Positions 1-64,000 of a DNA stretch of 64,000 nucleotides are shown here, piece by piece. Under the pieces are notes generated by a model. That model saw only the letters and a program-made list of their open reading frames with translations, was not told the origin of the DNA and did no database searches. The stretch lies in contig NZ_JAPWHB010000001.1 in NCBI RefSeq assembly GCF_027214025.1, positions 496,001 to 560,000 of the forward strand, given 5' to 3'. The stretch is from Parahoeflea alexandrii (GTDB lineage: Bacteria > Pseudomonadota > Alphaproteobacteria > Rhizobiales > Rhizobiaceae). A program made the translations under genes and the position numbers. Within the stretch, counting starts at the first letter, position 1. Each line of letters opens with the position of its first letter.

Positions 1-123
1 GCTTCTTGCCGCCTAACACTTCCATGCCGCAAACCTTGCACGCCACTTATACAAGGTCACATGGCTTTCGCCGTGTTGCTGGCGTAGTTCCTTCAGTAGG
101 AACAGACCAACCTCAATCAGGGG
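1..123 (-). pseudogene. Remnant of an IS3-family transposase OrfA
   Basis: Read on the minus strand, one frame gives a helix-turn-helix-like stretch ending TLYKWRARF. After a one-base frame change it continues GMEVLGGKK. The pattern (HG..., TLYKW, then RF-GGMEV) is what I know from the DNA-binding OrfA protein of IS3-type insertion sequences. Only about 40 codons remain, the frame is broken, and the piece runs off the left edge of the window. No inverted repeats or OrfB are visible here. It lies just beyond the C-terminal end of the broken integrase, which fits a decaying mobile region. The assignment rests on motif recall alone, so it is tentative. Confidence 0.42.
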
Positions 124-171
124 AGGTTCCAGGGGTACAGGTCAAAATCGATCCGCCAAATGACTTGAAAT

Positions 172-1350
172 TCAAGTTTGCTTAGTTTTCGTCGTTGCTG
201 GAAATATATCGATCTTTTCACCGATTTGATTGGCCGCAAATTTCAGCGGATCATCGGATAAATGTGCATAGCGTGCAGTTGTTTGAGGTTGGGAATGGCC
301 CAGCAGTTTTCCAATCATAGGAAGGGACATGCCGCTGGCGACAGCTATTGATGCAAAGGAATGGCGCAAATCATGAATGCGCACATTGTCGAGCCCTGCC
401 CGTTTGCGGATTCTGCGCCACGGCTTTTGCAGATTGACTAGGCACGAGCCCCTTTTCAGCCCACATATGACATGAGGATTGTCTTCGTAACGCGGCAGAC
501 TGGTCAAAACTTGCCTAGCCTGCGGACTGAAGTAAATCGTTTTCGCACCGGTCTTGGGGTCAGGAAGCCGGATGCAGGAATTGTCAAAATCAATCCAATC
601 CCATTTTAGCGTCAGAACTTCACTCAATCGCGCACCAGTTAGAATGAGCAACCTGAGTGCCGCAATCACAAAAGGGCTTTGGGCCCCCTCCTCTTTCTAC
701 CGAAGCAAGTGCTTCGCCCAGATGAGTGATCTCGGCAGACGATAAGAATCATTCACGCTTGCACTCCTTGAAAGGCACGACATGCAAAGTTGGATTGCTG
801 TGATCCGCCCGAAAGCCATTTTGCTCACACCAGTTGAAGAACTTGCGCAGCACCGCCAACAGACGGTTCGCCTGGTATGGTGTTTTCGCCAGATCATTAT
901 GAACTTGGGCAACATGAGAGCGACCAATTTCGGTGATCGGGAGCCTAGACAGGTTCGACGGCACTAGAGTTTCTACCAAGCGCCTGTATTCGGCACTTGA
1001 GCGGCCTTTGAGTTTTGCGTCGGCATGCTCTTGAAGGAACTGCTCTAGGAGCTAGCCTGCGCCCTTCTCCGCCCTTTTCAAGTCCCGCTCGGCCATGGGG
1101 TCATCGCCACGCGCTATCTGCCGCAAGGCGGCTTGTGCATGCGAACGCGCCTGATCAGCGGTCAACGCACCGAATGTGCCAAGCGTGATGCGGCGTGAGC
1201 GTCGCCCTATCCGGTATTGAAGAACAAAGAGACCTTTCTCCCGGAAGGAGTGACCTTTAACCCATAGCCCGCCAATTCATCATCTCAAATGAACGCATCC
1301 TTGTCGGTGGCAGCAGTGGCATCAATCAGTCGTTTGGTGATCTTTGGCAT
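172..1350 (-). pseudogene. int: Broken tyrosine recombinase (phage/island integrase)
   Basis: The original protein was about 390 residues, of the P4/DUF4102 integrase type. It starts at the ATG complementary to 1348-1350 (MPKITKRLIDATAATDKDAF), behind an AGGAGG. Three in-frame stops interrupt it: TGA at 1285-1287, TAG at 1052-1054 and TGA at 749-751. A one-base frameshift follows in the G-run near 680-690. The arm-binding domain, the core-binding domain (about 755-980) and the catalytic domain (172-669) can all still be read. The catalytic part keeps the expected residues: Arg in TGARLSEV, the H-x-x-R of HDLRHSFAS, the His of GHSQ and the Tyr of ARYAHL. The gene is therefore dead but recently so. 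It sits beside a tRNA 3' half, as integrases usually do. Confidence 0.9.
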
Positions 1351-1377
1351 GACTTGGCCTCCTAACCCAAGGAAACC

Positions 1378-1432
1378 AGTAAGCAAATAGTAAGCAAATA
1401 GTGAGCAAATAGTAAGCAAATAGTAAGCAAAT
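1378..1432. repeat. Five tandem 11-bp repeats upstream of the integrase start
   Basis: The unit AGTAAGCAAAT occurs five times without spacers, starting at 1378, 1389, 1400, 1411 and 1422. The third copy has AGTGAGCAAAT. The array begins 28 bases upstream of the integrase ATG and lies between the gene and the tRNA-like attachment sequence. Eleven bases is close to one helical turn, so each copy would present the same face of the DNA. Arm-type binding sites for the integrase, or an operator for its own control, are plausible readings. Neither is shown by sequence alone. Confidence 0.9.
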
Positions 1433-1542
1433 CAGCAGGAAATCGCAATAATCTTAGGGAATGCAAATCTCATTGCTTATTTGTTTTTATTAGTTTTTAT
1501 CCGTCCCCTGACTCTACAGGATCCGCAAGAATCACCAAAATG

Positions 1543-1592
1543 TCTGATTTGCAATCGGGGGGTCGCGGGTTCGAATCCTGCCGGGGGCACCA
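1543..1592 (+). other. 3' half of a tRNA gene, probable attachment site
   Basis: The sequence has the geometry of a tRNA from the anticodon arm onward: stem 1543-1547 pairing with 1555-1559 around a seven-base loop, a five-base variable loop, and a T arm at 1565-1581 with loop TTCGAAT. It ends with the acceptor strand CGGGGGC at 1582-1588, then A and an encoded CCA at 1590-1592. A matching 5' acceptor strand (GCCCCCG) and a D arm are not present upstream, so this is not a complete tRNA gene. Such a 3' fragment next to an integrase is the usual scar (att site) of an element integrated into a tRNA gene. I do not assign the amino acid, because the anticodon side may be element-derived. The 165 bases from 1593 to 1757 hold nothing I can recognise. 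Confidence 0.7.
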
Positions 1593-1757
1593 TTCTTTCA
1601 TTCCCAGAGCGCATGTAAACTCGCCGATTGATCCGGCCGGCGTGGCGTGAACTGACACCCGGGTTCGCTCCAGTTCCGGGGACCGGAGCAATCCAGGCCA
1701 GCGGAAGCATTTCAACCGAACCTCTGCCCTGCACCTGCAAACGGTCTTGCTGCAGGC

Positions 1758-3338
1758 TCAGCCGAGCGCTGCGATCACCGCGTCTGTCTTTGTCACCAGC
1801 GACACGTTCTGCAGCGCGTAGTTAATCGAGGCATTGTGCCAGTCGGCGTTCATCGTCGAGCATCCGTCTTCCGGGATCACCATGACGTAGCCCTTGTCCG
1901 CCCCGGTGCGGGCGGTGTGCTCGATCGACATGTTCGTCCATGCGCCCGTTTCGATGATCATGTCGCGGCCTTCGGCCTTGAGAATGGTTTCGAGATTCGA
2001 CCCTTCCCATGCTGACATGCGCATCTTTTCCACCACGAAATCGCCCTCTTGCGGCTCGAGGCCGGCAACCGGCGCACCGCCCCAGGTGCCGCGGACAAGG
2101 GCCGCATTGTCGATCACGCCTTCAAACAGCGGGGCGTTCAGCGTGAGTCCCTTTGCGCCTGGCGGCACCAGAAAATGAACATGGATCACCGGCACGCCCA
2201 GCGAACGGCACCGCTCGGCGAGCCGGGCGATGTTGGCGATGGCGTTCTGCTGCCGGCAATGCTCGGGCGAACCGCTGTCTGCAAACGCGCCTCCCTCCAT
2301 GACGACATCGTTCTGCATGTCCTGGATGATCAGCGCGCAGCGGCTGGCGTCGAGCCTGAGCGGATCCGATCCATCGCTGGGGACGGCGGCAGAGGGCGTG
2401 GCAGACGAGGAAGTGCTGCCACGTGCCCGCATGAACGGCTCGTTGCGAGGACCGACCTTCACATCGACGGCGTAGACCGAGGTCGTTGCACAGACATATA
2501 GCGTGCGCCAATCGGACCCGCCCCAGTGCAGGTTCGCGGGCAATTCGGGAATGGAGACCTTGCCCAGAAGCCTGCCGGAGGGGTGATAGACCCAGAGCCC
2601 CCCGGGCGCCGTGCACCAGACATTGCCTTCCGCATCGCATTTCATGCCATCGGGCACGCCGGGCAGCAGGCTGTCGCGAATGCCGGAGGCAAACACCTTG
2701 CCGTGCTTGAGGGTTCCATCGGACTGAACCTGATACACCCTGATGTTGGCCTGCTCGGTATCGTTGATGTAGAGCAGGCTTTCATCCGGCGAAAAGCACA
2801 GCCCGTTGGGCATGGAGAACGTGTAGCGGTCGACAACCAGCTCCGGCTCGTCGCCGGGACGATGGCCCGGAGGCAACCGGAACACGCCCTGCCAGCCAAG
2901 TTCCCGCGGCCGTTCGATGCCGTAAACCGGCATGCGCCCGTACCAGGGATCGGTGAACCAGATCGATCCATCGGACTTGACGCAAATATCGTTGGGCGAA
3001 TTGAGTTCGCGCCCCTCGTAGTGGCTGGCCAGCACTTCGCGCCGGCCATCGGGACGAAAGCGGGCGACTGAGGACGTGGCATGTTCGCAGACCAGCAGGT
3101 TGAGATCCCTGTCATAGGTCATGCCGTTGCCCTTGTTGGATGGGCGCAACACCTCGCGCACGCCGCCCCGGTCAAGCCGGCGGCGCACATCTGCGGGCAT
3201 GTCCGAGAACAGGAGATACTGATCCGCCGGATGCCAGATCGGACCTTCGGTAAAGGTGAAACCACTTCCTGCCTGGCGCACCGGCGCGTGCTCGTCGATC
3301 AATCGCCGGAAGTCCGGATCCACAGCCTGATGAGCCAT
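1758..3338 (-). CDS. SMP-30/gluconolactonase fused to an isochorismatase-like hydrolase
   Basis: The protein has 526 residues and two catalytic folds. Residues about 20-300 form an SMP-30/gluconolactonase beta-propeller with the expected metal ligands: Glu31 (FTEGP), Asn116 (NSPND), Asn178 (MPNGL) and Asp230 (GVPDG). A Ser/Ala-rich linker (about 305-328) leads to an isochorismatase-like (cysteine hydrolase) domain with Asp340 (IIQDMQND) and Lys438 (VEKMRM). The position normally held by the catalytic Cys in TNxCVExTAR is Ser471 (TNMSIEHTAR). The lactonase half should open a sugar-type or other lactone. The second half may be an altered amidase or inactive. The start has a good ribosome-binding site (GGGAGG). 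It is the last gene of the long minus-strand operon and begins 12 bases after the lactonase gene. Confidence 0.85.
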   Translation of the reverse strand: MAHQAVDPDFRRLIDEHAPVRQAGSGFTFTEGPIWHPADQYLLFSDMPADVRRRLDRGGVREVLRPSNKGNGMTYDRDLNLLVCEHATSSVARFRPDGRREVLASHYEGRELNSPNDICVKSDGSIWFTDPWYGRMPVYGIERPRELGWQGVFRLPPGHRPGDEPELVVDRYTFSMPNGLCFSPDESLLYINDTEQANIRVYQVQSDGTLKHGKVFASGIRDSLLPGVPDGMKCDAEGNVWCTAPGGLWVYHPSGRLLGKVSIPELPANLHWGGSDWRTLYVCATTSVYAVDVKVGPRNEPFMRARGSTSSSATPSAAVPSDGSDPLRLDASRCALIIQDMQNDVVMEGGAFADSGSPEHCRQQNAIANIARLAERCRSLGVPVIHVHFLVPPGAKGLTLNAPLFEGVIDNAALVRGTWGGAPVAGLEPQEGDFVVEKMRMSAWEGSNLETILKAEGRDMIIETGAWTNMSIEHTARTGADKGYVMVIPEDGCSTMNADWHNASINYALQNVSLVTKTDAVIAALG

Positions 3339-3350
3339 GCTAACCTCCCA

Positions 3351-4199
3351 CTATACGGCAAACCAATTGCGTTTCGGAACGGTCTGGCTGACCGGACCGG
3401 GTATCTGCATGTCCAGCCGCCCGATCACCTGGCCATGCTCGATCAGGGCCGGCTTGTCGTGCACGGGCAGAAGGAACCTCGACGAGTTGAGCAGCTTCTT
3501 GATGGCAGCCTTCTCGGAGCGCTTCGAGCCGGCGTGGTTGCCGGTGACCTGCGGTTCATGATCGCTGATCTGGAAGACCGGTTCGATGATCTGGTCGTTG
3601 AAATCATAGATCACGTCGCCACAGATCGTCGCCCGGCCCTCCGCGGTCTCGACGTGGACATTCATCGAGCCCTCGGTGTGCGCGTTTGCGGCTTCCATCA
3701 CCACGCCAGGGATGATTTCCACCGGACCTGACAGTTCAAGGTCTTCAAGCCGCATGGCATGGCGCGTGTGCAGCCGCTCGATGAGATGCTGGATATCGGG
3801 TTTCGGATATTGCGGATGCATCAGGCCCGAAACCGAACACTCGAGTTCGCGGCGATTGATCACCACGGTGGTGTTCATCGGGAAGTGATCATCCTTGCCG
3901 GCGTGATCGATATGCAGGTGCGTATGCAACACGTACCGCACGTCGCCGGGCTTGACGCCATGATTGGCGAGCTGCCGCTCGATCATGTTTTCGTGGAACT
4001 GGAGCCCGCGCATGCCGAGCGTCTCCATGATCGCATTGTCGCGGTAGCCGGTGTCGACAACGATCGGATATTGCCCGCCAAGGATCAGGAAACCATAGAC
4101 CGGCACCCTGCGGACCCTGCCACAGTCGCGCGCAAGCACGAGGAAACTCGATTCCAGTTCGATATCGCCAAAGTCCAGAACTTTGATTTCCAAAGCCAT
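3351..4199 (-). CDS. N-acyl-homoserine-lactonase-like metallo-beta-lactamase-fold hydrolase
   Basis: This 282-residue protein carries the zinc-binding signature HTHLHIDHAG, a later HTEG and an acidic ligand in CGDVIYD. The overall layout is that of AHL-lactonase (AttM/AiiA-type) family members. These enzymes hydrolyse lactone rings. In this operon the substrate is more likely a catabolic intermediate than a signal, although quorum quenching cannot be excluded. I chose the ATG at 4199 because GGGAGGAG lies six bases upstream; a TTG two codons earlier is less likely. The gene sits 15 bases after the amidohydrolase gene and before the SMP-30 fusion, so three hydrolases end the operon. Confidence 0.8.
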   Translation of the reverse strand: MALEIKVLDFGDIELESSFLVLARDCGRVRRVPVYGFLILGGQYPIVVDTGYRDNAIMETLGMRGLQFHENMIERQLANHGVKPGDVRYVLHTHLHIDHAGKDDHFPMNTTVVINRRELECSVSGLMHPQYPKPDIQHLIERLHTRHAMRLEDLELSGPVEIIPGVVMEAANAHTEGSMNVHVETAEGRATICGDVIYDFNDQIIEPVFQISDHEPQVTGNHAGSKRSEKAAIKKLLNSSRFLLPVHDKPALIEHGQVIGRLDMQIPGPVSQTVPKRNWFAV

Positions 4200-4214
4200 T
4201 TGCAACTCCTCCCA

Positions 4215-5096
4215 TTAGATCCGATAGGCGCGGCTCGCCGTGCCGTAAAAGATGTCGTGCCGCTGTGCGCCGCTGAGCGCGGCCGCGCCCGAAACATGTG
4301 CGTCGAGAAGTTCGGGATAGCTGGTCCAGAGTTTCTCGATCGGGAAATTCGATCCCCACAGACAGCGCTCCGCCCCGAACATCTCAACCGTCGTTGCGAT
4401 CAGCCAGGCTATATGACCGGGATCGTTGCGGTGGATGAAGGTGCCGAACCCCGACAGCTTGGCCATCACATTGGGCCGGGCGGCGAGCTCGGCCAGATTG
4501 GTCCGCCAGAAAGCGCGGCCCTCTTCGCTGGTGTCCTCAAGCATGCCTGCGTGCTGCAGCACAAAGGTAATGTCCGGACAGGCGTCGGCGAGCACACAGG
4601 CGCCCGGCATCTGGGCCGCGAACACCTGCAAATCAAAGCTCCAGCCGTAAGCTGCCAGATGCCGGATGTTCCGCTGGATCGTTTTGTCGAGGCACAGGTC
4701 CGGCTCGCGCGCGAAACGATAGAGCGGGTTTTCGTGCCAGTGAAACTGTTGCCGGACGCCGCGCATCAGCGGATAGCGGGCAAGCCTGTCCAGCATCGGG
4801 CGCGCGTCCTCGACGCCCATGTCGGCATAGCCGACAATCGCCTGCGGCCAGCCGGTCTCGGCCGCCACCTCGGAAACCCAGGCGACTTCAGCCTCGGCCT
4901 GATCGACCGGCCAGTTGGCCTGAACATAGACTGATTTTTCAACGCCGGTTGCCGCGATATCCTCTTGGTACTCCGCCATCAGGTAATCCCGGCGGATCGG
5001 CTCGTAGGGGCCGAAGATGCGCGGCTGCATCGGTCCTGACAGCCACGGCAGATCCGCCTGCCGCCAGACGTGGAAATGTGCGTCGATCACCTTCAT
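4215..5096 (-). CDS. Amidohydrolase 2 family (TIM-barrel metal-dependent hydrolase)
   Basis: This 293-residue protein begins MKVIDAHFHVW, the H-x-H metal motif that opens amidohydrolase_2 proteins. It continues with a mid-protein His (VLQHAGML) and ends with WGSNFPIEKL, the family's equivalent of the GSDFP motif. Members include lactonases such as 2-pyrone-4,6-dicarboxylate hydrolase and L-rhamnono-lactonase, as well as decarboxylases. The start at 5096 is fixed by an ATGA overlap with the end of the VWA gene. An in-frame upstream extension would run through that gene and is rejected. Together with the flanking lactonases it points to hydrolytic catabolism of a cyclic compound. Confidence 0.82.
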   Translation of the reverse strand: MKVIDAHFHVWRQADLPWLSGPMQPRIFGPYEPIRRDYLMAEYQEDIAATGVEKSVYVQANWPVDQAEAEVAWVSEVAAETGWPQAIVGYADMGVEDARPMLDRLARYPLMRGVRQQFHWHENPLYRFAREPDLCLDKTIQRNIRHLAAYGWSFDLQVFAAQMPGACVLADACPDITFVLQHAGMLEDTSEEGRAFWRTNLAELAARPNVMAKLSGFGTFIHRNDPGHIAWLIATTVEMFGAERCLWGSNFPIEKLWTSYPELLDAHVSGAAALSGAQRHDIFYGTASRAYRI

Positions 5097-6241
5097 GCCC
5101 TGGCTCCCTTTGAAAAGGCGAGAATTTCGCGCGCGAGTGAAGTAGGGGTTGAGCCGTCGCCCAGGCGATCCAGCATCGGGAAGATGGCCTGCATCGCTCC
5201 GGTCTCGGGCCGGTAGGCAGGATCGGACGCCAGCGGCGACAGCCACAACACCGACCAGGCCAGTCCCCGCAGCCTGGTCATGGAGGCTGCGAGTGCTTCC
5301 GGTCCGCCGCGCTCAAGCCCGTCGGAAACCATGATGACCAGAGCTCCACGGGCAAAGGAGGCGAAGCGGGGCACCGACAGGAACACGGCCAGCGCTTCCC
5401 CGAGCCGGGTGCCGCCATCCCAGTCAGCCACCAGCCCGGAGGCCAGCGTCAACGCCTGTTCGCGATTGCGATGCTTAAGCGCCCGCGTCACCCGCGTCAG
5501 CCGGGTGCCGAGCGTGAAGGCCTCCACCCGTTCGCCCGCCTGCACCAGGGCATGGCACAGCCGGAGCGCGCCATCGGTGCCCGCCTTCATCGATCCCGAC
5601 ACATCAACAAGGACCAGGACCCTGCGCTGCCTGGTGCGGCGGTGGCGCGTCGGCAGCTGGCTGATTTCACCGTCACGCCGTAGCATGTCACGGAACGCCC
5701 GGCGCGGATCGGCCAGACGCCCGTTGCCAGGCGCGGAGCGCCTGGATTTGCGCCTTGGCAGCGTACCGGGTGCGGCTCGTGCAAAGGAGCGCAAGGCTGC
5801 CTCATCATCGTCGGGTGCGAGCATTCGGGCAAACAGCCGCTCGGCCGTGGTGGCATCGGCGCCCGAGGGATCCTCTTCGGGGCTTTCCGGCATCAGGTCC
5901 AAATCACCGGCGTCAAAGGCTTGCGGCATGTCCTCCGGTTCGCCCATGGCCGGTGCGGAGAGCGCGCGGCCCAGGAACACCGCGTCGAAGATCGCGTTGA
6001 ATGTCTCGATCCGGTCGGGACCGGGCCCGAAGGTTGCGTGCGCCGCGCGGCGGATATCGCCGATCGATCTCGGTCCGAGCAGGCCGACCCCGGCAATGAA
6101 AGCCTGAACCTGTTCGGGTGCGACGGCCATGCCCGCGCCGCGCAGCGCCGTGGCAAATTCCACGAAGGGCTCAAGTGCACGCGGAATGTCCATTGAACCG
6201 GTCGACTGCGGGGGGATGTGCCGGGCGGAGGTGTCGGTCAT
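5093..6241 (-). CDS. VWA-domain protein of the CoxE type
   Basis: This 382-residue protein has a C-terminal von Willebrand A domain with an intact MIDAS metal site (VDVSGSMKAGT) and MVSDG further on. The N-terminal half is the helical region typical of CoxE-like proteins. CoxE and its partner AAA+ ATPase CoxD are known in carbon-monoxide dehydrogenase operons, where they help mature the metal cofactor of the molybdenum enzyme. The partner ATPase gene is immediately downstream and overlaps it: VWA start at 6241, ATPase stop at 6238. Translational coupling and stoichiometric production are therefore likely. In this operon the client is presumably the molybdenum hydroxylase encoded at 7119-11099. 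Confidence 0.85.
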   Translation of the reverse strand: MTDTSARHIPPQSTGSMDIPRALEPFVEFATALRGAGMAVAPEQVQAFIAGVGLLGPRSIGDIRRAAHATFGPGPDRIETFNAIFDAVFLGRALSAPAMGEPEDMPQAFDAGDLDLMPESPEEDPSGADATTAERLFARMLAPDDDEAALRSFARAAPGTLPRRKSRRSAPGNGRLADPRRAFRDMLRRDGEISQLPTRHRRTRQRRVLVLVDVSGSMKAGTDGALRLCHALVQAGERVEAFTLGTRLTRVTRALKHRNREQALTLASGLVADWDGGTRLGEALAVFLSVPRFASFARGALVIMVSDGLERGGPEALAASMTRLRGLAWSVLWLSPLASDPAYRPETGAMQAIFPMLDRLGDGSTPTSLAREILAFSKGARA

Positions 6242-7119
6242 GCCACCGCCTCCTGCAACAGCGCGTCAAGCCGCGGCGCCATGAACGCCAGGTCATCCTG
6301 ATCCTTCAAGGCCACGCCGATCGCCCGGGCAAATGCGCGCGGCCACGCGACGCCCTGGCTGTGAAGCAGCGTCGCGGCCTGCGCCCATTCCACCGTCTCG
6401 GCAACACCGGGCGGCTTGGCGAGCGGCTCTGCCCTCAGGCCACCGACCGCGGCGACCACCTTGCGCGCGGTGTCCTGCGCCACGGTCGACGCCCGCATCA
6501 TCACGATCCGCGCCTCGAGGTCTGGCGCCGGGTAATCGATCCAGTGATAGACACAGCGCCGGCGCAGCGCCTCGTGCAATTCGCGGGTCCGGTTGGAGGT
6601 CAGGACAACGACCGGCGGCTCGCTGGCGCGAATGGTGCCGCGTTCGGGGATCGAGACCGTAAAGTCCGACAGGAACTCGAGCAGGAATGCCTCGAACTCG
6701 TGATCTGCGCGATCTATTTCGTCAATCAGCAAGACCCGTTGCGCCGGCGCTTGCAGGGCCTGAAGGATCGGCCGGGCAATCAGGAATTCGTCGGCGTAGA
6801 GATTGATGTGGTTGTCGCCCGCCTGGCGGATCGACAGCATCTGGCGCGGGAAATTCCATTCGTACATGGCCGCGGATGCGTCGATGCCTTCATAGCATTG
6901 CAGGCGAACCAGTTCCCGGCCCAGGACCGAAGCCAGCGCCTTCGCCGCCTCGGTCTTGCCGACGCCGGGCGCACCCTCCAGCAGCAGCGGTTTTCCCAAT
7001 GCAAGCGCCAGATAGGCGGATGTGGCCAGTCCCTCATCGGCAATATACTGCGCATCGCGCAGGCTTTGTGCCAGCGGCTCGGGACCATCAAGGCCGAGTA
7101 TGCTGGACCGGATCGCCAT
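6238..7119 (-). CDS. MoxR-family AAA+ ATPase (CoxD-like)
   Basis: This 293-residue protein has Walker A GAPGVGKTEAA, Walker B VLLIDEIDRAD, a sensor-like TSNRTREL and the arginine-rich segment LRRRCVYHW. These are typical of MoxR ATPases. MoxR proteins work with VWA-domain partners as chaperones that insert metals or assemble complexes. CoxD is thought to act in this way on the molybdenum-copper centre of CO dehydrogenase. The gene overlaps the C-terminal large-subunit gene by ATGA (7119) and the VWA gene by four bases. It belongs to one translationally coupled module with both. The substrate of the enzyme it matures here is unknown. Confidence 0.88.
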   Translation of the reverse strand: MAIRSSILGLDGPEPLAQSLRDAQYIADEGLATSAYLALALGKPLLLEGAPGVGKTEAAKALASVLGRELVRLQCYEGIDASAAMYEWNFPRQMLSIRQAGDNHINLYADEFLIARPILQALQAPAQRVLLIDEIDRADHEFEAFLLEFLSDFTVSIPERGTIRASEPPVVVLTSNRTRELHEALRRRCVYHWIDYPAPDLEARIVMMRASTVAQDTARKVVAAVGGLRAEPLAKPPGVAETVEWAQAATLLHSQGVAWPRAFARAIGVALKDQDDLAFMAPRLDALLQEAVA

Positions 7120-8141
7120 CAGAGCGCCTTGCGCGGCCGTGCGCCGCCTATCGCCTTGAGCCCGCGCAGCACCTTTTCCGGCGTGACCGGAAGATCGTCG
7201 ATGCGCACGCCGATCGCGTCATAGACCGCGTTGACCACCGCTGGCAGCACCGGATTGGCGCACATCTCTCCCGGTCCCTTGCCGCCATAGGGGCCGTCGG
7301 GCGCCGGACGTTCCAGCACCGAGATGTGATGCGGCGCCAGGTCTCCCGGACCCGGCATCAGGTAGAAATTGAAGTCCCGCGGGCCGTGCTCGCGCGCCGG
7401 ATAGTAGGGCTCGGTGGTCTCCCAGATCGCGTGGCTCATGCCCATCCAGGCGCCGCCGCGCAATTGCTGCTCGACCAGTTTCGGATTGAGCGCGCGCCCG
7501 ACCTCATAGGCAGACTGCATGTCGAGAACAGCCACCTCGCCGGTCTCGTCATCGACCTCGACCTCCACCAGCATCGCCGCATGGGCAAAACAGGACACCG
7601 GGGTCATCTCACCGGTCTCGGGGTCGACTTCCGACAGGGGGATCAGGAAGATCCCGCGTCCGGCGATGGTGCGGCCCTGCTTGAACTGCGCCGCCTGCGC
7701 CGCAGCCATGGTGGTGATCGATCGCGAGGGTGCGCCCTTGACGTGGATGTTGCCGCGCCCGTCGGTGACCAGGTCGGCGGCGTCGACTTCCAGTTCCTCG
7801 GCTGCAGCCTCCAGCATCACCGAGCGCGCTTCAAGCGAGGCCTGGATGACGGCATTGCCCATCCGGTGGGTGCCGCGCGAGGCGAATGATCCCATGTCGT
7901 GCGGGCCGGTGTCGCTGTCGGCGGTGTCGACATAGACATCCTCGATCGGCACACCGAGCGTTTCCGCCGCGATCTGCCGGGTGACGGACTTCATCCCCTG
8001 CCCCAGGTCGATTGCCGAGAGCGCCACGGTGAACTTGCCGTCGGGATTGGAATGAACCAGCGCCTGGCTCGGGTCGCCGCCCAGATTCATGCCGATGGGA
8101 TAGTTGATTGCCGCGAAGCCGCGGCCACGGTGGAGTGCCAT
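7119..8141 (-). CDS. Molybdenum hydroxylase large subunit, C-terminal half
   Basis: This 340-residue protein corresponds to the second half of a xanthine-dehydrogenase/CoxL-type molybdopterin subunit. It contains NYPIGMNLGGDPSQ, DLGQGMKSV, SFASRGTHRMGNA and the C-terminal GKGPGEMCANP. Glu292 there is the conserved catalytic glutamate. Its ATG overlaps the TAA of the preceding gene as TAATG, with AGGAGG directly upstream, so it is a separate translationally coupled polypeptide and not a frameshift product. An open frame extends upstream to 8537 but shows no family similarity and would run inside the preceding gene. This half must pair with the N-terminal half (8141-9826) to build one active site. 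Confidence 0.85.
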   Translation of the reverse strand: MALHRGRGFAAINYPIGMNLGGDPSQALVHSNPDGKFTVALSAIDLGQGMKSVTRQIAAETLGVPIEDVYVDTADSDTGPHDMGSFASRGTHRMGNAVIQASLEARSVMLEAAAEELEVDAADLVTDGRGNIHVKGAPSRSITTMAAAQAAQFKQGRTIAGRGIFLIPLSEVDPETGEMTPVSCFAHAAMLVEVEVDDETGEVAVLDMQSAYEVGRALNPKLVEQQLRGGAWMGMSHAIWETTEPYYPAREHGPRDFNFYLMPGPGDLAPHHISVLERPAPDGPYGGKGPGEMCANPVLPAVVNAVYDAIGVRIDDLPVTPEKVLRGLKAIGGARPRKAL

Positions 8142-9826
8142 TACCGCCTCCTGAAGCCGGAGAGAGAGGAAAACCGCATCGCTCCGGGACGCGACGAAGC
8201 GGGCCTTGATGGCGACGCCGGCGGTGGTGGAGCCGGCGGCGCGGCAGGCTGTGCCGGTGTGGAAGTTGACGGTGCGGGACGAACCGGCGGTTGTTGTGTC
8301 GCCGCCGATGGCGGTGGCGCCTGAAGCGGCCGGGTTGGCTGTGATTGCCGATCCCCGCCGGATGAGGTTTTCCTGGCGTAGGAGCCGGTGTCGAAACCTT
8401 CGACCCGTCCATTCTGGTCGGTGGCGGTGAAATTGGGGATCCGCGCTCGCTCGCCGCCGCCACCGGTCAGCGATGTCGCCGCCAGCGCATCGGCCGACAG
8501 TCTGACGCCTGCCTTTTCGGCCACCACCTGGCAGCATTCAACCAGCGCGCAGTTCTTCGCCTCGCGCCGGTGTGCCTTCATGTCACCGTCGCGGTAGCTG
8601 TTGAGAATGCGCAGCTCGATCGGGTTCATCCCGACCGTCTCGGCGACCTTGTCCATATGGTTTTCGATCGCGAAGTCGACACCTGTGATCCCAAACCCGC
8701 GCATCGCGGTCGCCGGAGTCCGGTTGGTGTAGACGCAATAGACGTCGGCATAGACATTGGGGATCGTGTAGGGGCCCGGCAGATGCCCGACACCCTTGAT
8801 GATCGCGTAGGACGACAGCCGTGTGTAGGCGCCGCTGTCGAAATAGCCGATGAACTTGCGGGCGGTGATCCGGCCATCCTTGCCGACCGCATCCTTGATG
8901 TACCAGCGTTCGGCTCCGCGCGGCGCGCCGACCTGCATCTCCTCCTCGCGGTCCCAGGCATATTTGCAGGGGCGTCCCGTCAGCATCGCGCCGAGAATGG
9001 CCAGCGGCTCATGGATCGAATCCACCTTGCCGCCAAACCCGCCGCCCACCGTGCCGCCGATGAAGTGCAGCCTTGAAGATGGCGTCTGCAGCACCTTGGC
9101 GGCCGTCCCGAGCGAGAAGAACAGCGCCTGGGTCGAGGTGTAGCAGACATAGCGGTCGTTCTGCTCGGGTGCGGCAATCGCACCGCAGGTCTCGATCGGC
9201 GCCTGCTCGATCGGGGACATCTGGTAACGGCCCTCGACGATATGATCAGCAGTCGCGAAGGCTGCCTCGACATCGCCGAAGCGCAGTTTCTGGTGGTCAT
9301 ACTTGCCGTGGTAGATGAACTTGTTCTGCGGATAGACCTCGCAGACCGTGGGTGCACCCGGCTTGATCGCCTCCTCGACATCAAGCACGTGCGGCAGAAC
9401 CTCCCAGTCGACGCGCACGGCCTGAACCGCTGCCCTCGCCTGAGCCTCGGTCGCCGCAATCACGGCCGCCACCGGTTCACCGCAGTAGGCCACCTTCTGG
9501 GTCGACAGCAACGGTTCGTCATCAATGCCGAAATCGAGCAGGCTCAAAAGCGTGTTCAGATTGGTCGGCACATCACGCCCGGTCAGCACCTTGACGACGC
9601 CGGGCATTTTCTCGGCCTGCGCGGTGTCGATACGGCGAATGCGGGCGTGGTGATGCGGGCTGCGCACGCAACGCATATGCAACAGCCCGTCAAACAGGTG
9701 ATCGTCGAAAAACGGCGAACGGCCGGTGACATGGCCGAGGATGTCCTGGCGCCGGGTCGGCTTGCCGACCTCGTTGAGATTGTCATCGCGCTCGTCGGCA
9801 AAAAACTCCTTGCGGAACTCGATCAT
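8141..9826 (-). CDS. Molybdenum hydroxylase large subunit, N-terminal half
   Basis: This 561-residue protein carries the first half of a CoxL/XdhB-type subunit. Residues about 20-190 form the domain found at the front of aldehyde oxidase/xanthine dehydrogenase proteins. Then come GGGFGGK (261-267) and AMRGFG (374-379). The AYxCSFR loop of true CO dehydrogenase is absent, so CO is an unlikely substrate. After about residue 450 it changes into a Gly/Ser- then Pro/Ala-rich tail (roughly 495-550) ending SLSGFRRR. The missing catalytic half is the next gene, starting one base before this stop codon ends. The enzyme should hydroxylate an aldehyde or N-heterocycle using molybdopterin. It overlaps the 2Fe-2S gene by ATGA. 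Confidence 0.87.
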   Translation of the reverse strand: MIEFRKEFFADERDDNLNEVGKPTRRQDILGHVTGRSPFFDDHLFDGLLHMRCVRSPHHHARIRRIDTAQAEKMPGVVKVLTGRDVPTNLNTLLSLLDFGIDDEPLLSTQKVAYCGEPVAAVIAATEAQARAAVQAVRVDWEVLPHVLDVEEAIKPGAPTVCEVYPQNKFIYHGKYDHQKLRFGDVEAAFATADHIVEGRYQMSPIEQAPIETCGAIAAPEQNDRYVCYTSTQALFFSLGTAAKVLQTPSSRLHFIGGTVGGGFGGKVDSIHEPLAILGAMLTGRPCKYAWDREEEMQVGAPRGAERWYIKDAVGKDGRITARKFIGYFDSGAYTRLSSYAIIKGVGHLPGPYTIPNVYADVYCVYTNRTPATAMRGFGITGVDFAIENHMDKVAETVGMNPIELRILNSYRDGDMKAHRREAKNCALVECCQVVAEKAGVRLSADALAATSLTGGGGERARIPNFTATDQNGRVEGFDTGSYARKTSSGGDRQSQPTRPLQAPPPSAATQQPPVRPAPSTSTPAQPAAPPAPPPPASPSRPASSRPGAMRFSSLSGFRRR

Positions 9827-10299
9827 GCCCGCACCCTCCCCTCGGCCACGGCAAGAATGGCCGAGATGATCGGCTCATAGCCGGTGCAGCGGCACAGATT
9901 GCCCGAAATCGCCTCGATGACTTCGTCCCGCGTCGGGCGCGGATTGTGGTCCAGCAGCGCCCGTGCCGACATCAGCATTCCCGGCGTGCAGTAGCCGCAC
10001 TGGGCGGAGAAATGCTCCATGAAGGCGGTTTGCAGCGGATCCAGCGCTCCGGCCGCCAGACCGCTCGCGGTGCGCACCGCCTTGCCGTCGACGGTTTCCG
10101 CCAGCACCAGGCAGGAAAGCTGTGTCTCGCCGTCGATCAGGACCGTGCAGGCCCCGCACGCGCCCTGGCCACAGCCGTATTTCGGCGACAGATCCCCAAC
10201 ACCGCGCCGGAGAAACTCCAGAAGGTTCTGTCCGTCATCGGCGAAGGCCGCACGGTCCTGGCCGTTGAGCGTGAAATTGACCGGTTTCTTCGCCATCAT
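9823..10299 (-). CDS. Molybdenum hydroxylase 2Fe-2S subunit (CoxS-like)
   Basis: This 158-residue protein has the two cluster-binding patterns of the family. A plant-ferredoxin-type set comprises Cys43, 48, 51 and 63 (CGQGACGACTVL). A four-helix set comprises Cys101, 104, 136 and 138 (CGYC and CRC). It passes electrons from the molybdenum centre to the FAD subunit. Length and motif order are normal. It overlaps the FAD-subunit gene and the large-subunit gene by ATGA at either end, so the three subunits are made together. The start could be the ATG at 10299 or the adjacent one at 10296. Confidence 0.93.
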   Translation of the reverse strand: MMAKKPVNFTLNGQDRAAFADDGQNLLEFLRRGVGDLSPKYGCGQGACGACTVLIDGETQLSCLVLAETVDGKAVRTASGLAAGALDPLQTAFMEHFSAQCGYCTPGMLMSARALLDHNPRPTRDEVIEAISGNLCRCTGYEPIISAILAVAEGRVRA

Positions 10300-11099
10300 C
10301 CTCGCTCCATCTGTTCAAGCAGCCGCTTGAGATAAACACCCGCCACCTCGCGCCGGTACCAGTCGGTGGCAATGGCGTCGGTTGGCGGCGCCAGCCCTTC
10401 CGCTGCCGTTTGTGCGGCGCGGGCAATGGTGTCCGGGTTGAGGGTCTGGCCTTCCAGCGCGCGCTCGGCCGACGCCCCACGCACCGGACCCGCCGCCATG
10501 GCGCCCCAGGCCACGCGCGCACCGCGGATGCGTCCGCCCTCGCGCGGAAGCAGCGCCGCCACCGAGAGCACCGACACGCCCTTGGGCTTGATACGGCTGA
10601 ATTTGACAAATCCGAACGTGCCCGCACTTGGGCGCGGGCATTCGACCGCTGCGACAAGGCCCGGCGAACGCGACCGGTCGCGCAGCAGATCATCGAGCGG
10701 ACGGCCTCCATTCTGTCCGGCGATGACCGCCTGGGCGCCGAGCGCCAAGAGCGCCACCGCGAAATCGCCATAGGGATGCGGCGCGAACAGATTGCCGCCG
10801 ACGGTGCCCATGTTGCGCACCTGCGGGCCGCCGATGAGGCGGGCGACCTTGTGAAGGAAAGCCAGCTCGGGATGCGCAAGTATCTGGCTCATGGTGACGC
10901 CCGCACCTATCGTCACCTTGTCGGAGCTGATCCGGATATCGTTCAACGCCGGATCGGTCGTGCGCACGATCTGGGCGGCGGCGACGCCGGCATTGATGTC
11001 GCGCATGATGATTGTCCCGCCGCCCAGAAAGGTCGCCCCTTGGGCCATCGCCCGGGCAGCTTCGCTCAGCGTTGCAACAGTTTGCACCGTGGTGGTCAT
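10296..11099 (-). CDS. Molybdenum hydroxylase FAD-binding subunit (CoxM-like)
   Basis: This 267-residue protein shows the FAD-binding signatures of the CoxM/XdhA family: FLGGGTIIMRDIN near the N-terminus and RNMGTVGGNLFAPHPYGD around residues 95-112. It completes a three-part hydroxylase and hands electrons to an acceptor, probably the quinone pool or a soluble carrier. The order FAD, 2Fe-2S, large subunit, MoxR, VWA resembles cox operons. It overlaps the end of the upstream SRPBCC gene by four bases (ATGA). Confidence 0.92.
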   Translation of the reverse strand: MTTTVQTVATLSEAARAMAQGATFLGGGTIIMRDINAGVAAAQIVRTTDPALNDIRISSDKVTIGAGVTMSQILAHPELAFLHKVARLIGGPQVRNMGTVGGNLFAPHPYGDFAVALLALGAQAVIAGQNGGRPLDDLLRDRSRSPGLVAAVECPRPSAGTFGFVKFSRIKPKGVSVLSVAALLPREGGRIRGARVAWGAMAAGPVRGASAERALEGQTLNPDTIARAAQTAAEGLAPPTDAIATDWYRREVAGVYLKRLLEQMERG

Positions 11100-11542
11100 T
11101 GCACCTGCTCTCCCAAATGCGCGCGGATCGCATCAAACCCGCCCTGATAGATGTTCTCGCTCACCATTTGCGCCAGTTCCTGCTCCCGGCCTGCGGGCGT
11201 GTCGAACCGGCATTCCCAGTGCCAGAAGGTGCGATCACCGTCGGTCACCGGCAGCAGCCGGACATGGGCAACGTAGTTGAGCAGCGGCACCGGCGTATCG
11301 AGCAGGCAATAGGAGAACGCCATTTCTGAATCCGACAGCGTCAGCAGCTTCTCGCGCAGCTCCGATCCATCCTGGAGATGGAACCTGCGGACACAGCCGA
11401 TCCGGTCGGACTCGTAGCCGCGCTCGATCTTCGAATCCGCCACCACGGGGTGCCAGCTGTCATGACCGTTGAAATCACGCAGCACGCCCCAGACCGCTTC
11501 AACGGGCGCGTCGATGATCGTGCTCTTGACCACCCGGACCAT
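11096..11542 (-). CDS. SRPBCC-family protein, CoxG-like (copy 2)
   Basis: This 148-residue protein has the START/polyketide-cyclase-like pattern: MVRVVKSTIIDAPVEAVW at the N-terminus, then RDFNGHDSWHP, DRIGCVRRFHL and REKLLTLSD. These proteins have a hydrophobic pocket. CoxG-type members are known to help attach CO dehydrogenase to the membrane. It is clearly a paralogue of the next upstream gene (11547-11984), sharing the same motifs in the same order. It is coupled by ATGA to the FAD-subunit gene. A lipid-binding or substrate-binding accessory role for the hydroxylase is the simplest inference. Confidence 0.82.
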   Translation of the reverse strand: MVRVVKSTIIDAPVEAVWGVLRDFNGHDSWHPVVADSKIERGYESDRIGCVRRFHLQDGSELREKLLTLSDSEMAFSYCLLDTPVPLLNYVAHVRLLPVTDGDRTFWHWECRFDTPAGREQELAQMVSENIYQGGFDAIRAHLGEQVQ

Positions 11543-11546
11543 GCCG

Positions 11547-11984
11547 CTATCCCATCATCTGGCGCTTGAGGGCATCGAAGCCTGCCTGGAACACATCGTT
11601 TCCAATGCCCGTCACCAGGCCTTCCGCATCGGCCTCAGCGCACTCGAATTCGGCTGACCACTCGACAAAGGTCCGGTTTCCATCGGTGACCGGGGTCAGC
11701 CGCAACGTCGCCACATAGTCGGTCAGCGGCATCGGGCTTTCCAGGATTGCGTAGGTGCAGAACATGTCGAAGTCCGACAGTCCAAGCAGCTTTTCGCGGA
11801 TCCGGTCGCCATTCTGCAGGTGAAAGTCCCGGACACATCCGACCCGGTCGGCCGGCTCGCCATTCTCGATTCGGCTGTCGCGGATGCGCGGATGCCAGCG
11901 CGGCAGACCGTTGAAATCGCGAACCCGCTCCCAGACCTTCGCCGCCGGGGCTTCTATGACGGAGGAGATGTAAACGCGCGGCAT
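11547..11984 (-). CDS. SRPBCC-family protein, CoxG-like (copy 1)
   Basis: This 145-residue protein is a tandem paralogue of the gene at 11096-11542. It shares IEAPAAKVWERVRDFNG, WHPRIRDSRIE, DRVGCVRDFHLQ, REKLLGLSD and LTDYVATLRLTPVTDG. Its ATG immediately follows the TAG of the flotillin-like gene with no gap, so the two are probably co-translated. Two related pocket proteins side by side may form a heterodimer or serve two ligands. The function beyond the fold is not known. Confidence 0.82.
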   Translation of the reverse strand: MPRVYISSVIEAPAAKVWERVRDFNGLPRWHPRIRDSRIENGEPADRVGCVRDFHLQNGDRIREKLLGLSDFDMFCTYAILESPMPLTDYVATLRLTPVTDGNRTFVEWSAEFECAEADAEGLVTGIGNDVFQAGFDALKRQMMG

Positions 11985-14879
11985 CTACTTCTTCTCCTTG
12001 TCTGCGGGCTTGGCGTCGTCGGCTTTCGGGGTTGCGGCCTTCTTGGCCTCAGTGGCGACACGCTGCATGTCGCTTGCCTCCCGGATCAGGCCGCCCTGCT
12101 TGGACAGGTTTGAACCGTCGATACCGATGTCGCTGAGCAGGCTGTCGATCAGCGGGGCCTGCACTCTGTAGCGCAGTGCCGAGTTGATCACCTCATCGGT
12201 CGGGCTGCCGCCGCCGTCACTGCGCCCGCCGCCATGAATGCCGTCGAGCTGCATGATCCGGATATCCTGGATCTTCTCGAGCGGCTTGACGCTGGCGGCA
12301 ACGATGCCTTCGACATGCTCGAGCAGCTTGCGGCGGAACAGCGATGCGCGTGCGGGATCGGTGAGCACGTTTTCGGCCTCGTTGATGAGCCGCTGCGCTT
12401 CCGCCTGGACCGCCAGCCGCACCCTTTCGCCCTCGGCAATCGCCTGAGCCTCGGCAGCCGCCTTTTCCGCCATCAGCACATCGATCGACTTGCGCCGGTT
12501 GGCAGCTTCGGTTTCGCGGACGGTCTTGACCTTCTCCTCGGCCTGGGCGGCTTGCGCCCTGGCGGCATCGGCCTTGGCGCGGGCAGCGCTCTCCTCGAGG
12601 CTCTTCTGCGACAGCGAGATGGCCTTTTCGATCTGAACCGTCTCGACTTCGCGCTCGCGCTCGACCTCCAGACGCCGGCGTTCGGTCTCGTGACTGATGC
12701 GGATTTCATCGAGCCCGCGCTCGGAGGCGATCCGTGCCCGCTCGATGTCCTCGCGGCTTTCGATCTCTGCCTCGCGCAGGGCCTGAACCCGGGCGATCTC
12801 AAGCTGTTCAAGCGACCGGCGCCGTTCCAGCCTGGCCGCCTCCAGAGCCCGCTCGCGCTCGACTTCCGCGGTCTCGACATCGCGTTTCGCCGAGATCTGG
12901 GCCTGCTGCACCGCCGCGTCCGCAGCCGCACGTTTGCTCTTGTGGTCGGCAAGTGCCACGACACTCGCCTGTTCGGCTTCCTCGACCGAACGCTTGCGGT
13001 CGATCTCGATCACCTCGCGGCTCTTCTGGCTGGCGATGCGGTCCTTTTCCAGAGCCAGTTCGGTCGCCAGCCGCTTCTTCTCGGTTGCCTCGCGGCGGGC
13101 GATCTCGGCTGCTTCGAGTTCTTCCTCCTTGACGATCTCGCGGGCGCGGATCTCCTGTTCGGCGGCGATCCGCTCGGCCTCGACAGTCCGCTTCTGCGCG
13201 ATCCGCGCCTGTTCCACCGCCTCGTCGGCGGCCACCCTCGCCTCGTCGATGATGCGGTTGCGGGTGATTTCGCGGTTCCTGGTGTCTTCGTCCGCGGCAA
13301 TCCGCGTTGCCGCGATCTGCTTTTCGCGGGAGATGCGCGCGGCTTCGATGGCTTCGCCGGCCGCGATTTCGGCCGCTTCCACCGCCTGCTGCCGCGATAT
13401 TTCCAACTCCCGGATCCGCTGGTCTTCGGCGATGCGCGCCTCGCTGACCTCGGCAGCCTGCAGGATCCGCAGCCTTTCGACCGCCTCGCGGGCCGCAATC
13501 TCAGCTTCCTCCAGCCCCTGCTGACGGGCGATCTCGCGGCGGCGGATGTCTTCCTCGCCCTTGATGCGGGTCTGGGCGATGATCAGGGTTTGCGCCATCC
13601 GCGCCCTTTCGGTTTCCTCCTGGGCCTTGATTTCCGCCTGCTCGACCGTCCGCTGTCGTTCGATCTCGAGCGACTGGGTATCCTTGTCCTTGGCGATCCG
13701 CGCCTCGGTCACGGCGCGCTCCTGGGCGATGCGTGCTTTCTCGGTTGCCTCGCGGGCGGCGATTTCGGCTTCTTCCAGGGTTTTCTGGCGGGCTATCTCG
13801 CGCGAGCGCGTGTCCTGTTCATTGGCGATCCGGGCTTCCGCCACCGCGCGCTCCTGCAGGATCCGCGCGGTCTCGGTCGCTTCGCGCGCGGCGATCTCTT
13901 CTGCTTCATCTGCCGACGCACGGGCGATTTCCCGCGCCCTGATTTCACGTTCGGAGCTGATCCGGGCCTCGGCGATGCCGCGTTCATTGGCGATCCGCGC
14001 CTTTTCGATCGTCTCACGGGCGCTGATCTGGGCGGATTCGGCTTCGGTCTCGCGTTCGGCCCGCTCACGCGCCAGTTGCGCCCGCTGCTGCGCACGGCGG
14101 AATTCGACTTCCCGCTCCTGGTCAAGCCGCGCTTCCTCGCTGGCGCGCTCGATATCGAGTGCCTGCTTCTCGGCCTCCAGGTTTCGGGTGCGGATCTGGA
14201 TCATCGAATCCTGTTCGATGTCGTTGCGCAGCTTGCGGCGGGCCTCAATGTCCCGGATCAGATCGGTCAGACCTTCAGCGTCAAACCGGTTGGACGGATT
14301 GAAGTATTCCAGCGGCGTCTGGTCGACATCGATGATCGCCACGCTTTCCAGCTCGAGCCCGTTCTTGGTCAGATCCTCCTGGGCCACCTCGCGCAGACGC
14401 GTCACATAGGTTGAACGGTTCTCGTGCATCTCGCCCATCGTCATCTCGGCAGCGATGGCGCGCATGGCGCTTTCGAACTTGCCCGACAACAGCCCGTGCA
14501 GATTGCTTGCTTCCAGCGTGCGGCGGCCAAGCGTCGATGCCGCCATCGACACCGAGGCCTTGGACGGATTGACCCGGACATAGAACTCGGCCTCGACATC
14601 GACGCGCATCCGGTCCTTGGTGATCAGCGCCGTCTCGTTCTTGCGCGCCACCGCCAGAGGCAGGGTGTTCATGTTGACCGGCGTTATTTCGTGGATGATC
14701 GGCCAGACGAAGGCGCCGCCGTCGATCACCACCTTCTCGCCCAGGAAGCCGGTTCGGACGAACGCCACCTCCTTGGTCGAACGCCGATACAACCACTGCA
14801 TCACCCAGTAGATGATGGCGATCACCACCACAGCCAGAATAAGCCACAAGATCAGTTGTCCGATGATCTGTCCCGTCAT
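11985..14879 (-). CDS. Flotillin/SPFH-domain membrane protein with giant coiled coil
   Basis: This 964-residue protein starts with one transmembrane segment (about residues 7-30), followed by an SPFH/band-7 domain (about 35-215, including GEKVVIDGG and NPSNRFDAEG). A very long charged Glu/Arg/Ala-rich coiled coil runs from about 220 to 830. Within it, residues 316-623 are seven repeats of exactly 44 residues, each opening near REIAR and containing AEIAAREA. Forty-four is four hendecads, which suggests a right-handed or nearly straight coil. The C-terminal 130 residues resemble the oligomerisation end of flotillins and finish with a Lys/Asp-rich tail. Flotillins scaffold membrane microdomains. 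This one is encoded between the transporter and the molybdenum hydroxylase genes, so it may anchor that machinery. Confidence 0.85.
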   Translation of the reverse strand: MTGQIIGQLILWLILAVVVIAIIYWVMQWLYRRSTKEVAFVRTGFLGEKVVIDGGAFVWPIIHEITPVNMNTLPLAVARKNETALITKDRMRVDVEAEFYVRVNPSKASVSMAASTLGRRTLEASNLHGLLSGKFESAMRAIAAEMTMGEMHENRSTYVTRLREVAQEDLTKNGLELESVAIIDVDQTPLEYFNPSNRFDAEGLTDLIRDIEARRKLRNDIEQDSMIQIRTRNLEAEKQALDIERASEEARLDQEREVEFRRAQQRAQLARERAERETEAESAQISARETIEKARIANERGIAEARISSEREIRAREIARASADEAEEIAAREATETARILQERAVAEARIANEQDTRSREIARQKTLEEAEIAAREATEKARIAQERAVTEARIAKDKDTQSLEIERQRTVEQAEIKAQEETERARMAQTLIIAQTRIKGEEDIRRREIARQQGLEEAEIAAREAVERLRILQAAEVSEARIAEDQRIRELEISRQQAVEAAEIAAGEAIEAARISREKQIAATRIAADEDTRNREITRNRIIDEARVAADEAVEQARIAQKRTVEAERIAAEQEIRAREIVKEEELEAAEIARREATEKKRLATELALEKDRIASQKSREVIEIDRKRSVEEAEQASVVALADHKSKRAAADAAVQQAQISAKRDVETAEVERERALEAARLERRRSLEQLEIARVQALREAEIESREDIERARIASERGLDEIRISHETERRRLEVEREREVETVQIEKAISLSQKSLEESAARAKADAARAQAAQAEEKVKTVRETEAANRRKSIDVLMAEKAAAEAQAIAEGERVRLAVQAEAQRLINEAENVLTDPARASLFRRKLLEHVEGIVAASVKPLEKIQDIRIMQLDGIHGGGRSDGGGSPTDEVINSALRYRVQAPLIDSLLSDIGIDGSNLSKQGGLIREASDMQRVATEAKKAATPKADDAKPADKEKK
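13011..13934 (-). repeat. Seven in-frame 132-bp units encoding 44-residue coiled-coil repeats
   Basis: Translated units begin at residues 316, 360, 404, 448, 492, 536 and 580 of the SPFH protein, each exactly 44 residues with no insertions. Shared positions include REIAR or LEI-R at the start, EAEIAAREA in the middle and EARIA near the end. The DNA units have diverged in sequence, so this is an old amplification maintained for its length and heptad/hendecad pattern. It is not a recent slippage product. Confidence 0.75.
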
Positions 14880-14905
14880 CTCTTCCTCCCCTGGCGCGTT
14901 GCCAG

Positions 14906-15733
14906 TTACTTGCCTGCTATGCGCTTGAATGCGCGGGTCTGCTCAGTCAAAGCCACCTCGGTGGGAAGCCGCTCCATCGATGAAGCGCCGTAAAAACCGT
15001 GGCAGGTGGATGTGTTTTTCAAAACGTAATCAGCATCTTCGGGCATGGCGACGGGGCCGCCATGAACCAGGATGATCGCGTCCTTGTTCACCCTCAGCGC
15101 CGCTTCCGCCCAGCGGTCGACCAGCGCCGGACAGTCTTTGAGCGTCAAGGCTGTCTCCGCTCCGATTGCTCCCCCGGTGGTCAGGCCGAGATGGCAGACG
15201 ATCACGTCCGCCCCGGCCCTGGCCATCGCCTCGGCGTCCTCCTCGCAAAAGACATAGGGCGTGGTCAGCATGTCCTTGGCCCGCGCCTTGGCAATCATGT
15301 CGACCTCGAGCCCGTAGGACATTCCGGTCTCTTCGAGATTGGCGCGGAAGGTGCCGTCGATCAGACCCACGGTCGGAAAGTTCTGGACGCCTGAGAATCC
15401 GACGCGTTTGAGCTCGTCGAGAAACACGTCCATGATCCGGAACGGGTCGGTGGCGCAGACGCCGGCCAGCACCGGCGTCGACTTGACCACCGGCAGCACC
15501 TCGCCGGCCATTTCGAGCACGATGGCGTTCGCATCGCCATAGGGCATCAGACCGGCCAGGCTTCCACGCCCCGCCATGCGGTAACGGCCGGAATTGTAGA
15601 TCACGATCAGATCGATCCCGCCGGCTTCTTCGCATTTGGCGGACAGGCCGGTGCCGGCGCCACCGCCGATGATCGGCTCACCTGCGGCGATCATGGCCCG
15701 GAATTTTTGGAGAATTGCGTCTCTGCCGATCAT
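14906..15733 (-). CDS. PEP-hydrolase-like TIM-barrel protein
   Basis: This 275-residue protein belongs to the family annotated as phosphoenolpyruvate hydrolase-like or TIM-barrel signal transduction protein. It shows [39 protein letters not shown] and a C-terminal [10 protein letters not shown]. The same family forms the C-terminal half of plant Tm-1 proteins and is commonly encoded next to UPF0261 genes. Here the UPF0261 domain is in the neighbouring gene, two bases away. The reaction is not firmly established for the family. The start has an AGAGG seven bases upstream. Confidence 0.82.
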
Positions 15734-15735
15734 GA

Positions 15736-17916
15736 TTACGCCTCTCGTCTGCGGGCTGGACGGCCACCGCCATGAAGCGCGCGGAAAGCGGCAACGACGG
15801 CAGCGGCGAATTCTGGATCATTGATATGGTTCGGAAGCCGGATCAGCTGCCGGTTCGATGTCTGCCGGACCGTGGCTTCAAGCGCCGAGAAGAGCGCCTT
15901 GCGCGCGACAGGATCGTTAAACGCCTGACCGGGTGCATCGAGCGCCGATACCCCGCCCTCGGGCAGGAAGAAGCGGACCTGGCCTTCCATCTGGTTGAGA
16001 CGCTCGCCGATCCACCGGCCCATGGCGGTGCATTCCTCCGGCGTGGTGCGCATCAGCGTCACCTGGGGATTGTGCGGGTAGAAGGTGCGGGACTGGTATT
16101 TCGCGGGCACCGTCTCGGGGGCTGCGAAGTTGACCATGTCCAGCGCGCCGACAGAGCCTATATAGGGCATCCGAGTGCGAATGACGGCGCCGAAGCGGTC
16201 TTCCTTCGCCGGGAACACCCCGTCCATCATCATGTCGCAGATTTCGGTGGTGGTGATATCGATCACGCCCGAAACCTTGCCGGAATCGATCAGTTTCTCC
16301 ATAGACTGGCCGCCAATCCCGGTGGCGTGAAAGACCAGGCAATCATAGGCGTCATCGAGCAGGCCGACGATCTGCTGCACGCTTGGCGTCGTGACCCCGA
16401 ACATGGTGAGCCCGACAGCGGGTTTTCCAGGCGCCTTGGGCTTGGCTCCGCGCCGTGCCTTGACCATGCCGATCATGGCATGGGCTGCGTTGCCGAGGAC
16501 TTCCTCGGTGATGGAGTTCAACCCCTGCACATCGGCCACCGAGTGCATCATGGTGATATCGGAGGGACCGACATATTTGCCGACCTCGCCGGAGGCGACG
16601 GTGGAGACAATCAGTTTGGGAACCCCGATCGGCAACGCGCGCATCGCCGGGGCGACCATGGCGGTGCCGCCGGAGCCGGCCGCAGAGATGATCCCGCCAA
16701 TTCCCTGCTGGCGCTCGATCCAGCGCGAAAAGGCAAGCGTCATTCCGGCGACCGATTGCCCCCGGTCTCCGGTGAAGACACCCGCCGATCCGCGCGGATG
16801 GAATGCCGCGATCTGATTGGCCGGAATTTCGGCTCCCGAATGGGCGCCGGACGTCGATAGATCGACAAGCCGGACCGGAAGCCCCGCCGCGCGTATCTGG
16901 TCGCGGATGAAGCGCAGTTCGGCGCCCTTGGTGTCGAGCGTGCCGGCCACCAGCACCACGCTGTCACCGGGGCTCGCCAATTGCCTGATTTCCGCCTGCC
17001 CCGAGGTCACCGACGCATGCCCCGTGGTGACCACTCGTGCCGAGCGTTCGATCTGGGCCACCGGCGTGGGCTGCGACCACCGGGTCGGTGAAACCGGATT
17101 GGACATGTAGATTTTGACCGAATGCCCCGCCGACGCCGTCTTTTGCGTCTCGTCGGCGGACGGCGTTTGAGGCGCCTCGGGCGTGTCGTCATGGCTGTGC
17201 CGGCCAACACCGAGAAGGCGTTGCTGCAGCTCGCGGTCCGCAGCCAGCTCCCCGGCAGGCGCAATCCGGTTGATGCGGCCGTTGACCATGATCGCCACAT
17301 TGTCCGAGATCCCGCAGGCGACGCCGATGTTCTGCTCGATCACCAGAACTTCGATGTCGCCCTCTTCGGACAGGCGGACGAGCATTTCCTCGACCTGGGC
17401 GACGATGACCGGAGCCAGTCCTTCGGTCGGTTCGTCCATCACCAGCAGCTTCGGATTGGACAACAGCGCACGTGAAATCGCCAGCATCTGCTGTTCACCA
17501 CCCGAAAGCTGCGCCCCGCCATTGCTCTTGCGCTCGGCAAGCCGGGGGAAGGTCGAATAGATCCGCTCGACCGTCCAGGCTCCGGATTTGGTGGCAACCA
17601 TCTGGAGATGCTCGTCAACCGAGAGAGAGCGCCACAGCCGGCGCCCCTGCGGGACATAGCCGACGCCCATCCGGGCGATCTCGGCCGGTGTCTTGCCGAC
17701 CAGCGACTGGCCGGCGAAATTGATCGAGCCGGACGCCACAGGCACCATGCCCATGATCGCCTTGCACAGCGTGGTCTTGCCCATGCCGTTGCGGCCGACA
17801 ACCGAAAGCACGCCGCCTTCGAGCTTCAGATCGACACCCTGGAGCGCGTGGGACGCGCCGTAGAAAACGTTCAGTCCCCGGATATCAAGGGCCGGAGTGC
17901 GACCGCGCTCAACCAT
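15736..17916 (-). CDS. LivF-type ABC ATPase fused to a Tm-1-like (UPF0261) domain
   Basis: This 726-residue protein has two parts. Residues 1-235 are a complete ABC ATPase of the LivF type: Walker [10 protein letters not shown] (41-49), signature LSGGEQQ (137-143), Walker [11 protein letters not shown] (157-166), and VIEQN. A low-complexity linker (about 236-315) follows. Residues about 318-726 are a UPF0261/Tm-1-like ATP-binding domain ([18 protein letters not shown]-like glycine-rich [34 protein letters not shown]). The ATPase should power the neighbouring permeases. The role of the second domain is unknown. The gene overlaps the end of livG by eight bases and is followed two bases later by the TIM-barrel gene. 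Residues run continuously through the junction with no stop or frame change. Confidence 0.87.
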
Positions 17917-18706
17917 GACCGTCCCCCAGATAGAGTTCCTGGACTTCCGGATCGTTCTCGATCTCTTCGGGCGTTCCCTCCTTGAAGATCCTGCCGTTGT
18001 GCATCATCGTCACGCTTTCGGCGACGCGCAGCGCCACATCCATGTCGTGTTCGATGATGATGAAGCCGATATGCGATGGCAGTCCGGTGAGAATGGCAAC
18101 GAGTTCGGCACGCTCGGTCGGAGACAGCCCTGCGGCGGGCTCGTCAAACAGGATGAAGCGCGGCGCACCGGCGAGCGCCAGCGCGATTTCCAGCTGGCGC
18201 TGCTGTCCGTAGCTGAGTTCGGACACCAATGTATCGCCTGATGCGGTCATGTGAACCGCCTCGATCAGTTCCGCCGTGCGGGTGAGCAAGGGATCACCCC
18301 GGCGCGGCCTGAGAAGCGAGAAGCGGCCGCGCGAAACGCCTCGGCAGGCCAGGTAGACATTGTCGGAAACCGTCAATCCACCAAAAAGCAGGCTGATCTG
18401 GTAGGTTCGGCGCAGCCCGCGGCGGATCCGCTCATAGGCCGGAAAGTTGCTCACATCCTCGCCAAATAGCCGGATGGTGCCGGATGTGGGCAGAAAGTCC
18501 CCGGTGATGCAGTTGAACAGGGTAGTCTTGCCCGCGCCGTTGGAACCAAGCACCGCGCGACGCTCGCCGGGACGGACCGAGAGCGTTATGTCCTCGATCG
18601 CCGCCAGCGCACCGAACATCTTGGTCACGCCGCGTAGCTCGAGCGCATTGCCGGAACTGACAGAGGCGAGGGTTTCGGAGCTTCTCCGCGTGTCGAGAAG
18701 GGTCAT
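17909..18706 (-). CDS. Branched-chain-amino-acid-type ABC transporter ATPase (LivG)
   Basis: This 265-residue protein has Walker A GSNGAGKTT, a signature variant LSYGQQRQLE, Walker B FILFDEPAAGLSP and an EHDMDVAL switch motif. The length and the 'RRTYQIS' region fit LivG. An open frame extends far upstream but lies inside the permease gene. The real start is the ATG at 18706, which overlaps the livM stop as ATGA. Substrates of Liv-type (HAAT) importers range from amino acids to aromatic acids and amides, so the name describes the family and not the cargo. Confidence 0.9.
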   Translation of the reverse strand: MTLLDTRRSSETLASVSSGNALELRGVTKMFGALAAIEDITLSVRPGERRAVLGSNGAGKTTLFNCITGDFLPTSGTIRLFGEDVSNFPAYERIRRGLRRTYQISLLFGGLTVSDNVYLACRGVSRGRFSLLRPRRGDPLLTRTAELIEAVHMTASGDTLVSELSYGQQRQLEIALALAGAPRFILFDEPAAGLSPTERAELVAILTGLPSHIGFIIIEHDMDVALRVAESVTMMHNGRIFKEGTPEEIENDPEVQELYLGDGHG

Positions 18707-19755
18707 TTCGCCTCCCCGGTCAGTGGATCCCTGCCACGACCCTTGCGGGCGCGCCAGCGTTCCCAAAGCCCCAGAACGCCATCGGGAGAGAAGAACACGA
18801 CGGCCAGAAATCCTAGACCGATCAACAGCTTGAAGCGTTCGCCCGACAGGCCGAATCCGGTCAGGATGTCTGGCGAGAAGGTGCGCAACACGGTGTAGAT
18901 CAGCGCGCCGATGAAGGGGCCGATCGGCCGGCGGACGCCGCCGACCACGGCGATCACCAGAATATCGATCACCGCCGGAATTCCGGCCGTGCCCGGGGAA
19001 ATCTGGGCATTCTGCCAGACCAGCAGAATGCCCCCAAAGGCAGCAATCACAGAGGCGAAGGTGTAGGCGGCGATCCGGTGGGCGGTGACGTTGAAGCCAA
19101 GCGCCGCCATACGCCGCGGATTGTCCCGAACGCCCTGAAGAGCCAGCCCGAAGGGCGAACGCGAAACATAGACCACGGCAAGATAGGACAGCACCGCGCA
19201 GCCTAGCGTGAGATAATAGAACGGCATCGGCTGGCGCCAGTCCACGCCGAACAGGTGTGGGGGAACGACGAGGTTGAACCCGGAATAGCCGTTGAAAATG
19301 CCGTAGTTCTGGCGCGTGAAGTAGAAAAACGCCGACGCGATCGCCAGGGTGATCATGATCGTGTAGATGCCTTCGGTCCGCACCGCGAGCGCACCGACAA
19401 GCGTGCCAAACGCGGCCGCAACGATCACCGCGATCGGTATGTAGAGCCACCAGGGCAGGTCCATGCTGATCGCCGCGACGCCGGATGTTCCAAAGATCGC
19501 GACCATGTATCCGCCAAGGGCTGCAACCGACATCTGGATCAGGCTGACCATGCCGCCATAGCCCGCAAGGAACATCAGGCTGAGCGCAATCATGCCAAGC
19601 ACAAAGGTCCAGCCGAACACCTGGAAGAGGATGAAATCGTTGACGAAGGCGGGCATGATCAACGCCACCAGCCCGGCGATCCACCATGCGGTCGGGATCC
19701 GTTCGGCCCAGGAGGACTGATAGGGTGTTGAGCGTTCAACAAGCGCCATGGTCAT
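18703..19755 (-). CDS. ABC transporter permease (LivM)
   Basis: This 350-residue hydrophobic protein has about eight to nine membrane segments. It shows the family stretch LAGYGGMVSLIQMSVAALGG (about residues 63-82) and the EAA-like loop LALQGVRDNPRRMAALGFNV. It forms half of the membrane channel together with the LivH-type protein encoded three bases upstream. It is coupled to livG by an ATGA overlap. Confidence 0.92.
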   Translation of the reverse strand: MTMALVERSTPYQSSWAERIPTAWWIAGLVALIMPAFVNDFILFQVFGWTFVLGMIALSLMFLAGYGGMVSLIQMSVAALGGYMVAIFGTSGVAAISMDLPWWLYIPIAVIVAAAFGTLVGALAVRTEGIYTIMITLAIASAFFYFTRQNYGIFNGYSGFNLVVPPHLFGVDWRQPMPFYYLTLGCAVLSYLAVVYVSRSPFGLALQGVRDNPRRMAALGFNVTAHRIAAYTFASVIAAFGGILLVWQNAQISPGTAGIPAVIDILVIAVVGGVRRPIGPFIGALIYTVLRTFSPDILTGFGLSGERFKLLIGLGFLAVVFFSPDGVLGLWERWRARKGRGRDPLTGEAK

Positions 19756-19758
19756 CCC

Positions 19759-20772
19759 TCATCGCGTTGATCCGAGCAGGCCCTGGGGGCGGAAGGCCAG
19801 CACTGCGGCCATGATCAGGAATGTGAAGACAACCGAGTAGGTCGGGGCATAGACAAGCCCGATCTGTTCGGACAGACCGATCACCAGTGCCCCGATGGCA
19901 GCGCCCGGGATCGATCCCATGCCGCCGACGATCACCACGACCAGACTTGCCAATAGGAAGCGCGTATCCTCGCCGGGCGACAGCGACTGGAATGTGCCGC
20001 CGACGATGCCCGCCATTCCCGCAAGGCCGGCGCCGAAGGCGAAAACCGCCAGAAAGACATACTGGATCCGGACACCGGAGGCGGCGAGCATTTCACGATC
20101 ATCGACACCGGCGCGGATCAGCATGCCAAGCCGGGACTTGTTGAGCACCAGCCACATCGCGATGCCGATGGCGATGGCCGCGACAAGGATCGCAATGCGC
20201 ACTGCCGGGTATTTGAGGTAGACCACGTCGCCGCTGGATTTGATCGATGAGATGATCGGCAGCACCGTCGGGCCGCTCAGCCATTCGGGCGACAAGATCG
20301 TGTAGGACTGCCCTCCCCAGATCCAGAGCATGATGTCCGCGATCACCACCGACAACCCGATGGTCACCATCGTCTGGCGCAGTTCCTCGCCTTCCATGCG
20401 GCGGAAGACCTGGTTCTGCAAAATCAGCCCGAGCGCCGCCACCACGATGAACACCACCGGAAAGGCCAGAACCCATGAACCGGTCGCGTCGGACACCTCA
20501 TAACCGACATATCCGCCCAGCAGATACAGCGAGCCATGCGCCAGATTGACGTTGCGCATCAGCCCGAAGATCAGCGTGAAACCGGATGCAACAAGAAAGT
20601 ACAGCGCACCGAGGGTAATTCCGCCGAAAAACGCATTGAGGAAAATACGCTTTGCCCCGATCGCGTCGACCAGACCCTCAGGCCATGGTGCGAAGATCAG
20701 CCACAACACGATCGCCACCGCGATGGCGATGATCAACGACCAGATCGGTCTGCGACTGTAAAAACCTCTCAT
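19759..20772 (-). CDS. ABC transporter permease (LivH)
   Basis: This roughly 337-residue membrane protein contains the LivH signature FGLMRNVNLAHGSLYLLGGY and a conserved loop RAGVDDREMLAASGV. I chose the ATG at 20772 (MRGFYSRRP), directly before the first membrane segment. A TTG at 20835 would add 21 residues and cannot be excluded. The 126 bases upstream, after the AraC gene, may carry a separate promoter, since TAGGAT lies at about 20820-20825 on the minus strand. I see no clear -35 partner. Confidence 0.87.
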   Translation of the reverse strand: MRGFYSRRPIWSLIIAIAVAIVLWLIFAPWPEGLVDAIGAKRIFLNAFFGGITLGALYFLVASGFTLIFGLMRNVNLAHGSLYLLGGYVGYEVSDATGSWVLAFPVVFIVVAALGLILQNQVFRRMEGEELRQTMVTIGLSVVIADIMLWIWGGQSYTILSPEWLSGPTVLPIISSIKSSGDVVYLKYPAVRIAILVAAIAIGIAMWLVLNKSRLGMLIRAGVDDREMLAASGVRIQYVFLAVFAFGAGLAGMAGIVGGTFQSLSPGEDTRFLLASLVVVIVGGMGSIPGAAIGALVIGLSEQIGLVYAPTYSVVFTFLIMAAVLAFRPQGLLGSTR

Positions 20773-20898
20773 GCGTCCAGCCCGTAATTTCGGCCCGGCC
20801 TTGCCGGACCAATAAACAGATCCTAGCCCCTTCAAAGCCTTGCATGCATACCCGACAGTCTTTTCGTTGCGCTCAGGGTCGGGAAAACATCATCCGGG

Positions 20899-21729
20899 CT
20901 AAGCGACATGAATGCTGCGGCGGTAGGCCGATGGAGGAACGACGCCGTTTGCTATGAAGAACCGCGAAAAGCTGGCCTGGCTTGAGTAGCCCAGATCAAA
21001 ACCGATATCGGACACCGCCTCCTGAGTAACCGCCAGCCGTTCGATGGCTCGCTCCATACGCAAGGCATTGAGATAGAGGTTCGGAGTCAATCCGATTTGT
21101 TCGCGGAACAGTTTGTAGAAATGCGGCCGCGACAGGCCGACTTCACGCGCCACTGCATCCAGCGCCAAGGCCTCACCGACGCGCTGCTGCAAGACTCGCA
21201 AGGCATTGCGAATGCGATAATCGCGCTTGGCGAACATTGGGCCGGTGAAACAATCGCCCTTGCTCGTCCATTGCAATGATTGATCAAACGCCAATTGCGT
21301 GAGGGAGCACAACCGCTCCTCCAGCAGAGCATCTTCCTTGTCGGGATCCAACATCGATTGTGTCGTGCCGAAAACCAGCCGCGCCAGCTGATCGGTTACT
21401 TCAATGCCGACGCGACCGAAACTGAGCGATGCTGTCGCCCGGCGCGAGGCCTCGAGGAACCAGGCCGGGCGGATATAGAGAACAAGGGCCAAAGTTGGCC
21501 CCTCACGGTGCAAACGGTTGTAATGATGGGACTGCCAGGGGCTGACCGCAACCGCCTGCCCCGGGGCCAATGGCCAGCGGCGATCATTGACCACCATCTC
21601 GGCCGGCGGGCCCTGAATATGGAAAACAAGATGACCTTCGCGGTGTCCGTGAGGCACCATTCCGCGATCCATCAAATATAGGCACACTCTCCCGAAAGCA
21701 CCATGAAACACAGACAATGCAGTGCTCAT
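20899..21729 (-). CDS. AraC-family transcriptional regulator
   Basis: This 276-residue protein has an N-terminal cupin-like sensor region (residues about 20-110; HREGHLVFHIQG, SPWQSHHYNR) and a C-terminal pair of helix-turn-helix motifs (about 175-270). These include LSRPHFYKLFREQIGLTPN and DLGYSSQASFSRFF. The start has a strong GGGAGGAG. It lies between the alcohol dehydrogenase and the permease genes on the same strand, so it probably senses the imported compound or a product and controls this operon. The region upstream (21730-21845) is AT-richer than its surroundings. Confidence 0.9.
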   Translation of the reverse strand: MSTALSVFHGAFGRVCLYLMDRGMVPHGHREGHLVFHIQGPPAEMVVNDRRWPLAPGQAVAVSPWQSHHYNRLHREGPTLALVLYIRPAWFLEASRRATASLSFGRVGIEVTDQLARLVFGTTQSMLDPDKEDALLEERLCSLTQLAFDQSLQWTSKGDCFTGPMFAKRDYRIRNALRVLQQRVGEALALDAVAREVGLSRPHFYKLFREQIGLTPNLYLNALRMERAIERLAVTQEAVSDIGFDLGYSSQASFSRFFIANGVVPPSAYRRSIHVA

Positions 21730-21845
21730 TCTCCTCCCTCATGCGTTCTTAAGATGCGCTTTACAGAAACGATAACGCGGAATTTTCTTGCCGTAAACAC
21801 ATGTTTTTTCGACACCTTTATTTGAAAAAACTACCGCAGCGCACA

Positions 21846-22907
21846 CTAAAAAGCCTCCTCGAGCAAACGTAGATAGTCTTCTGCGGACGCCAACCGGGGA
21901 TTGGTTTGGTTTGCAGGGTCTACTGCGGCAGCCTGCGCCGCGCGACGAAGCGACGCCCGCCCCAGGCCCAATGGTCCGATCCTCTCGGGCAGACCAAGCC
22001 TGGCTCCCAGCTCGGTGATCGCCGAAGCGACATCGCAGCCGGCCCGCAATCCGATTGCTTCACGAACCACGGGAAGCCGGTCGCTTACAGCAGGCAGATT
22101 GAAGCTGAGAATGTGAGGAAGCAGAGCCGCATTGAGCGAACCGTGCCGCCCGAACATGCCTGCCTCGGCTTCCAGCGCTCGTGCAGCTGCATCGATGCCA
22201 CCGAGCCCTTTTCGCGCCGACAGCCCTGCGTTGAGTGCTGCCGCGAGCATCTCGCGACGAGCCTCCACGTCACTCTGGTCTTCGACCGCGCGCGCCAAAT
22301 GGCGCATGGCCCGCCGCAACCCTTCCAGCGCAATGCCATCAGCGGGTGGATTGAACGCGGTTCCCAGATAGGCTTCGAGGCAATGCGTAAGGGTATCCAT
22401 TCCGGCAATTGCCGTCGCATATGCGTTGTTGCCAAGCGTCAGAGTGGCATCGCAAAGGACAACCGACGGGTTCTTGGGATTGAGGATCGGCAGGTCGGAA
22501 ATCGCTCCGCCAATGGGACCTAGTCCAACGCTTTCAGTGGTTGTCGGTATCGTCAGCAAGTGCGCCTGATTACCTCTCTTGGGAGGCGCATCGATCACCC
22601 GCGCCAGATCGAGGGCAACGGCGCCACCAAAGCCGATCACCGCATCGCAGCCGTTCTTGAGATAGGTCTTCGATGCGGCGCGAACCTGCGATGCTTTGAC
22701 CTGCGGCCGATACCCGCTCAGATGGACAGGTGCGCAATCCGCCGGAAGCGCATCGATAAGCCGTTCCAGGCAATCTTCATTTTCGCCAGCCTCATCGGTG
22801 ACGATCAACGGGCGCCTTATGTCCAGCTTGCGCAATTCCTCCGGCAAGGCGTCCTCCAGGACGCGGTCGGCGAAATGAATCCGGGTCATGAATGAAATCA
22901 ATGACAT
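21846..22907 (-). CDS. Iron-type alcohol dehydrogenase, divergent
   Basis: This 353-residue protein has the fold-level pattern of group III (iron-dependent) alcohol dehydrogenases: a metal-ligand Asp in CDATLTL, D-x-x-x-H in AGMDTLTHCLEAYLG and a later His pair in GRHGSLNAALLPH. The usual NAD-site GGGSxxD reads GFGGAVALD, and the usual TTAGTGSEV reads TTTESVGLGP. It is therefore a divergent clade, and the cofactor or substrate may differ. Maleylacetate-reductase-like or hydroxyacid-oxoacid activities occur in the superfamily. It lies 124 bases downstream of the binding-protein gene and 116 bases upstream of the AraC gene. Confidence 0.83.
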   Translation of the reverse strand: MSLISFMTRIHFADRVLEDALPEELRKLDIRRPLIVTDEAGENEDCLERLIDALPADCAPVHLSGYRPQVKASQVRAASKTYLKNGCDAVIGFGGAVALDLARVIDAPPKRGNQAHLLTIPTTTESVGLGPIGGAISDLPILNPKNPSVVLCDATLTLGNNAYATAIAGMDTLTHCLEAYLGTAFNPPADGIALEGLRRAMRHLARAVEDQSDVEARREMLAAALNAGLSARKGLGGIDAAARALEAEAGMFGRHGSLNAALLPHILSFNLPAVSDRLPVVREAIGLRAGCDVASAITELGARLGLPERIGPLGLGRASLRRAAQAAAVDPANQTNPRLASAEDYLRLLEEAF

Positions 22908-22986
22908 AAATCCATTCTCTCACAACAACCGGCCCCTTGGTGGAGCCTGGCAACCAAGGACGAGAGTAGACAGGGCGTGAAGACCC

Positions 22987-23020
22987 GCCACTGGCCGGGA
23001 GCATGTTCCCGGCCAGTGGC
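22987..23020 (-). terminator. Perfect 14-bp stem-loop after the binding-protein gene
   Basis: Bases 22987-23000 and 23007-23020 are exact inverted complements (GCCACTGGCCGGGA) around a six-base loop. The hairpin begins 11 bases after the binding-protein stop codon. There is no T-run after it on the minus strand, so full Rho-independent termination is doubtful. A hairpin here more likely stabilises the upstream mRNA or partly attenuates reading into the downstream genes, as is common between binding-protein and permease genes. Confidence 0.6.
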
Positions 23021-23031
23021 CTTGGTGTGTA

Positions 23032-24291
23032 TCAGCCCTTGCCACCGAGCGCGGTGCAGTCAGGTGTGTCGCGTGAGGGAAGGCCCATTGCGCGGAATTC
23101 GTCCGGCGTCATGCCCAGCGTCTGGTTGACATTGTCGACGCGTGACTTGAGCTCGACCTTGAGGCCGCCTGCCCCGTCTTCAACCACTTCGGTGATGAAG
23201 ACCGAACCCGATGCCTGACGGTTCTCGTTGAGCGTTACTGTGCCCAGCGGGGTATCAAGCGGCTTGGTCGAGAGCGCTTCCCGCAGTTTGGCCTGTCCGT
23301 CGCCCAGATCTCCCCCGACTTCGTTGATGCCCTGGATCGCCGCCAGCGCTGCGACATAGTAGCCAACGCCGAACAGTGATGGCGACGGGAACCGTTCACT
23401 TTCCGGGAATGCGTCCTGATAGGCCTTGACGTAAGCCTGCCATGCCGGGCTCGGATCGTCCGTGGCCAGCGGACCGGATGTCGGCGTGCCGATTAGCGCA
23501 TCCTTCGCCCGTCCCTTCGAGGTCAGGACGGTCTGGTCGGCCATGATGGTGCCGCCAATAAGATTGGTTTCCGCACCGGCCTGTTCGTACTGGTTAAGGA
23601 AGTTGATGGCGTCCGTGCCGCCAACCCCGAGATAGATCGCATCGATGTCATCGGGCATCGCCGCAATCACGCCACCGAAATCGGAGGAGCCCAGCGGCAC
23701 CCAGAACCGCTCGACGATTTCACCGCCGGAACGGCAGAAATCGACAGCGAAACCAAGGAAGTTGGTGTAGCCGAAGGAGTAGTCGGCAGCCACCGTGGCA
23801 ACCTTGTTCCATCCCTTCTCCTTGACCACATATGAGCCAAGGCCGGCGCCCCATTGAGAGCCATCAAGATTGAAACGGAAGAAGTTCGGGGCCGGATCGA
23901 CCCAGGTCGTTTCAAGCGCGCCGGAAATACCATTTATAATGGTCTTGTCGGGCACTGTCTTTGCGTAGTCGCGCATGGCGATGCCTTCCGAGCCGGAGAG
24001 CGGCCCGAGAATGATGTCCACGCCATCCTGCTCGATCAGCTTGCGCGCCTGGCGCACTGCCGTGTCCGGCGTCGTGTCACTGGGTGCCACCACGAGTTCG
24101 ATCTTCTTGCCGCCGGCCATGCCGCCGGCCTGCTCGACTGCCAATTCCACATTGCGGACACCATCGGCGCCGCCGGCAGCAAAAACGCCTTCCAGCGCAA
24201 CCAGAACGCCGATCTTGATTGTATCCTCGGCCATTGCTCCCGCGGGCAGCAAGAAGCATGTCGCAACCGAAGCGAATAATGCCTTCTTCAT
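23032..24291 (-). CDS. ABC transporter periplasmic substrate-binding protein
   Basis: This 419-residue protein begins with a Sec signal peptide (MKKALFASVATCFLLPAGAMA) and then DTIKIGVLVALEG, the opening of Peripla_BP_6 (Leu/Ile/Val-type) proteins. Inside are GPLSGSEG, DYSFGYTNFLGF and a YEQAGAETN segment. The ATG at 24291 is supported by AGGGAGGA and by the signal peptide; an upstream extension is unlikely. It is the first gene of the long minus-strand cluster and should deliver the unknown substrate to the permeases at 18703-20772. Confidence 0.92.
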   Translation of the reverse strand: MKKALFASVATCFLLPAGAMAEDTIKIGVLVALEGVFAAGGADGVRNVELAVEQAGGMAGGKKIELVVAPSDTTPDTAVRQARKLIEQDGVDIILGPLSGSEGIAMRDYAKTVPDKTIINGISGALETTWVDPAPNFFRFNLDGSQWGAGLGSYVVKEKGWNKVATVAADYSFGYTNFLGFAVDFCRSGGEIVERFWVPLGSSDFGGVIAAMPDDIDAIYLGVGGTDAINFLNQYEQAGAETNLIGGTIMADQTVLTSKGRAKDALIGTPTSGPLATDDPSPAWQAYVKAYQDAFPESERFPSPSLFGVGYYVAALAAIQGINEVGGDLGDGQAKLREALSTKPLDTPLGTVTLNENRQASGSVFITEVVEDGAGGLKVELKSRVDNVNQTLGMTPDEFRAMGLPSRDTPDCTALGGKG

Positions 24292-24614
24292 TGTCTTCCT
24301 CCCTAAGCAAGCGCGGACCACTTCTCCCAAAGTCACCGCCCCGCTGCCTGCATGAATATGGACGGCAACGGACCCAAGGTTAGCAGCATCACCACGGGTC
24401 GCGATGCCCCGGGGTTGGTTGCCATACCCCTACGTCTTTTTTTTTGAACGAATGGATGGCGATCGGCGCTGAACCGAAGCACGATGCGAGGCCGCAGGCA
24501 CTCGCCGAAGCGGACAGGGAGATCGAAATCCGTGGGTCGGCGAAGCAGGAATGCGCAACCAGCACAGCCTGGTTGCGGCACTCACAGCCAGATGAATGAT
24601 CGGGGAGAGAACGC
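24292..24614. promoter_or_regulatory. Divergent intergenic region
   Basis: These 323 bases separate the binding-protein gene (minus) from the SDR gene (plus) and must hold both promoters. I see a nine-base T-run at 24437-24445 and ribosome-binding sites at each edge. I find no convincing -35/-10 pair and no conserved gene. AraC binding sites may lie here, but I cannot define them. Confidence 0.4.
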
Positions 24615-25358
24615 ATGAATGACCAGCAATTCCAGGGAATGACCGCAATCGTTACCGGCGGCGCCCAGGGTATCGGTGAGGCCGTGGCGCGGCGGTTGAA
24701 CAAGGGCGGCGCAAGGATTGCCTTGTGGGATCTTGACCAGGAGCTGGCAAATCGCACCGCGCAAACACTCGATAACGCCATAGCATTGAAGGTGGACATC
24801 TCTGACTGGAACAATGTCGAAAGCGCCTGCGCGAAAACACTCGACGCGTTTGGCCGTATCGACATCCTGGTCAATTCAGCCGGCATCGCCGGATCGAATG
24901 CTCCGGTCGATCAGTACCCGGTGGATGAATTTGCAAAGATCGTCGCGGTCAACCTGAACGGGACCTTTCACGTCAATCGAGCCGTGGTGCCGTCCATGCG
25001 GGCTCAGGCCTATGGCCGGATCGTCAACATCGCCTCTGTTGCCGGCAAGGAAGGCAATCCGAATGCATCCGCCTATTCCGCCTCCAAGGCCGGCGTGATC
25101 GGCTTTACCAAGTCGCTGGGCAAGGAACTCGCCGGGCTCGACATCGCAGTCAATTGCGTTACCCCTGCGGCAGCGCGGACACGCATCTTCGATCAGATGG
25201 CACAAACCCACATCGATTACATGCTCTCGAAGATCCCGCGCGGCCGCTTCCTCGAACTCGACGAGGCCGCCGAGATGATCGCCTGGCTTTGCTCCCGCGA
25301 GAACAGTTTCACCACGGCCGGCGTCTTCGACCTCTCCGGCGGCAGAGCAACCTACTAG
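24615..25358 (+). CDS. Short-chain dehydrogenase/reductase
   Basis: This 247-residue protein has the classical SDR features: cofactor motif TGGAQGIGEAVA near residues 15-26, NSAGIAG, and the catalytic Ser (NIASVAG) with YSASKAG (Tyr-x-x-x-Lys). It oxidises or reduces an alcohol/ketone using NAD(P). After an Asp-containing turn (LWDLDQ), NAD is the more likely cofactor. It is divergent from the large minus-strand cluster and alone on its strand, so it may serve the same pathway. GGGGAGAG precedes the start. Confidence 0.92.
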   Translation: MNDQQFQGMTAIVTGGAQGIGEAVARRLNKGGARIALWDLDQELANRTAQTLDNAIALKVDISDWNNVESACAKTLDAFGRIDILVNSAGIAGSNAPVDQYPVDEFAKIVAVNLNGTFHVNRAVVPSMRAQAYGRIVNIASVAGKEGNPNASAYSASKAGVIGFTKSLGKELAGLDIAVNCVTPAAARTRIFDQMAQTHIDYMLSKIPRGRFLELDEAAEMIAWLCSRENSFTTAGVFDLSGGRATY

Positions 25359-25450
25359 CACGCGCGTTGAGACCGGGTCAGGCAGGCAATCCGTCTCCTG
25401 CCCGGGTTATTGATCGGACGCGGCCGGCAGGCCGTGCTCGCCGCTTCGCG

Positions 25451-26332
25451 TCAGGCTTTTGGAACCAGCACGAAATCGTGCACCACTTCGTAATAGGGTC
25501 CCTCCATCCCGGCAGCCGCGATCCGGTCGGTATCCTCCACCCATTCGAAGGTGGCGAGAAGACTTTGCTTCACCCCGAAGACCGCGTCGGAATTGATGTA
25601 GGGATCATCGGGATCGAAAATGTGCGTCACCAGCGTCTCATAACCCTCCGCTTCGAGGATGTAGTGCAGATGGGCCGGCCTGTAGGGATGGCGGCCGAGC
25701 TTTCGCAGAAGCTGCCCGACCGGTCCATCGTCCGGGATCGGGTAGTATTTCGGCTTCACCCCCTTGAAGTGGTATGCGCCCTCCGGACCGGTGCGGAATA
25801 CACCGCGCAGGTTGAAGTCGGGCTGGATGCCTTTCTGCTGGACATCGTAGAAGCCCTCGTCATTGGCCTGCCAGACATCGATCTTGGCGTGATCGATGGG
25901 CTTGCCGTCGGTGCCCAGAATGTGCCCCTTGACCAGCATCGGATCGCCCTTCTGGTCGAGGCAGATGTTGGCGCCCATCGGCAGTTCGGGCGCATCGGCG
26001 ACATGAAACGGTCCGAGCACGGTGGATTCGGAGGCGCCCGAAGGCTTGCGGTTGTTGATGGCGTCGACCAGCATCGAGACGCCCAGGATGTCGGACAGCA
26101 GGATGTATTCCTGCCGCCAGTCGTTGCACATCTGGCCTGTTTTGGTGAGGAACATGATCGCCTCGAACCATTCCTCCTGGGTCGGCTCGATTTCCTTGAC
26201 CGCGGCATGCAGATGCCTTGTGATCACCGCCATGACCTCGGCCAGGCGCTGGTCGCCGGCCTTGGCGTTGCGGCTGATCACCACGTCGGCGGAGTTTTCT
26301 TCCGTGAAGAAGCCCTGTTCGTGCGTTTCCAT
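25451..26332 (-). CDS. Intradiol ring-cleavage dioxygenase, hydroxyquinol 1,2-dioxygenase type
   Basis: This 293-residue protein matches catechol/hydroxyquinol 1,2-dioxygenases. It has an N-terminal helical dimerisation domain (residues about 20-100), the STVLGPFHVADAP junction, and iron ligands from PKYYPIPDDGPVG (Tyr) and HPYRPAHLHY (Tyr, His, His). GPFH in place of GPFY is, to my knowledge, typical of the hydroxyquinol group. The product would be maleylacetate, and a maleylacetate reductase is encoded in the same operon. The ATG at 26332 has the better-spaced GAGGGG; another ATG at 26338 is possible. It is the last gene of the operon. Confidence 0.88.
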   Translation of the reverse strand: METHEQGFFTEENSADVVISRNAKAGDQRLAEVMAVITRHLHAAVKEIEPTQEEWFEAIMFLTKTGQMCNDWRQEYILLSDILGVSMLVDAINNRKPSGASESTVLGPFHVADAPELPMGANICLDQKGDPMLVKGHILGTDGKPIDHAKIDVWQANDEGFYDVQQKGIQPDFNLRGVFRTGPEGAYHFKGVKPKYYPIPDDGPVGQLLRKLGRHPYRPAHLHYILEAEGYETLVTHIFDPDDPYINSDAVFGVKQSLLATFEWVEDTDRIAAAGMEGPYYEVVHDFVLVPKA

Positions 26333-26343
26333 GATCATTCCCC

Positions 26344-28128
26344 TCACTGCGCCGCCCGGAGCGTGGCCGCCGCATCCCGATGCAGGACCGCGGTCAGCAC
26401 CCGCATCAGATCGGCCTCGGGGTTGTCGGACAACTCCTCCGCGCGCCAGGCGACGTGCTGATCGGGACGGACCAGCACGCAGCCGCTTTCTGCGACTTCC
26501 CGCGCCCGGGCCCAATCGCCGTGATGGTCGACTATGTCGCGGCGCGGCCCGATGACGTGGACCGCCAGCTCAAGCCGCATCGACGACGCCACCTTCCCGG
26601 CCGCCCTGGCCCAGGCCTCGCCGCTGATCCCGGTCAGGATGGTGAACCGGCCACGGCCGACCAGGTCCAGCGTCGAATGCCTGCCGCCGTCGCGGTCATA
26701 GACCCAGGCGTGCGGGATGCGGGCGCCGGGCCATGTGGTGGGCTGGTAATGCAACTCGGCATCGAGTTCGTAGGCCGGCTCCATCTGTCCGTCGGTAACG
26801 ACCGCGCCGGACTTGTAGCGCTGGTTCATCTCGACGCCGTGGGCATCGAATTCGTATTTCTTGAAGGCGATGGCCTCGCGGATCGCCGTACGCTGCCGCT
26901 CGGCATCGGCGCCAGCGTCGCAGCGCTTGTCCATGTTGGCCTGCATGACCTCGGGGTCGGTCGATTCCGTCAGCCCCAGAGCCTCGAAGATCGGTCCGAA
27001 CTCGCCGATCGACTGGTTGGCGCGGGTGACGATCTGTTTCGCCACGGGCGCCCGCTCCTTGCTGTAGGTGTCGAGCAGGCCCTCGCCTGCCTGGCCCTTG
27101 AGCACGGCCGCCAGTTTCCAGGCCAGGTTGAAGCTGTCCTGGATCGAGGTGTTGGAGCCAAGCCCGTTCGACGGCGGGTGCCGGTGGGCGGCGTCGCCCA
27201 TGATGAAGACGCGGCCTGACTGCATGTGGGTGGCGTACATGTTGTTGACCGTCCAGGTCGACACCGAAGTGATTTCCGGCTCCAGCGACTGGTCGCCGAC
27301 CAGATCGCGCACGACCTTGCTGGCAAAGGCGTTGTCGACCACCGGCTCGGGGCCGTTGATGTCGTAGCCCCAGACGATCAGCCATTCGTTCCAGGGGCGC
27401 ACCATGCGCACCAGGCCCATGCCGATGCCGCCGACATCGGCGCCGGGCTGGACGACCCAGTAGAGCACCGAAGGACGGTGGGCGACATATTTGCTCAGGT
27501 CCGCCTTGAAGATGATATTCATCGAGCCGCCGACGCCCATCTGGCCCTCGAATGGCAGCTTTTCCAGTTCGGCTACCTTCGAATTGCCGCCATCGGCGCC
27601 GATGAGATATTTCGACCTTATGGTCACCTGCTTGCCGGTCAGGCGGTCGAGACAGGTGGTGGTCACGCCATCGGCATCCTGCACGTGGCTGAGATACTCC
27701 GTCGACATCCGGGCTTGCGTGCCGCGCGAACAGGCTGTCTTGAACAGCAGCGGCTCCATGAAGGTTTGCGGCAGGTCGTTCATCATCGTCGGCGAGGACA
27801 ACAGGTGCTCGGCCTTCGACAGCGGATGGTTGCCCCAGCTCTTCATCCGGCCGATCTCCTCGCCGGCCAGGCTTTCGCAAAACACGTTCTCCCCCATCAG
27901 GTCCTGGTGCGAGCAGAACAGATAGGCCTCGTCCTCGACCTCCCTGCCGAGGTCCCGCAGCACTTCCATGGTGCGCTGGTTGGTGATGTGGGCGCGCGGC
28001 GTGTTGGCGAGCCACCGGTAGCGGTTGACCGCCATGTTCTCGATGCCATAGGTCGACAGAAGCGCTGCCGTCGCCGATCCGGCGGGGCCGGTGCCGATGA
28101 TCAGGACGTCGGTTTCGATATCAGCCAT
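26344..28128 (-). CDS. FAD-dependent phenol/resorcinol-type monooxygenase (TfdB-like)
   Basis: This 594-residue class A flavin hydroxylase has GTGPAGSATAALL (FAD, residues about 12-24), the DG motif YLIGADGGNS and the GD motif FIMGDAAHRHPPSNGLGSN. The C-terminus has the thioredoxin-like tail of phenol hydroxylases. A GMGLVRMVRPWNEW stretch resembles 2,4-dichlorophenol 6-monooxygenase and resorcinol hydroxylases. It should add a hydroxyl group to a dihydroxylated aromatic to give hydroxyquinol, the substrate of the adjacent dioxygenase (12 bases away). The true aromatic substrate cannot be fixed from sequence. Resorcinol is a reasonable first guess. Confidence 0.87.
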   Translation of the reverse strand: MADIETDVLIIGTGPAGSATAALLSTYGIENMAVNRYRWLANTPRAHITNQRTMEVLRDLGREVEDEAYLFCSHQDLMGENVFCESLAGEEIGRMKSWGNHPLSKAEHLLSSPTMMNDLPQTFMEPLLFKTACSRGTQARMSTEYLSHVQDADGVTTTCLDRLTGKQVTIRSKYLIGADGGNSKVAELEKLPFEGQMGVGGSMNIIFKADLSKYVAHRPSVLYWVVQPGADVGGIGMGLVRMVRPWNEWLIVWGYDINGPEPVVDNAFASKVVRDLVGDQSLEPEITSVSTWTVNNMYATHMQSGRVFIMGDAAHRHPPSNGLGSNTSIQDSFNLAWKLAAVLKGQAGEGLLDTYSKERAPVAKQIVTRANQSIGEFGPIFEALGLTESTDPEVMQANMDKRCDAGADAERQRTAIREAIAFKKYEFDAHGVEMNQRYKSGAVVTDGQMEPAYELDAELHYQPTTWPGARIPHAWVYDRDGGRHSTLDLVGRGRFTILTGISGEAWARAAGKVASSMRLELAVHVIGPRRDIVDHHGDWARAREVAESGCVLVRPDQHVAWRAEELSDNPEADLMRVLTAVLHRDAAATLRAAQ

Positions 28129-28131
28129 GAT

Positions 28132-29232
28132 CTATTCCTCCTTCGATGATGATGATGTGGCGGACAGGCGCCCGCCGGAGATACCCCCGCCAATCAGGCG
28201 TCGGCGCACCGGAAAAAGCTCGATGCCCGTGCGATCGGAAAACAGCCCCCACAGCCCGCGCGGTGCAAACAGCATGATGGCGACTCCGATGGCGCCGAGC
28301 GCCATCAGGTACCAGCTGCCATAGTCGGCCAGCAGCGACTGCAGGATGAAGAACACCAGCACGCCCAGGATCGGCCCTTCGATGGTGCCGATGCCGCCGA
28401 TGACGACGATGAAGATCACATAGGCGGTCCAGTCCTGCAGCGAGAACGCAGCGTCCGGCGAGATCCGCGCCTTCTGCAGATAGATCAGCCCGCCGGCGAG
28501 CCCGGTGCCGAAGGCCGAGACCAGGAACACAAGCCACTTCATCCGCACGGCATCGACACCGACGGATTTGGCCGCCTCGATGTTGTCGCGCACTGCGGCC
28601 AGTCCGAGCCCGCGCTTGGTCCTGAGCAGCCAATAGATCCCGGCGATGGTGGCAACCGCCAGAAACACCGCCAGCCAGTAGGCGAGAATGTCGCGCGCGG
28701 CCGCACTCTTGACGTCAAACAGTGTCTCGATCGCTCCGGTGAACCACATGTCGCTGGTGGCCGATCTTGGCAGCGAGGTGCCGGTGCCGCCGCCGACCTG
28801 CTTCCATTGCGCCACCAGGAGCCGCACGACCTCGGCGATCACCCAGGTGCCGATGGCGAAGTAGGCGCCCTGCAGGCGGAAGGCGAAGAACGCGGTGGGG
28901 ATTGCGAGCACCAGGGCGGCGATGCCTCCGATCAGGATCGAGGCAACCGGATCGAACCCGAGCAGAATGACGACCCCGAACATGGCATAGGCGCCGATGC
29001 CGACAAAGGCCTGCTGGCCGACCGAGACAAGTCCGCCATAGCCCGCGAGCAGGTTCCAGAACTGGGCCAGCACCAGCATGGTGAGGATGAAGAACATATC
29101 CTGGATCAGGCTGCGCGAGGCGAATGCCGGCAGGGCCAGCGCCAGAACGACGAGCGCCAGGGCGACGATTGCCGAGATCGAGGAGGCCCGGGTGCGGGTC
29201 TGGACCGAATAGTCTGTAGGCAGCTCGCTCAT
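28132..29232 (-). CDS. ABC transporter permease (LivM), aromatic operon
   Basis: This 366-residue membrane protein has about nine segments, LAGYGGLVSVGQQAFVGIGAY and the loop GLAAVRDNIEAAKSVGVD. I chose the ATG at 29232, two bases after the livH stop; a longer in-frame extension would lie within livH. Unlike the LivM at 18703, it has a Ser/Arg-rich C-terminal tail of about 20 residues ending SSSSKEE. Confidence 0.9.
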   Translation of the reverse strand: MSELPTDYSVQTRTRASSISAIVALALVVLALALPAFASRSLIQDMFFILTMLVLAQFWNLLAGYGGLVSVGQQAFVGIGAYAMFGVVILLGFDPVASILIGGIAALVLAIPTAFFAFRLQGAYFAIGTWVIAEVVRLLVAQWKQVGGGTGTSLPRSATSDMWFTGAIETLFDVKSAAARDILAYWLAVFLAVATIAGIYWLLRTKRGLGLAAVRDNIEAAKSVGVDAVRMKWLVFLVSAFGTGLAGGLIYLQKARISPDAAFSLQDWTAYVIFIVVIGGIGTIEGPILGVLVFFILQSLLADYGSWYLMALGAIGVAIMLFAPRGLWGLFSDRTGIELFPVRRRLIGGGISGGRLSATSSSSKEE

Positions 29233-29234
29233 GG

Positions 29235-30098
29235 TCAGTCCACCGCTCTCGGGAACAGGCCGCGTGGGCGCAGCAGCAGCACGACCAGGAAGGCCATGTG
29301 CCCGGCCAGGATCTGCCATTCGGGATTGATCGCAGCACCCACGGTCTGGGCGACGCCGATGATGACGCCGCCGGCGAGCGTGCCCCACAACGAACCGAGC
29401 CCGCCGATGATGACCGCCTCGAAGGCATAGATCAGGCGCGCCGGGCCGATGCTCGGATCGAAGTTCGAACGCATGCCGAGATAGAGTGCGGCGATGGTGA
29501 CGATGATCATCGCGATTCCGGTCGCCTTGGCGAAGATGCCGGCGGGCTTGATGCCCATCAGGCTCGCAGTCGTCGGGTCATCGGAGGTCGCGCGAAAGGC
29601 CCGGCCGAGCGAGGTGCGGTAGAACAGCTGGTTGAGCCCGATGATGACGACAAGCGCCGAGGCAAAGGTCAACAGCGGCATGACGCCCAGGTTCAGTCCG
29701 GCGATTTCGACCGATGCGCTGGAAAGCGGGCCGGACTGGATGCGCTGGCTGTCGGCTGAAAAGCCTTCGAGAAGCGCATTCTGCAACACCACGGACAAGC
29801 CGAAGGTCACCAGCAGCGGCGGCAGGATGTCATCGCCCAGCACCCGGTTGAGCATGAATTTCTGCAATCCGTAGCCGAGCGCGAACATGAAGGGCATGGC
29901 GACGGCGGCGGCAACGAAGGGTGACAGCCCGGTCAGCGTTACCAGCAGCAGGATGAGATAGGCGCCGAGCACGATCAGGTCGCCATGGGCGAGATTGACC
30001 AGCCGCATGATGCCGAACACCAGCGACAAGCCGGCGGCGAACAGCGCATAAAGCCCGCCCAGCAGGATCCCCTGGATGATGGTATCGACCCAGATCAT
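29235..30098 (-). CDS. ABC transporter permease (LivH), aromatic operon
   Basis: This 287-residue protein shows FGIMRLVNLAHGDLIVLGAY and the loop FRATSDDPTTASLMGIKP. The ATG at 30098 overlaps the livF stop as ATGA and is the natural start. It pairs with the LivM-type permease just downstream to form the channel for the substrate of the hydroxyquinol pathway. Confidence 0.91.
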   Translation of the reverse strand: MIWVDTIIQGILLGGLYALFAAGLSLVFGIMRLVNLAHGDLIVLGAYLILLLVTLTGLSPFVAAAVAMPFMFALGYGLQKFMLNRVLGDDILPPLLVTFGLSVVLQNALLEGFSADSQRIQSGPLSSASVEIAGLNLGVMPLLTFASALVVIIGLNQLFYRTSLGRAFRATSDDPTTASLMGIKPAGIFAKATGIAMIIVTIAALYLGMRSNFDPSIGPARLIYAFEAVIIGGLGSLWGTLAGGVIIGVAQTVGAAINPEWQILAGHMAFLVVLLLRPRGLFPRAVD

Positions 30099-30801
30099 GC
30101 GGCGGCTCCGAAATAGGCGTTGTGGATCGCCTCGCGGCTGAGATCGGAGGGCCGGCCGGACAGGGTGATCCGGCCTTCCATCATGCAATAGACCCGGTCG
30201 GCGACAGCCATCGCCTGCCCGATATCCTGCTCGACCACGATCATCGAGGCTCCGGATGCCCGGATCTTCGGAACCGCCTTGTAGATGTCCTTGATGATCA
30301 CCGGCGCCAGCCCGAGCGAGATCTCGTCGCAGAGCAAGACCCGCGGGTTGCTCATCAGCGCACGGCCGATGGCGACCATCTGCTGCTGCCCGCCTGAAAG
30401 CGCGGTGCCCGGATTGTTGCGGCGTTCCTTGAGCACGGGGAACAGCTCGTAAACGGTCTCGAGCGACCAGTAACCGCCGGTCTGGCGGCCGTAGGCGCCG
30501 ATCTGCAGGTTCTCCTCGACGCTCAATGACGGAAACAGCTTGCGGCCTTCCGGCACCATGGCGATACCCATGGCCATGATTTCGTCGGCCGGCCTGCCGC
30601 CAATGGCGCGGTCCTCGAAGCGGATGCTGTCGACCGGATTGGTCAGCACCCCGGCGATCGAGCGCATCAGCGTTGTCTTGCCGGCGCCGTTGGAGCCGAT
30701 GATGGCGATGGTCTCGCCTTCATCGAGCACCAGGTCTACCCCGAACAGCGCCTGGAAATCCCCGTACCGCGCCGTCAGGCCGCGGGTCTCGAGCAGCGCC
30801 G

Positions 30802-30805
<4 letters not shown>
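30095..30805 (-). CDS. ABC transporter ATPase (LivF), aromatic operon
   Basis: This 236-residue ATPase has Walker A GSNGAGKTT, signature LSGGQQQMVAIGRALM, Walker B VLLCDEISLGLAP and VVEQD. The start at 30805 overlaps the livG stop as ATGA. In contrast to the other transporter's LivF (15736-17916), it carries no extra domain. Confidence 0.92.
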
Positions 30806-31521
<716 letters not shown>

Positions 31522-31550
31522 TTGAACCGCTGCTTGTATGGGAAAGGAAC

Positions 31551-31582
31551 GCTGGCCCGGGCGGCATATTGCCCAGGCCAGC
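31551..31582 (-). terminator. Stem-loop after the second binding-protein gene
   Basis: Bases 31551-31562 and 31571-31582 pair over 12 positions with a single mismatch (GCTGGCCCGGGC against GCCCAGGCCAGC), closing an eight-base loop. It starts 12 bases after the binding-protein stop. No T-run follows, so it is better read as an mRNA-stabilising or attenuating element that keeps binding-protein levels above those of the permeases. Confidence 0.55.
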
Positions 31583-31593
31583 CGGTATCGGGG

Positions 31594-32868
31594 TCAGACG
31601 ATCGGCTGCATCGTGCCGCCGGTCGGGATCGACGGCTGATCGGAGTTGTCGACAATGACAAGATCGTAGCCGCCGCCGTCTTTCAGCCGCCACTGGCCGC
31701 CGACCAGCGGGGTCTTGCAGATGTTCTTGGCGGCAAACGGCGGCAGACCCTTGCCGTCAAAGGCGATCGGTCCGACGATGGTTGCGAGGTTCGAGGCGGC
31801 GATGGCTTGCGCCACCGCGTCGCTGTCGCCGGCGTCGCTGACCCGGCCCATGACGTCGGTCGCAAGCTCGAACAGCGCATGGACAAAGCCGATCGGCTGG
31901 GTCCACTGCTTGCCGGTGGCTTCGGAATAGGCAGCGGCCACCTCACCCGCAGTCAGGCCGTTGAGCGACGACTTGAACGGATGGCTTGGCGACCACCACA
32001 CTTCCGAGGACAGGTTGTTGCCGGCATCACCCAGCGCCTCGACGGCCTGCGGGAACAAGATCGCCTTGCCGATGGAAGCGGCCTTTGGCGTGAACCCCTG
32101 CTGCTTGGCCTGGTTCCAGAAGGTGGTGAAATCCGGCGGGATGGGAACGCCGGTGACGATCTCGACGTTGCCCTGCTTGAAGGCATTGATCTGGGCCGAG
32201 AAATCGTCGGTCAGGTTCTGGTAGCGGCCCGGATCGACAAGGCCATAGCCGAGCTTGTCGAGCACCGGCGGGAATCCGACATTGGGATCGCCCCAGGCAT
32301 TGCCGTCGCCGTCATTGGGGAACAGGCCACCGACCTGCTTGTTGGTTTCGAGCTGGCCCCACATGGCGGTGAACACCGAAATCACGTCCTCCAGACCCCA
32401 GAAGAAGTGATAGGCATAGTCAAACGGTTGCCAGCTGTCAGGCGCGCCCGGATTGCCCTGCTGGCCGATGAACCAGGGCTGCCATGGCGCAACCGTCGAG
32501 ATCACCGGAATGCCCTCGGCCTCCGCGGTTGTCGCGACCGGGTTGGTGGTTTCCGGCGTCGAGGCGACCAGGATCATGTCGACTTCGTCATCGACGATCA
32601 GTTCCTTGGCCACTTCAGCCGCGCGGTTCGGGTTGGACTGGCTGTCCTTGACGATCACCTCGAAATTTTTGGCAACCTCCGAGGCGCTGAAATTGGACAG
32701 GATGAAATTGTCAGCCTCGGCAAAGGCCGCAAGCGGTCCGGATTGCGGGCTGACATAGCCCAGCTTGATCCTGGCGCCCTGCGCGATGGCGGGTGCGGCC
32801 AAGCCTCCGGCTGCGAGCGTCAACCCGGTTGCGGCGGTCGTCTTCAGAAGTGTACGGCGAGTAATCAT
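31594..32868 (-). CDS. ABC transporter substrate-binding protein with Tat-type signal
   Basis: This 424-residue Peripla_BP_6 protein begins MITRRTLLKTTAATGLTLAA, which has the twin-arginine pattern R-R-x-L-L-K followed by a hydrophobic run and the cleavage region APAIAQG. The mature part opens RIKLGYVSPQSGPLAAF. An aromatic-rich loop, STVAPWQPWFIGQQG, and several Trp residues (WGLED, VWWSP) may favour an aromatic ligand; this is an inference. GGGAGGAA precedes the ATG. It follows the maleylacetate reductase gene in the operon, 37 bases apart. Confidence 0.9.
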   Translation of the reverse strand: MITRRTLLKTTAATGLTLAAGGLAAPAIAQGARIKLGYVSPQSGPLAAFAEADNFILSNFSASEVAKNFEVIVKDSQSNPNRAAEVAKELIVDDEVDMILVASTPETTNPVATTAEAEGIPVISTVAPWQPWFIGQQGNPGAPDSWQPFDYAYHFFWGLEDVISVFTAMWGQLETNKQVGGLFPNDGDGNAWGDPNVGFPPVLDKLGYGLVDPGRYQNLTDDFSAQINAFKQGNVEIVTGVPIPPDFTTFWNQAKQQGFTPKAASIGKAILFPQAVEALGDAGNNLSSEVWWSPSHPFKSSLNGLTAGEVAAAYSEATGKQWTQPIGFVHALFELATDVMGRVSDAGDSDAVAQAIAASNLATIVGPIAFDGKGLPPFAAKNICKTPLVGGQWRLKDGGGYDLVIVDNSDQPSIPTGGTMQPIV

Positions 32869-32905
32869 GGCTTCCTCCCAATGATTGATGACAAAGGTTC
32901 GTTCC

Positions 32906-33979
32906 CTATGCGGCCGGCGGGTCTCCAGCCCAGGCGGCCAGCAACAGCTCATCGATTGCCGGTCCGGTAACCGGGTGCGGGTTCCAGTAGGGTTTGCGCG
33001 TGGCAAGATCCGCGGCCCTGGAAATGTCGTCGCGCTTGAGCCCCAGGTCTCGAAGGGCCAAAGGCGCGCCCATGGAGCTGGCAAAGTCAAACAGCGCCCG
33101 ACCGGGCTCGGATCCGCCGAAAATCTCGGCCACCGGCGCCAGCTGATCCGGCACCGCGCGCGCGTTGAAGGCGATCGCATGCGGCAGAATGATTGCATGG
33201 GTTTCGGCATGCGGCAAATCGAAGGCTCCGCCCAGCGTGTGGCAAAGCTTGTGATGCAGGGCCATGCCGACCTGTCCGAGCACGGTGCCGCAGAGCCAGG
33301 CGCCGTAGAGGGTTTCGCCGCGGGCGTCGAGATCCTGCGGATTTTCGATCACCCTCGGCAGCGCCGCGGCAAAGGCCCTCAGTCCCTCGATGGCAAGCAT
33401 GGTCGACATCGGGTTGCGGTTTTCGGCGTAGAGCGCTTCCGCCGCATGGGCCATGGCGTTGAGCGCGCTGGTCACAGTCATGTCCACTGGCAGCGTGCGC
33501 ACCAACTCGGCGTCATAGAGAATGACTTCGGGCTGGACTTTCGGGTCGGTCAAGGTGGTTTTCACGCCGTTTTCGGTCTGCCCCAGAATCCACGTCGCCT
33601 CGCTGCCGGCATAGGTGGTCGGAATGACGATCTGGGGAAGATCGGTCCGATAGGCAATGGCCTTGCCGAGGCCGGTGGTAGAACCACCGCCAAGCGCAAC
33701 AAGGCAATCGGCGTTAACGGAGCGCGCATGCTCCATTGCCTCTTCGGTGACGGCGACCGGCGTGTGCATGGCAGCGCGGGTGAAAACGCCTGCCGCCAAC
33801 CCTTTCAGGTCGGCTGCAAGCTGCATGGCGCCGTCGGCTTGCGGCGGTGTCGACAGAATCAGCGCACGATGGCAGCCCATGCGACCGATCTCGTCGGCAA
33901 GTTTGTGACGGACGCCAGCGCCGAATCGGACACGGACCGCGGCACTCCGGGCGTCAAAACTGGCCTGAAAAAACGACAT
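32906..33979 (-). CDS. Maleylacetate reductase
   Basis: This 357-residue iron-alcohol-dehydrogenase-like protein fits maleylacetate reductase. It has ALGGGSTTGLGKAIAYRT (NAD site), IPTTYAGSEAT, SALNAMAHAAEALYA, and GMALHHKLCHTLGGAFDLPHAETHA with the His residues that take the place of iron ligands. The enzyme reduces maleylacetate to 3-oxoadipate with NAD(P)H, the step after hydroxyquinol cleavage. GAGGAGG ends three bases before the ATG at 33979, which supports this start over one 87 bases further upstream. It is the first gene of the operon, facing the LysR gene. Confidence 0.92.
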   Translation of the reverse strand: MSFFQASFDARSAAVRVRFGAGVRHKLADEIGRMGCHRALILSTPPQADGAMQLAADLKGLAAGVFTRAAMHTPVAVTEEAMEHARSVNADCLVALGGGSTTGLGKAIAYRTDLPQIVIPTTYAGSEATWILGQTENGVKTTLTDPKVQPEVILYDAELVRTLPVDMTVTSALNAMAHAAEALYAENRNPMSTMLAIEGLRAFAAALPRVIENPQDLDARGETLYGAWLCGTVLGQVGMALHHKLCHTLGGAFDLPHAETHAIILPHAIAFNARAVPDQLAPVAEIFGGSEPGRALFDFASSMGAPLALRDLGLKRDDISRAADLATRKPYWNPHPVTGPAIDELLLAAWAGDPPAA

Positions 33980-34057
33980 CGAACCTCCTCGCACCCGCCG
34001 GCCGTCTCCTCTGGGCCGTGGGCTCTGGGATGGTTCTATCACGCCATGATGGGTATC

Positions 34058-34084
34058 TTGATCCAATTGCTGCGAGATTATATA
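34058..34084. promoter_or_regulatory. Overlapping divergent promoters, LysR gene / hydroxyquinol operon
   Basis: On the minus strand a perfect TATAAT lies at 34077-34082, about 100 bases before the operon's first ATG. The -35 position holds nothing like TTGACA, which fits an activator-dependent promoter. On the plus strand TTGATC (34058-34063) precedes TATATA (34079-34084) by 15 bases. That would start a transcript almost at the LysR ATG. The two signals overlap, so the regulator could control itself and the operon from one site. Confidence 0.4.
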
Positions 34085-34094
34085 CCTTCGAGTT

Positions 34095-35045
34095 ATGAAG
34101 ATAGACTCGCGTCACCTGGAGATCATCGCAGCCATTGTCGACAATGGCGGTCTCACCGAGGGGGCCGAGGCGCTGGGGAAGTCCCAGCCAAGCGTTTCGC
34201 GCACTGTCGCCATGCTTGAGGCCCGCATCGGCGCACGGCTGTTCGAGAAGAACCGGCGACCGCTTCAACCCACCGATCTTTGCCAGGCGCTGGCGGTAGA
34301 GGGCCGCAAGGTGCTTGCCGCCAATCAGACCGCTTCCGCCCTGGTCAAGCGGTATGTCGACGGGAAGTCCGGCGTGGTGCGGGTTGGCGGAACGCCGTTT
34401 TTCATGGACGGCGTCATTTCCGGCATGATCGCCGAGTTCCAGCGTGCCTATCCCGAAATCCGGATCGAGCAATCCTACGCCTACGCCGCCGACCTTTCGC
34501 GGCAGCTCAACAGCAATGCGCTCGATGTCGCCATCTGCCCGATGGATCCGGGTGCCCTGCCCGAGACCCTTGAATTTTCTGCCTTGCTTGACGGGCGCAA
34601 CGTGATTGCCTGTTCCCCCACCCATCCGCTGGCCGGCAAGCCTTCGCTGCGCCTGTCGGAGATCGCGCCCTATCCTTGGATTGCACCACCGGTTGAAAGC
34701 CCGTTGTATCAGGATCTGCGCAGCATTCTGGCGGGTATCGGCATGACCGATTTCAAGGTGAGTTTCTCAGGCGGAACGCTGGCCTCGATTCTCAACATCC
34801 TGACCCGCTCGGATGCGTTGACCGTTCTGCCCTACTCCGTGGTCTTCATGCTGCGCCGTCAACAGGCGCTTGCGGCGCTGCCGATCCGGATCAACCATCC
34901 GGAGCGGAGCCTGGGCCAGATGTGGAACCCGCTGCAAAACGACCGCCCGTCCGTCAGGCGGTTCCGCCGCTTCATCGATGCGGAATTTTCCAACCTGCGC
35001 ACAACGATCATGAAGCATGAGCAGAACACCCTGTGGCGGCGCTAG
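34095..35045 (+). CDS. LysR-family transcriptional regulator
   Basis: This 316-residue protein has an N-terminal winged helix-turn-helix (ALGKSQPSVSRTVAMLEARIGARLFEKN, about residues 27-54) and a LysR substrate-binding domain. It is divergent from the hydroxyquinol operon, the usual place for an operon-specific activator. The inducer is probably a pathway intermediate. No clear ribosome-binding site precedes the ATG, so a very short leader is possible. A small inverted repeat (AGCCTTG / CAAGGCT, 35044-35064) lies right at its stop codon. Confidence 0.9.
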   Translation: MKIDSRHLEIIAAIVDNGGLTEGAEALGKSQPSVSRTVAMLEARIGARLFEKNRRPLQPTDLCQALAVEGRKVLAANQTASALVKRYVDGKSGVVRVGGTPFFMDGVISGMIAEFQRAYPEIRIEQSYAYAADLSRQLNSNALDVAICPMDPGALPETLEFSALLDGRNVIACSPTHPLAGKPSLRLSEIAPYPWIAPPVESPLYQDLRSILAGIGMTDFKVSFSGGTLASILNILTRSDALTVLPYSVVFMLRRQQALAALPIRINHPERSLGQMWNPLQNDRPSVRRFRRFIDAEFSNLRTTIMKHEQNTLWRR

Positions 35046-35109
35046 CCTTGGCAAAGGCAAGGCTGGCGGATCAGACGACTTACCGTGCTGCGAGCCGGGT
35101 GCCGCAGGT

Positions 35110-36624
35110 TTAGAAATGCCCGCCCAGAAGCCGGTCGATAGGGGCGTAGTCGTCAGTCAGGATTGCGGGTGAACTGCGCGCCACCAGCCGGTCGGTGAAA
35201 CTCTGCGCCATGGCGGCAAAGCGCGTCGGATCCGGCGCCGCCGCGGTGACCACGGAGAATGGCGTCTGCCTGTCAGCCGCGACCAGGACGAACACCCTTT
35301 GCTCGCCTGGGCTCGGCAGGCTTTCCTCGGTCCAGATCTCGACGCTTGCAAACACCGACGCAAGAGTTGCCGTGATGGCGCTCAGCGCCTCTAGACGCTC
35401 GGGGAAATCGATGACATTCATCAGGAAGACACCATCGTCCGACAGCCGGGAGCGGACCAGCCGGAAGAACTCCTGGGTGATCAGATGAGGCGGGACAGCG
35501 ATATCGCCGAAGGCATCGCCGACAATCACATCAAAGCGGGCATCCGGCTGTTTCTGCAGGGCGACGCGGGCATCCTGATCAAGAATGGTCATGCCTTCGG
35601 GCTCAAGCCAGAACTCCTGCACCGCCGTCCGGGTCACTTCCGGATCGATCTCGGCCACGGTGATCGGCCCGGTGTCGCGGTCGGCCCAGGCGCGGGGAAC
35701 CGAATAGGTGCCGCCGCCGATGAAGAATGCGGAGAAAGGACCCGGCTCCAGCCTGCCCCTGGCGATCGCGTCGAACATGGCGGTAAATTCCGAGAACATG
35801 GTTCGCGGCAGATCCCGGGCCGAGGTGCCGTGTGACAGGTGATCGAGCACCAGCCGCCTGACCGGTGATTCCGGCTGCGCCGACACATCCAGTACCCGGA
35901 TGCAGAAATACTGGCTTTCCGTGGTGCAGCTCGACAGGCGGGTGAGAGAGACAGCTCCGAGCGCGATGACCAGGGCGTAGGCGACCAATGCCACCCCCGG
36001 ACGGTTGACCGGGCGGGAAAGCCAGAGCAGGAGCGCGGCGGCGAAGAGATAGATCGCGGTGACGATCGCAAGCGTGAGCGATGTCCCAAGCCAGGGAATG
36101 AAGACAAAGCCCGCCAGCAGCGTTCCGGCAATCGCGCCGACCGCGCCGGCGGCAAACATGGCGCCCAGCGACCGGCCAGACCGGGCGTCCTGCTGCATCA
36201 CCGCGATCTGCGCCAGAACAGGCGCCGGCACTCCGGCAAACAGGGAGGGAAGAAAAAACACGCCGGTTGTCAGGATGACGATGCCGAAGACCGGGTGCTC
36301 GACAGAAGCGAGCACCGGCCCGCCGATCAGCCGCAACAGCAGCAGAGCCCCGGCCGTGGAGAATGCGGCTGCCAGCATGACCCAGCCGGTCGTCGCCAGA
36401 GCCTGTCGCGCCGGGCGCTCGGCGATATGGCCGCCCCACCAGTGCCCGGCAGAAAACCCGGCCAGGACAACGGCGATGATCGACGTCCAGGTGTAGAGCG
36501 ACATGCCGACATAGGGAGCCAGCATCCGCCCGGCGACGATCTCGACGACGAGGCTGACGCCGGAGACTGCAGCCTGCAAGGCAACCAGCAGCCAGAGCGG
36601 CACGTGTGTCTGTGACATCCGCAT
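35110..36624 (-). CDS. Membrane-bound spermidine-synthase-like protein
   Basis: This protein of about 504 residues has an N-terminal region of seven or so membrane segments (to about residue 240). A C-terminal methyltransferase-fold domain like spermidine synthase follows: FFIGGGTYSVPRAW, TVAEIDPEV, DVIVGDAFGD. The middle loop contains two Cys (SCTTESQYFCIRV). Members of this fused family are widespread, but their reaction is poorly defined. Polyamine synthesis is not assured, because substrate-contact residues differ. Two in-frame ATGs (36624 and 36618) are equally plausible starts. It stands alone between convergent and divergent neighbours. Confidence 0.78.
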   Translation of the reverse strand: MRMSQTHVPLWLLVALQAAVSGVSLVVEIVAGRMLAPYVGMSLYTWTSIIAVVLAGFSAGHWWGGHIAERPARQALATTGWVMLAAAFSTAGALLLLRLIGGPVLASVEHPVFGIVILTTGVFFLPSLFAGVPAPVLAQIAVMQQDARSGRSLGAMFAAGAVGAIAGTLLAGFVFIPWLGTSLTLAIVTAIYLFAAALLLWLSRPVNRPGVALVAYALVIALGAVSLTRLSSCTTESQYFCIRVLDVSAQPESPVRRLVLDHLSHGTSARDLPRTMFSEFTAMFDAIARGRLEPGPFSAFFIGGGTYSVPRAWADRDTGPITVAEIDPEVTRTAVQEFWLEPEGMTILDQDARVALQKQPDARFDVIVGDAFGDIAVPPHLITQEFFRLVRSRLSDDGVFLMNVIDFPERLEALSAITATLASVFASVEIWTEESLPSPGEQRVFVLVAADRQTPFSVVTAAAPDPTRFAAMAQSFTDRLVARSSPAILTDDYAPIDRLLGGHF

Positions 36625-36889
36625 CCATCCTGCGTCCGGGTCAACAACAATACCGTCATCTTTATCGTGCCCTGACAGCAAGACAAGCCGTCAGTTGAAC
36701 GATACCCCCATTGACGGGCGGCAATGAACCTCCCGTTCTCATTGGCGTACAGATCGGGCGCTGCTGTTGCTTTGCGCTCCGGCCGCACAGGGATTGGCCT
36801 GCCGCGTAAGGGGCATTGGACAGCGCTCCGGGAATCGCCTCATCTCCCGGTACAGATTTCGCTGGCTTCAGGCGCACTGCGGCGGGAAG

Positions 36890-38833
36890 ATGGAGCATCA
36901 TGATGCGCACCAAGGTGCGGCATCCAGCATTCAAGGGATGGCAATTGACGTGACCGATTTTCTTCATGACCGTTTGAAGGTGGCGCTTCTGGCGATCGCG
37001 CTTGCCGGCCTGATTGTCGGCCTCGGGCTGAGCTTCGCCGGTTTCGCCAGCGCCGCAGATCTTGCCTGGTCCGCCGGCGTCGTTCCGGTGCTTGCGGGTC
37101 TTGTCCTCGAAATCGTCAGAAGCCTCCGAGCCGGCGAAGTCGGGCTCGACATCGTTGCCATGCTGTCGATGTCGGCCGCGCTGGCCTTTGGCGAGACACT
37201 GGCTGCGGCGGTGGTGGCGCTGATGTATTCGGGCGGCACATTGCTCGAGAGTTTCGCCGAGGGCCGCGCCCGCCGCGAGATGCAAAGCCTGTTGTCGCGG
37301 GTCCCGCGCACCGCGTCACGGCGCCTGGACGGCACGCTGGAAGAAGTGCCGCTGGACGCGATCGAACCGGGTGATCTGCTGCTCATCCGGCAAGGGGATG
37401 TGGCGCCCGTCGACGGCTTGGTTGCCAGCGACAGGGCGATGCTCGACCAATCGGCCCTGACCGGCGAATCGTTGCCGGTGCGGCTTGACCGCGGTGCCGA
37501 GGTGATGAGCGGATCAACCAATGCCGGAGAAGCCTTCGACTTGCGGGCGACCCATGAGGCGCGGGACAGCACCTATGCCGGCATCGTCAGGCTGGTCGAG
37601 ACGGCGCAGAAATCCAAGGCGCCGATGGCGCGGATGGCAGATCGCTATTCGCTGGTGTTCCTCGCCATCACCGTGGCGATTGCCTTTGCCGCCTGGTGGC
37701 TCACGGGGGATCCGATCCGGGCCGTCGCAGTCCTGGTTGTCGCAACACCTTGCCCGCTGATCCTGGCAGTCCCCGTGGCGCTGGTTGCGGGCCTTTCCCG
37801 GGCCACTCATTTCGGCGTGCTGATCAAGGGCGCGAAGCCGCTCGAGAAGCTAGCGCGGATCAGGACGCTGATCCTCGACAAGACCGGCACGCTGACCGAC
37901 GGCAGGCCGGTGATCGTGGCGATCGAAAGCTATGGCGACCTGTCCGAATCCGAGGTGCTTCACTTCGCTGCGGCGCTCGACCAGGGATCGAAACACCCGA
38001 TCGCACAGGCCCTTGTGACGGAAGCGCAGGCGCGCGGCGCCGCACTGCCATTCCCCGAGAATCTGGTCGAAACACCCGGCGAAGGCATTTCGGGAACCAT
38101 TGGCGGCAGGAAGGTCGCCGTTGGCGGATCGGGCTTCATCGCCGCGAAGCTCGGCCTGCCGCTGTCTCCGGTCAGGCGGGCGGAAACCGGCGAGGTCATG
38201 GTTGCGCTGGCGGTGGATGGCGAGTCGGCGGGCCACATCATCATGGCCGATACCCTGCGGGCGGGCACGGCCGAGATGCTGGCCGGACTGCGCAATCGCG
38301 GCATCGACCGCATCCTGCTCGCCACCGGTGACCGCCGCGCGGTGGCCGACGCCGTCACCGAAGGGCTCGGGCTTGATGCCGTACGCGCCGACCTGACCCC
38401 GGATCAGAAGGTTCTCCTGGTTCTCACCGAACGCAAGAACGGCCCGGTGATGATGGTTGGCGACGGCGTCAATGACGCACCGGCGCTGGCCGCCGCCGAT
38501 ATCGGCGTGGCGATGGGAGCCCGTGGGGCCGCGGCATCGGCGGAAGCGGCGGATGTGGTGCTGCTGGTCGACCATCTCGACCGGCTGCTGTCCGGGGTAG
38601 AGATCGCCCAACGAGCGCAGCGGATCGCGCTTCAGAGCGTCGCCGTCGGCATCAGCCTGTCGGTGGCCGGGATGATTGCGGCGGGCTTGGGATACCTGAC
38701 CCCGGTCGAGGGCGCGCTGCTGCAGGAAGTCATCGATGTCGCTGCAATCCTCAATGCGCTCAGGGCGCTGAGGATCAGGCCTACTGCCGCCGGCAACACC
38801 GCCCCGCCGCACGCGCCCGTACAGCCTGGCTGA
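36890..38833 (+). CDS. Heavy-metal-type P-type ATPase
   Basis: This protein of about 647 residues has the P-type core: phosphorylation motif DKTGTLTDG, the HP pair (KHPIAQAL), GDGVNDAPALAAADIGVAMG and LTGES. The membrane metal motif is TPCPL in VVATPCPLILAVPVAL, where most P1B pumps have CPC. There is no N-terminal heavy-metal-binding domain, only a short His-containing leader (MEHHDAHQG). It exports a transition metal or acts in metal homeostasis. The ion cannot be assigned. The 265 bases upstream hold no recognised regulator. Confidence 0.88.
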   Translation: MEHHDAHQGAASSIQGMAIDVTDFLHDRLKVALLAIALAGLIVGLGLSFAGFASAADLAWSAGVVPVLAGLVLEIVRSLRAGEVGLDIVAMLSMSAALAFGETLAAAVVALMYSGGTLLESFAEGRARREMQSLLSRVPRTASRRLDGTLEEVPLDAIEPGDLLLIRQGDVAPVDGLVASDRAMLDQSALTGESLPVRLDRGAEVMSGSTNAGEAFDLRATHEARDSTYAGIVRLVETAQKSKAPMARMADRYSLVFLAITVAIAFAAWWLTGDPIRAVAVLVVATPCPLILAVPVALVAGLSRATHFGVLIKGAKPLEKLARIRTLILDKTGTLTDGRPVIVAIESYGDLSESEVLHFAAALDQGSKHPIAQALVTEAQARGAALPFPENLVETPGEGISGTIGGRKVAVGGSGFIAAKLGLPLSPVRRAETGEVMVALAVDGESAGHIIMADTLRAGTAEMLAGLRNRGIDRILLATGDRRAVADAVTEGLGLDAVRADLTPDQKVLLVLTERKNGPVMMVGDGVNDAPALAAADIGVAMGARGAAASAEAADVVLLVDHLDRLLSGVEIAQRAQRIALQSVAVGISLSVAGMIAAGLGYLTPVEGALLQEVIDVAAILNALRALRIRPTAAGNTAPPHAPVQPG

Positions 38834-39022
38834 TCCCGGTTTGCGGTCTCCGCCGAAACCGGCAACCCCGAACACGACAGGCTTAACCCACCTGCCCCGG
38901 CGCGGGGCTCCCGGCCTCGCCGGCCGATCCCGGGCATTTCGGCAAGCACGCCACACACCTCCTCTTGCATCCTGACCTGCCAGTCGCCATTGTCTTTCAA
39001 GGAGTGGGAGTAAGCTCATCAC

Positions 39023-39787
39023 ATGACTTGGAAATTCAGTTTCATCGCCTCATCGGCGCCCGACGCGCAGGCGGCTGCGGCTCACCTCGCGGCGCTTTAC
39101 GGCAATACGCGCCAGCAGGATGCCGACGTGGTCGTGGCGCTGGGCGGCGACGGCTTCATGCTGCAAACCCTGCACGAGCAGATGAACAGCGGCCGCGCGG
39201 TCTACGGCATGAACCGCGGCTCGGTCGGTTTCCTGATGAACGACTATTCGGACGAAGACCTTCCGGGCCGGATCGACGCCGCGGTGGAAAACATCATCCG
39301 CCCGCTCGAAATGACCGCGAAGGACAAGCATGGCGCAACCCACAGGGCGCTTGCCATCAACGAAGTCTCGCTGCTCAGGCAAAGCTACCAGGCGGCCAAG
39401 CTGCAATTGTCGATCGACGGCCAGGTGCGGATGGAGGAACTCATCTGCGATGGCCTGATGGTGGCGACACCTGCCGGATCGACGGCCTACAACCTCTCGG
39501 CCCACGGCCCGATCCTGCCGCTCGATGCGCAGTTGCTGGCACTGACGCCTGTGAGCCCGTTCAGGCCACGCCGCTGGCGCGGCGCGCTGCTGCCCAACAA
39601 GGTGACGGTCACCATCGACGTGCTGGAATGCGACAAGCGTCCGGTCAACGCGGTGGCCGATCATGTCGAAGTCAAATCGGTGACCCAGGTACAGGTGGCC
39701 GAATCCAAGGAATCGACCACGCGGATTCTGACCGATTCCAGCCATTCATGGAATGACCGCATATTGGCCGAACAATTCCTCTACTGA
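39023..39787 (+). CDS. nadK: NAD kinase
   Basis: This 254-residue protein has the GGDGFMLQTLH ATP/NAD motif, YGMNRGSVGFLMN, NEVSLLR and TPAGSTAYNLSAHGPILPL. It phosphorylates NAD to NADP in the cytoplasm. The length is standard for alphaproteobacteria. It is followed 24 bases later by a small secreted-protein gene. Confidence 0.96.
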   Translation: MTWKFSFIASSAPDAQAAAAHLAALYGNTRQQDADVVVALGGDGFMLQTLHEQMNSGRAVYGMNRGSVGFLMNDYSDEDLPGRIDAAVENIIRPLEMTAKDKHGATHRALAINEVSLLRQSYQAAKLQLSIDGQVRMEELICDGLMVATPAGSTAYNLSAHGPILPLDAQLLALTPVSPFRPRRWRGALLPNKVTVTIDVLECDKRPVNAVADHVEVKSVTQVQVAESKESTTRILTDSSHSWNDRILAEQFLY

Positions 39788-39811
39788 GTTTATTCGAACG
39801 GAGGTTTCGTG

Positions 39812-40285
39812 ATGATCCGTAGACTATCGAAAGTGGCTCTGGTGCTTGCCTGTCTCGCGCCGGCACTGCCCGCCTCGGGATTTGCCCAGGAGGCCGCGGA
39901 ACTGGCCGGCGGCCTGTCGCCGCGCATCCTGTTCGTCACCAGCGGCGGCTATTGGGAAAAGGCCGAGGAAGGTGCGCAGCAGCGCGGCTACTATCGGCTG
40001 ATCGCCATTCGCGGCGAAGACAACCGCTCGCTCCTCGAGCTCCAGCACATCGCGCTGACGCCCGATGGACCGCAGCTCCTGACGAGCGCGGGCATCGAGG
40101 AAATCAACAGTCTCGGCGCTTACATCACCGATATCCGGCCCGAGGATTCAACCGGAGCGGCAACGCAGCAAGGTTTCGGCGCCTATGTCTATCTCAAGAC
40201 GGACCCGAAAGTGGTCGAGCCGGAGACCTGGGTTGTCTACATCGACGATGTCGGCGACATCCAGGTGGAACGATCGAGCAACTGA
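39812..40285 (+). CDS. Hypothetical secreted protein
   Basis: This 157-residue protein has a clear Sec signal (MIRRLSKVALVLACLAPALPASGFA), followed by a compact domain (ILFVTSGGYWEKAEEG, RGYYRLIAIR, FGAYVYLKTDP). I do not recognise the family. GGAGG precedes the ATG at 39812. It probably shares a transcript with nadK, whose stop is 24 bases upstream. No enzymatic motif is visible; a periplasmic role is inferred from the signal alone. Confidence 0.75.
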   Translation: MIRRLSKVALVLACLAPALPASGFAQEAAELAGGLSPRILFVTSGGYWEKAEEGAQQRGYYRLIAIRGEDNRSLLELQHIALTPDGPQLLTSAGIEEINSLGAYITDIRPEDSTGAATQQGFGAYVYLKTDPKVVEPETWVVYIDDVGDIQVERSSN

Positions 40286-40334
40286 GAAGACTTTTTTCTG
40301 TCGCGACTGCGCCGGAAGCACTGACGAAAGCAAA

Positions 40335-40356
40335 ACGGGGGCCATCAGGCCCCCGT
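40335..40356 (-). terminator. Rho-independent terminator, minus strand
   Basis: A nine-base-pair GC-rich stem (ACGGGGGCC with GGCCCCCGT) closes a four-base loop. On the minus strand it is followed by TTTTGCTTT, so it ends the DUF1344 transcript. It sits between two convergent genes and could weakly stop the plus-strand transcript too. Confidence 0.75.
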
Positions 40357-40379
40357 CCTGTCGGACATGACGGCTGAAG

Positions 40380-40640
40380 CTATCGGATAAGCTTCACAGT
40401 GTCCGCCATATGCTTGGAATTCTGCATATGCCAGCCGAGTTCGACCTTGCCACCGGCCTTGAGCCCGGGGTCCTTGAAACCCTTGGGCAACGAATAGGCA
40501 GTCCCGTCACTGAGGGTCAGCACGTTCTGTTTGGCGTCGAAGGTCTTGATGGTCCCGGTCGACATGGTGCCGGCGGCAAACGCGCCCACCGACGAGGCCA
40601 GGATGGTTGCGGCAGTCAGGGATGCAAGAATAACACGCAT
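40380..40640 (-). CDS. DUF1344 small secreted protein
   Basis: This 86-residue protein has a signal peptide (MRVILASLTAATILASSVGAFA), then GTIKTFDAKQNVLTLSDGTAYSLPKGF and the GGKVELGWH segment typical of DUF1344. The family is mostly rhizobial, periplasmic and uncharacterised. GGAG lies eight bases before the chosen ATG; a GTG three codons earlier is possible. A terminator follows at 40335. Confidence 0.88.
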   Translation of the reverse strand: MRVILASLTAATILASSVGAFAAGTMSTGTIKTFDAKQNVLTLSDGTAYSLPKGFKDPGLKAGGKVELGWHMQNSKHMADTVKLIR

Positions 40641-40902
40641 AGTTGTCACTCCATCTTGAAGTCCGGCAAGGCCGAAAGTTCCTAAGATGTCATGGACCTT
40701 GCCGGGTTGAACGAAACCGTCTGGTCGAGTCGCGTCGTGAAGAAAGCTATCTCTATCTCCACCGGCTCGATCCGGCTTCGGAAGGCAAACTAACGCCGTT
40801 TCATCCGCCGGTTCAATTTACAAAAATTTAAACTTTTCAGATACCTGGCCGCCACATTCAGCCGCGGACCGACACGATTTTGCCACAGTGTTGACGGTGC
40901 GA

Positions 40903-42031
40903 TCAATCGATGTCGGCGACGTCTTCCCCACCGCCATAGACGCGCTGGGCGAGGGCTGCTTCCATGAATTCGTCGAGGTCGCCGTCGAGCACGCCCTGCG
41001 GGTTGGTGCTTTCGGTGCCGGTGCGCAGATCCTTGACCAGCTGGTAGGGCTGAAGCACGTAGGAGCGGATCTGGTGGCCCCAGCCGATCTCGGTCTTGGA
41101 CGCAGCCTCCTCGTTGGCCGCTTCCTCGCGTTTCTTCAGTTCCGCTTCGTAGATGCGGGCACGCAGCATGTCCCAGGCCTTGGCGCGGTTCTTGTGCTGC
41201 GAGCGCTCCTGCTGGCACTGGACGACGATGCCGGTCGGATTGTGGGTGATGCGGACCGCGGAATCGGTGGTGTTGACGTGCTGGCCGCCGGCGCCGGAAG
41301 CGCGATAGGTGTCGATGCGGCAGTCGCTCTCGTTGATGTCGACATCGATCGTGTCGTCGATCACCGGGTAGGTCCAGATGCTCGAGAACGAGGTGTGACG
41401 GCGGGCCTGGCTGTCATAGGGCGAAATCCGCACCAGGCGATGCACGCCCGATTCGGTCTTGAGCCAGCCATAGGCATTGTGGCCCTTGACCAGCAGCGTC
41501 GCCGACTTGATGCCGGCTTCTTCGCCGTCATGGATTTCCATGAGCTCCACCTTCATGCCGTGCTGTTCGGCCCAGCGGGTGTACATGCGCAGAAGCATGT
41601 TGGCCCAGTCCTGGCTTTCGGTGCCGCCGGCGCCGGAGTGGACTTCGAGATAGGTGTCGTTGGCATCGGCCTCGCCCGACAGCAGCGATTCGATCTGCTG
41701 GCGGGTGACTTCGGTGCGAAGCTCCTTGAGTGCGGCCTCGGCCTCGGAGACGATGCTGGCATCGCCCTCCTCCTCGCCCATCTCGATGAGCTCGAGATTG
41801 TCGGAGAGCTGGGTTTCGAGGCGCTTCAGCCCGTTGATGGAATCATCGAGATTCTGGCGCTCGCGCATCAGCTTCTGGGCTTCCTGCGCGTCATTCCAGA
41901 TCGATGGATCCTCAGCCTTGGCGTTCAGCCATTCCAGGCGTTTCTGGGCAGGTTCCCAGTCAAAGATGCCTCCTCAGCAGGCTTATGGCCTGCTTGATTT
42001 CGTCGACAACGACCTGGGTTTCTGCGCGCAT
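40903..42031 (-). CDS. prfB: Peptide chain release factor 2, with programmed +1 frameshift
   Basis: RF2 reads UGA and UAA stops and releases the finished protein. The gene starts at the ATG complementary to 42029-42031 and runs 23 codons to an in-frame TGA (41960-41962). It continues in the +1 frame from GAC for about 352 codons, giving 375 residues, the normal length. The slip site is the classical CTT TGA C preceded by AGGAGG. The GGQ motif is intact ([12 protein letters not shown]). The stop-reading tripeptide is SPY (RISPYDS) in place of the E. coli SPF, which I believe is usual in this class. It follows the PBP1A gene on the same strand. Confidence 0.96.
41959..41974 (-). promoter_or_regulatory. 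RF2 programmed frameshift element
   Basis: On the minus strand AGGAGG (41974-41969), then CAT, then CTT TGA C (41965-41959). The internal Shine-Dalgarno-like sequence pushes the ribosome forward one base when RF2 is scarce, so RF2 controls its own synthesis. The spacing (three bases between the SD-like sequence and CTT) is the same as in the well-studied enterobacterial site. Confidence 0.95.
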
Positions 42032-42139
42032 TGTTCTTTGGTTCCATGCTGATGTGTGGCAAGCATCCTTGCCGAAGCGGGCGGACCATAAGGTCCGCTC
42101 CGCGCGATGTAAAGGCGTCGAGGGCGCCGAATTTCTTGG

Positions 42140-44590
42140 TCAGTAGAGCCCGCCGACACCGTTGACCACGGCCTGGTTGGCCTGCGGCGATATTGTGGTG
42201 ATGGCGTCGCCGGTGGCGAATTCCTCAAGTCCGATGACCGAGTAGACATCAGACGGTCCGGTGCCGGGCTTGAAGGCTTCCATGATCACATCGCCCTCGC
42301 CTTCAAACGCCTGCATGCCGGTCTTGCGGTTGATGGCGATCAGCTTCATGCCCTGCGGAACACGGAAATCGGCCGGCCTGGTGCCTTCGAGCGCACCTTG
42401 CATGAATTCGTTGAACACAGGCGCCGCCAGCGCACCGCCGGTCGAGCCACGGCCCATCGGAGTCGGATTGTCGAAACCGATGAACACACCGGCCACCAGG
42501 TCAGCGGTGTAGCCCATGAACCAGGCGTCCTTTTCCTCGTTGGTGGTGCCGGTCTTGCCAGCGGTCGGACGGTCGAGCTTGACCTTGCCGGCTGCGGTGC
42601 CGCGGGTCACCACACCTTCCATCATCGAGGTGATCTGGTAGGCCGTCATCGGGTCGAGCACCTGCTCGCGGGTGTCGACCACTTCGGGCTCTTCCTGCTG
42701 GATCCACGCGGTGGCGATGCAGGCATCGCAGGTGCGCTCCTCGTGCTTGAAAATGGTCTTGCCGTAGCGGTCCTGGATGCGGTCAATGAGTGACGGCTTG
42801 ATCTGCTTGCCGCCGTTGGCGAGCACGGAATAGGCCGAAACCATCCGCATCACGGTGGTTTCGCCCGAGCCCAGCGACATGGCAAGCACGGGCAGCATGT
42901 CGTCATAGACACCGAACCGCTCGGCATATTCGGCGACCAGATTCATGCCCATGTCCTTGGCGAGACGGACAGTCATCAGGTTACGCGAACGCTCGATGCC
43001 GAGCCTGAGCGTCGACGGACCGGCGGAGCCGCCGCCATAATTCTTCGGCTTCCAGAGTTCGCCCCCGGAGACAATCTCGATGGGCGCATCGAGCACCACG
43101 GAAGCCGGCGTGTAGCCATTGTCGAGTGCTGCGGCGTAGACGAAGGGCTTGAAGGCCGAACCCGGCTGACGCTGCGCCTGGGTCGCGCGGTTGAACTCCG
43201 ACTGGGCGAAGGAGAAACCGCCGACCATGGCCAGCACGCGGCCGGTATGGGGATCCATGGCGACGAGCGCGCCCTGGATTTTTGGCGGCTGCCTGAGGCG
43301 AAGGCGCTGCGCGCCATCCTGCTCATACGGTTCCACGTAAACAACGTCGCCCGGATTCAACACCTCGGCAGCGGATTTGACGTTACGGCTCTTCTCGCCG
43401 TCGAAATTGAGCCTGAAAGCCCATTTCATGTCATCCGCCAGGATCGTGCCGATGAGCCGCTCGGCCCCGGCCTTGCCGGACACTTCCCGACCCGGACGAA
43501 GGCCGACGTCGACCTTGTCATCGGAGGCCGACAGGACGACGGCGAGTTCCCACTCGGGCATGTCACGCAAAGGTTCCACGTCGCTCAACGGCACACCCCA
43601 GTCTCCCGATACGTCGATGCGGGTGACGGGACCGCGGAAACCGCGGCGTTCGTCATAGCTCATCAGCCCCTTCTGCAGCGCCTTGCGGGCAATCGCCTGA
43701 AGTCTCGGATCGAGCGTGGTGCGGACCGATAAACCGCCCTCATAGAGCGCGTCATCGCCATAACGGCCGATCAGCTCGCGGCGGACCTCCTCGGCGAAGT
43801 ACTCCGATGCGAACAGGTAGGAACCGGTCCTGCGCGGCGTCACGCCCAGCGGCTGAGCCTTGGCGTCGGCACCATCGGTGGCGCGGACATAGCCGTTCTC
43901 GACCATCCGGTCGATCACCCAGTTGCGGCGTTCGATCGCGCGCTCGGGATGACGGAACGGATGGTAGTTGGCCGGCGCCTTGGGAAGCGCCGCGAGATAG
44001 GCGGTTTCCGCAACGGTCAGCTCGTTGACGGACTTGTTGAAATAGGTCAGCGCCGCCCCGGCGATGCCATAGGCGTTCATGCCGAAGAAGATCTCGTTGA
44101 GGTAGAGTTCGAGGATCCGGTCTTTCGAATAGGCCTGCTCGATTCGGAACGAGAGAATCGCCTCCTTGATCTTGCGCTCGTAGGTCTGGTCGGCGGTGAG
44201 CAGGAAGTTCTTGGCGACCTGCTGCGTGATCGTCGAAGCGCCCTGACGCGCGCCGGTCCGGATGTTGTTGATGACAGCACGCGCCAAGCCAACCGGATCA
44301 ACACCGGGGTGCGTGTAGAAGTTCTTGTCTTCGGCCGACAGAAACGCCGCCTTCACCCGGTCCGGAATAGCCTGGATCGGCAGGAACAACCGCCGCTCGC
44401 GCGCGTATTCCGCCATCAACTCACCAGAGGCGGCGTGGACGCGCGTGGTCACCGGCGGCTCGTAGCTGTTGAGCACTTCGTAGTCCGGCAGATCCTTGGA
44501 CACATCGCCGATGTACCAGGCAACGCCGGCTGCGACGATCAGGAACAGCACGGTCCCAATCCCGAAGAAATATCCAATCAGTCGTATCAT
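42140..44590 (-). CDS. mrcA: Penicillin-binding protein 1A
   Basis: This 816-residue bifunctional cell-wall synthase has an N-terminal membrane anchor (residues about 5-28). The glycosyltransferase domain has the catalytic Glu in LSAEDKNFYTHPG and RQGASTITQQVAKN. The transpeptidase domain has the SxxK motif (GSAFKP), SLGSGE and KTGTTNEE. It builds peptidoglycan strands and cross-links them at the inner membrane. The start at 44590 places the anchor at the N-terminus. It lies between the amidase gene and prfB, an arrangement common in rhizobia. Confidence 0.95.
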   Translation of the reverse strand: MIRLIGYFFGIGTVLFLIVAAGVAWYIGDVSKDLPDYEVLNSYEPPVTTRVHAASGELMAEYARERRLFLPIQAIPDRVKAAFLSAEDKNFYTHPGVDPVGLARAVINNIRTGARQGASTITQQVAKNFLLTADQTYERKIKEAILSFRIEQAYSKDRILELYLNEIFFGMNAYGIAGAALTYFNKSVNELTVAETAYLAALPKAPANYHPFRHPERAIERRNWVIDRMVENGYVRATDGADAKAQPLGVTPRRTGSYLFASEYFAEEVRRELIGRYGDDALYEGGLSVRTTLDPRLQAIARKALQKGLMSYDERRGFRGPVTRIDVSGDWGVPLSDVEPLRDMPEWELAVVLSASDDKVDVGLRPGREVSGKAGAERLIGTILADDMKWAFRLNFDGEKSRNVKSAAEVLNPGDVVYVEPYEQDGAQRLRLRQPPKIQGALVAMDPHTGRVLAMVGGFSFAQSEFNRATQAQRQPGSAFKPFVYAAALDNGYTPASVVLDAPIEIVSGGELWKPKNYGGGSAGPSTLRLGIERSRNLMTVRLAKDMGMNLVAEYAERFGVYDDMLPVLAMSLGSGETTVMRMVSAYSVLANGGKQIKPSLIDRIQDRYGKTIFKHEERTCDACIATAWIQQEEPEVVDTREQVLDPMTAYQITSMMEGVVTRGTAAGKVKLDRPTAGKTGTTNEEKDAWFMGYTADLVAGVFIGFDNPTPMGRGSTGGALAAPVFNEFMQGALEGTRPADFRVPQGMKLIAINRKTGMQAFEGEGDVIMEAFKPGTGPSDVYSVIGLEEFATGDAITTISPQANQAVVNGVGGLY

Positions 44591-44905
44591 CAGCCAGCTA
44601 CCGTTTGCTTTCCTGTCGACCTGCCTGACCAACGCCAGGGCAAGAGCCCACCATGTCGTCTGTCCGGTTAGCCCGGACAATGTGAATAAAATAGGGCGCT
44701 ACCGCATTTGCCGCATCACGGGTGATGAACAAAAAGTGCCGGAACGTCTTGAGCCTCGACTTGAGCACCGCCCTAAACCCGTACAGGTTCGAAGACCTGC
44801 ACCTTGCAACGGAAGCCGGCAAGGCCAGGGTCTTGCGCCACCGCGCGGCACCCGAGCCTTCACACCGCTTGTCCCGTCCAGATTCGATCATTGCTTTATC
44901 GGCCA
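44591..44905. other. Intergenic region upstream of PBP1A
   Basis: These 315 bases separate the amidase stop from the PBP1A start on the same strand. They may carry a promoter; an AT-rich TATTTTATT lies around 44685-44695 on the minus strand. I see no gene, repeat or recognisable RNA here. Confidence 0.4.
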
Positions 44906-46183
44906 TCATCGCCTGCCCGCCAAGATCATTTCACGGTAATTCTGCACCGACCGGGCGAGCAACTGCGCGGTACTTTTCCGCCATTCCTCGTCGTTGAGCA
45001 GCTTTTCGTCCTCGCGATTGGACAAATATCCCATTTCCACGAGGACCGAAGGCACATCGGGCGCCTGCAGCACGCGGAACCCGGCGTGCCGTAGCGGATT
45101 CTTGATAAGCTTGACCTGCCCCTCGAAGGAGTTGATCACCTGCTGGGCCAGCCCCGTGGAAAATACCCGGGTTTCGGTCCTGGCCAGATCGACGAGAATG
45201 GCGGCGATCGCTTCGGGCGCATTTTCCAGGCTCGCGCCGGTGATTGCGTCCTCGCGATTTTCCTGATCGGCGAGCGACTGGGCCAGCGCGTCGGAGGCCT
45301 TGTCCGACAGGGTGTACACCGTCGCACCGCGCAGCGACCTGACGGAGATCGAATCGGCATGCAGCGAGATCAGCAGATCCGCCGCCTCGTCGCGCGCACG
45401 GCGGACCCTTGCCGACAGCGACAGGAAGCTGTCATCCGTCCGGGTCATGGCAACGCGAATGCCGTCCTGTTCCTCCAGCGCGGCCTTCAGCGCCTGGGCG
45501 AATGCGAGCGTGACATTCTTCTCCATCGAACCGGCAGGCCCCTCGGCGCCGCCATCAATCCCCCCATGTCCCGCATCAATCACGATGGTCAGGGTGTCCC
45601 CGGGCGGGGCTGGCGCTTGTCCGGGGACGGCATTCTCATCGGGCTCAGGCCAGTCCGAACCGGCAACCTCCGCCGAAAACCTCTCCGGATCGACAATGGT
45701 AATGTCAAACACCATCCGGTGCACGGCACCGGCGGCCTCCTTGCTGGTTTCGACAAGCTCCATCCTGACAGGCACTGAAAATTCGAACACCATCCGCGCC
45801 CTTTCGTTGCCGGAGTTGCCATAGCGGACGGCGGACACCAGTCCGCGCGACTGCAGCGCGTCCTGCGGAAAGGCAAAGACGGTCTCGGGCAGGTCGATGA
45901 CGGCGCGATAGGGATTTTCCAGATAATGCAGCTCGAATTCGGGCTCCCGCTCGAAATCGAGCACCAGGCGGACGCGGCTCTCATCGCCGGCGAGCCGCGC
46001 GGCGATGGCGACATGCCTGGACCCAGCCGCGTCGTCGGGCATGGCAACAGAGGCCGCAGTCCAAAAGACAAGCAAGGCATGGGCGAGGACTGAAACCAGC
46101 GCGCCAGAGAACAGCGCCCGGCACGACGTCCCAGGGCGGCTCCCGCGTGCTCCAAATCGCCGGTGTTTCGAACGTAACCGCAT
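44906..46183 (-). CDS. amiC: N-acetylmuramoyl-L-alanine amidase
   Basis: This protein of about 425 residues has a basic N-terminus and a membrane/signal segment (ALFSGALVSVLAHALLVFW). An AMIN-type domain follows (about residues 60-180). Then comes an Amidase_3 domain with the zinc-site motifs VIDAGHGGIDGGAEG, MEKNVTLAFAQAL and LLISLHADS. A VLVEMGYLSN motif with the catalytic Glu is near the end. It cuts the amide bond between peptide and glycan in peptidoglycan during division. The ATG at 46183 has AAGG eight bases upstream; an ATG at 46204 would add seven residues. The symbol reflects family membership and not proven orthology. Confidence 0.9.
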   Translation of the reverse strand: MRLRSKHRRFGARGSRPGTSCRALFSGALVSVLAHALLVFWTAASVAMPDDAAGSRHVAIAARLAGDESRVRLVLDFEREPEFELHYLENPYRAVIDLPETVFAFPQDALQSRGLVSAVRYGNSGNERARMVFEFSVPVRMELVETSKEAAGAVHRMVFDITIVDPERFSAEVAGSDWPEPDENAVPGQAPAPPGDTLTIVIDAGHGGIDGGAEGPAGSMEKNVTLAFAQALKAALEEQDGIRVAMTRTDDSFLSLSARVRRARDEAADLLISLHADSISVRSLRGATVYTLSDKASDALAQSLADQENREDAITGASLENAPEAIAAILVDLARTETRVFSTGLAQQVINSFEGQVKLIKNPLRHAGFRVLQAPDVPSVLVEMGYLSNREDEKLLNDEEWRKSTAQLLARSVQNYREMILAGRR

Positions 46184-46995
46184 TCGTCTGCCTTCAGCTC
46201 TCATCTCGTGACGCAGTTACCTGACGCCACACCCCCAACCGGTACAGGCAAACAGCGTCAAGAGGATGGCACGATTCGCCCTGCGAACCCGGCAAGAGCA
46301 TGGCGCAATCGGGTTAACCATCCGTTCACCATGATGACTTGCTATTTCTTACCCGGCTCTCCGCAACGTCAACCGGTCAAGTTGCACAACCTCATGTGCA
46401 GATGTTTTCAGTTGCCAGATCGCCACTCAGCCCATAAAAGCTTTCATTGGGTAAGTATATTGACGGGATAGAACTGTCACCCTTCCGGCCGCCGCCTGCA
46501 TCAGGCCCAGGGCGCCAGGAGTGCGGATCGTCCGTCGTCCAATAACCATCCTTCCCCGGAGCGGCCAGCTCGCAGTTTCCATCTCGGGAACCCAATCTGA
46601 CTGCTCCTGCCAGGCAATATGGCCGAAAATGCGGAGAGGCTCTTCAGTCTTCGACAGCACCGAGGCCACGACAGTGATTAAACCCGGCAGGCGAGGACTC
46701 CTGCCACAACCTTCGCGGCCTTGCTGCCGCATTGCCCCTTTCAGGGGCTTTCATCGGTCCGCAAGGACTATACGCAAATGAAATTTCGGCCGGCTTTTAT
46801 GGTGCAAATGCGGATCTCCCAAAGTGTTAACAGGCCCCGGGCACACCAAGCCCCGGGTATAGTCCTGCTGACCTCTGCATCAAGCCGAGTACCGGAATAC
46901 CTATCATCCGGCGCACTCCCCACAGACCATCCCCTGCCCCGACTTTCGGAGCGGCGGAGTCTCACGTCGAGAGCGCGCCGAGGAGCTTACATTCA
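46184..46995. promoter_or_regulatory. 812-bp intergenic region and leader of rne
   Basis: This region lies between the divergent amidase and RNase E genes and has no convincing protein gene. It ends with GAGGAG 11 bases before the rne ATG. Several inverted repeats are visible, including GCCCCT/AGGGGC (46734-46748) and GGCAGG/CCTGCC near 46687-46710. A long-range pairing joins GGCCGAAA (46621-46628) with TTTCGGCC (46784-46791). RNase E genes are known in some bacteria to carry long leaders through which the enzyme cuts its own mRNA. That control is plausible here but not shown. Confidence 0.55.
46621..46797 (+). ncRNA. Candidate structured RNA upstream of rne
   Basis: Within the rne leader, eight bases at 46621-46628 can pair with 46784-46791, enclosing about 155 bases. 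Inside, I can draw hairpins at GGCAGG...CCTGCC, GCCCCT-TTC-AGGGGC (46734-46748) and GGTCC-GCAA-GGACT with a GNRA-type loop. On the plus strand the closing stem is followed by GGCTTTTAT, and CAATAT (46615-46620) precedes it. The layout (closed long stem, about 170 bases) is reminiscent of a 6S-type RNA, or it may simply be a folded leader. The opposite strand folds equally well and has TATAGT before the structure. I recognise no family. Confidence 0.3.
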
Positions 46996-49953
46996 ATGGC
47001 AGAAAAAATGCTTATCGACGCCTCCCATCCCGAGGAGACCCGCGTCGTTGTCGTTCGTGGAAACCGCATAGAGGAATTCGATTTCGAATCGGAGCACAAG
47101 AAACAGCTCCGCGGAAACATCTACCTGGCAAAAGTCACACGTGTGGAGCCTTCGCTCCAGGCCGCCTTTGTCGATTATGGCGGCAATCGCCATGGTTTCC
47201 TCGCTTTCTCGGAAATCCACCCCGATTACTACCAGATCCCGCTTGCCGACCGGCAGGCGCTGCTTCAGGCGGAAGCCGAGGACGCTGCGAACGATCCCGA
47301 CTTCGAAAGCGCCGACGAGGCCGACAACGGCCAGAGCAAGGCCAAATCCCGTTCCAAGGCAAAGCCCGCCGAAGACGACGACGGCAGTGAAGACGGCAAG
47401 GCCTCGAAATCCCGGCCGCGCCGCAGCCGCCGCGGCAAGAAGTCCGGCGAACCAGCCAAGGCCGCTGAGTCCGACACGGCGGAAACAACCGATGGCGACG
47501 ACGCAGCAACCGATGCCGACGAGGCTTCCGGAGAGGAGCTTGCTGCAGCACCGGACTCGACAGATGACGACACCGCTGCTGCATCCGGACCGGACGATGC
47601 AGGTTCGGACGATGAAGATGACAATGACAAGCCGACCGAAATGGCGGCAGACGTCGAAGCCGACGAGATTTCCGAGCCAGTCTCGCGCCGCAGGCGCAAG
47701 AACAATGACGACGACGACGCGTCCAGCGACGACGAGTCGGTCGAATCGGTCGGCTCCGAAGACGCGATGGAGGAAGTTCCGACACGCTCGCAGCGCAAGC
47801 CGCGCAAGCAGTACCGGATCCAGGAAGTCATCAAGCGCCGGCAGATCCTGCTGGTTCAGGTGGTCAAGGAAGAGCGCGGCAACAAGGGAGCGGCTCTGAC
47901 AACCTACCTGTCGCTCGCCGGCCGCTATTCCGTGCTGATGCCGAACACCGCCCGTGGCGGCGGCATCTCGCGCAAGATCACCAACCTGCCCGACCGCAAG
48001 CGGCTCAAGGAAATCGCCCGCGAGCTGGAAGTACCGAAGGGCATGGGTGTTATCCTGCGCACTGCCGGCGCCAACCGCACCAAGGTCGAGGTCAAGCGCG
48101 ATTTCGAATACCTGATGCGGCTGTGGGAGAATGTCCGCAACCTGACGCTCAAGTCGACGGCGCCGAGCCTCGTCTACGAGGAAGGCAGCCTGATCAAGCG
48201 CTCGATCCGCGATCTCTACAACAAGGACATCTCGGAAATCGTCGTCTCCGGCGAGGAAGGCTACCGCGAAGCCAAGGATTTCATGAAGATGCTGATGCCG
48301 AGCCACGCCAAGGTGGTTCAACCCTACCGGGACCTGCATCCGATCTTCTCGCGCTCGGGCATCGAGACACAGCTCGACCGCATGCTGCAGCCGCAGGTGA
48401 CGCTGAAATCGGGCGGCTACATCATCATCAACCAGACCGAAGCGCTGGTTGCCATCGACGTCAACTCCGGCCGTTCGACCCGCGAGCACTCGATCGAGGA
48501 CACGGCGCTGCAGACCAACCTGGAAGCTGCAGAAGAAGTCGCCCGCCAGCTCCGGCTGCGCGACCTCGCCGGCCTGATCGTGATCGACTTCATCGACATG
48601 GAAGAAAACCGCAACAACCGTGCGGTCGAAAAGCGGATGAAGGACTGCCTGAAGAACGACCGCGCCCGCATCCAGGTCGGCCGGATCTCGCATTTCGGCC
48701 TTCTGGAAATGTCGCGGCAGCGGATCAGGGCTTCGGTGCTGGAAAGCACCATGCAGATCTGCCCGACATGCGGCGGCAACGGACATATCCGGTCGCAATC
48801 GTCGGTGGCGCTGCACGTGCTGCGCGGAGTCGAGGAATACCTGCTCAAGAACACCACCCACGACATCATCGTGCGCACCACGGCCGAGACCGCGCTGTAC
48901 ATGCTCAATCACAAGCGCGACACGGTTGTCGATCTGGAGAAGCGCTTCGGCGTCTCGATCAGCTTCTCGGCTGACGAAACGGTCGGGGCGAACCATTTCG
49001 CCATCGATCGCGGTGCAGCGGTGGAATCGCCGGTCAATATCGAACACATCACCGTCAATTCTCCGGCCTACCCCGAGGACGACGACGATATGGATATCGT
49101 CGAGGAAATCGATGACGAGAGCGTCGAAACCGAGGAGACCTCGGAAGCCCAGGGCGAAGACCGTCCCGAGCGCGAGGACGGCCAGGGCAAGAAGCGGCGC
49201 AGGCGCCGCCGCCGCGGCGGCCGCAAGTCCGACGGTGACAACGGCAATGGCGACGATCAGGCCGCCTCGGCCGACACCGGCTCCGATCAGGACGACAAGA
49301 GCGATGACGGCGACGCGGCGGACGCGTCGTCGGACGACGAGGCCTCATCCGATGGCGACAGCGACGAACAGCGCCGTGGCAAACGGCGCCGTCGCGGCAA
49401 GCGCGGTGGACGCCGCAATCGCGAGGAAGATGCAAACGGCTCTGCTGAGTCTGCTGACGAAGCCGGAGAGCCAGGCGAGGTTGCGGCCTCTTCCGATGAG
49501 GCTGCCGCGGAGGCGGAAGTGACCGCGGAGGCTCCAGAGGCAGCACCTGCGGCGGAAACCGCACCCGCCGAGGCCGAACAGGCGGAAGCGGAACCCGCAG
49601 CGGCGGCAGAAGACGAAGCGCCTGCCAAGCCGGCCCGCAAGAAGCGCCGGACCAAGGCGCAGATCGCGGCCGACAAGGCTGCCGAAGAAGCGTCTGAGGC
49701 AGCGGCAGCCGAAGCGGAAGTCAGCCCCGAGATCTACCCGGCGGCGGACGCCGAGGCCGAAGCTGCACCCGAAGATGTGACTTCGGAGAGCGGCGAAGCC
49801 GAAGAGAAAAGCGAAGAAACGGCGGCCGACCGTCGTGCGCGCACCGATCTCGCCGCGATTGCCACCGCACCGGTGGTCACTTCCTCGAACGGAACGGACG
49901 AAGCGAAGAAGCCGAAGAAAGCCGGCTGGTGGCAGAAGCGCGGCTTCTTCTGA
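46996..49953 (+). CDS. rne: Ribonuclease E
   Basis: This 985-residue endoribonuclease for mRNA decay and rRNA/tRNA processing starts with MLIDASHPEETRVVVVRGNRIEEFDFE. It has the S1 RNA-binding domain split by a long acidic, disordered insert (about residues 100-265), as in other alphaproteobacterial RNase E. The catalytic Asp residues are Asp488 (AIDVNSG) and Asp531 (VIDFIDMEENRNN). The zinc-link is CPTCGGNG (Cys589 and Cys592). After about residue 690 the C-terminal scaffold is a low-complexity mix of acidic runs, Arg-rich patches (KRRRRRRRGG) and Ala/Glu repeats. It ends with a basic, aromatic tail (KAGWWQKRGFF) that probably binds partner proteins. It is followed by a strong terminator. 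Confidence 0.96.
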   Translation: MAEKMLIDASHPEETRVVVVRGNRIEEFDFESEHKKQLRGNIYLAKVTRVEPSLQAAFVDYGGNRHGFLAFSEIHPDYYQIPLADRQALLQAEAEDAANDPDFESADEADNGQSKAKSRSKAKPAEDDDGSEDGKASKSRPRRSRRGKKSGEPAKAAESDTAETTDGDDAATDADEASGEELAAAPDSTDDDTAAASGPDDAGSDDEDDNDKPTEMAADVEADEISEPVSRRRRKNNDDDDASSDDESVESVGSEDAMEEVPTRSQRKPRKQYRIQEVIKRRQILLVQVVKEERGNKGAALTTYLSLAGRYSVLMPNTARGGGISRKITNLPDRKRLKEIARELEVPKGMGVILRTAGANRTKVEVKRDFEYLMRLWENVRNLTLKSTAPSLVYEEGSLIKRSIRDLYNKDISEIVVSGEEGYREAKDFMKMLMPSHAKVVQPYRDLHPIFSRSGIETQLDRMLQPQVTLKSGGYIIINQTEALVAIDVNSGRSTREHSIEDTALQTNLEAAEEVARQLRLRDLAGLIVIDFIDMEENRNNRAVEKRMKDCLKNDRARIQVGRISHFGLLEMSRQRIRASVLESTMQICPTCGGNGHIRSQSSVALHVLRGVEEYLLKNTTHDIIVRTTAETALYMLNHKRDTVVDLEKRFGVSISFSADETVGANHFAIDRGAAVESPVNIEHITVNSPAYPEDDDDMDIVEEIDDESVETEETSEAQGEDRPEREDGQGKKRRRRRRRGGRKSDGDNGNGDDQAASADTGSDQDDKSDDGDAADASSDDEASSDGDSDEQRRGKRRRRGKRGGRRNREEDANGSAESADEAGEPGEVAASSDEAAAEAEVTAEAPEAAPAAETAPAEAEQAEAEPAAAAEDEAPAKPARKKRRTKAQIAADKAAEEASEAAAAEAEVSPEIYPAADAEAEAAPEDVTSESGEAEEKSEETAADRRARTDLAAIATAPVVTSSNGTDEAKKPKKAGWWQKRGFF

Positions 49954-49973
49954 GCCAAGGCACAGGACAAGAC

Positions 49974-50005
49974 AAAAAACCGGCGCTCACACGCCGGTTT
50001 TTTTT
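49974..50005 (+). terminator. Rho-independent terminator of rne
   Basis: The six-base-pair GC stem CCGGCG/CGCCGG (49980-49985 and 49992-49997) is extended by A-U pairs from the preceding A-run. Eight Ts follow at 49998-50005. The A-run on the 5' side makes it usable on the opposite strand as well, which suits its position between convergent genes. Confidence 0.95.
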
Positions 50006-50129
50006 GGCCCCCGCAAAAGCACTGCTGGTCCAGAGGTCCGCTCGAGACAGTTATATTAGTTTATTAGATATTCTTCATATCTATTTCCGGTTACTTGCTT
50101 TTCCACACATTGGATATGGCGGAAAAGCC

Positions 50130-51290
50130 CTATCGGGTGGCAAGCCAACCCTGCATGCGGTCAAGCGCGGTGATCATGTCCGTGTGGCTGCCGGCGTAGG
50201 AAAACCGCATGAAGCGAGCGCCGTCGACCGGATCGAAATCCCGCCCCGGCGTCGCCGCGACATGGATGTCCGAAAGCATCTGCCGGGCGAAGGCCATCGA
50301 ATCATTGGTGTACGCCGCCACATCCACCCAGGCGTAGAAGGCCCCGTCCATGGGCGCCGCAAACGGCAAGCCGAGCGCAGGGAGGCGTTCGGCAAGCAGC
50401 GACCGGTTCTGCCGGTATCCCTCCCGAACCGCCTCCATCTCTTCTATCCCGTCGAGTGCCGCTTCAGCCGCGATCTGGGAGAGTTCGGGCGGGCTGATAT
50501 AGAGGCTTTGCGCCAGGCATTCGACGGGCCGCACGAGATCCTCGGGCAGCACCATCCAGCCGATGCGCCAGCCGGTCATGCAGAAATATTTGGAGAACGA
50601 GTTGATCACCACGGCGTTGTCGGACACCGACAAAGCCGTGGTCTCTTCCCCGCTCCAGGTCAGGCCGTGGTAGATCTCGTCGGAGATGAAGGCCACGCCG
50701 CGCCCGGCGCACCAGGCGTCGAGTTCGGCGATCGCCTGCCTGGAATGAACCGCGCCGGTGGGATTGGCGGGACTGGCAATCAGCACCCCGGCAACCCGCA
50801 TGCCGGTCTCGCGCTCCGCCGCCTCGATGGCCGCGGGCGTGAGCGCATGGCCGGTGTCGGCACCGACGGAAATCTCGACCACATTGAGCCCCAGGGCCGA
50901 CAGGATGTTGCGATAGGCGGGGTAACCCGGCCGGGTGATCACCACCACGTCACCGGGACTGAAAAGCTGCAGAAACGCAAGATTGAAGCCCGCCGAGGAG
51001 CCAGTCGTGACGGCGACGCGCTGCGGATCCAGATCCACATCGTAGAGATGCCGGTATCGCGCGGCGATTGCCAGGCGCAGGCTCTTGATTCCGAGTGCAT
51101 CGGTGTAGCCGAGACCGCCGGCATCGAGCGCACGCCGGGCCGCGGCCCTGGCGGTGGATGGCGCCGGATGGGCCGGCTGCCCCACCGCCATGGAGATGAC
51201 AGGCTTGCCCTCCCCCTTGAGCCGGGTGGCTTCGGCCAGGACATCCATGGCATGGAACGGCTCGACCGATGGCTTGCGCTGAATTGTCAA
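50130..51290 (-). CDS. PLP-dependent aminotransferase (class I/II)
   Basis: This 386-residue fold-type I aminotransferase has the PLP-lysine in NSFSKYFCMTGWRIGW, ASPANPTG, DEIYHGL and the C-terminal Arg segment RFMRFSYAGS. It moves an amino group between an amino acid and an oxoacid. Aspartate or aromatic substrates are typical of this subgroup, but specificity is not readable. The likely start is the TTG at 51290, with AGGAG eight bases upstream. It is divergent from the M48 protease gene. Confidence 0.88.
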   Translation of the reverse strand: MTIQRKPSVEPFHAMDVLAEATRLKGEGKPVISMAVGQPAHPAPSTARAAARRALDAGGLGYTDALGIKSLRLAIAARYRHLYDVDLDPQRVAVTTGSSAGFNLAFLQLFSPGDVVVITRPGYPAYRNILSALGLNVVEISVGADTGHALTPAAIEAAERETGMRVAGVLIASPANPTGAVHSRQAIAELDAWCAGRGVAFISDEIYHGLTWSGEETTALSVSDNAVVINSFSKYFCMTGWRIGWMVLPEDLVRPVECLAQSLYISPPELSQIAAEAALDGIEEMEAVREGYRQNRSLLAERLPALGLPFAAPMDGAFYAWVDVAAYTNDSMAFARQMLSDIHVAATPGRDFDPVDGARFMRFSYAGSHTDMITALDRMQGWLATR

Positions 51291-51519
51291 AACTCGAACT
51301 CCTCTGGCCGTGAACCGGCACTGCGGACCTTGGTCCAATCGTCAGTAACATCGTCATGCCGGCCCGGGGTGCGGCAATATCGCGCCCGCGCCGGTACCTT
51401 GCGACAGCGGATGGCCGCACAAATGCCCGATTGTCGTGGCCATCACAAGTGCGAGAGTTTGATGGCCTGGACAGGATCAGCGATTGCTTTTCCGGACTTA
51501 GACATTACCTTTCAGCATC

Positions 51520-52938
51520 ATGACGAGGACATCACGCATCATGGCGAAAGTTGGCCGGGCGCCACATTCATGCAAAAGGAACAGAGGCTGGCTCGGCCGC
51601 GTCGTCGCGACGGTGACGGCCACCATCGTCTCCTTCACGCTTGCTATGCCCAGTCATGCGCAGGGACGGGTCGCGGTGGTCCGCGATGCGGAAATCGAAA
51701 CCCTGCTCAAGGACTATGCGAGCCCGATCTTCAAGGCCGCCGGGCTGAAGACCAGCCGGGTGCAAATCGTGCTGGTCAACGATCCGGCTTTCAACGCCTT
51801 CGTCGACGGGCAACGGATGTTCATCAATACAGGCGCACTTGCCGATTCCACCGTGCCCAACGAGATCATCGGGGTAATCGCGCACGAGGCGGGTCACCTC
51901 GCCGGCGGCCATCAGCAGAGACTGCGCGAACAGATAGCCGCCGCCAGGACGCTGGCCATCGTCGGCGGCCTGCTCGGCGTCGGCGCGCTTGCGGCGGGCG
52001 GCATCTCCGGCACCGCTGGCGGCGCCGAAGTGGGCGGGGCGCTGATCACGGCGACGCCGACACTGGTTCAGCGCAATCTCTTGAGCTATCGCCGCTCGGA
52101 GGAAATGAACGCCGACCAGGCCGCCGCCCGCTATCTCAATGCCACCGGGCAATCGATGCAGGGCATGCTCACCACTTTCCAGCGGTTTTCCCAGAGCCTG
52201 TCCCTCTCCGGCGTTCGGGTGGACCCTTACCAGATCAGCCACCCGCTGCCGCGTGAACGCATCGCGCTGCTGGAAGAACTGGCGCGCAAGAGCAAGTACT
52301 TCGACACCAGGGACCCGGCGCAACTCAACGAGCGGCACCAGTTGATGCGCGCCAAGATCGCGGCCTATTCAGGCGGCGCCGCAGCGGTTGCGCGGATGTT
52401 CTCGAAGGACCGGGGTTCTCTGGCGGCCCGTTATGGCGACGCCATTGCCACCGACCTCTCGGGAAACTCGGCCGCATCGCTGAAAAAACTTGACGCGCTG
52501 ATCAAGGAGAAGCCCGGAAGTCCCTATTTCCACGAGTTCCGCGGCGAAGTCCTGCTCAAGCTGCGCAAGAGCGACGAGGCGATCAAAGCTTTTTCCCAGG
52601 CTGCCAAACTTGACCGGAGCAAGTCGCCGCTGATCAGGGCGCGTCTCGGATTTGCGCTGGTCGCTTCAGGCAAGCCTGAAAACATGAACCGTGCCATCGA
52701 GGAACTTCGGGTGGCCATCCAGGCCGATCCCGACAACTTCAACGCCTACCGCAATCTCTCGCAGGCCTATGGCCAGACCGGTGACATCGCCAACGCCGAG
52801 CTGATCATGGCCGAGGGGAACTTTCGCGCCGGCAATGCCAGGGAGGCCAAGGTGTTTGCCGCCCGCGCCCTGCAGAAGCTTCCCAAGGGCTCGCCCGGCG
52901 CCATCCGCGCCAATGACATCTTAACCATCGGAAACTAG
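51520..52938 (+). CDS. M48-family metalloprotease with TPR repeats (BepA-like)
   Basis: This 472-residue protein has a signal sequence (VVATVTATIVSFTLAMPSHA). The M48 peptidase domain has zinc motif HEAGH (IGVIAHEAGHLAGGH) and a downstream Glu ligand in RRSEEMNADQAAARYL. From about residue 330, helical TPR repeats run to the end (YFHEFRGEVLLKLRKSDEA and similar). Related BepA proteins check outer-membrane protein assembly in the periplasm. The start may be the ATG at 51520 or at 51541. It is followed by a DsbA-like gene 58 bases later, so both act on envelope proteins. Confidence 0.9.
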   Translation: MTRTSRIMAKVGRAPHSCKRNRGWLGRVVATVTATIVSFTLAMPSHAQGRVAVVRDAEIETLLKDYASPIFKAAGLKTSRVQIVLVNDPAFNAFVDGQRMFINTGALADSTVPNEIIGVIAHEAGHLAGGHQQRLREQIAAARTLAIVGGLLGVGALAAGGISGTAGGAEVGGALITATPTLVQRNLLSYRRSEEMNADQAAARYLNATGQSMQGMLTTFQRFSQSLSLSGVRVDPYQISHPLPRERIALLEELARKSKYFDTRDPAQLNERHQLMRAKIAAYSGGAAAVARMFSKDRGSLAARYGDAIATDLSGNSAASLKKLDALIKEKPGSPYFHEFRGEVLLKLRKSDEAIKAFSQAAKLDRSKSPLIRARLGFALVASGKPENMNRAIEELRVAIQADPDNFNAYRNLSQAYGQTGDIANAELIMAEGNFRAGNAREAKVFAARALQKLPKGSPGAIRANDILTIGN

Positions 52939-52996
52939 AAAGCTTCTGCGGCGCGCCGGACGCGACCCGCATGGACAGGGACAAGGATAGATCGAC

Positions 52997-53761
52997 ATGG
53001 CATTTCTGAACCGCAAGGGCCTGACGGCCGCTCTTCTCATCGGCATGTCGACGGCGCTGCCGCTGCCGGCAGCGGCACTCGACGACGCCCAGAAGCAGGA
53101 GTTCGGGGCCTTCATCCGGGAATATCTTCTGGCGAACCCGGAAATCGTCGAAGAGATGGGCCGGGCGCTGGAGATCAAGAAGGAAGCGGAAAGCCGGGTG
53201 ATGGCGCAGGCCGCGATCGCTGACAACAAGGAGGCGATCTTCAACGCCCCGGAAGACATCGTGCTCGGTAATCCGGAAGGTGACGTCACCGTGGTCGAGT
53301 TCTACGATTACAATTGCGGTTTCTGCAAACGCGCGATGAATGACATGATCGCCCTGATCGACAAGGATCCGAATGTGCGTTTCGTGCTCAAGGAGTTTCC
53401 GATTCTCGGCCCGGATTCGCTTGCGGCCCACCGGGTCGCCATGTCGTTCCGCGCGTTGGCGCCCGAGCAATACGGGGACTACCACATGAAGCTGCTCGGC
53501 GGCGATGTCCGTGCGACCGAAGCTCATGCAATTGAAATCGCCAAGGAATTTGGCGTCGACGAGACAGCGTTGAAAGCCGGAATGGACGACCCGGCAATCG
53601 ATCAGTCGATCCGCCAGACCTACGAGCTGGCCAATGCGCTGGGCATTTCAGGCACGCCATCCTTCGTTATCGGCAACGAGGCCGTGTTCGGCGCGGTTGG
53701 CGAAGAGGTGCTGCTTGGCAAGATCGCCAACATGCGGCAATGCGACAGCACCGTTTGCTAA
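52997..53761 (+). CDS. DsbA-family thiol:disulfide oxidoreductase
   Basis: This 254-residue periplasmic protein has a signal peptide (LTAALLIGMSTALPLPAAA), an N-terminal helical segment and a thioredoxin fold with active site CGFC (YDYNCGFCKRAM). The cis-Pro loop is ISGTPSFVIGNEAVFG. It resembles Com1-type DsbA proteins. A pair of Cys near the C-terminus (QCDSTVC) is an extra feature. It makes or reshuffles disulfides in secreted proteins. Confidence 0.92.
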   Translation: MAFLNRKGLTAALLIGMSTALPLPAAALDDAQKQEFGAFIREYLLANPEIVEEMGRALEIKKEAESRVMAQAAIADNKEAIFNAPEDIVLGNPEGDVTVVEFYDYNCGFCKRAMNDMIALIDKDPNVRFVLKEFPILGPDSLAAHRVAMSFRALAPEQYGDYHMKLLGGDVRATEAHAIEIAKEFGVDETALKAGMDDPAIDQSIRQTYELANALGISGTPSFVIGNEAVFGAVGEEVLLGKIANMRQCDSTVC

Positions 53762-54054
53762 AGCCTCACGCCGCAACACCTGGCTGACACCCAGACGGAC
53801 CGCACCAGAACGGTATTCCGCGGCAATCGCTTGTGGACAATGGGCCGCGCCGTCGAAAGGTTTGCCAATGGCCTGACCAGACAGTGTATGGGTGAAGGCC
53901 GTGGCCTGCACCTGAAACCGGGGTTTCGGGCCTATTCGCAGCTCCAGGCGCCGCGCGGGCTTGTCACCGGGCAGTTCGGGGCTGTAAAGGACAGTCAACC
54001 AGCGGAATGGCTTGAACTGCCGCCCGCAACAACAAAAACAAAGGCAATAGTCCG

Positions 54055-54519
54055 ATGGCAACACGAAAACCGTCGATCGACCAGGATCTGATCCGGGATC
54101 TGGCCAATATTCTCAATGAAACCGATCTCACCGAGATCGAGATCGAACAGGATGACTTGCGCGTCAGGGTGAGCCGTGCCGGAACGCCGCAGATGATCCA
54201 CGCTCCGATCGCACAGCATCAGGTGCCCGCGCCGCAGCCCACCGCCGCCCAGCCCGTGGAAGCCGCTCCGGCAGCTCCGTCATCGGCCAATGCCGTGACC
54301 GCGCCGATGGTCGGCACCGTCTATCTGTCGCCTGCTCCGGGCGCCAAGCCGTTTGTGGAGATCGGCCAGTCGGTCAAGGAAGGCCAGACCATCCTGATCA
54401 TCGAGGCGATGAAAACCATGAATCAGATCCCCGCGCCCCGCGCCGGCAAGGTCGTGAGCGTTCTGGTTGCCGACGGCGACCCGGTCGAATTTGCCGAACC
54501 GATGATCGTGATAGAATAA
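54055..54519 (+). CDS. accB: Biotin carboxyl carrier protein of acetyl-CoA carboxylase
   Basis: This 154-residue protein has an N-terminal dimer segment, a Pro/Ala-rich hinge (about residues 60-78) and a biotinyl domain. The biotin-accepting Lys is in IIEAMKTMNQI. It carries carboxyl groups for malonyl-CoA and fatty acid synthesis. accC follows after 12 bases. The 293 bases upstream (53762-54054) have no gene that I can support. Confidence 0.96.
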   Translation: MATRKPSIDQDLIRDLANILNETDLTEIEIEQDDLRVRVSRAGTPQMIHAPIAQHQVPAPQPTAAQPVEAAPAAPSSANAVTAPMVGTVYLSPAPGAKPFVEIGQSVKEGQTILIIEAMKTMNQIPAPRAGKVVSVLVADGDPVEFAEPMIVIE

Positions 54520-54531
54520 GTGAGCGAGCCT

Positions 54532-55887
54532 ATGTTCTCCAAGGTTCTCATTGCAAACCGTGGTGAAATCGCGCTCCGGGTGCTGCGCGCCTGCAAGGAG
54601 CTCGGCATCAAGACTGTCGCGGTGCATTCCACCGCCGATCAGGACGCCATGCATGTGCGCCTTGCCGACGAGAGCGTTTGCATCGGCCCGCCGCCCTCGC
54701 GCGACAGCTATCTCAACATCCACCAGATTGTCGCCGCCTGCGAGATCACCGGCGCGGACGCGGTGCATCCGGGCTACGGCTTTCTCTCCGAGAACGCCAA
54801 GTTCGCCGACATCCTCGATGCCCACGGCATCACCTTCATCGGACCGACCGCCGATCACATTCGCATCATGGGCGACAAGATCACCGCCAAGAAGACCGCG
54901 GAAGCGCTTGGCATTCCCGTAGTTCCGGGATCCGAAGGCGAGATCACCACGGACGAGGACGCGGTCAAGATCGCCAAGGAAATCGGCTTTCCGGTGATCA
55001 TCAAGGCGACCGCCGGCGGCGGTGGCCGCGGCATGAAGGTGGCCAACAACGAGGAAGAGCTCTCGCTGGCGCTGTCGACCGCACGCTCGGAAGCAGGCGC
55101 GGCATTCGGCAATGCGGCGGTCTATATCGAGAAGTATCTTAGCCACCCCCGCCATATCGAGATCCAGGTACTTGGCGACGGTGAAGGCAAGGCGGTCCAC
55201 TTGGGCGAGCGAGACTGTTCGCTGCAGCGGCGGCACCAGAAGGTCTGGGAAGAAGCCAACTCCCCGTCGCTGAACGAAGACCAGCGGATGGAAATCGGCG
55301 AGATCTGCGCGGCGGCGATGCGCAAGCTGAAATACCGCGGCGCGGGGACCGTCGAGTTCCTCTACGAGGACGGCAAGTTCTATTTCATCGAAATGAACAC
55401 CCGCCTGCAGGTCGAGCATCCGGTAACCGAGGCCATTACCGGCATCGATCTGGTCAACGAGCAGATCCGGGTCGCTTCCGGCGCCGGTCTGTCGGTCACC
55501 CAGGACGACATCCGCTTCCACGGCCACGCCATCGAATGCCGGATCAATGCCGAGGACCCGGACACCTTCGTCCCCTCGCCCGGCACCATCACCCACTACC
55601 ATCCGCCCGGCGGACTTGGCGTGCGGGTCGATTCCGGCGTCTATCAGGGCTACAAGATCCCGCCCTATTACGACAGCCTTATCGGCAAGCTGATCGTGCA
55701 CGGGAGAACACGTGTCGAATGCATGATGCGGCTCCGGCGGGCGCTGGATGAATTCGTGGTAGACGGCATCAACACGACGATTCCGCTCTTCCGTGACCTT
55801 CTTGCCAATCCGGACATCGCAAATGGCGACTATGACATCCACTGGCTTGAAAAGTTCCTTGCGGCCAAGGCAGGGAAGAAGCCCTGA
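54532..55887 (+). CDS. accC: Biotin carboxylase of acetyl-CoA carboxylase
   Basis: This 451-residue ATP-grasp enzyme begins MFSKVLIANRGEIALRVLRA. It has the ATP-binding glycine loop TAGGGGRGMK, HLGERDCSLQRRHQK, IEMNTRLQVEHPVTE and a C-terminal region of normal length. It carboxylates the biotin on AccB. The ATG at 54532 matches the family start; a GTG at 54520, touching the accB stop, would add four residues. Confidence 0.97.
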   Translation: MFSKVLIANRGEIALRVLRACKELGIKTVAVHSTADQDAMHVRLADESVCIGPPPSRDSYLNIHQIVAACEITGADAVHPGYGFLSENAKFADILDAHGITFIGPTADHIRIMGDKITAKKTAEALGIPVVPGSEGEITTDEDAVKIAKEIGFPVIIKATAGGGGRGMKVANNEEELSLALSTARSEAGAAFGNAAVYIEKYLSHPRHIEIQVLGDGEGKAVHLGERDCSLQRRHQKVWEEANSPSLNEDQRMEIGEICAAAMRKLKYRGAGTVEFLYEDGKFYFIEMNTRLQVEHPVTEAITGIDLVNEQIRVASGAGLSVTQDDIRFHGHAIECRINAEDPDTFVPSPGTITHYHPPGGLGVRVDSGVYQGYKIPPYYDSLIGKLIVHGRTRVECMMRLRRALDEFVVDGINTTIPLFRDLLANPDIANGDYDIHWLEKFLAAKAGKKP

Positions 55888-55913
55888 TCTGAAATCAGCC
55901 CGGGGAGGCTGAG

Positions 55914-56534
55914 GTGCGGCACGGCGCCGATCACAGGATCACACCGGATCTGCTGCTGCGTGCCTATGCCTCGGGCCTGTTTCCGATGGCGGATTCGGCT
56001 GACGATCCGGACCTGTTCTGGGTCGAGCCGGAATTGCGCGGCGTGTTGCCGCTCGATGCCTTTCACATCCCCAAGCGGCTCGCCCGCACCGTGCGGCAGG
56101 CGCCGTTCGAGATCCGCTTCAACACGGCGTTCGACGAGGTGGTCTCGGCCTGCGCAGAAAGCGTCGAGAACCGCCCCTCGACCTGGATCAATTCGACGAT
56201 AACCGAACTCTACGGTGCCTTGCACCGGCTCAATCATGCCCATTCCGTCGAAGCCTGGCGCGACGGCGAACTGGTGGGCGGATTGTATGGCGTTTCGCTG
56301 CGGCGGGCGTTCTTTGGCGAAAGCATGTTCAGCCGCGCAACGGACGCCTCCAAGGTCTGCCTCGTGCACCTGGTCAACCGCCTGCGCGAACGCGGCTTCG
56401 TGCTGCTTGACACCCAGTTCACCACCGAGCACCTGAAACGCTTCGGGGCGATCGACGTGCCGCGGGACGATTATTCCGAGATGCTGGCCGAGGCGCTCGA
56501 GGGGCCGGATCTGGCTTTCTCCGACACCGTCTGA
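55914..56534 (+). CDS. aat: Leucyl/phenylalanyl-tRNA-protein transferase
   Basis: This 206-residue protein has the family motifs [19 protein letters not shown], the substrate pocket [39 protein letters not shown] and [16 protein letters not shown]. It attaches Leu or Phe to basic N-termini and marks proteins for ClpAP degradation (N-end rule). The start is a GTG at 55914 with GGGGAGG upstream. It follows accC by 26 bases. Confidence 0.96.
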
Positions 56535-56784
56535 AGCAAGAGCTTTGGCGATCCTCAAATAGCCACAGTGGTACGGTAGAGACCAAACTCCTTCCGGCAC
56601 ATTCCAACCACATGATCCGCAAGCAACGCCCGGTCCAAGTCGACCGAGCGCGACCTGAGTGACGCCGCGGAGTGCTTCCTGGCGTCATCGGTCGATGCCA
56701 CTGGACATAAGGGTGGATGGAACCGCAAGGGGCGCGCACGCGTTGACCGTTCGAAGGAACGTTTACCCCACAGGAGTTGCCCTC

Positions 56785-58764
56785 GTGACAATGACACGCA
56801 TACTGCTTGCCTCCACCGCCATCAGCCTTGCCAGCCTTGGTTCTTCCCACGCCTTGCCTTTCGGCCAGGCGCCCTCTCTGGCCCCGGCAAGAACGGCCAT
56901 GACGCAATACCTGGCCCGGGTGCAGCTGAGCGTGGCCGACGCGGAAACCCGACTGGCCGAAGCGCTCGCCCGCAAGGCGGAAGCCGAGGCGTCGGGCGGC
57001 GATGTTGCCGCAGCGCAAGCCGAGGTCGACGCGGCGCAGGCCGAACTCGCAGCCGCCCAGGCAGCCACACAGGACGCGACCGCGCCAGCCCCGGAAGCTG
57101 AAGCGCCTGCCGAAGAGGCACCGGCCGCCGAAGCCGTCGAGCCCGTGGCACCTGAAGCTGCGCCGACCGCCGAGCCAGAAGCAGTTCCCGAGCCCGCTGC
57201 ACCAGTTGAGCCTGCCGCTGAAGAGGCCCCGGCGCCCGAAGCCGAGGAGCCGGTGGTCGAGCCAGAGGCCACCGCCCCGACCGAGGCAGCGCCGGAAACC
57301 GAGGCACCCGAAGCCCCGGCGGAAACCGCCCCGCCAGCCGAGCCAGAAGCTGCTCCAGCGTCTGATTCGACTGCTGAACCCGCCGTGGAAGTGCCCCCGG
57401 CACCGGAGGCCGCGGAGCCCGCCGCCGAACCGGAAGCGGCCACAGAGCCGGCTGCCGAAGCGCCGGACGAAACCGAGACCCCTTCCGAAGATGCCGTCGT
57501 TCCCACACCGGAGCCAAACTCGGCAGCGCCAGAAGCCCCGGCAACCGAGGAACCGTCCGCCGCCGAAGAGCCTGCAACCGAAGCAGCGCCGGAAGAGCCT
57601 GCAGCCGAAGCCGCCCCTGCAGAGCCGGCGCCAGCCGCAGAGCCGGCAGAGGGGGCAGCCGCGCCGGCTGAAGAGGAGGTGCTGACGCTTCCAGTGGAGG
57701 ATGGCGCACCGGTGCTCGACAGCGCCAAGGAAGAGCCTGTGGCAGGAGATGAACCGGCCACAGCACCGGCTGTGGAAGAGCCTTCCGCCCCGCCACCGGC
57801 ATCCGACGAGGAAGCCCAGGCGCCCGAAACGAGAAGCGCACCTGCGCCACAGGCAATGTCGGAGCAAGGCGTGCGCATGAGTGCAGAGCCCGCCCCTGAA
57901 GCGCAGACCGATGTCACCATCATCAATCAGTATGACAACCGGACCATCATACAGGTCGACAACCGCACCATCATCGAGCATGACGAACGCGACCGGCTGC
58001 GGGCCGGCAGCGAGGACGTCTATTACGAACAGTTGCGCGGTGGCCGGGTGCGCGAGGTCGTCGTCCGGCCCAACGGCGTTCAGCTCGTCACCATCACCAA
58101 CCGCTGGGGCGATGTGGTGCAGCGCAGCCGGATCATGCCGGACGGGCGCGAATACGTGCTTTTCTACGCAAACGCCAACAGCGACGGGTCACGCCAGGCC
58201 TTTGTCGATCCCGGTCGCCGGCTGCCGCCACTTCGGCTTTCGATTTCCATCGATGACTACATCCTTGATGCGACCGAAGCCGAGCCGTCTGCCTTTCTCG
58301 AGTTCCTGATGGAGCCGCCGGTGGAACAGGTCGAGCGCCTCTACTCGGTGGAAGAAGTACGCCGCTCGGCCCGGATTCGCGACAAGGTCCGCCGCATCGA
58401 CATGGACAGCCTGACCTTTGAGTTCGGCAAGGCGACCATTGCCGAAGATCAGATCCAGCGGCTTTCCGACGTGGCAAGCGCGATGACGAAGATCCTTGAG
58501 AAAAACCCGGCCGAGACCTTCCTGATCGAAGGCCACACCGATGCCGTGGGCCGCGACGAGGCAAATCTGCTGCTGTCGGACCGGCGTGCCGAGACGGTTG
58601 CCGTGGCGCTGAGCGACGTGTTTGGAATTCCGCCGGAAAACCTGGTGACCCAGGGCTATGGCGAACGGTATCTCAAGGTCCGTACCGAGGCGCCGGAACG
58701 TCTCAACCGCAGGGTCACGATCCGCCGCATCACGCCGCTGGTGACCCCGGTCGCCTCGCGCTGA
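56785..58764 (+). CDS. OmpA-family protein with long Ala/Pro/Glu-rich region
   Basis: This 659-residue protein starts at a GTG with AGGAG eight bases upstream; an ATG two codons later is also possible. A signal peptide (ILLASTAISLASLGSSHA) is followed by a short helix. Some 300 residues (about 60-370) of Ala, Pro and Glu in EAAP-like runs come next. A YDNRTIIQVDNRTIIEHD region and a C-terminal OmpA domain (EFGKATIAEDQ, IEGHTDAVGRDEANLLLSDRRA) follow. The OmpA domain binds peptidoglycan. The acidic Pro-rich part probably spans the periplasm or is surface-exposed. A terminator-like hairpin follows. Confidence 0.85.
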   Translation: MTMTRILLASTAISLASLGSSHALPFGQAPSLAPARTAMTQYLARVQLSVADAETRLAEALARKAEAEASGGDVAAAQAEVDAAQAELAAAQAATQDATAPAPEAEAPAEEAPAAEAVEPVAPEAAPTAEPEAVPEPAAPVEPAAEEAPAPEAEEPVVEPEATAPTEAAPETEAPEAPAETAPPAEPEAAPASDSTAEPAVEVPPAPEAAEPAAEPEAATEPAAEAPDETETPSEDAVVPTPEPNSAAPEAPATEEPSAAEEPATEAAPEEPAAEAAPAEPAPAAEPAEGAAAPAEEEVLTLPVEDGAPVLDSAKEEPVAGDEPATAPAVEEPSAPPPASDEEAQAPETRSAPAPQAMSEQGVRMSAEPAPEAQTDVTIINQYDNRTIIQVDNRTIIEHDERDRLRAGSEDVYYEQLRGGRVREVVVRPNGVQLVTITNRWGDVVQRSRIMPDGREYVLFYANANSDGSRQAFVDPGRRLPPLRLSISIDDYILDATEAEPSAFLEFLMEPPVEQVERLYSVEEVRRSARIRDKVRRIDMDSLTFEFGKATIAEDQIQRLSDVASAMTKILEKNPAETFLIEGHTDAVGRDEANLLLSDRRAETVAVALSDVFGIPPENLVTQGYGERYLKVRTEAPERLNRRVTIRRITPLVTPVASR

Positions 58765-58792
58765 TCCGGTTCTGCGCCTGTGAAACCCGAAA

Positions 58793-58821
58793 CGCCGCGC
58801 AATCTCTTCGGTTGCGCGGCG
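58793..58821 (+). terminator. Hairpin after the OmpA-family gene
   Basis: CGCCGCGCAA (58793-58802) pairs with TTGCGCGGCG (58812-58821) around a nine-base loop. Further CGAA/TTCG pairing lies outside one mismatch. There is no T-run, so it may terminate only partly or protect the mRNA end. Confidence 0.55.
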
Positions 58822-58876
58822 CTTCGATGATCGCGCAAGCATAATATGGCCAAGATCTTGCGGACTGTCTCAGGCA

Positions 58877-59602
58877 TTGCCGCACGGATCCATCGTTGTG
58901 CCTGCTCGACCGTTTGCAAAGGACTGGAACTTTCGCCGGAGCCTGGCTGCCGCGGTGGGGCTGCATGCGCTGCTGATCGTCTTGTTGATGTTTTCACCCA
59001 CCGCGCGCAGGCTGGTTCCGCGGCAGACCGACAGCGTCTCCGTCGAGATTGTTGTTCAGCCCGCGCGGCCCGCCGTCGCGCCGGATCCTGCGATGCTCCA
59101 ATCATTTCCCAAGGACAACCTGGCCTATCCGGTGGTGCCTGCCATTCCCGAACCGCCGAAAAGCTCGGAAGTGCCAGCCTTGCCGCTCCACGCACCGGCA
59201 CTTGTCAAAAGCCGGTTGCAGACCGTTACGCGCCTGTTTTCGGCTTCAGTCCTGGCCGAACCGCGGAACGCTCAGGCCCGCCAGGCGATGGGTGAGCTCG
59301 CAGCCGACGAAAAAGCCGTCCAGATCTGCAATCTCGAGGCAATGGAGCAGGCCGCGCGGCAGCACAAAAGCCTGCATCCGGACTTCGTCGTCGCCTATGC
59401 GACGGCAGACATATTGATGGAAGACGACCTTGTTGTCGCAGAAGGGGCAGCCCTTCGCAGCAGACCAGACTGGCTCGCGTTACGATACCGGTGCAGGGTT
59501 CAGCCCGACCGGGCGGGCGTGGTTGCCTTCTCGTTCGCGCTCGACGGCGCGATTCCCCGCGCGCGCTGGCAAGAAATCAGTCTGCCCGCCGGAAGCGACT
59601 GA
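58877..59602 (+). CDS. DUF930-domain protein
   Basis: This protein of about 241 residues has one membrane segment near the N-terminus (LAAAVGLHALLIVLLMF), a Pro-rich linker and a C-terminal DUF930 domain. The domain contains VQICNLEAMEQAARQH, LHPDFVVAYATAD, RSRPDWLALRYRCRV and VVAFSFALDGAIP. The N-terminal layout (short cytoplasmic end, one helix, Pro-rich spacer) recalls TonB-like proteins. DUF930 has no known function. The TTG start at 58877 is uncertain; a GTG at 58898 is an alternative. Confidence 0.78.
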   Translation: MPHGSIVVPARPFAKDWNFRRSLAAAVGLHALLIVLLMFSPTARRLVPRQTDSVSVEIVVQPARPAVAPDPAMLQSFPKDNLAYPVVPAIPEPPKSSEVPALPLHAPALVKSRLQTVTRLFSASVLAEPRNAQARQAMGELAADEKAVQICNLEAMEQAARQHKSLHPDFVVAYATADILMEDDLVVAEGAALRSRPDWLALRYRCRVQPDRAGVVAFSFALDGAIPRARWQEISLPAGSD

Positions 59603-59610
59603 GCTGTCAA

Positions 59611-60042
59611 TCAGTTGTTTTTTTCCGGTGCGGGAACGTCGGACTGCTGCTTGCAGTCCTTGAGCCAGACGTCATAGACGGCATGGTCGACCGCGTTCAG
59701 GCCGGGAGAATCGGCGAACATCCAGCCGGTGAACAGCCGCCGGATCTTGCGATCGAGGGTGATTTCATCAACCTCGACAAAGGTGTCGGTCTTCGGCGCC
59801 TCGGTCTCGTCGCGGCTGTAGCAGACGCGCGGGGTGACCTGCAGCGCGCCGAATTGCACGGTTTCACCGACATAGACATCGAAGGTGGTGATTCGCCCGG
59901 TGATCTTGTCGATACCTGAAAACACCGCCACAGGATTTTCGATACGCGCGGCGTCGGCCGGCACGGATGCAGCGGCCAGCGCCACGACGGCAAACCCTAG
60001 GGCTCCTGCAAATCGTGCAAGGTTGTTCTTCGGAATAATCAT
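59611..60042 (-). CDS. DUF2155 secreted protein
   Basis: This protein of about 143 residues has a signal peptide (FAGALGFAVVALAAASVPADA). The DUF2155 core is IENPVAVFSGIDKITGRITTFDVYVGET, VTPRVCYSRDETEAPKTD and RLFTGWMFADSPGLNAVDHAVYDVWLKDC, with two Cys likely forming a disulfide. The family is alphaproteobacterial and often encoded next to the NDUFA12-type gene, as here. The function is unknown. It could start at the GTG at 60051 instead. Confidence 0.87.
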   Translation of the reverse strand: MIIPKNNLARFAGALGFAVVALAAASVPADAARIENPVAVFSGIDKITGRITTFDVYVGETVQFGALQVTPRVCYSRDETEAPKTDTFVEVDEITLDRKIRRLFTGWMFADSPGLNAVDHAVYDVWLKDCKQQSDVPAPEKNN

Positions 60043-60173
60043 TCGCTTCACTCGTCACAAGGCCCGCTCGGGGCCGTTCCCGGCATGTCTCCGGCCGGGA
60101 GCTTAGCCCACCGCCGTCAATGAAGCGTTAACCATGAAATGTGGCATGGCTGCGCCAAAGCAATGGCAGCGGG

Positions 60174-60572
60174 TCAGGATTTCGGGGTCCACGCGTCATA
60201 ATCGCCGGTCACATGCGGACGCGCACCCTGGTTGAGGATCGAGCCCTTGGGACGGTATGCGCGTCCGGTGCCGGTCATGTTGGCCTGGTGCGCCTGTTCC
60301 CACGGCTTGGCAACGTAGGTTTCAGCCGCCGGCGAGACGTCCGTGCGGTGATGCATCCAGCCGTGCCAGCCGGGAGGAATCGCAGAGGGTTCCGACGGAC
60401 CGTTGAAAATCACCCAGCGGCGGGTGCGCCCTTCGGAGTCCTTGCCGCCTTCATAATAGACATTGCCGGACGCGTCTTCGCCGACCCGCTTGCCGTGGCG
60501 CCAGGTGTGAAACCGGGTCCCCAGGGTCTGTCCGTTCCACCAGGTGAAAATCTGAAGCAGTAGCGCCTTCAT
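60174..60572 (-). CDS. NDUFA12-type NADH:ubiquinone oxidoreductase accessory subunit
   Basis: This 132-residue protein matches the Complex I accessory subunit shared by alphaproteobacteria and mitochondria. It has FTWWNGQTLGTRFHTWRHGKRVG, GNVYYEGG, RRWVIFNG, IPPGWHGWMHHRTD and KPWEQAHQANMTGTGRAYRPKGS. It is thought to stabilise the hydrophilic arm of Complex I. It lies 131 bases upstream of the DUF2155 gene on the same strand. Confidence 0.94.
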   Translation of the reverse strand: MKALLLQIFTWWNGQTLGTRFHTWRHGKRVGEDASGNVYYEGGKDSEGRTRRWVIFNGPSEPSAIPPGWHGWMHHRTDVSPAAETYVAKPWEQAHQANMTGTGRAYRPKGSILNQGARPHVTGDYDAWTPKS

Positions 60573-60672
60573 GAAAGCCTCTCGTGTGTGGACCTGCGGC
60601 CAAATCGCAGCCGCGTCACAATCCGCCTTATGGCCCGCTGAGGCTGCATTGTCCAGTCTCGGAGCCGTCCGC

Positions 60673-61137
60673 TCAGCGCAATTTCATCTTGAAACCCAGA
60701 TGGCTCTGGCTGAAGCCCAAGCGCGTGTAAAACCTGTGAGCATCAAGTCGGGTGGCGTTCGACGTCAGCTGCACCAGACGCACGCCCTGCGCCCTGCCCT
60801 GATCGATGGCGTGGCTGATCATTGCCTGGCCGATCCCGTGTCCGCGCATGTCTGTGCGGGTATGGACCGCCTCGATGGTCAGGCTCGCACTGCCCCTGCC
60901 GGTGAGTGACGTGATCAGCGTGGTCTGAAACGTGCCGACCACCTCGCCGCCAACAACGGCCACGAAAAGACTGTCGTTGGGACTTGCCGAAATCCGGTCG
61001 AATGCCGCGAGATAGTCGGGCAGATCGGCCGGATCGGCGCTGTCGCCGTGGCCTCCGAGCGCGTCCTGGGCGAACATCGCCGCAATGGCTGCCACGTCAC
61101 TGCGTTCTGCGGCCCTGATGATTACGCTGTCCGTCAT
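60673..61137 (-). CDS. GNAT-family N-acetyltransferase
   Basis: This 154-residue protein has the acetyl-CoA-binding motif DMRGHGIGQAMISHAID, an N-terminal SVIIRAAERSDVAAIAAMF and the C-terminal LDAHRFYTRLGF typical of GNAT enzymes. It transfers an acetyl group to an amine. The substrate is unknown. The DM13 gene is five bases upstream on the same strand, so the two are probably co-transcribed. Confidence 0.88.
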   Translation of the reverse strand: MTDSVIIRAAERSDVAAIAAMFAQDALGGHGDSADPADLPDYLAAFDRISASPNDSLFVAVVGGEVVGTFQTTLITSLTGRGSASLTIEAVHTRTDMRGHGIGQAMISHAIDQGRAQGVRLVQLTSNATRLDAHRFYTRLGFSQSHLGFKMKLR

Positions 61138-61141
61138 TTCC

Positions 61142-61630
61142 TCACACTCCCGCCGGAGAAAGCGTCGCTACCGAGTACAGCACGCTGAGCTGCTCGCACC
61201 AGATGGCCACTGAGCCCCATGTCGTCATATCGACGCCTTCCGGAACCACATAGGTCTGGTCGCCCTTGTTGCCTTTCAGCGGGCCAAGCGAAAGCCATCG
61301 GCTGGCGCTGACGTCGGCTGATCTCTGCGGGTCGGGGTTTTCGACCAGCCAGACCTCGAGACCGGGGCCGTTGGTCACTTCGAACTCGGTGAACCTGAGC
61401 AAGGTGCCGCCCGCCGCGTTGGCCAGGACCTTCACCGTGCCCGTGCCGCGGTGGGCTCCATCGACATCACGGAAGCTTCCGGATCGCGATTCGGTCAGTT
61501 CCAGCCCCGCGGGCAGTTCCTCGCTGACAACGCGGTCGATGAAGGCGGGCGAAAACAGATACCAGAAGCCCGCACCGGCGATGAAGCCAAGAACAAAGAC
61601 CGGGATCGCCAGTTTGTAAACTTGTGTCAT
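61142..61630 (-). CDS. DM13-domain membrane-anchored protein
   Basis: This 162-residue protein starts with a single membrane segment (LAIPVFVLGFIAGAGFWYLF). A DM13 domain follows (GTGTVKVLANAAGGTLLRFTEF, NGPGLEVWLVENPD, GDQTYVVPEGVD, IWCEQLSVLYSVATL). DM13 domains are suspected to act in redox or electron-transfer contexts, and the Cys in IWCEQ is conserved. The ATG at 61630 puts the anchor at the N-terminus. Confidence 0.85.
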   Translation of the reverse strand: MTQVYKLAIPVFVLGFIAGAGFWYLFSPAFIDRVVSEELPAGLELTESRSGSFRDVDGAHRGTGTVKVLANAAGGTLLRFTEFEVTNGPGLEVWLVENPDPQRSADVSASRWLSLGPLKGNKGDQTYVVPEGVDMTTWGSVAIWCEQLSVLYSVATLSPAGV

Positions 61631-61804
61631 GTCCCTCGCCCGGTCGCGGGACCATCCCCGCAGTTTCCGTCCTGTCAGCTTACGTAAGCTGCCATCCGGG
61701 AACCTTGCAGGCACGCCTTGCCCAGGGTCAATTGTGTTTGACACTGTTCACACAGGAAAATCCCAATCATTATCGGCCGACTGGAAAAACAAAGGGGGAA
61801 GCTG

Positions 61805-62227
61805 ATGATCATGAAGTTCCTGAGTGCTGCGGCGATTGTGCTGGCAGCGATTACGCCGTCCATCGCCCAGGACGGGCCGATCGGCATCGCCTTCGCCGAG
61901 GCGCCGGAACAATCGTCAGGGGTCTGTACCGGGCAGAGCACGGACAAGACACTCGCCTGCGCGCGGGAGAAATGCGTTGAAGGCGGGGCCCTGGCGGAAG
62001 ACTGCCTGAGGGTGAAATGGTGCTATCCGGCAGGCTGGTCGGCCGATCTGTTCGTCCAGCACCAGGAAGGCATCCACTGGCACCAGTATCTCTGCGGCTG
62101 GGACAGCAGGGAAGCGCTGATGGCTGCGGTGGCGGTTGCCTGCGACAAGAGCCTGCGCCCCTACATCATCGAATGCTCTGCCGTCCGCTTCTGGGACAAC
62201 AATGGCCGGGAGATGGAAGCAAACTGA
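61805..62227 (+). CDS. Small secreted cysteine-containing protein
   Basis: This 140-residue protein has a signal peptide (FLSAAAIVLAAITPSIA). The mature part has seven Cys (VCTGQS, ACAREKC, DCLRVKWCYPAGW, YLCGW, ACDKS, IECSA), suggesting disulfides. I do not recognise the family. GGGGGAAG precedes the ATG. A TTGACA lies at 61738-61743, but no good -10 follows at normal spacing. Its divergent neighbour is the DM13 gene. Confidence 0.72.
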   Translation: MIMKFLSAAAIVLAAITPSIAQDGPIGIAFAEAPEQSSGVCTGQSTDKTLACAREKCVEGGALAEDCLRVKWCYPAGWSADLFVQHQEGIHWHQYLCGWDSREALMAAVAVACDKSLRPYIIECSAVRFWDNNGREMEAN

Positions 62228-62240
62228 GCCTCAGTCCGGA

Positions 62241-62738
62241 TCAGCCGGCGAGCGGCTTGCTCATGATGATGGCAGGAATGCCGGATTCGCCCTTGCCGCA
62301 ATTGCCGGTGCGCCCGGTCTCGCTCATGCCGTGCGCCTGATAGAAGGCGATCGCCGGTTCGTTGCCGGGATCCACCTCCAGGGTGAGGCTTCGCGCGCCT
62401 GGGAAACAGGTTTCGATCTCGGCGAAGAGATCGCGTCCGATGCCGAGGCCCTGGCACTCGGGCCGGACATAGAGCTGGTGCAGGGAGACGACATGGGTGC
62501 CCGGGGCGTGGCTGGCGAAGGCGACGCCGCCGATCCGTGTTCCATCGTCGGCTACAAGGAACTCGCCGTCTGGCCGGGCCAGCGATGTCTTGATCGCGGC
62601 TTCCGAATGCCAGTCGGCGATGATCTCCTCGACCTTGGCCGCGCCATAGAATGGCGCGTAGGTGGCCCGCCAGGTTTCCGCCAGCACCTCCCGAATCGCC
62701 GGGATGTCGCGGGCAGAGGCGGAGCGGACGAAGAACAT
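62241..62738 (-). CDS. GNAT-family N-acetyltransferase
   Basis: This 165-residue protein has the GNAT motif A stretch LYVRPECQGLGIGRDLFAEIE and the C-terminal EPAIAFYQAHGMSETGRTG. The N-terminus FVRSASARDIPAIREVLAETWR is typical of the family. The substrate is unknown. It lies seven bases after gatB on the same strand and may share its transcript. Confidence 0.9.
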   Translation of the reverse strand: MFFVRSASARDIPAIREVLAETWRATYAPFYGAAKVEEIIADWHSEAAIKTSLARPDGEFLVADDGTRIGGVAFASHAPGTHVVSLHQLYVRPECQGLGIGRDLFAEIETCFPGARSLTLEVDPGNEPAIAFYQAHGMSETGRTGNCGKGESGIPAIIMSKPLAG

Positions 62739-62745
62739 CGGCTTC

Positions 62746-64000
62746 CTACTCGTCCACGATGCCGAGCTTGGCCTTGACCAGTTCCTGCACCGCAGCCGGA
62801 TTGGCCTTGCCGCCGGTGGCCTTCATCACCTGGCCGACGAACCAGCCGGCAAGTGCGGGCTTGGCCTGGGCCTTGGCGACCTGGTCCGGGTTGGCGGCAA
62901 TCACCTCGTCGACGGCCTTTTCGATGGCGCCGGTGTCGGTGACCTGCTTCATGCCCTTGGCCTCGACGATCTCGGCCGGATTTCCGCCCTCGTTCCAGAC
63001 GATCTCGAACAGGTCCTTGGCGATCTTGCCGGAGATGGTGCCGTCCTTGATCAGGTCGATGACACCGCCGAGCTGGGCGGGCGAAACCGGAGTCTCTTCA
63101 ATGCCTTTGCCGGATTTGTTCAAGGCGCCAAGGAGGTCGTTGATGACCCAGTTGGCGGCCATCTTGCCGTCTCGGCCCCTTGCCACCTCCTCGAAATAGT
63201 CGGCGATCGCCTTCTCCGAAACCAGGATCGAGGCGTCGTAGACACTCAGCCCCATGTCGGCGACGAAACGGGCCTTCTTGTCGTCCGGCAGTTCGGGCAG
63301 GCCCGCCTTAAGTGCTGCGACATAGGCGTCGTCGAACTCGAGCGGCAGCAGGTCGGGATCGGGGAAGTAGCGGTAATCATGCGCGTCTTCCTTGGAGCGC
63401 ATCGACCGGGTCTCGCCCTTCTGCGGATCGAACAGGCGGGTTTCCTGATCGATGGTTCCGCCATCCTCGATGATGGCAATCTGGCGGCGGGCTTCGGATT
63501 CGATGGCCTGGCCGACGAAGCGGATCGAGTTGACGTTCTTGATCTCGCAACGGGTGCCGAACTCACCGCCGGGCTTGCGCACGGAGACGTTGACGTCGGC
63601 GCGCATCGAACCCTCGTCCATGTTGCCGTCGCAGGTGCCGAGGTAGCGCAGGATCGAGCGGAGCTTGGTGACATAGGCCTTGGCCTCGTCGGCAGAGCGC
63701 ATGTCGGGCTTGGAGACGATCTCCATCAGCGCCACGCCGGAACGGTTCAAATCGACATAGGACATCGACGGATGCTGGTCGTGCATCGACTTGCCGGCGT
63801 CCTGCTCGAGATGCAGGCGCTCGATGCCGATCTCGATATCCTCGAACTGGCCCTGACGGTCGGGACCGACCGAGATGATGATCGTGCCCTCGCCGACGAT
63901 CGGGTCCTTGAACTGGGAGATCTGGTAGCCCTGCGGCAGGTCGGGGTAGAAATAGTTCTTGCGGTCAAACACCGAGCGGTTGTTGATCTGCGCCTTCAGG
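62746..64000 (-). CDS. gatB: Aspartyl/glutamyl-tRNA amidotransferase subunit B, partial
   Basis: The right edge of the window cuts this gene, leaving about 418 C-terminal codons in one open frame. It has [55 protein letters not shown] and [12 protein letters not shown]. It ends with the C-terminal tail domain ([20 protein letters not shown]). With GatA and GatC it converts mischarged Glu-tRNA(Gln) or Asp-tRNA(Asn) to the correct amide form. The frame continues beyond 63972 to the window end, so the true start is outside. Confidence 0.97.

Follow-up and report, generated by a model that had tools for sequence, protein, structure and literature searches.

In the genome of Parahoeflea alexandrii (GCF_027214025.1, contig NZ_JAPWHB010000001.1), genes for a Liv-type importer, a flotillin, and a molybdenum hydroxylase stand in one long minus-strand run, which raises the question of whether they form a single unit and what that unit does. 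The window analyzed here is the whole 64,000-nt stretch at positions 496,001–560,000 of the forward strand; the coordinates below refer to it, and all features described lie on the minus strand.

Extent and conservation of the block

The run comprises twenty genes (1758–24291), and 16 of its 19 gaps are no longer than 26 bp, including nine overlaps, with the remaining three measuring 63, 116, and 124 bp. Of 80 loci with homologous blocks, from soil and marine bacteria (Bradyrhizobium, Hoeflea, roseobacters, Acuticoccus, and Roseomonas), 78 were collinear. Meanwhile, the flanks (2–7 kb, compared at 40% identity over 60% of the length) had hardly anything in common: no gene family occurred in any two of the eight downstream flanks, and upstream none occurred in more than 6 of 92 stretches. 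The original prediction of a roughly twenty-gene operon, conserved as one unit and not as random subsets, was thus borne out, with the caveat that both halves of the block also occur apart. The operon is real, far beyond chance. Profile matches (Pfam; NCBIfam for LivM) likewise confirmed the gene families that had been named, to which Pfam added an iron-containing alcohol dehydrogenase and an AraC-family regulator.

We would divide the block into two modules. Module A would comprise LivHMG, a LivF-UPF0261 fusion, a PF09370 protein, flotillin, and two SRPBCC proteins, and module B the FAD and [2Fe-2S] subunits, a two-piece molybdopterin subunit, a MoxR/VWA maturation pair, and a fuconolactonase-like hydrolase. 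Module A stands without the molybdenum genes in L137, L140, L141, L148, and L150; in the last, the one module-A-only locus scanned, SRPBCC protein 1 forms a fusion with a quinone-reductase-like dehydrogenase, and an Amidohydro_1 gene precedes it. Module B stands without module A in L168–L173 and L223–L231.

Importer, flotillin, and SRPBCC proteins

The importer includes a Liv-type periplasmic binding protein (23032–24291; PF13458, 1.1e-60), found in 73 of 80 loci, whose solved relatives in a PDB comparison are of the Liv, urea, and extracellular-ligand-binding types. It is followed by an optional iron-containing alcohol dehydrogenase (21846–22907; PF25137/PF00465; 22 of 80 loci, with none detected in all 50 Bradyrhizobium-type loci) and the AraC-family regulator (20899–21729; PF12833; 74 of 80). 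The permeases are LivH (19759–20835; PF02653, 8.4e-33), for which an internal ATG about 63 bp downstream is a possible start (the gap to the AraC gene would then be about 126 bp), and LivM (18703–19755; 78 of 80), matched by NCBIfam UrtC/LivM models at scores below their cut-offs. The LivG ATPase (17909–18706; PF00005, PF12399) was present in all 80 loci. A mechanically called ORF (17909–19687) crosses most of LivM in a different frame; LivM and LivG are separate genes, and a frameshift or assembly error was rejected because the same separate genes recur across loci.

The LivF ATPase (15736–17916; PF00005) carries as its C-terminal half a complete UPF0261 (Tm-1-like) domain, with both the N-terminal (PF06792, 1.2e-58) and C-terminal (PF23189, 4.2e-88) domains present, and this half aligned along its full length with its top PDB match, tomato Tm-1 (3wry, 311.6 bits). 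All 81 loci had the fusion as a single ORF; 80 of these loci had been retrieved using the fusion protein itself. The adjacent gene encodes a TIM-barrel protein of the PF09370 family (14906–15733; 1.1e-131; PDB 2p10, 401.6 bits), the usual partner of UPF0261. In plants, the two families occur fused in Tm-1, an inhibitor of tomato mosaic virus (PMC5028733). Both domains are found in the block, in adjacent genes, but PF09370 is a separate gene and UPF0261 is fused to an importer ATPase, which corrects the original gene list. Elsewhere, stand-alone UPF0261/PF09370 pairs adjoin SBP_bac_1/BPD_transp_1 ABC genes and genes for an M24 peptidase, a cupin, and a 2-hydroxyacid dehydrogenase; as a clue to the substrate, these neighborhoods are suggestive only.

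The flotillin (SPFH) gene (11985–14879) matched PF01145 (Band_7, 8.9e-17) and the flotillin C-terminal domain PF15975 (5.6e-31), and scored 45.8 bits with the FloT equivalog NF058507, below its cut-off of 700. By eye, its sequence has a hydrophobic segment at the N terminus and a long charged repeat region. Flotillins build membrane cages (PMC11260169). The next two genes encode SRPBCC protein 2 (11547–11984; PF10604, 2.3e-27) and SRPBCC protein 1 (11096–11542; PF10604, 2.7e-21). For SRPBCC protein 1 (AlphaFold mean pLDDT 93.3), a fold search against the PDB gave, among the best 50 of 350 matches (E up to 0.001), generic helix-grip hits that are not specific, led by uncharacterized bacterial proteins and then abscisic-acid receptors.

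Molybdenum hydroxylase, maturation pair, and hydrolases

The hydroxylase has an FAD subunit (CoxM/NdhF-like; 10296–11099; PF00941, PF03450), a [2Fe-2S] subunit (CoxS/NdhS-like; 9823–10299; PF00111, PF01799), and a molybdopterin subunit in two pieces, the first NdhL-like (8141–9826; PF01315, PF02738; PDB 3hrd_A) and the second NdhM-like (7119–8141; PF20256; top PDB match 3hrd_B). The two molybdenum genes meet in a TAATG stop/start overlap, and in all 175 loci carrying both, each gene has a stop codon of its own; here, too, a frameshift or assembly error was rejected, because the same separate genes recur across loci and an RBS-like AGGAGG lies upstream of the second. The FAD, FeS, and molybdenum subunits of the predicted “CoxSLM-like” enzyme were all found, but the label is loose, since its “CoxL” is two genes closest to NdhL/NdhM.

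The maturation pair consists of a MoxR-type AAA ATPase (CoxD/MadB-like; 6238–7119; PF00004, PF07728), which reached 258.8 bits with the NCBIfam MadB model (cut-off 475), and a VWA_CoxE protein (5093–6241; PF05762, 5e-43). Then follow an Amidohydro_2 protein (4215–5096; PF04909; PDB 4dlf, 4.8e-18), whose nearest NCBIfam model, L-fucono-1,5-lactonase (NF052480), gave 108.8 bits, below its cut-off of 400; a metallo-beta-lactamase-fold lactonase-like protein (3351–4205; PF00753; 69.2 of 325 bits with a 4-pyridoxolactonase model), absent from some relatives; and an SMP-30/gluconolactonase domain fused to an isochorismatase-type hydrolase (1758–3338; PF08450 + PF00857), the last gene of the block here and also in L111, L151–L153, L155, L159, L161, and L166.

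C-terminal peptide of the first molybdopterin subunit

The first molybdopterin subunit ends in a Pro-rich linker and a conserved C-terminal peptide, RFSSxSGxRRR; here its last 11 residues, RFSSLSGFRRR, occupy 8141–8176 together with the stop codon. F552, G557, and R559 were invariant in 32 of 32 alignment rows, in which the linker was variable. The tail was present in 102 of 103 distinct proteins from stretches containing flotillin, with a divergent tail in the exception (L260). It was found in none of the eight first molybdopterin subunits with at least 6 kb visible upstream and no flotillin there, nor in four more genomes whose separately retrieved upstream pieces (L169, L173, L261, L262) contained no flotillin. 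The pattern first used was too strict (33 flotillin-bearing proteins were negative, 32 of them visibly tailed) and was widened after inspection of the tails; it was widened again for the tree, with L260 then counted as tailed. On that tree, the association between tail and flotillin is one event; therefore, docking of the molybdenum enzyme at the membrane by its tail is suggested but not proven, flotillin is not separable from the rest of module A, and coincidence is possible.

A peptide scan of the window and the collected loci found the tail only in the first molybdopterin subunit, with eight other matches that looked like chance, and a signal common to other block proteins was rejected, since no convincing copy stood at other gene ends. 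The flotillin C termini, inspected as a possible receptor of the tail in 18 of the sequences extracted, gave no pointer to a binding site: they were mostly acidic and DDDDRDR-like in module-A-only loci, and other, mostly Lys- or Gly-rich tails in full-block loci. The AlphaFold model of the whole first molybdopterin subunit is mediocre (mean pLDDT 66.3), so that the low confidence of its linker is not very informative.

We put at about even chances the explanation that the block is one catabolic unit of two modules, a membrane-tethered import-oxidation-hydrolysis pathway with a docked molybdenum enzyme. A small compound would be imported and received at the inner membrane by module A and oxidized by module B, and the accessory hydrolases (the metallo-lactonase and the SMP-30/isochorismatase protein) would open the oxidized product. 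On union of the modules, the first molybdopterin subunit would have gained a flexible Pro-rich arm and the conserved peptide, which would most likely dock the enzyme on a module-A component (flotillin or a partner held by flotillin); uptake, oxidation, and delivery of electrons to the membrane could then occur together, with channeling. The earlier idea of a membrane-organized enzyme gains some independent support from the peptide that accompanies the flotillin-bearing block. Gene content, collinearity, the split subunit, the fusion, and the tail with its distribution are observations; the docking, its partner, channeling, and the reactions are what we infer from them.

Somewhat less probably, the block would be an ordinary conserved catabolic operon with a soluble molybdenum hydroxylase, in which flotillin does no more than aid the importer or general membrane order; the tail would then serve translation coupling or folding. 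The last codons of the tail, AGG AGG CGG, double as the Shine-Dalgarno-like sequence of the second molybdenum gene, and among 80 sequences, 47 of them Bradyrhizobium-type near-relatives, 74 had AGG as the third-last codon and 78 had AGG or AGA as the second-last, a match to a Shine-Dalgarno sequence; the three terminal arginines are largely dictated by this sequence of the next gene. No partner of the tail is known, and tail and module A were gained or lost jointly just once. However, a ribosome-binding site accounts for RRR, but not for RFSSxxG, which is kept over synonymous codons behind an unconserved linker: four synonymous codons encode its first serine (TCC 35, TCG 15, TCA 11, and TCT 5, of 80), and therefore selection seems to act on the peptide. 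Moreover, the tail-less relatives keep the same split gene pair.

Known systems and the candidate substrate

The nearest solved enzyme and best PDB match of both molybdenum pieces is the nicotinate dehydrogenase NdhFSLM of Eubacterium barkeri (3hrd), with four subunits and a molybdenum subunit split at the corresponding place, as here; a review (PMC10331938) lists its genes as NdhF, NdhS, NdhL, and NdhM, the same succession as in the block. This favors a pathway for N-heterocycles like those for nicotinate or 3-hydroxypyridine, in which the molybdenum enzyme would hydroxylate an aromatic ring next to the nitrogen, the SRPBCC proteins would bind the substrate or serve as an anchor for the enzyme, and the isochorismatase domain would be a late amidase. 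We regard such a pathway as unlikely: where aligned xanthine and nicotinate dehydrogenases have a loop Phe, the block enzyme has an invariant Met, as in 4-hydroxybenzoyl-CoA reductase; a Pfam scan of the block proteins found no oxygenase for ring cleavage; and lactonase-type genes would be unexpected. Nor does 3hrd_A (425 residues) have the C-terminal linker and peptide, which belong to the first molybdopterin subunit of the block. We know of no importer, flotillin, or MoxR/VWA genes beside nicotinate dehydrogenase. Ensifer adhaerens reportedly has a four-component 3-hydroxypyridine dehydrogenase, HpdA, with a separate SRPBCC subunit, a likeness in subunit makeup that also favors a heterocyclic substrate.

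The Oligotropha cox operon, given as coxBCMSLDEFGHIK in PMC4240915, where CoxG is proposed as recruiter of CO dehydrogenase to the membrane, resembles the block in its FAD, FeS, and molybdenum subunits, its AAA (CoxD) and VWA (CoxE) genes, and possibly a small membrane-recruiting partner. In contrast, its CoxL is a single chain with a Cu-binding loop, whereas the molybdenum subunit of the block is two genes, and it is without the UPF0261, PF09370, flotillin, and Liv importer that the block has. The active-site loop here is ATAMRGFG, invariant across 32 aligned rows, where 8uem has AYACSFR, of the AYxCSFR type that marks form I CoxL; CO dehydrogenase was rejected on this ground, as had been predicted. 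A form II CO dehydrogenase operon with unusual neighbors, despite the cox-like AAA and VWA_CoxE genes, is highly improbable given the absent form I loop, the split large subunit, the dedicated solute importer, and the lack of any CoxF/CoxG family match among the block proteins (Pfam scan, E 0.001; the SRPBCC proteins matched PF10604/PF03364 only, with no XdhC/CoxF-type protein). Literature searches for the gene set found no paper, in agreement with the original statement that no described pathway with it was known.

We would guess that the substrate is polar and sugar-like, or otherwise able to form a lactone, rather than CO. The locus contexts hint at such a compound: where module B stands apart, its neighbors include a Peripla_BP_4 binding protein, a family generally linked to sugars, with a BPD_transp_2 permease (L225, L231), an aldo-keto reductase (L225), a DHDPS-type protein (L228), and an aldehyde dehydrogenase (L172), and also a GntR regulator (L227) and a sodium:solute symporter (L230), which are not sugar-specific. 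The Liv-type binding protein, with its Liv, urea, and extracellular-ligand-binding relatives, argues against a plain sugar. In a bolder and rather doubtful form of the docking proposal, the flotillin cage would be a membrane metabolic compartment, combining import by an ABC transporter whose ATPase bears UPF0261 as a fused ATP-binding enzyme, action of UPF0261 and PF09370 at the exit (an ABC analog of group translocation), and oxidation by a molybdenum hydroxylase that its C-terminal peptide, at the end of a disordered arm, would dock on the flotillin assembly.

To our knowledge, no bacterial function has been assigned to UPF0261 or PF09370, and hardly any docking signals are known for flotillin assemblies in bacteria. 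The block links UPF0261, PF09370, and flotillin to one importer and one enzyme, and it offers a short peptide amenable to mutation; it is this conserved C-terminal peptide of the first molybdopterin subunit, tied to the flotillin-bearing block, that is new. Among 397 genomes sampled from the order, 60 encode a close relative of the second molybdopterin subunit, a count that includes the genome studied here and the relatives without module A; therefore, the pathway, probably still unassigned, should carry some ecological weight.

Organization and conservation of the gene block

Twenty genes, all on the minus strand, occupy positions 1758–24291 of the window. Pfam and NCBIfam assignments gave, in order, a Liv-type binding protein, an Fe-ADH, an AraC regulator, LivH, LivM, LivG, a LivF-UPF0261 fusion, a PF09370 protein, a flotillin, SRPBCC2, SRPBCC1, FAD and FeS subunits, two Mo subunits (a and b), a MoxR-type AAA protein, VWA_CoxE, Amidohydro_2, an MBL-fold protein, and an SMP-30/isochorismatase fusion. 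From LivH through the final gene, the intergenic gaps were −8 to +26 bp, bearing out the close-packed run described in the original prediction; the only wider gaps were those between the binding protein and Fe-ADH (124 bp), Fe-ADH and AraC (116 bp), and AraC and LivH (63 bp). Just past the block end, a region of lower GC content (0.527) carries a C-terminal tyrosine recombinase domain (PF00589; 172–669, minus strand), as might be expected if the block were mobile or had been inserted.

When the LivF-UPF0261 protein was scanned against one genome per species, 168 of the 179 pattern matches encoded relatives, and the closest relatives were those of an uncultured Hoeflea and Hoeflea halophila. 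The best 80 of the 168 relatives were compared, a sample that leans to close relatives and for which the fusion itself was part of the selection. In tblastn searches with the window proteins, the detected genes were in the same order and on one strand in 78 of these 80 loci, so that the conserved neighborhood sought by the original prediction was indeed found. The two exceptions were L047, in which the binding protein gene is inverted, and L038, in which the two SRPBCC genes, which resemble each other, are out of order as judged by best hit, on a contig that is cut. In 68 loci the series from AraC through Mo subunit b was complete, several of the others being cut by contig ends. The hosts include Bradyrhizobium, Hoeflea, Acuticoccus, Roseomonas, Ruegeria, Roseobacter, and Limibaculum.

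In eight loci with DNA past the block end (L111, L151, L152, L153, L155, L159, L161, and L166), the SMP-30/isochorismatase gene was last, as in the window; the MBL gene was not detected in L111 and L155. When flanks of 2–7 kb were compared using heuristic ORFs (40% identity over 60% of the length), no gene family was common to any two of the eight downstream flanks, and none occurred in more than six of 92 upstream stretches. On a Mo-subunit tree constructed with a quick method, Hoeflea was placed next to Paracoccaceae and Roseomonas and not next to other Rhizobiaceae, suggesting that the block has been transferred as a whole. The block of L110, a record titled Frankia sp. RB7, grouped inside Bradyrhizobium on this tree, and the assembly is probably misnamed or contaminated. 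Relatives of Mo subunit b, including those without module A (described below), were found in 60 of 397 sampled genomes of the order, spread over 26 of 142 genera, in 8 of 385 of the class (E-value 1e−90), and 16 of 398 of the phylum (E-value 1e−60), all 16 inside the class; the own genome is counted each time.

Two modules that also occur separately

Searches with UPF0261 and with Mo subunit b, followed by inspection of the DNA of matching loci, showed that the block is made up of two parts that also occur separately. Module A (LivH, LivM, binding protein, LivG, LivF-UPF0261, PF09370, flotillin, SRPBCC2, and SRPBCC1) was found without Mo genes in L137, L140, L141, L148, and L150, although the PF09370 gene was not detected in L141. 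Of these loci L150 was scanned; its block is preceded by an Amidohydro_1 gene, and its SRPBCC1 forms a fusion protein with a quinone-reductase-like zinc dehydrogenase. Module B was found without module A in L168–L173 and L223–L231, some of these stretches being cut; it comprised the FAD, FeS, and two Mo subunits, with MoxR in most loci and CoxE, SRPBCC2, AraC, or Amidohydro_2 in some. The neighbors scanned included, in L225 and L231, a Peripla_BP_4 binding protein with a BPD_transp_2 permease, joined in L225 by an aldo-keto reductase; L227 had a GntR regulator, L228 a DHDPS-type protein, L230 a sodium:solute symporter, and L172, downstream, an aldehyde dehydrogenase.

In L179, LivF and UPF0261 are encoded separately. 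Nearby, adjoining the module-A-like cluster, PF09370 is fused to a sigma-54 activator with a Fis-type HTH (13859–15604 of that locus), suggesting that the PF09370 TIM barrel can act as a small-molecule sensor. Stand-alone UPF0261 and PF09370 pairs (L175–L177, L181, L183, L187, L188, L190, and L191) adjoin an SBP_bac_1-type ABC transporter, the families having been scanned on one representative each, and many are accompanied by M24 peptidase, cupin, or 2-hydroxyacid dehydrogenase genes. The own genome also has a second, divergent UPF0261 gene (G000:C67, L174), with 29% identity, next to a gene for a tripartite tricarboxylate transporter. The flotillins of the module-A-only type (L046, L137, L140, L141, L148, and L150) have an acidic Asp/Arg-rich C-terminal tail, ending exactly in DDDDRDR in four of six, unlike the full-block flotillins inspected.

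The Mo enzyme and the C-terminal tail of Mo subunit a

The large Mo subunit is encoded by two genes with different stop codons in all 175 loci holding both. The best PDB matches of Mo subunit a (8141–9826) and Mo subunit b (7119–8141) were the likewise split NdhL and NdhM of nicotinate dehydrogenase (3hrd), at 184 and 165 bits, respectively; with a profile, Mo subunit a reached 245 bits. Where CO dehydrogenase (8uem) has the loop AYACSFR, the block enzyme has ATAMRGFG. The loop Met also occurs in 4-hydroxybenzoyl-CoA reductase, whereas Phe occupies this position in the xanthine and nicotinate dehydrogenases of the alignment.

Beyond residue ~460, full-block Mo subunit a runs on as a Pro/Ala-rich linker whose length varies, and its last residues are the peptide R-F-S-S-x-S/F-G-x-R-R-R (F-x-S-G-x-R-R-R in roseobacters). 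Across 32 aligned rows, the linker had almost no conserved column, whereas F552, G557, and R559 were invariant. Among 132 distinct complete proteins from 150 loci, the tail was present in 102 of 103 with a flotillin gene in the fetched stretch, the remaining one (L260) having a divergent tail, and in none of eight with at least 6 kb of upstream DNA without flotillin. The other 21, whose upstream DNA lay outside the same stretch, comprised 13 tailed and eight tail-less proteins; for four of the latter (G726, G628, G527, and G778), separately fetched upstream DNA gave no flotillin match. On the Mo-subunit tree, for which 105 of 139 distinct rows were used after thinning of Bradyrhizobium and with L260 scored as tailed, the tail needed one change (SH-aLRT 100). 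This indicates that a single event, and not many, brought in or removed the tail jointly with module A, and that the two have since been retained in the sampled families.

Codons were counted in 80 sequences meeting a first, stricter tail pattern, 47 of them Bradyrhizobium-type. The terminal arginine codons (AGG, AGG/AGA, and mostly CGC) also form the ribosome-binding site for the gene that follows. All four TCN codons occur at the first serine, so that RFSSxxG seems to be kept as a peptide. No convincing copy of the end peptide was found at any other gene end in the loci collected for comparison.

Possible membrane recruitment, substrate, and working of the block

Mammalian flotillin assemblies, and likewise bacterial HflK/C, are described as membrane-bound cages (PMC11260169). 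The small partner CoxG is proposed to bring a Mo hydroxylase to the membrane (PMC4240915), and in Sulfolobus a dehydrogenase was reported to be anchored in a CoxG-like way (PMC11962113). The SRPBCC proteins of the block match other Pfam families, so that the likeness to CoxG is an analogy only. The SRPBCC1-dehydrogenase fusion in L150 supports an SRPBCC-oxidoreductase partnership. In fold, the structural model of SRPBCC1 (11096–11542) resembled abscisic-acid receptors and uncharacterized bacterial proteins, XoxI among them; such resemblances are probably common to proteins of this fold.

A sugar-like or lactone-forming compound is a candidate substrate, since the block contains lactonase-like domains (SMP-30, fuconolactonase-like, and MBL) and some relatives of both modules adjoin transporters of the sugar type. 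Against this count the closest solved relatives of the Liv-type binding protein, which are extracellular-ligand, Liv, and urea binders, and the mixed neighbor genes of the module relatives. An N-heterocycle is also possible, because of the NdhL and NdhM matches.

All single parts of the block belong to known families. The literature search found papers on UPF0261 and no publication with this gene set, in agreement with the original prediction, which knew of no such pathway; within the range of these searches, neither the combination nor the LivF-UPF0261 fusion nor the module-A-linked tail appears to have been described. In the working that we propose, a compound would be imported by the Liv system and handled first, at the cytoplasmic face, by the LivF-fused UPF0261 domain and its PF09370 partner; Tm-1 binds ATP. 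The Mo enzyme, matured by the MoxR/VWA pair and perhaps kept near the membrane by its tail, would then oxidize the compound, the hydrolase domains would open lactone or amide products, and Fe-ADH, where present, may carry out an alcohol or aldehyde step.
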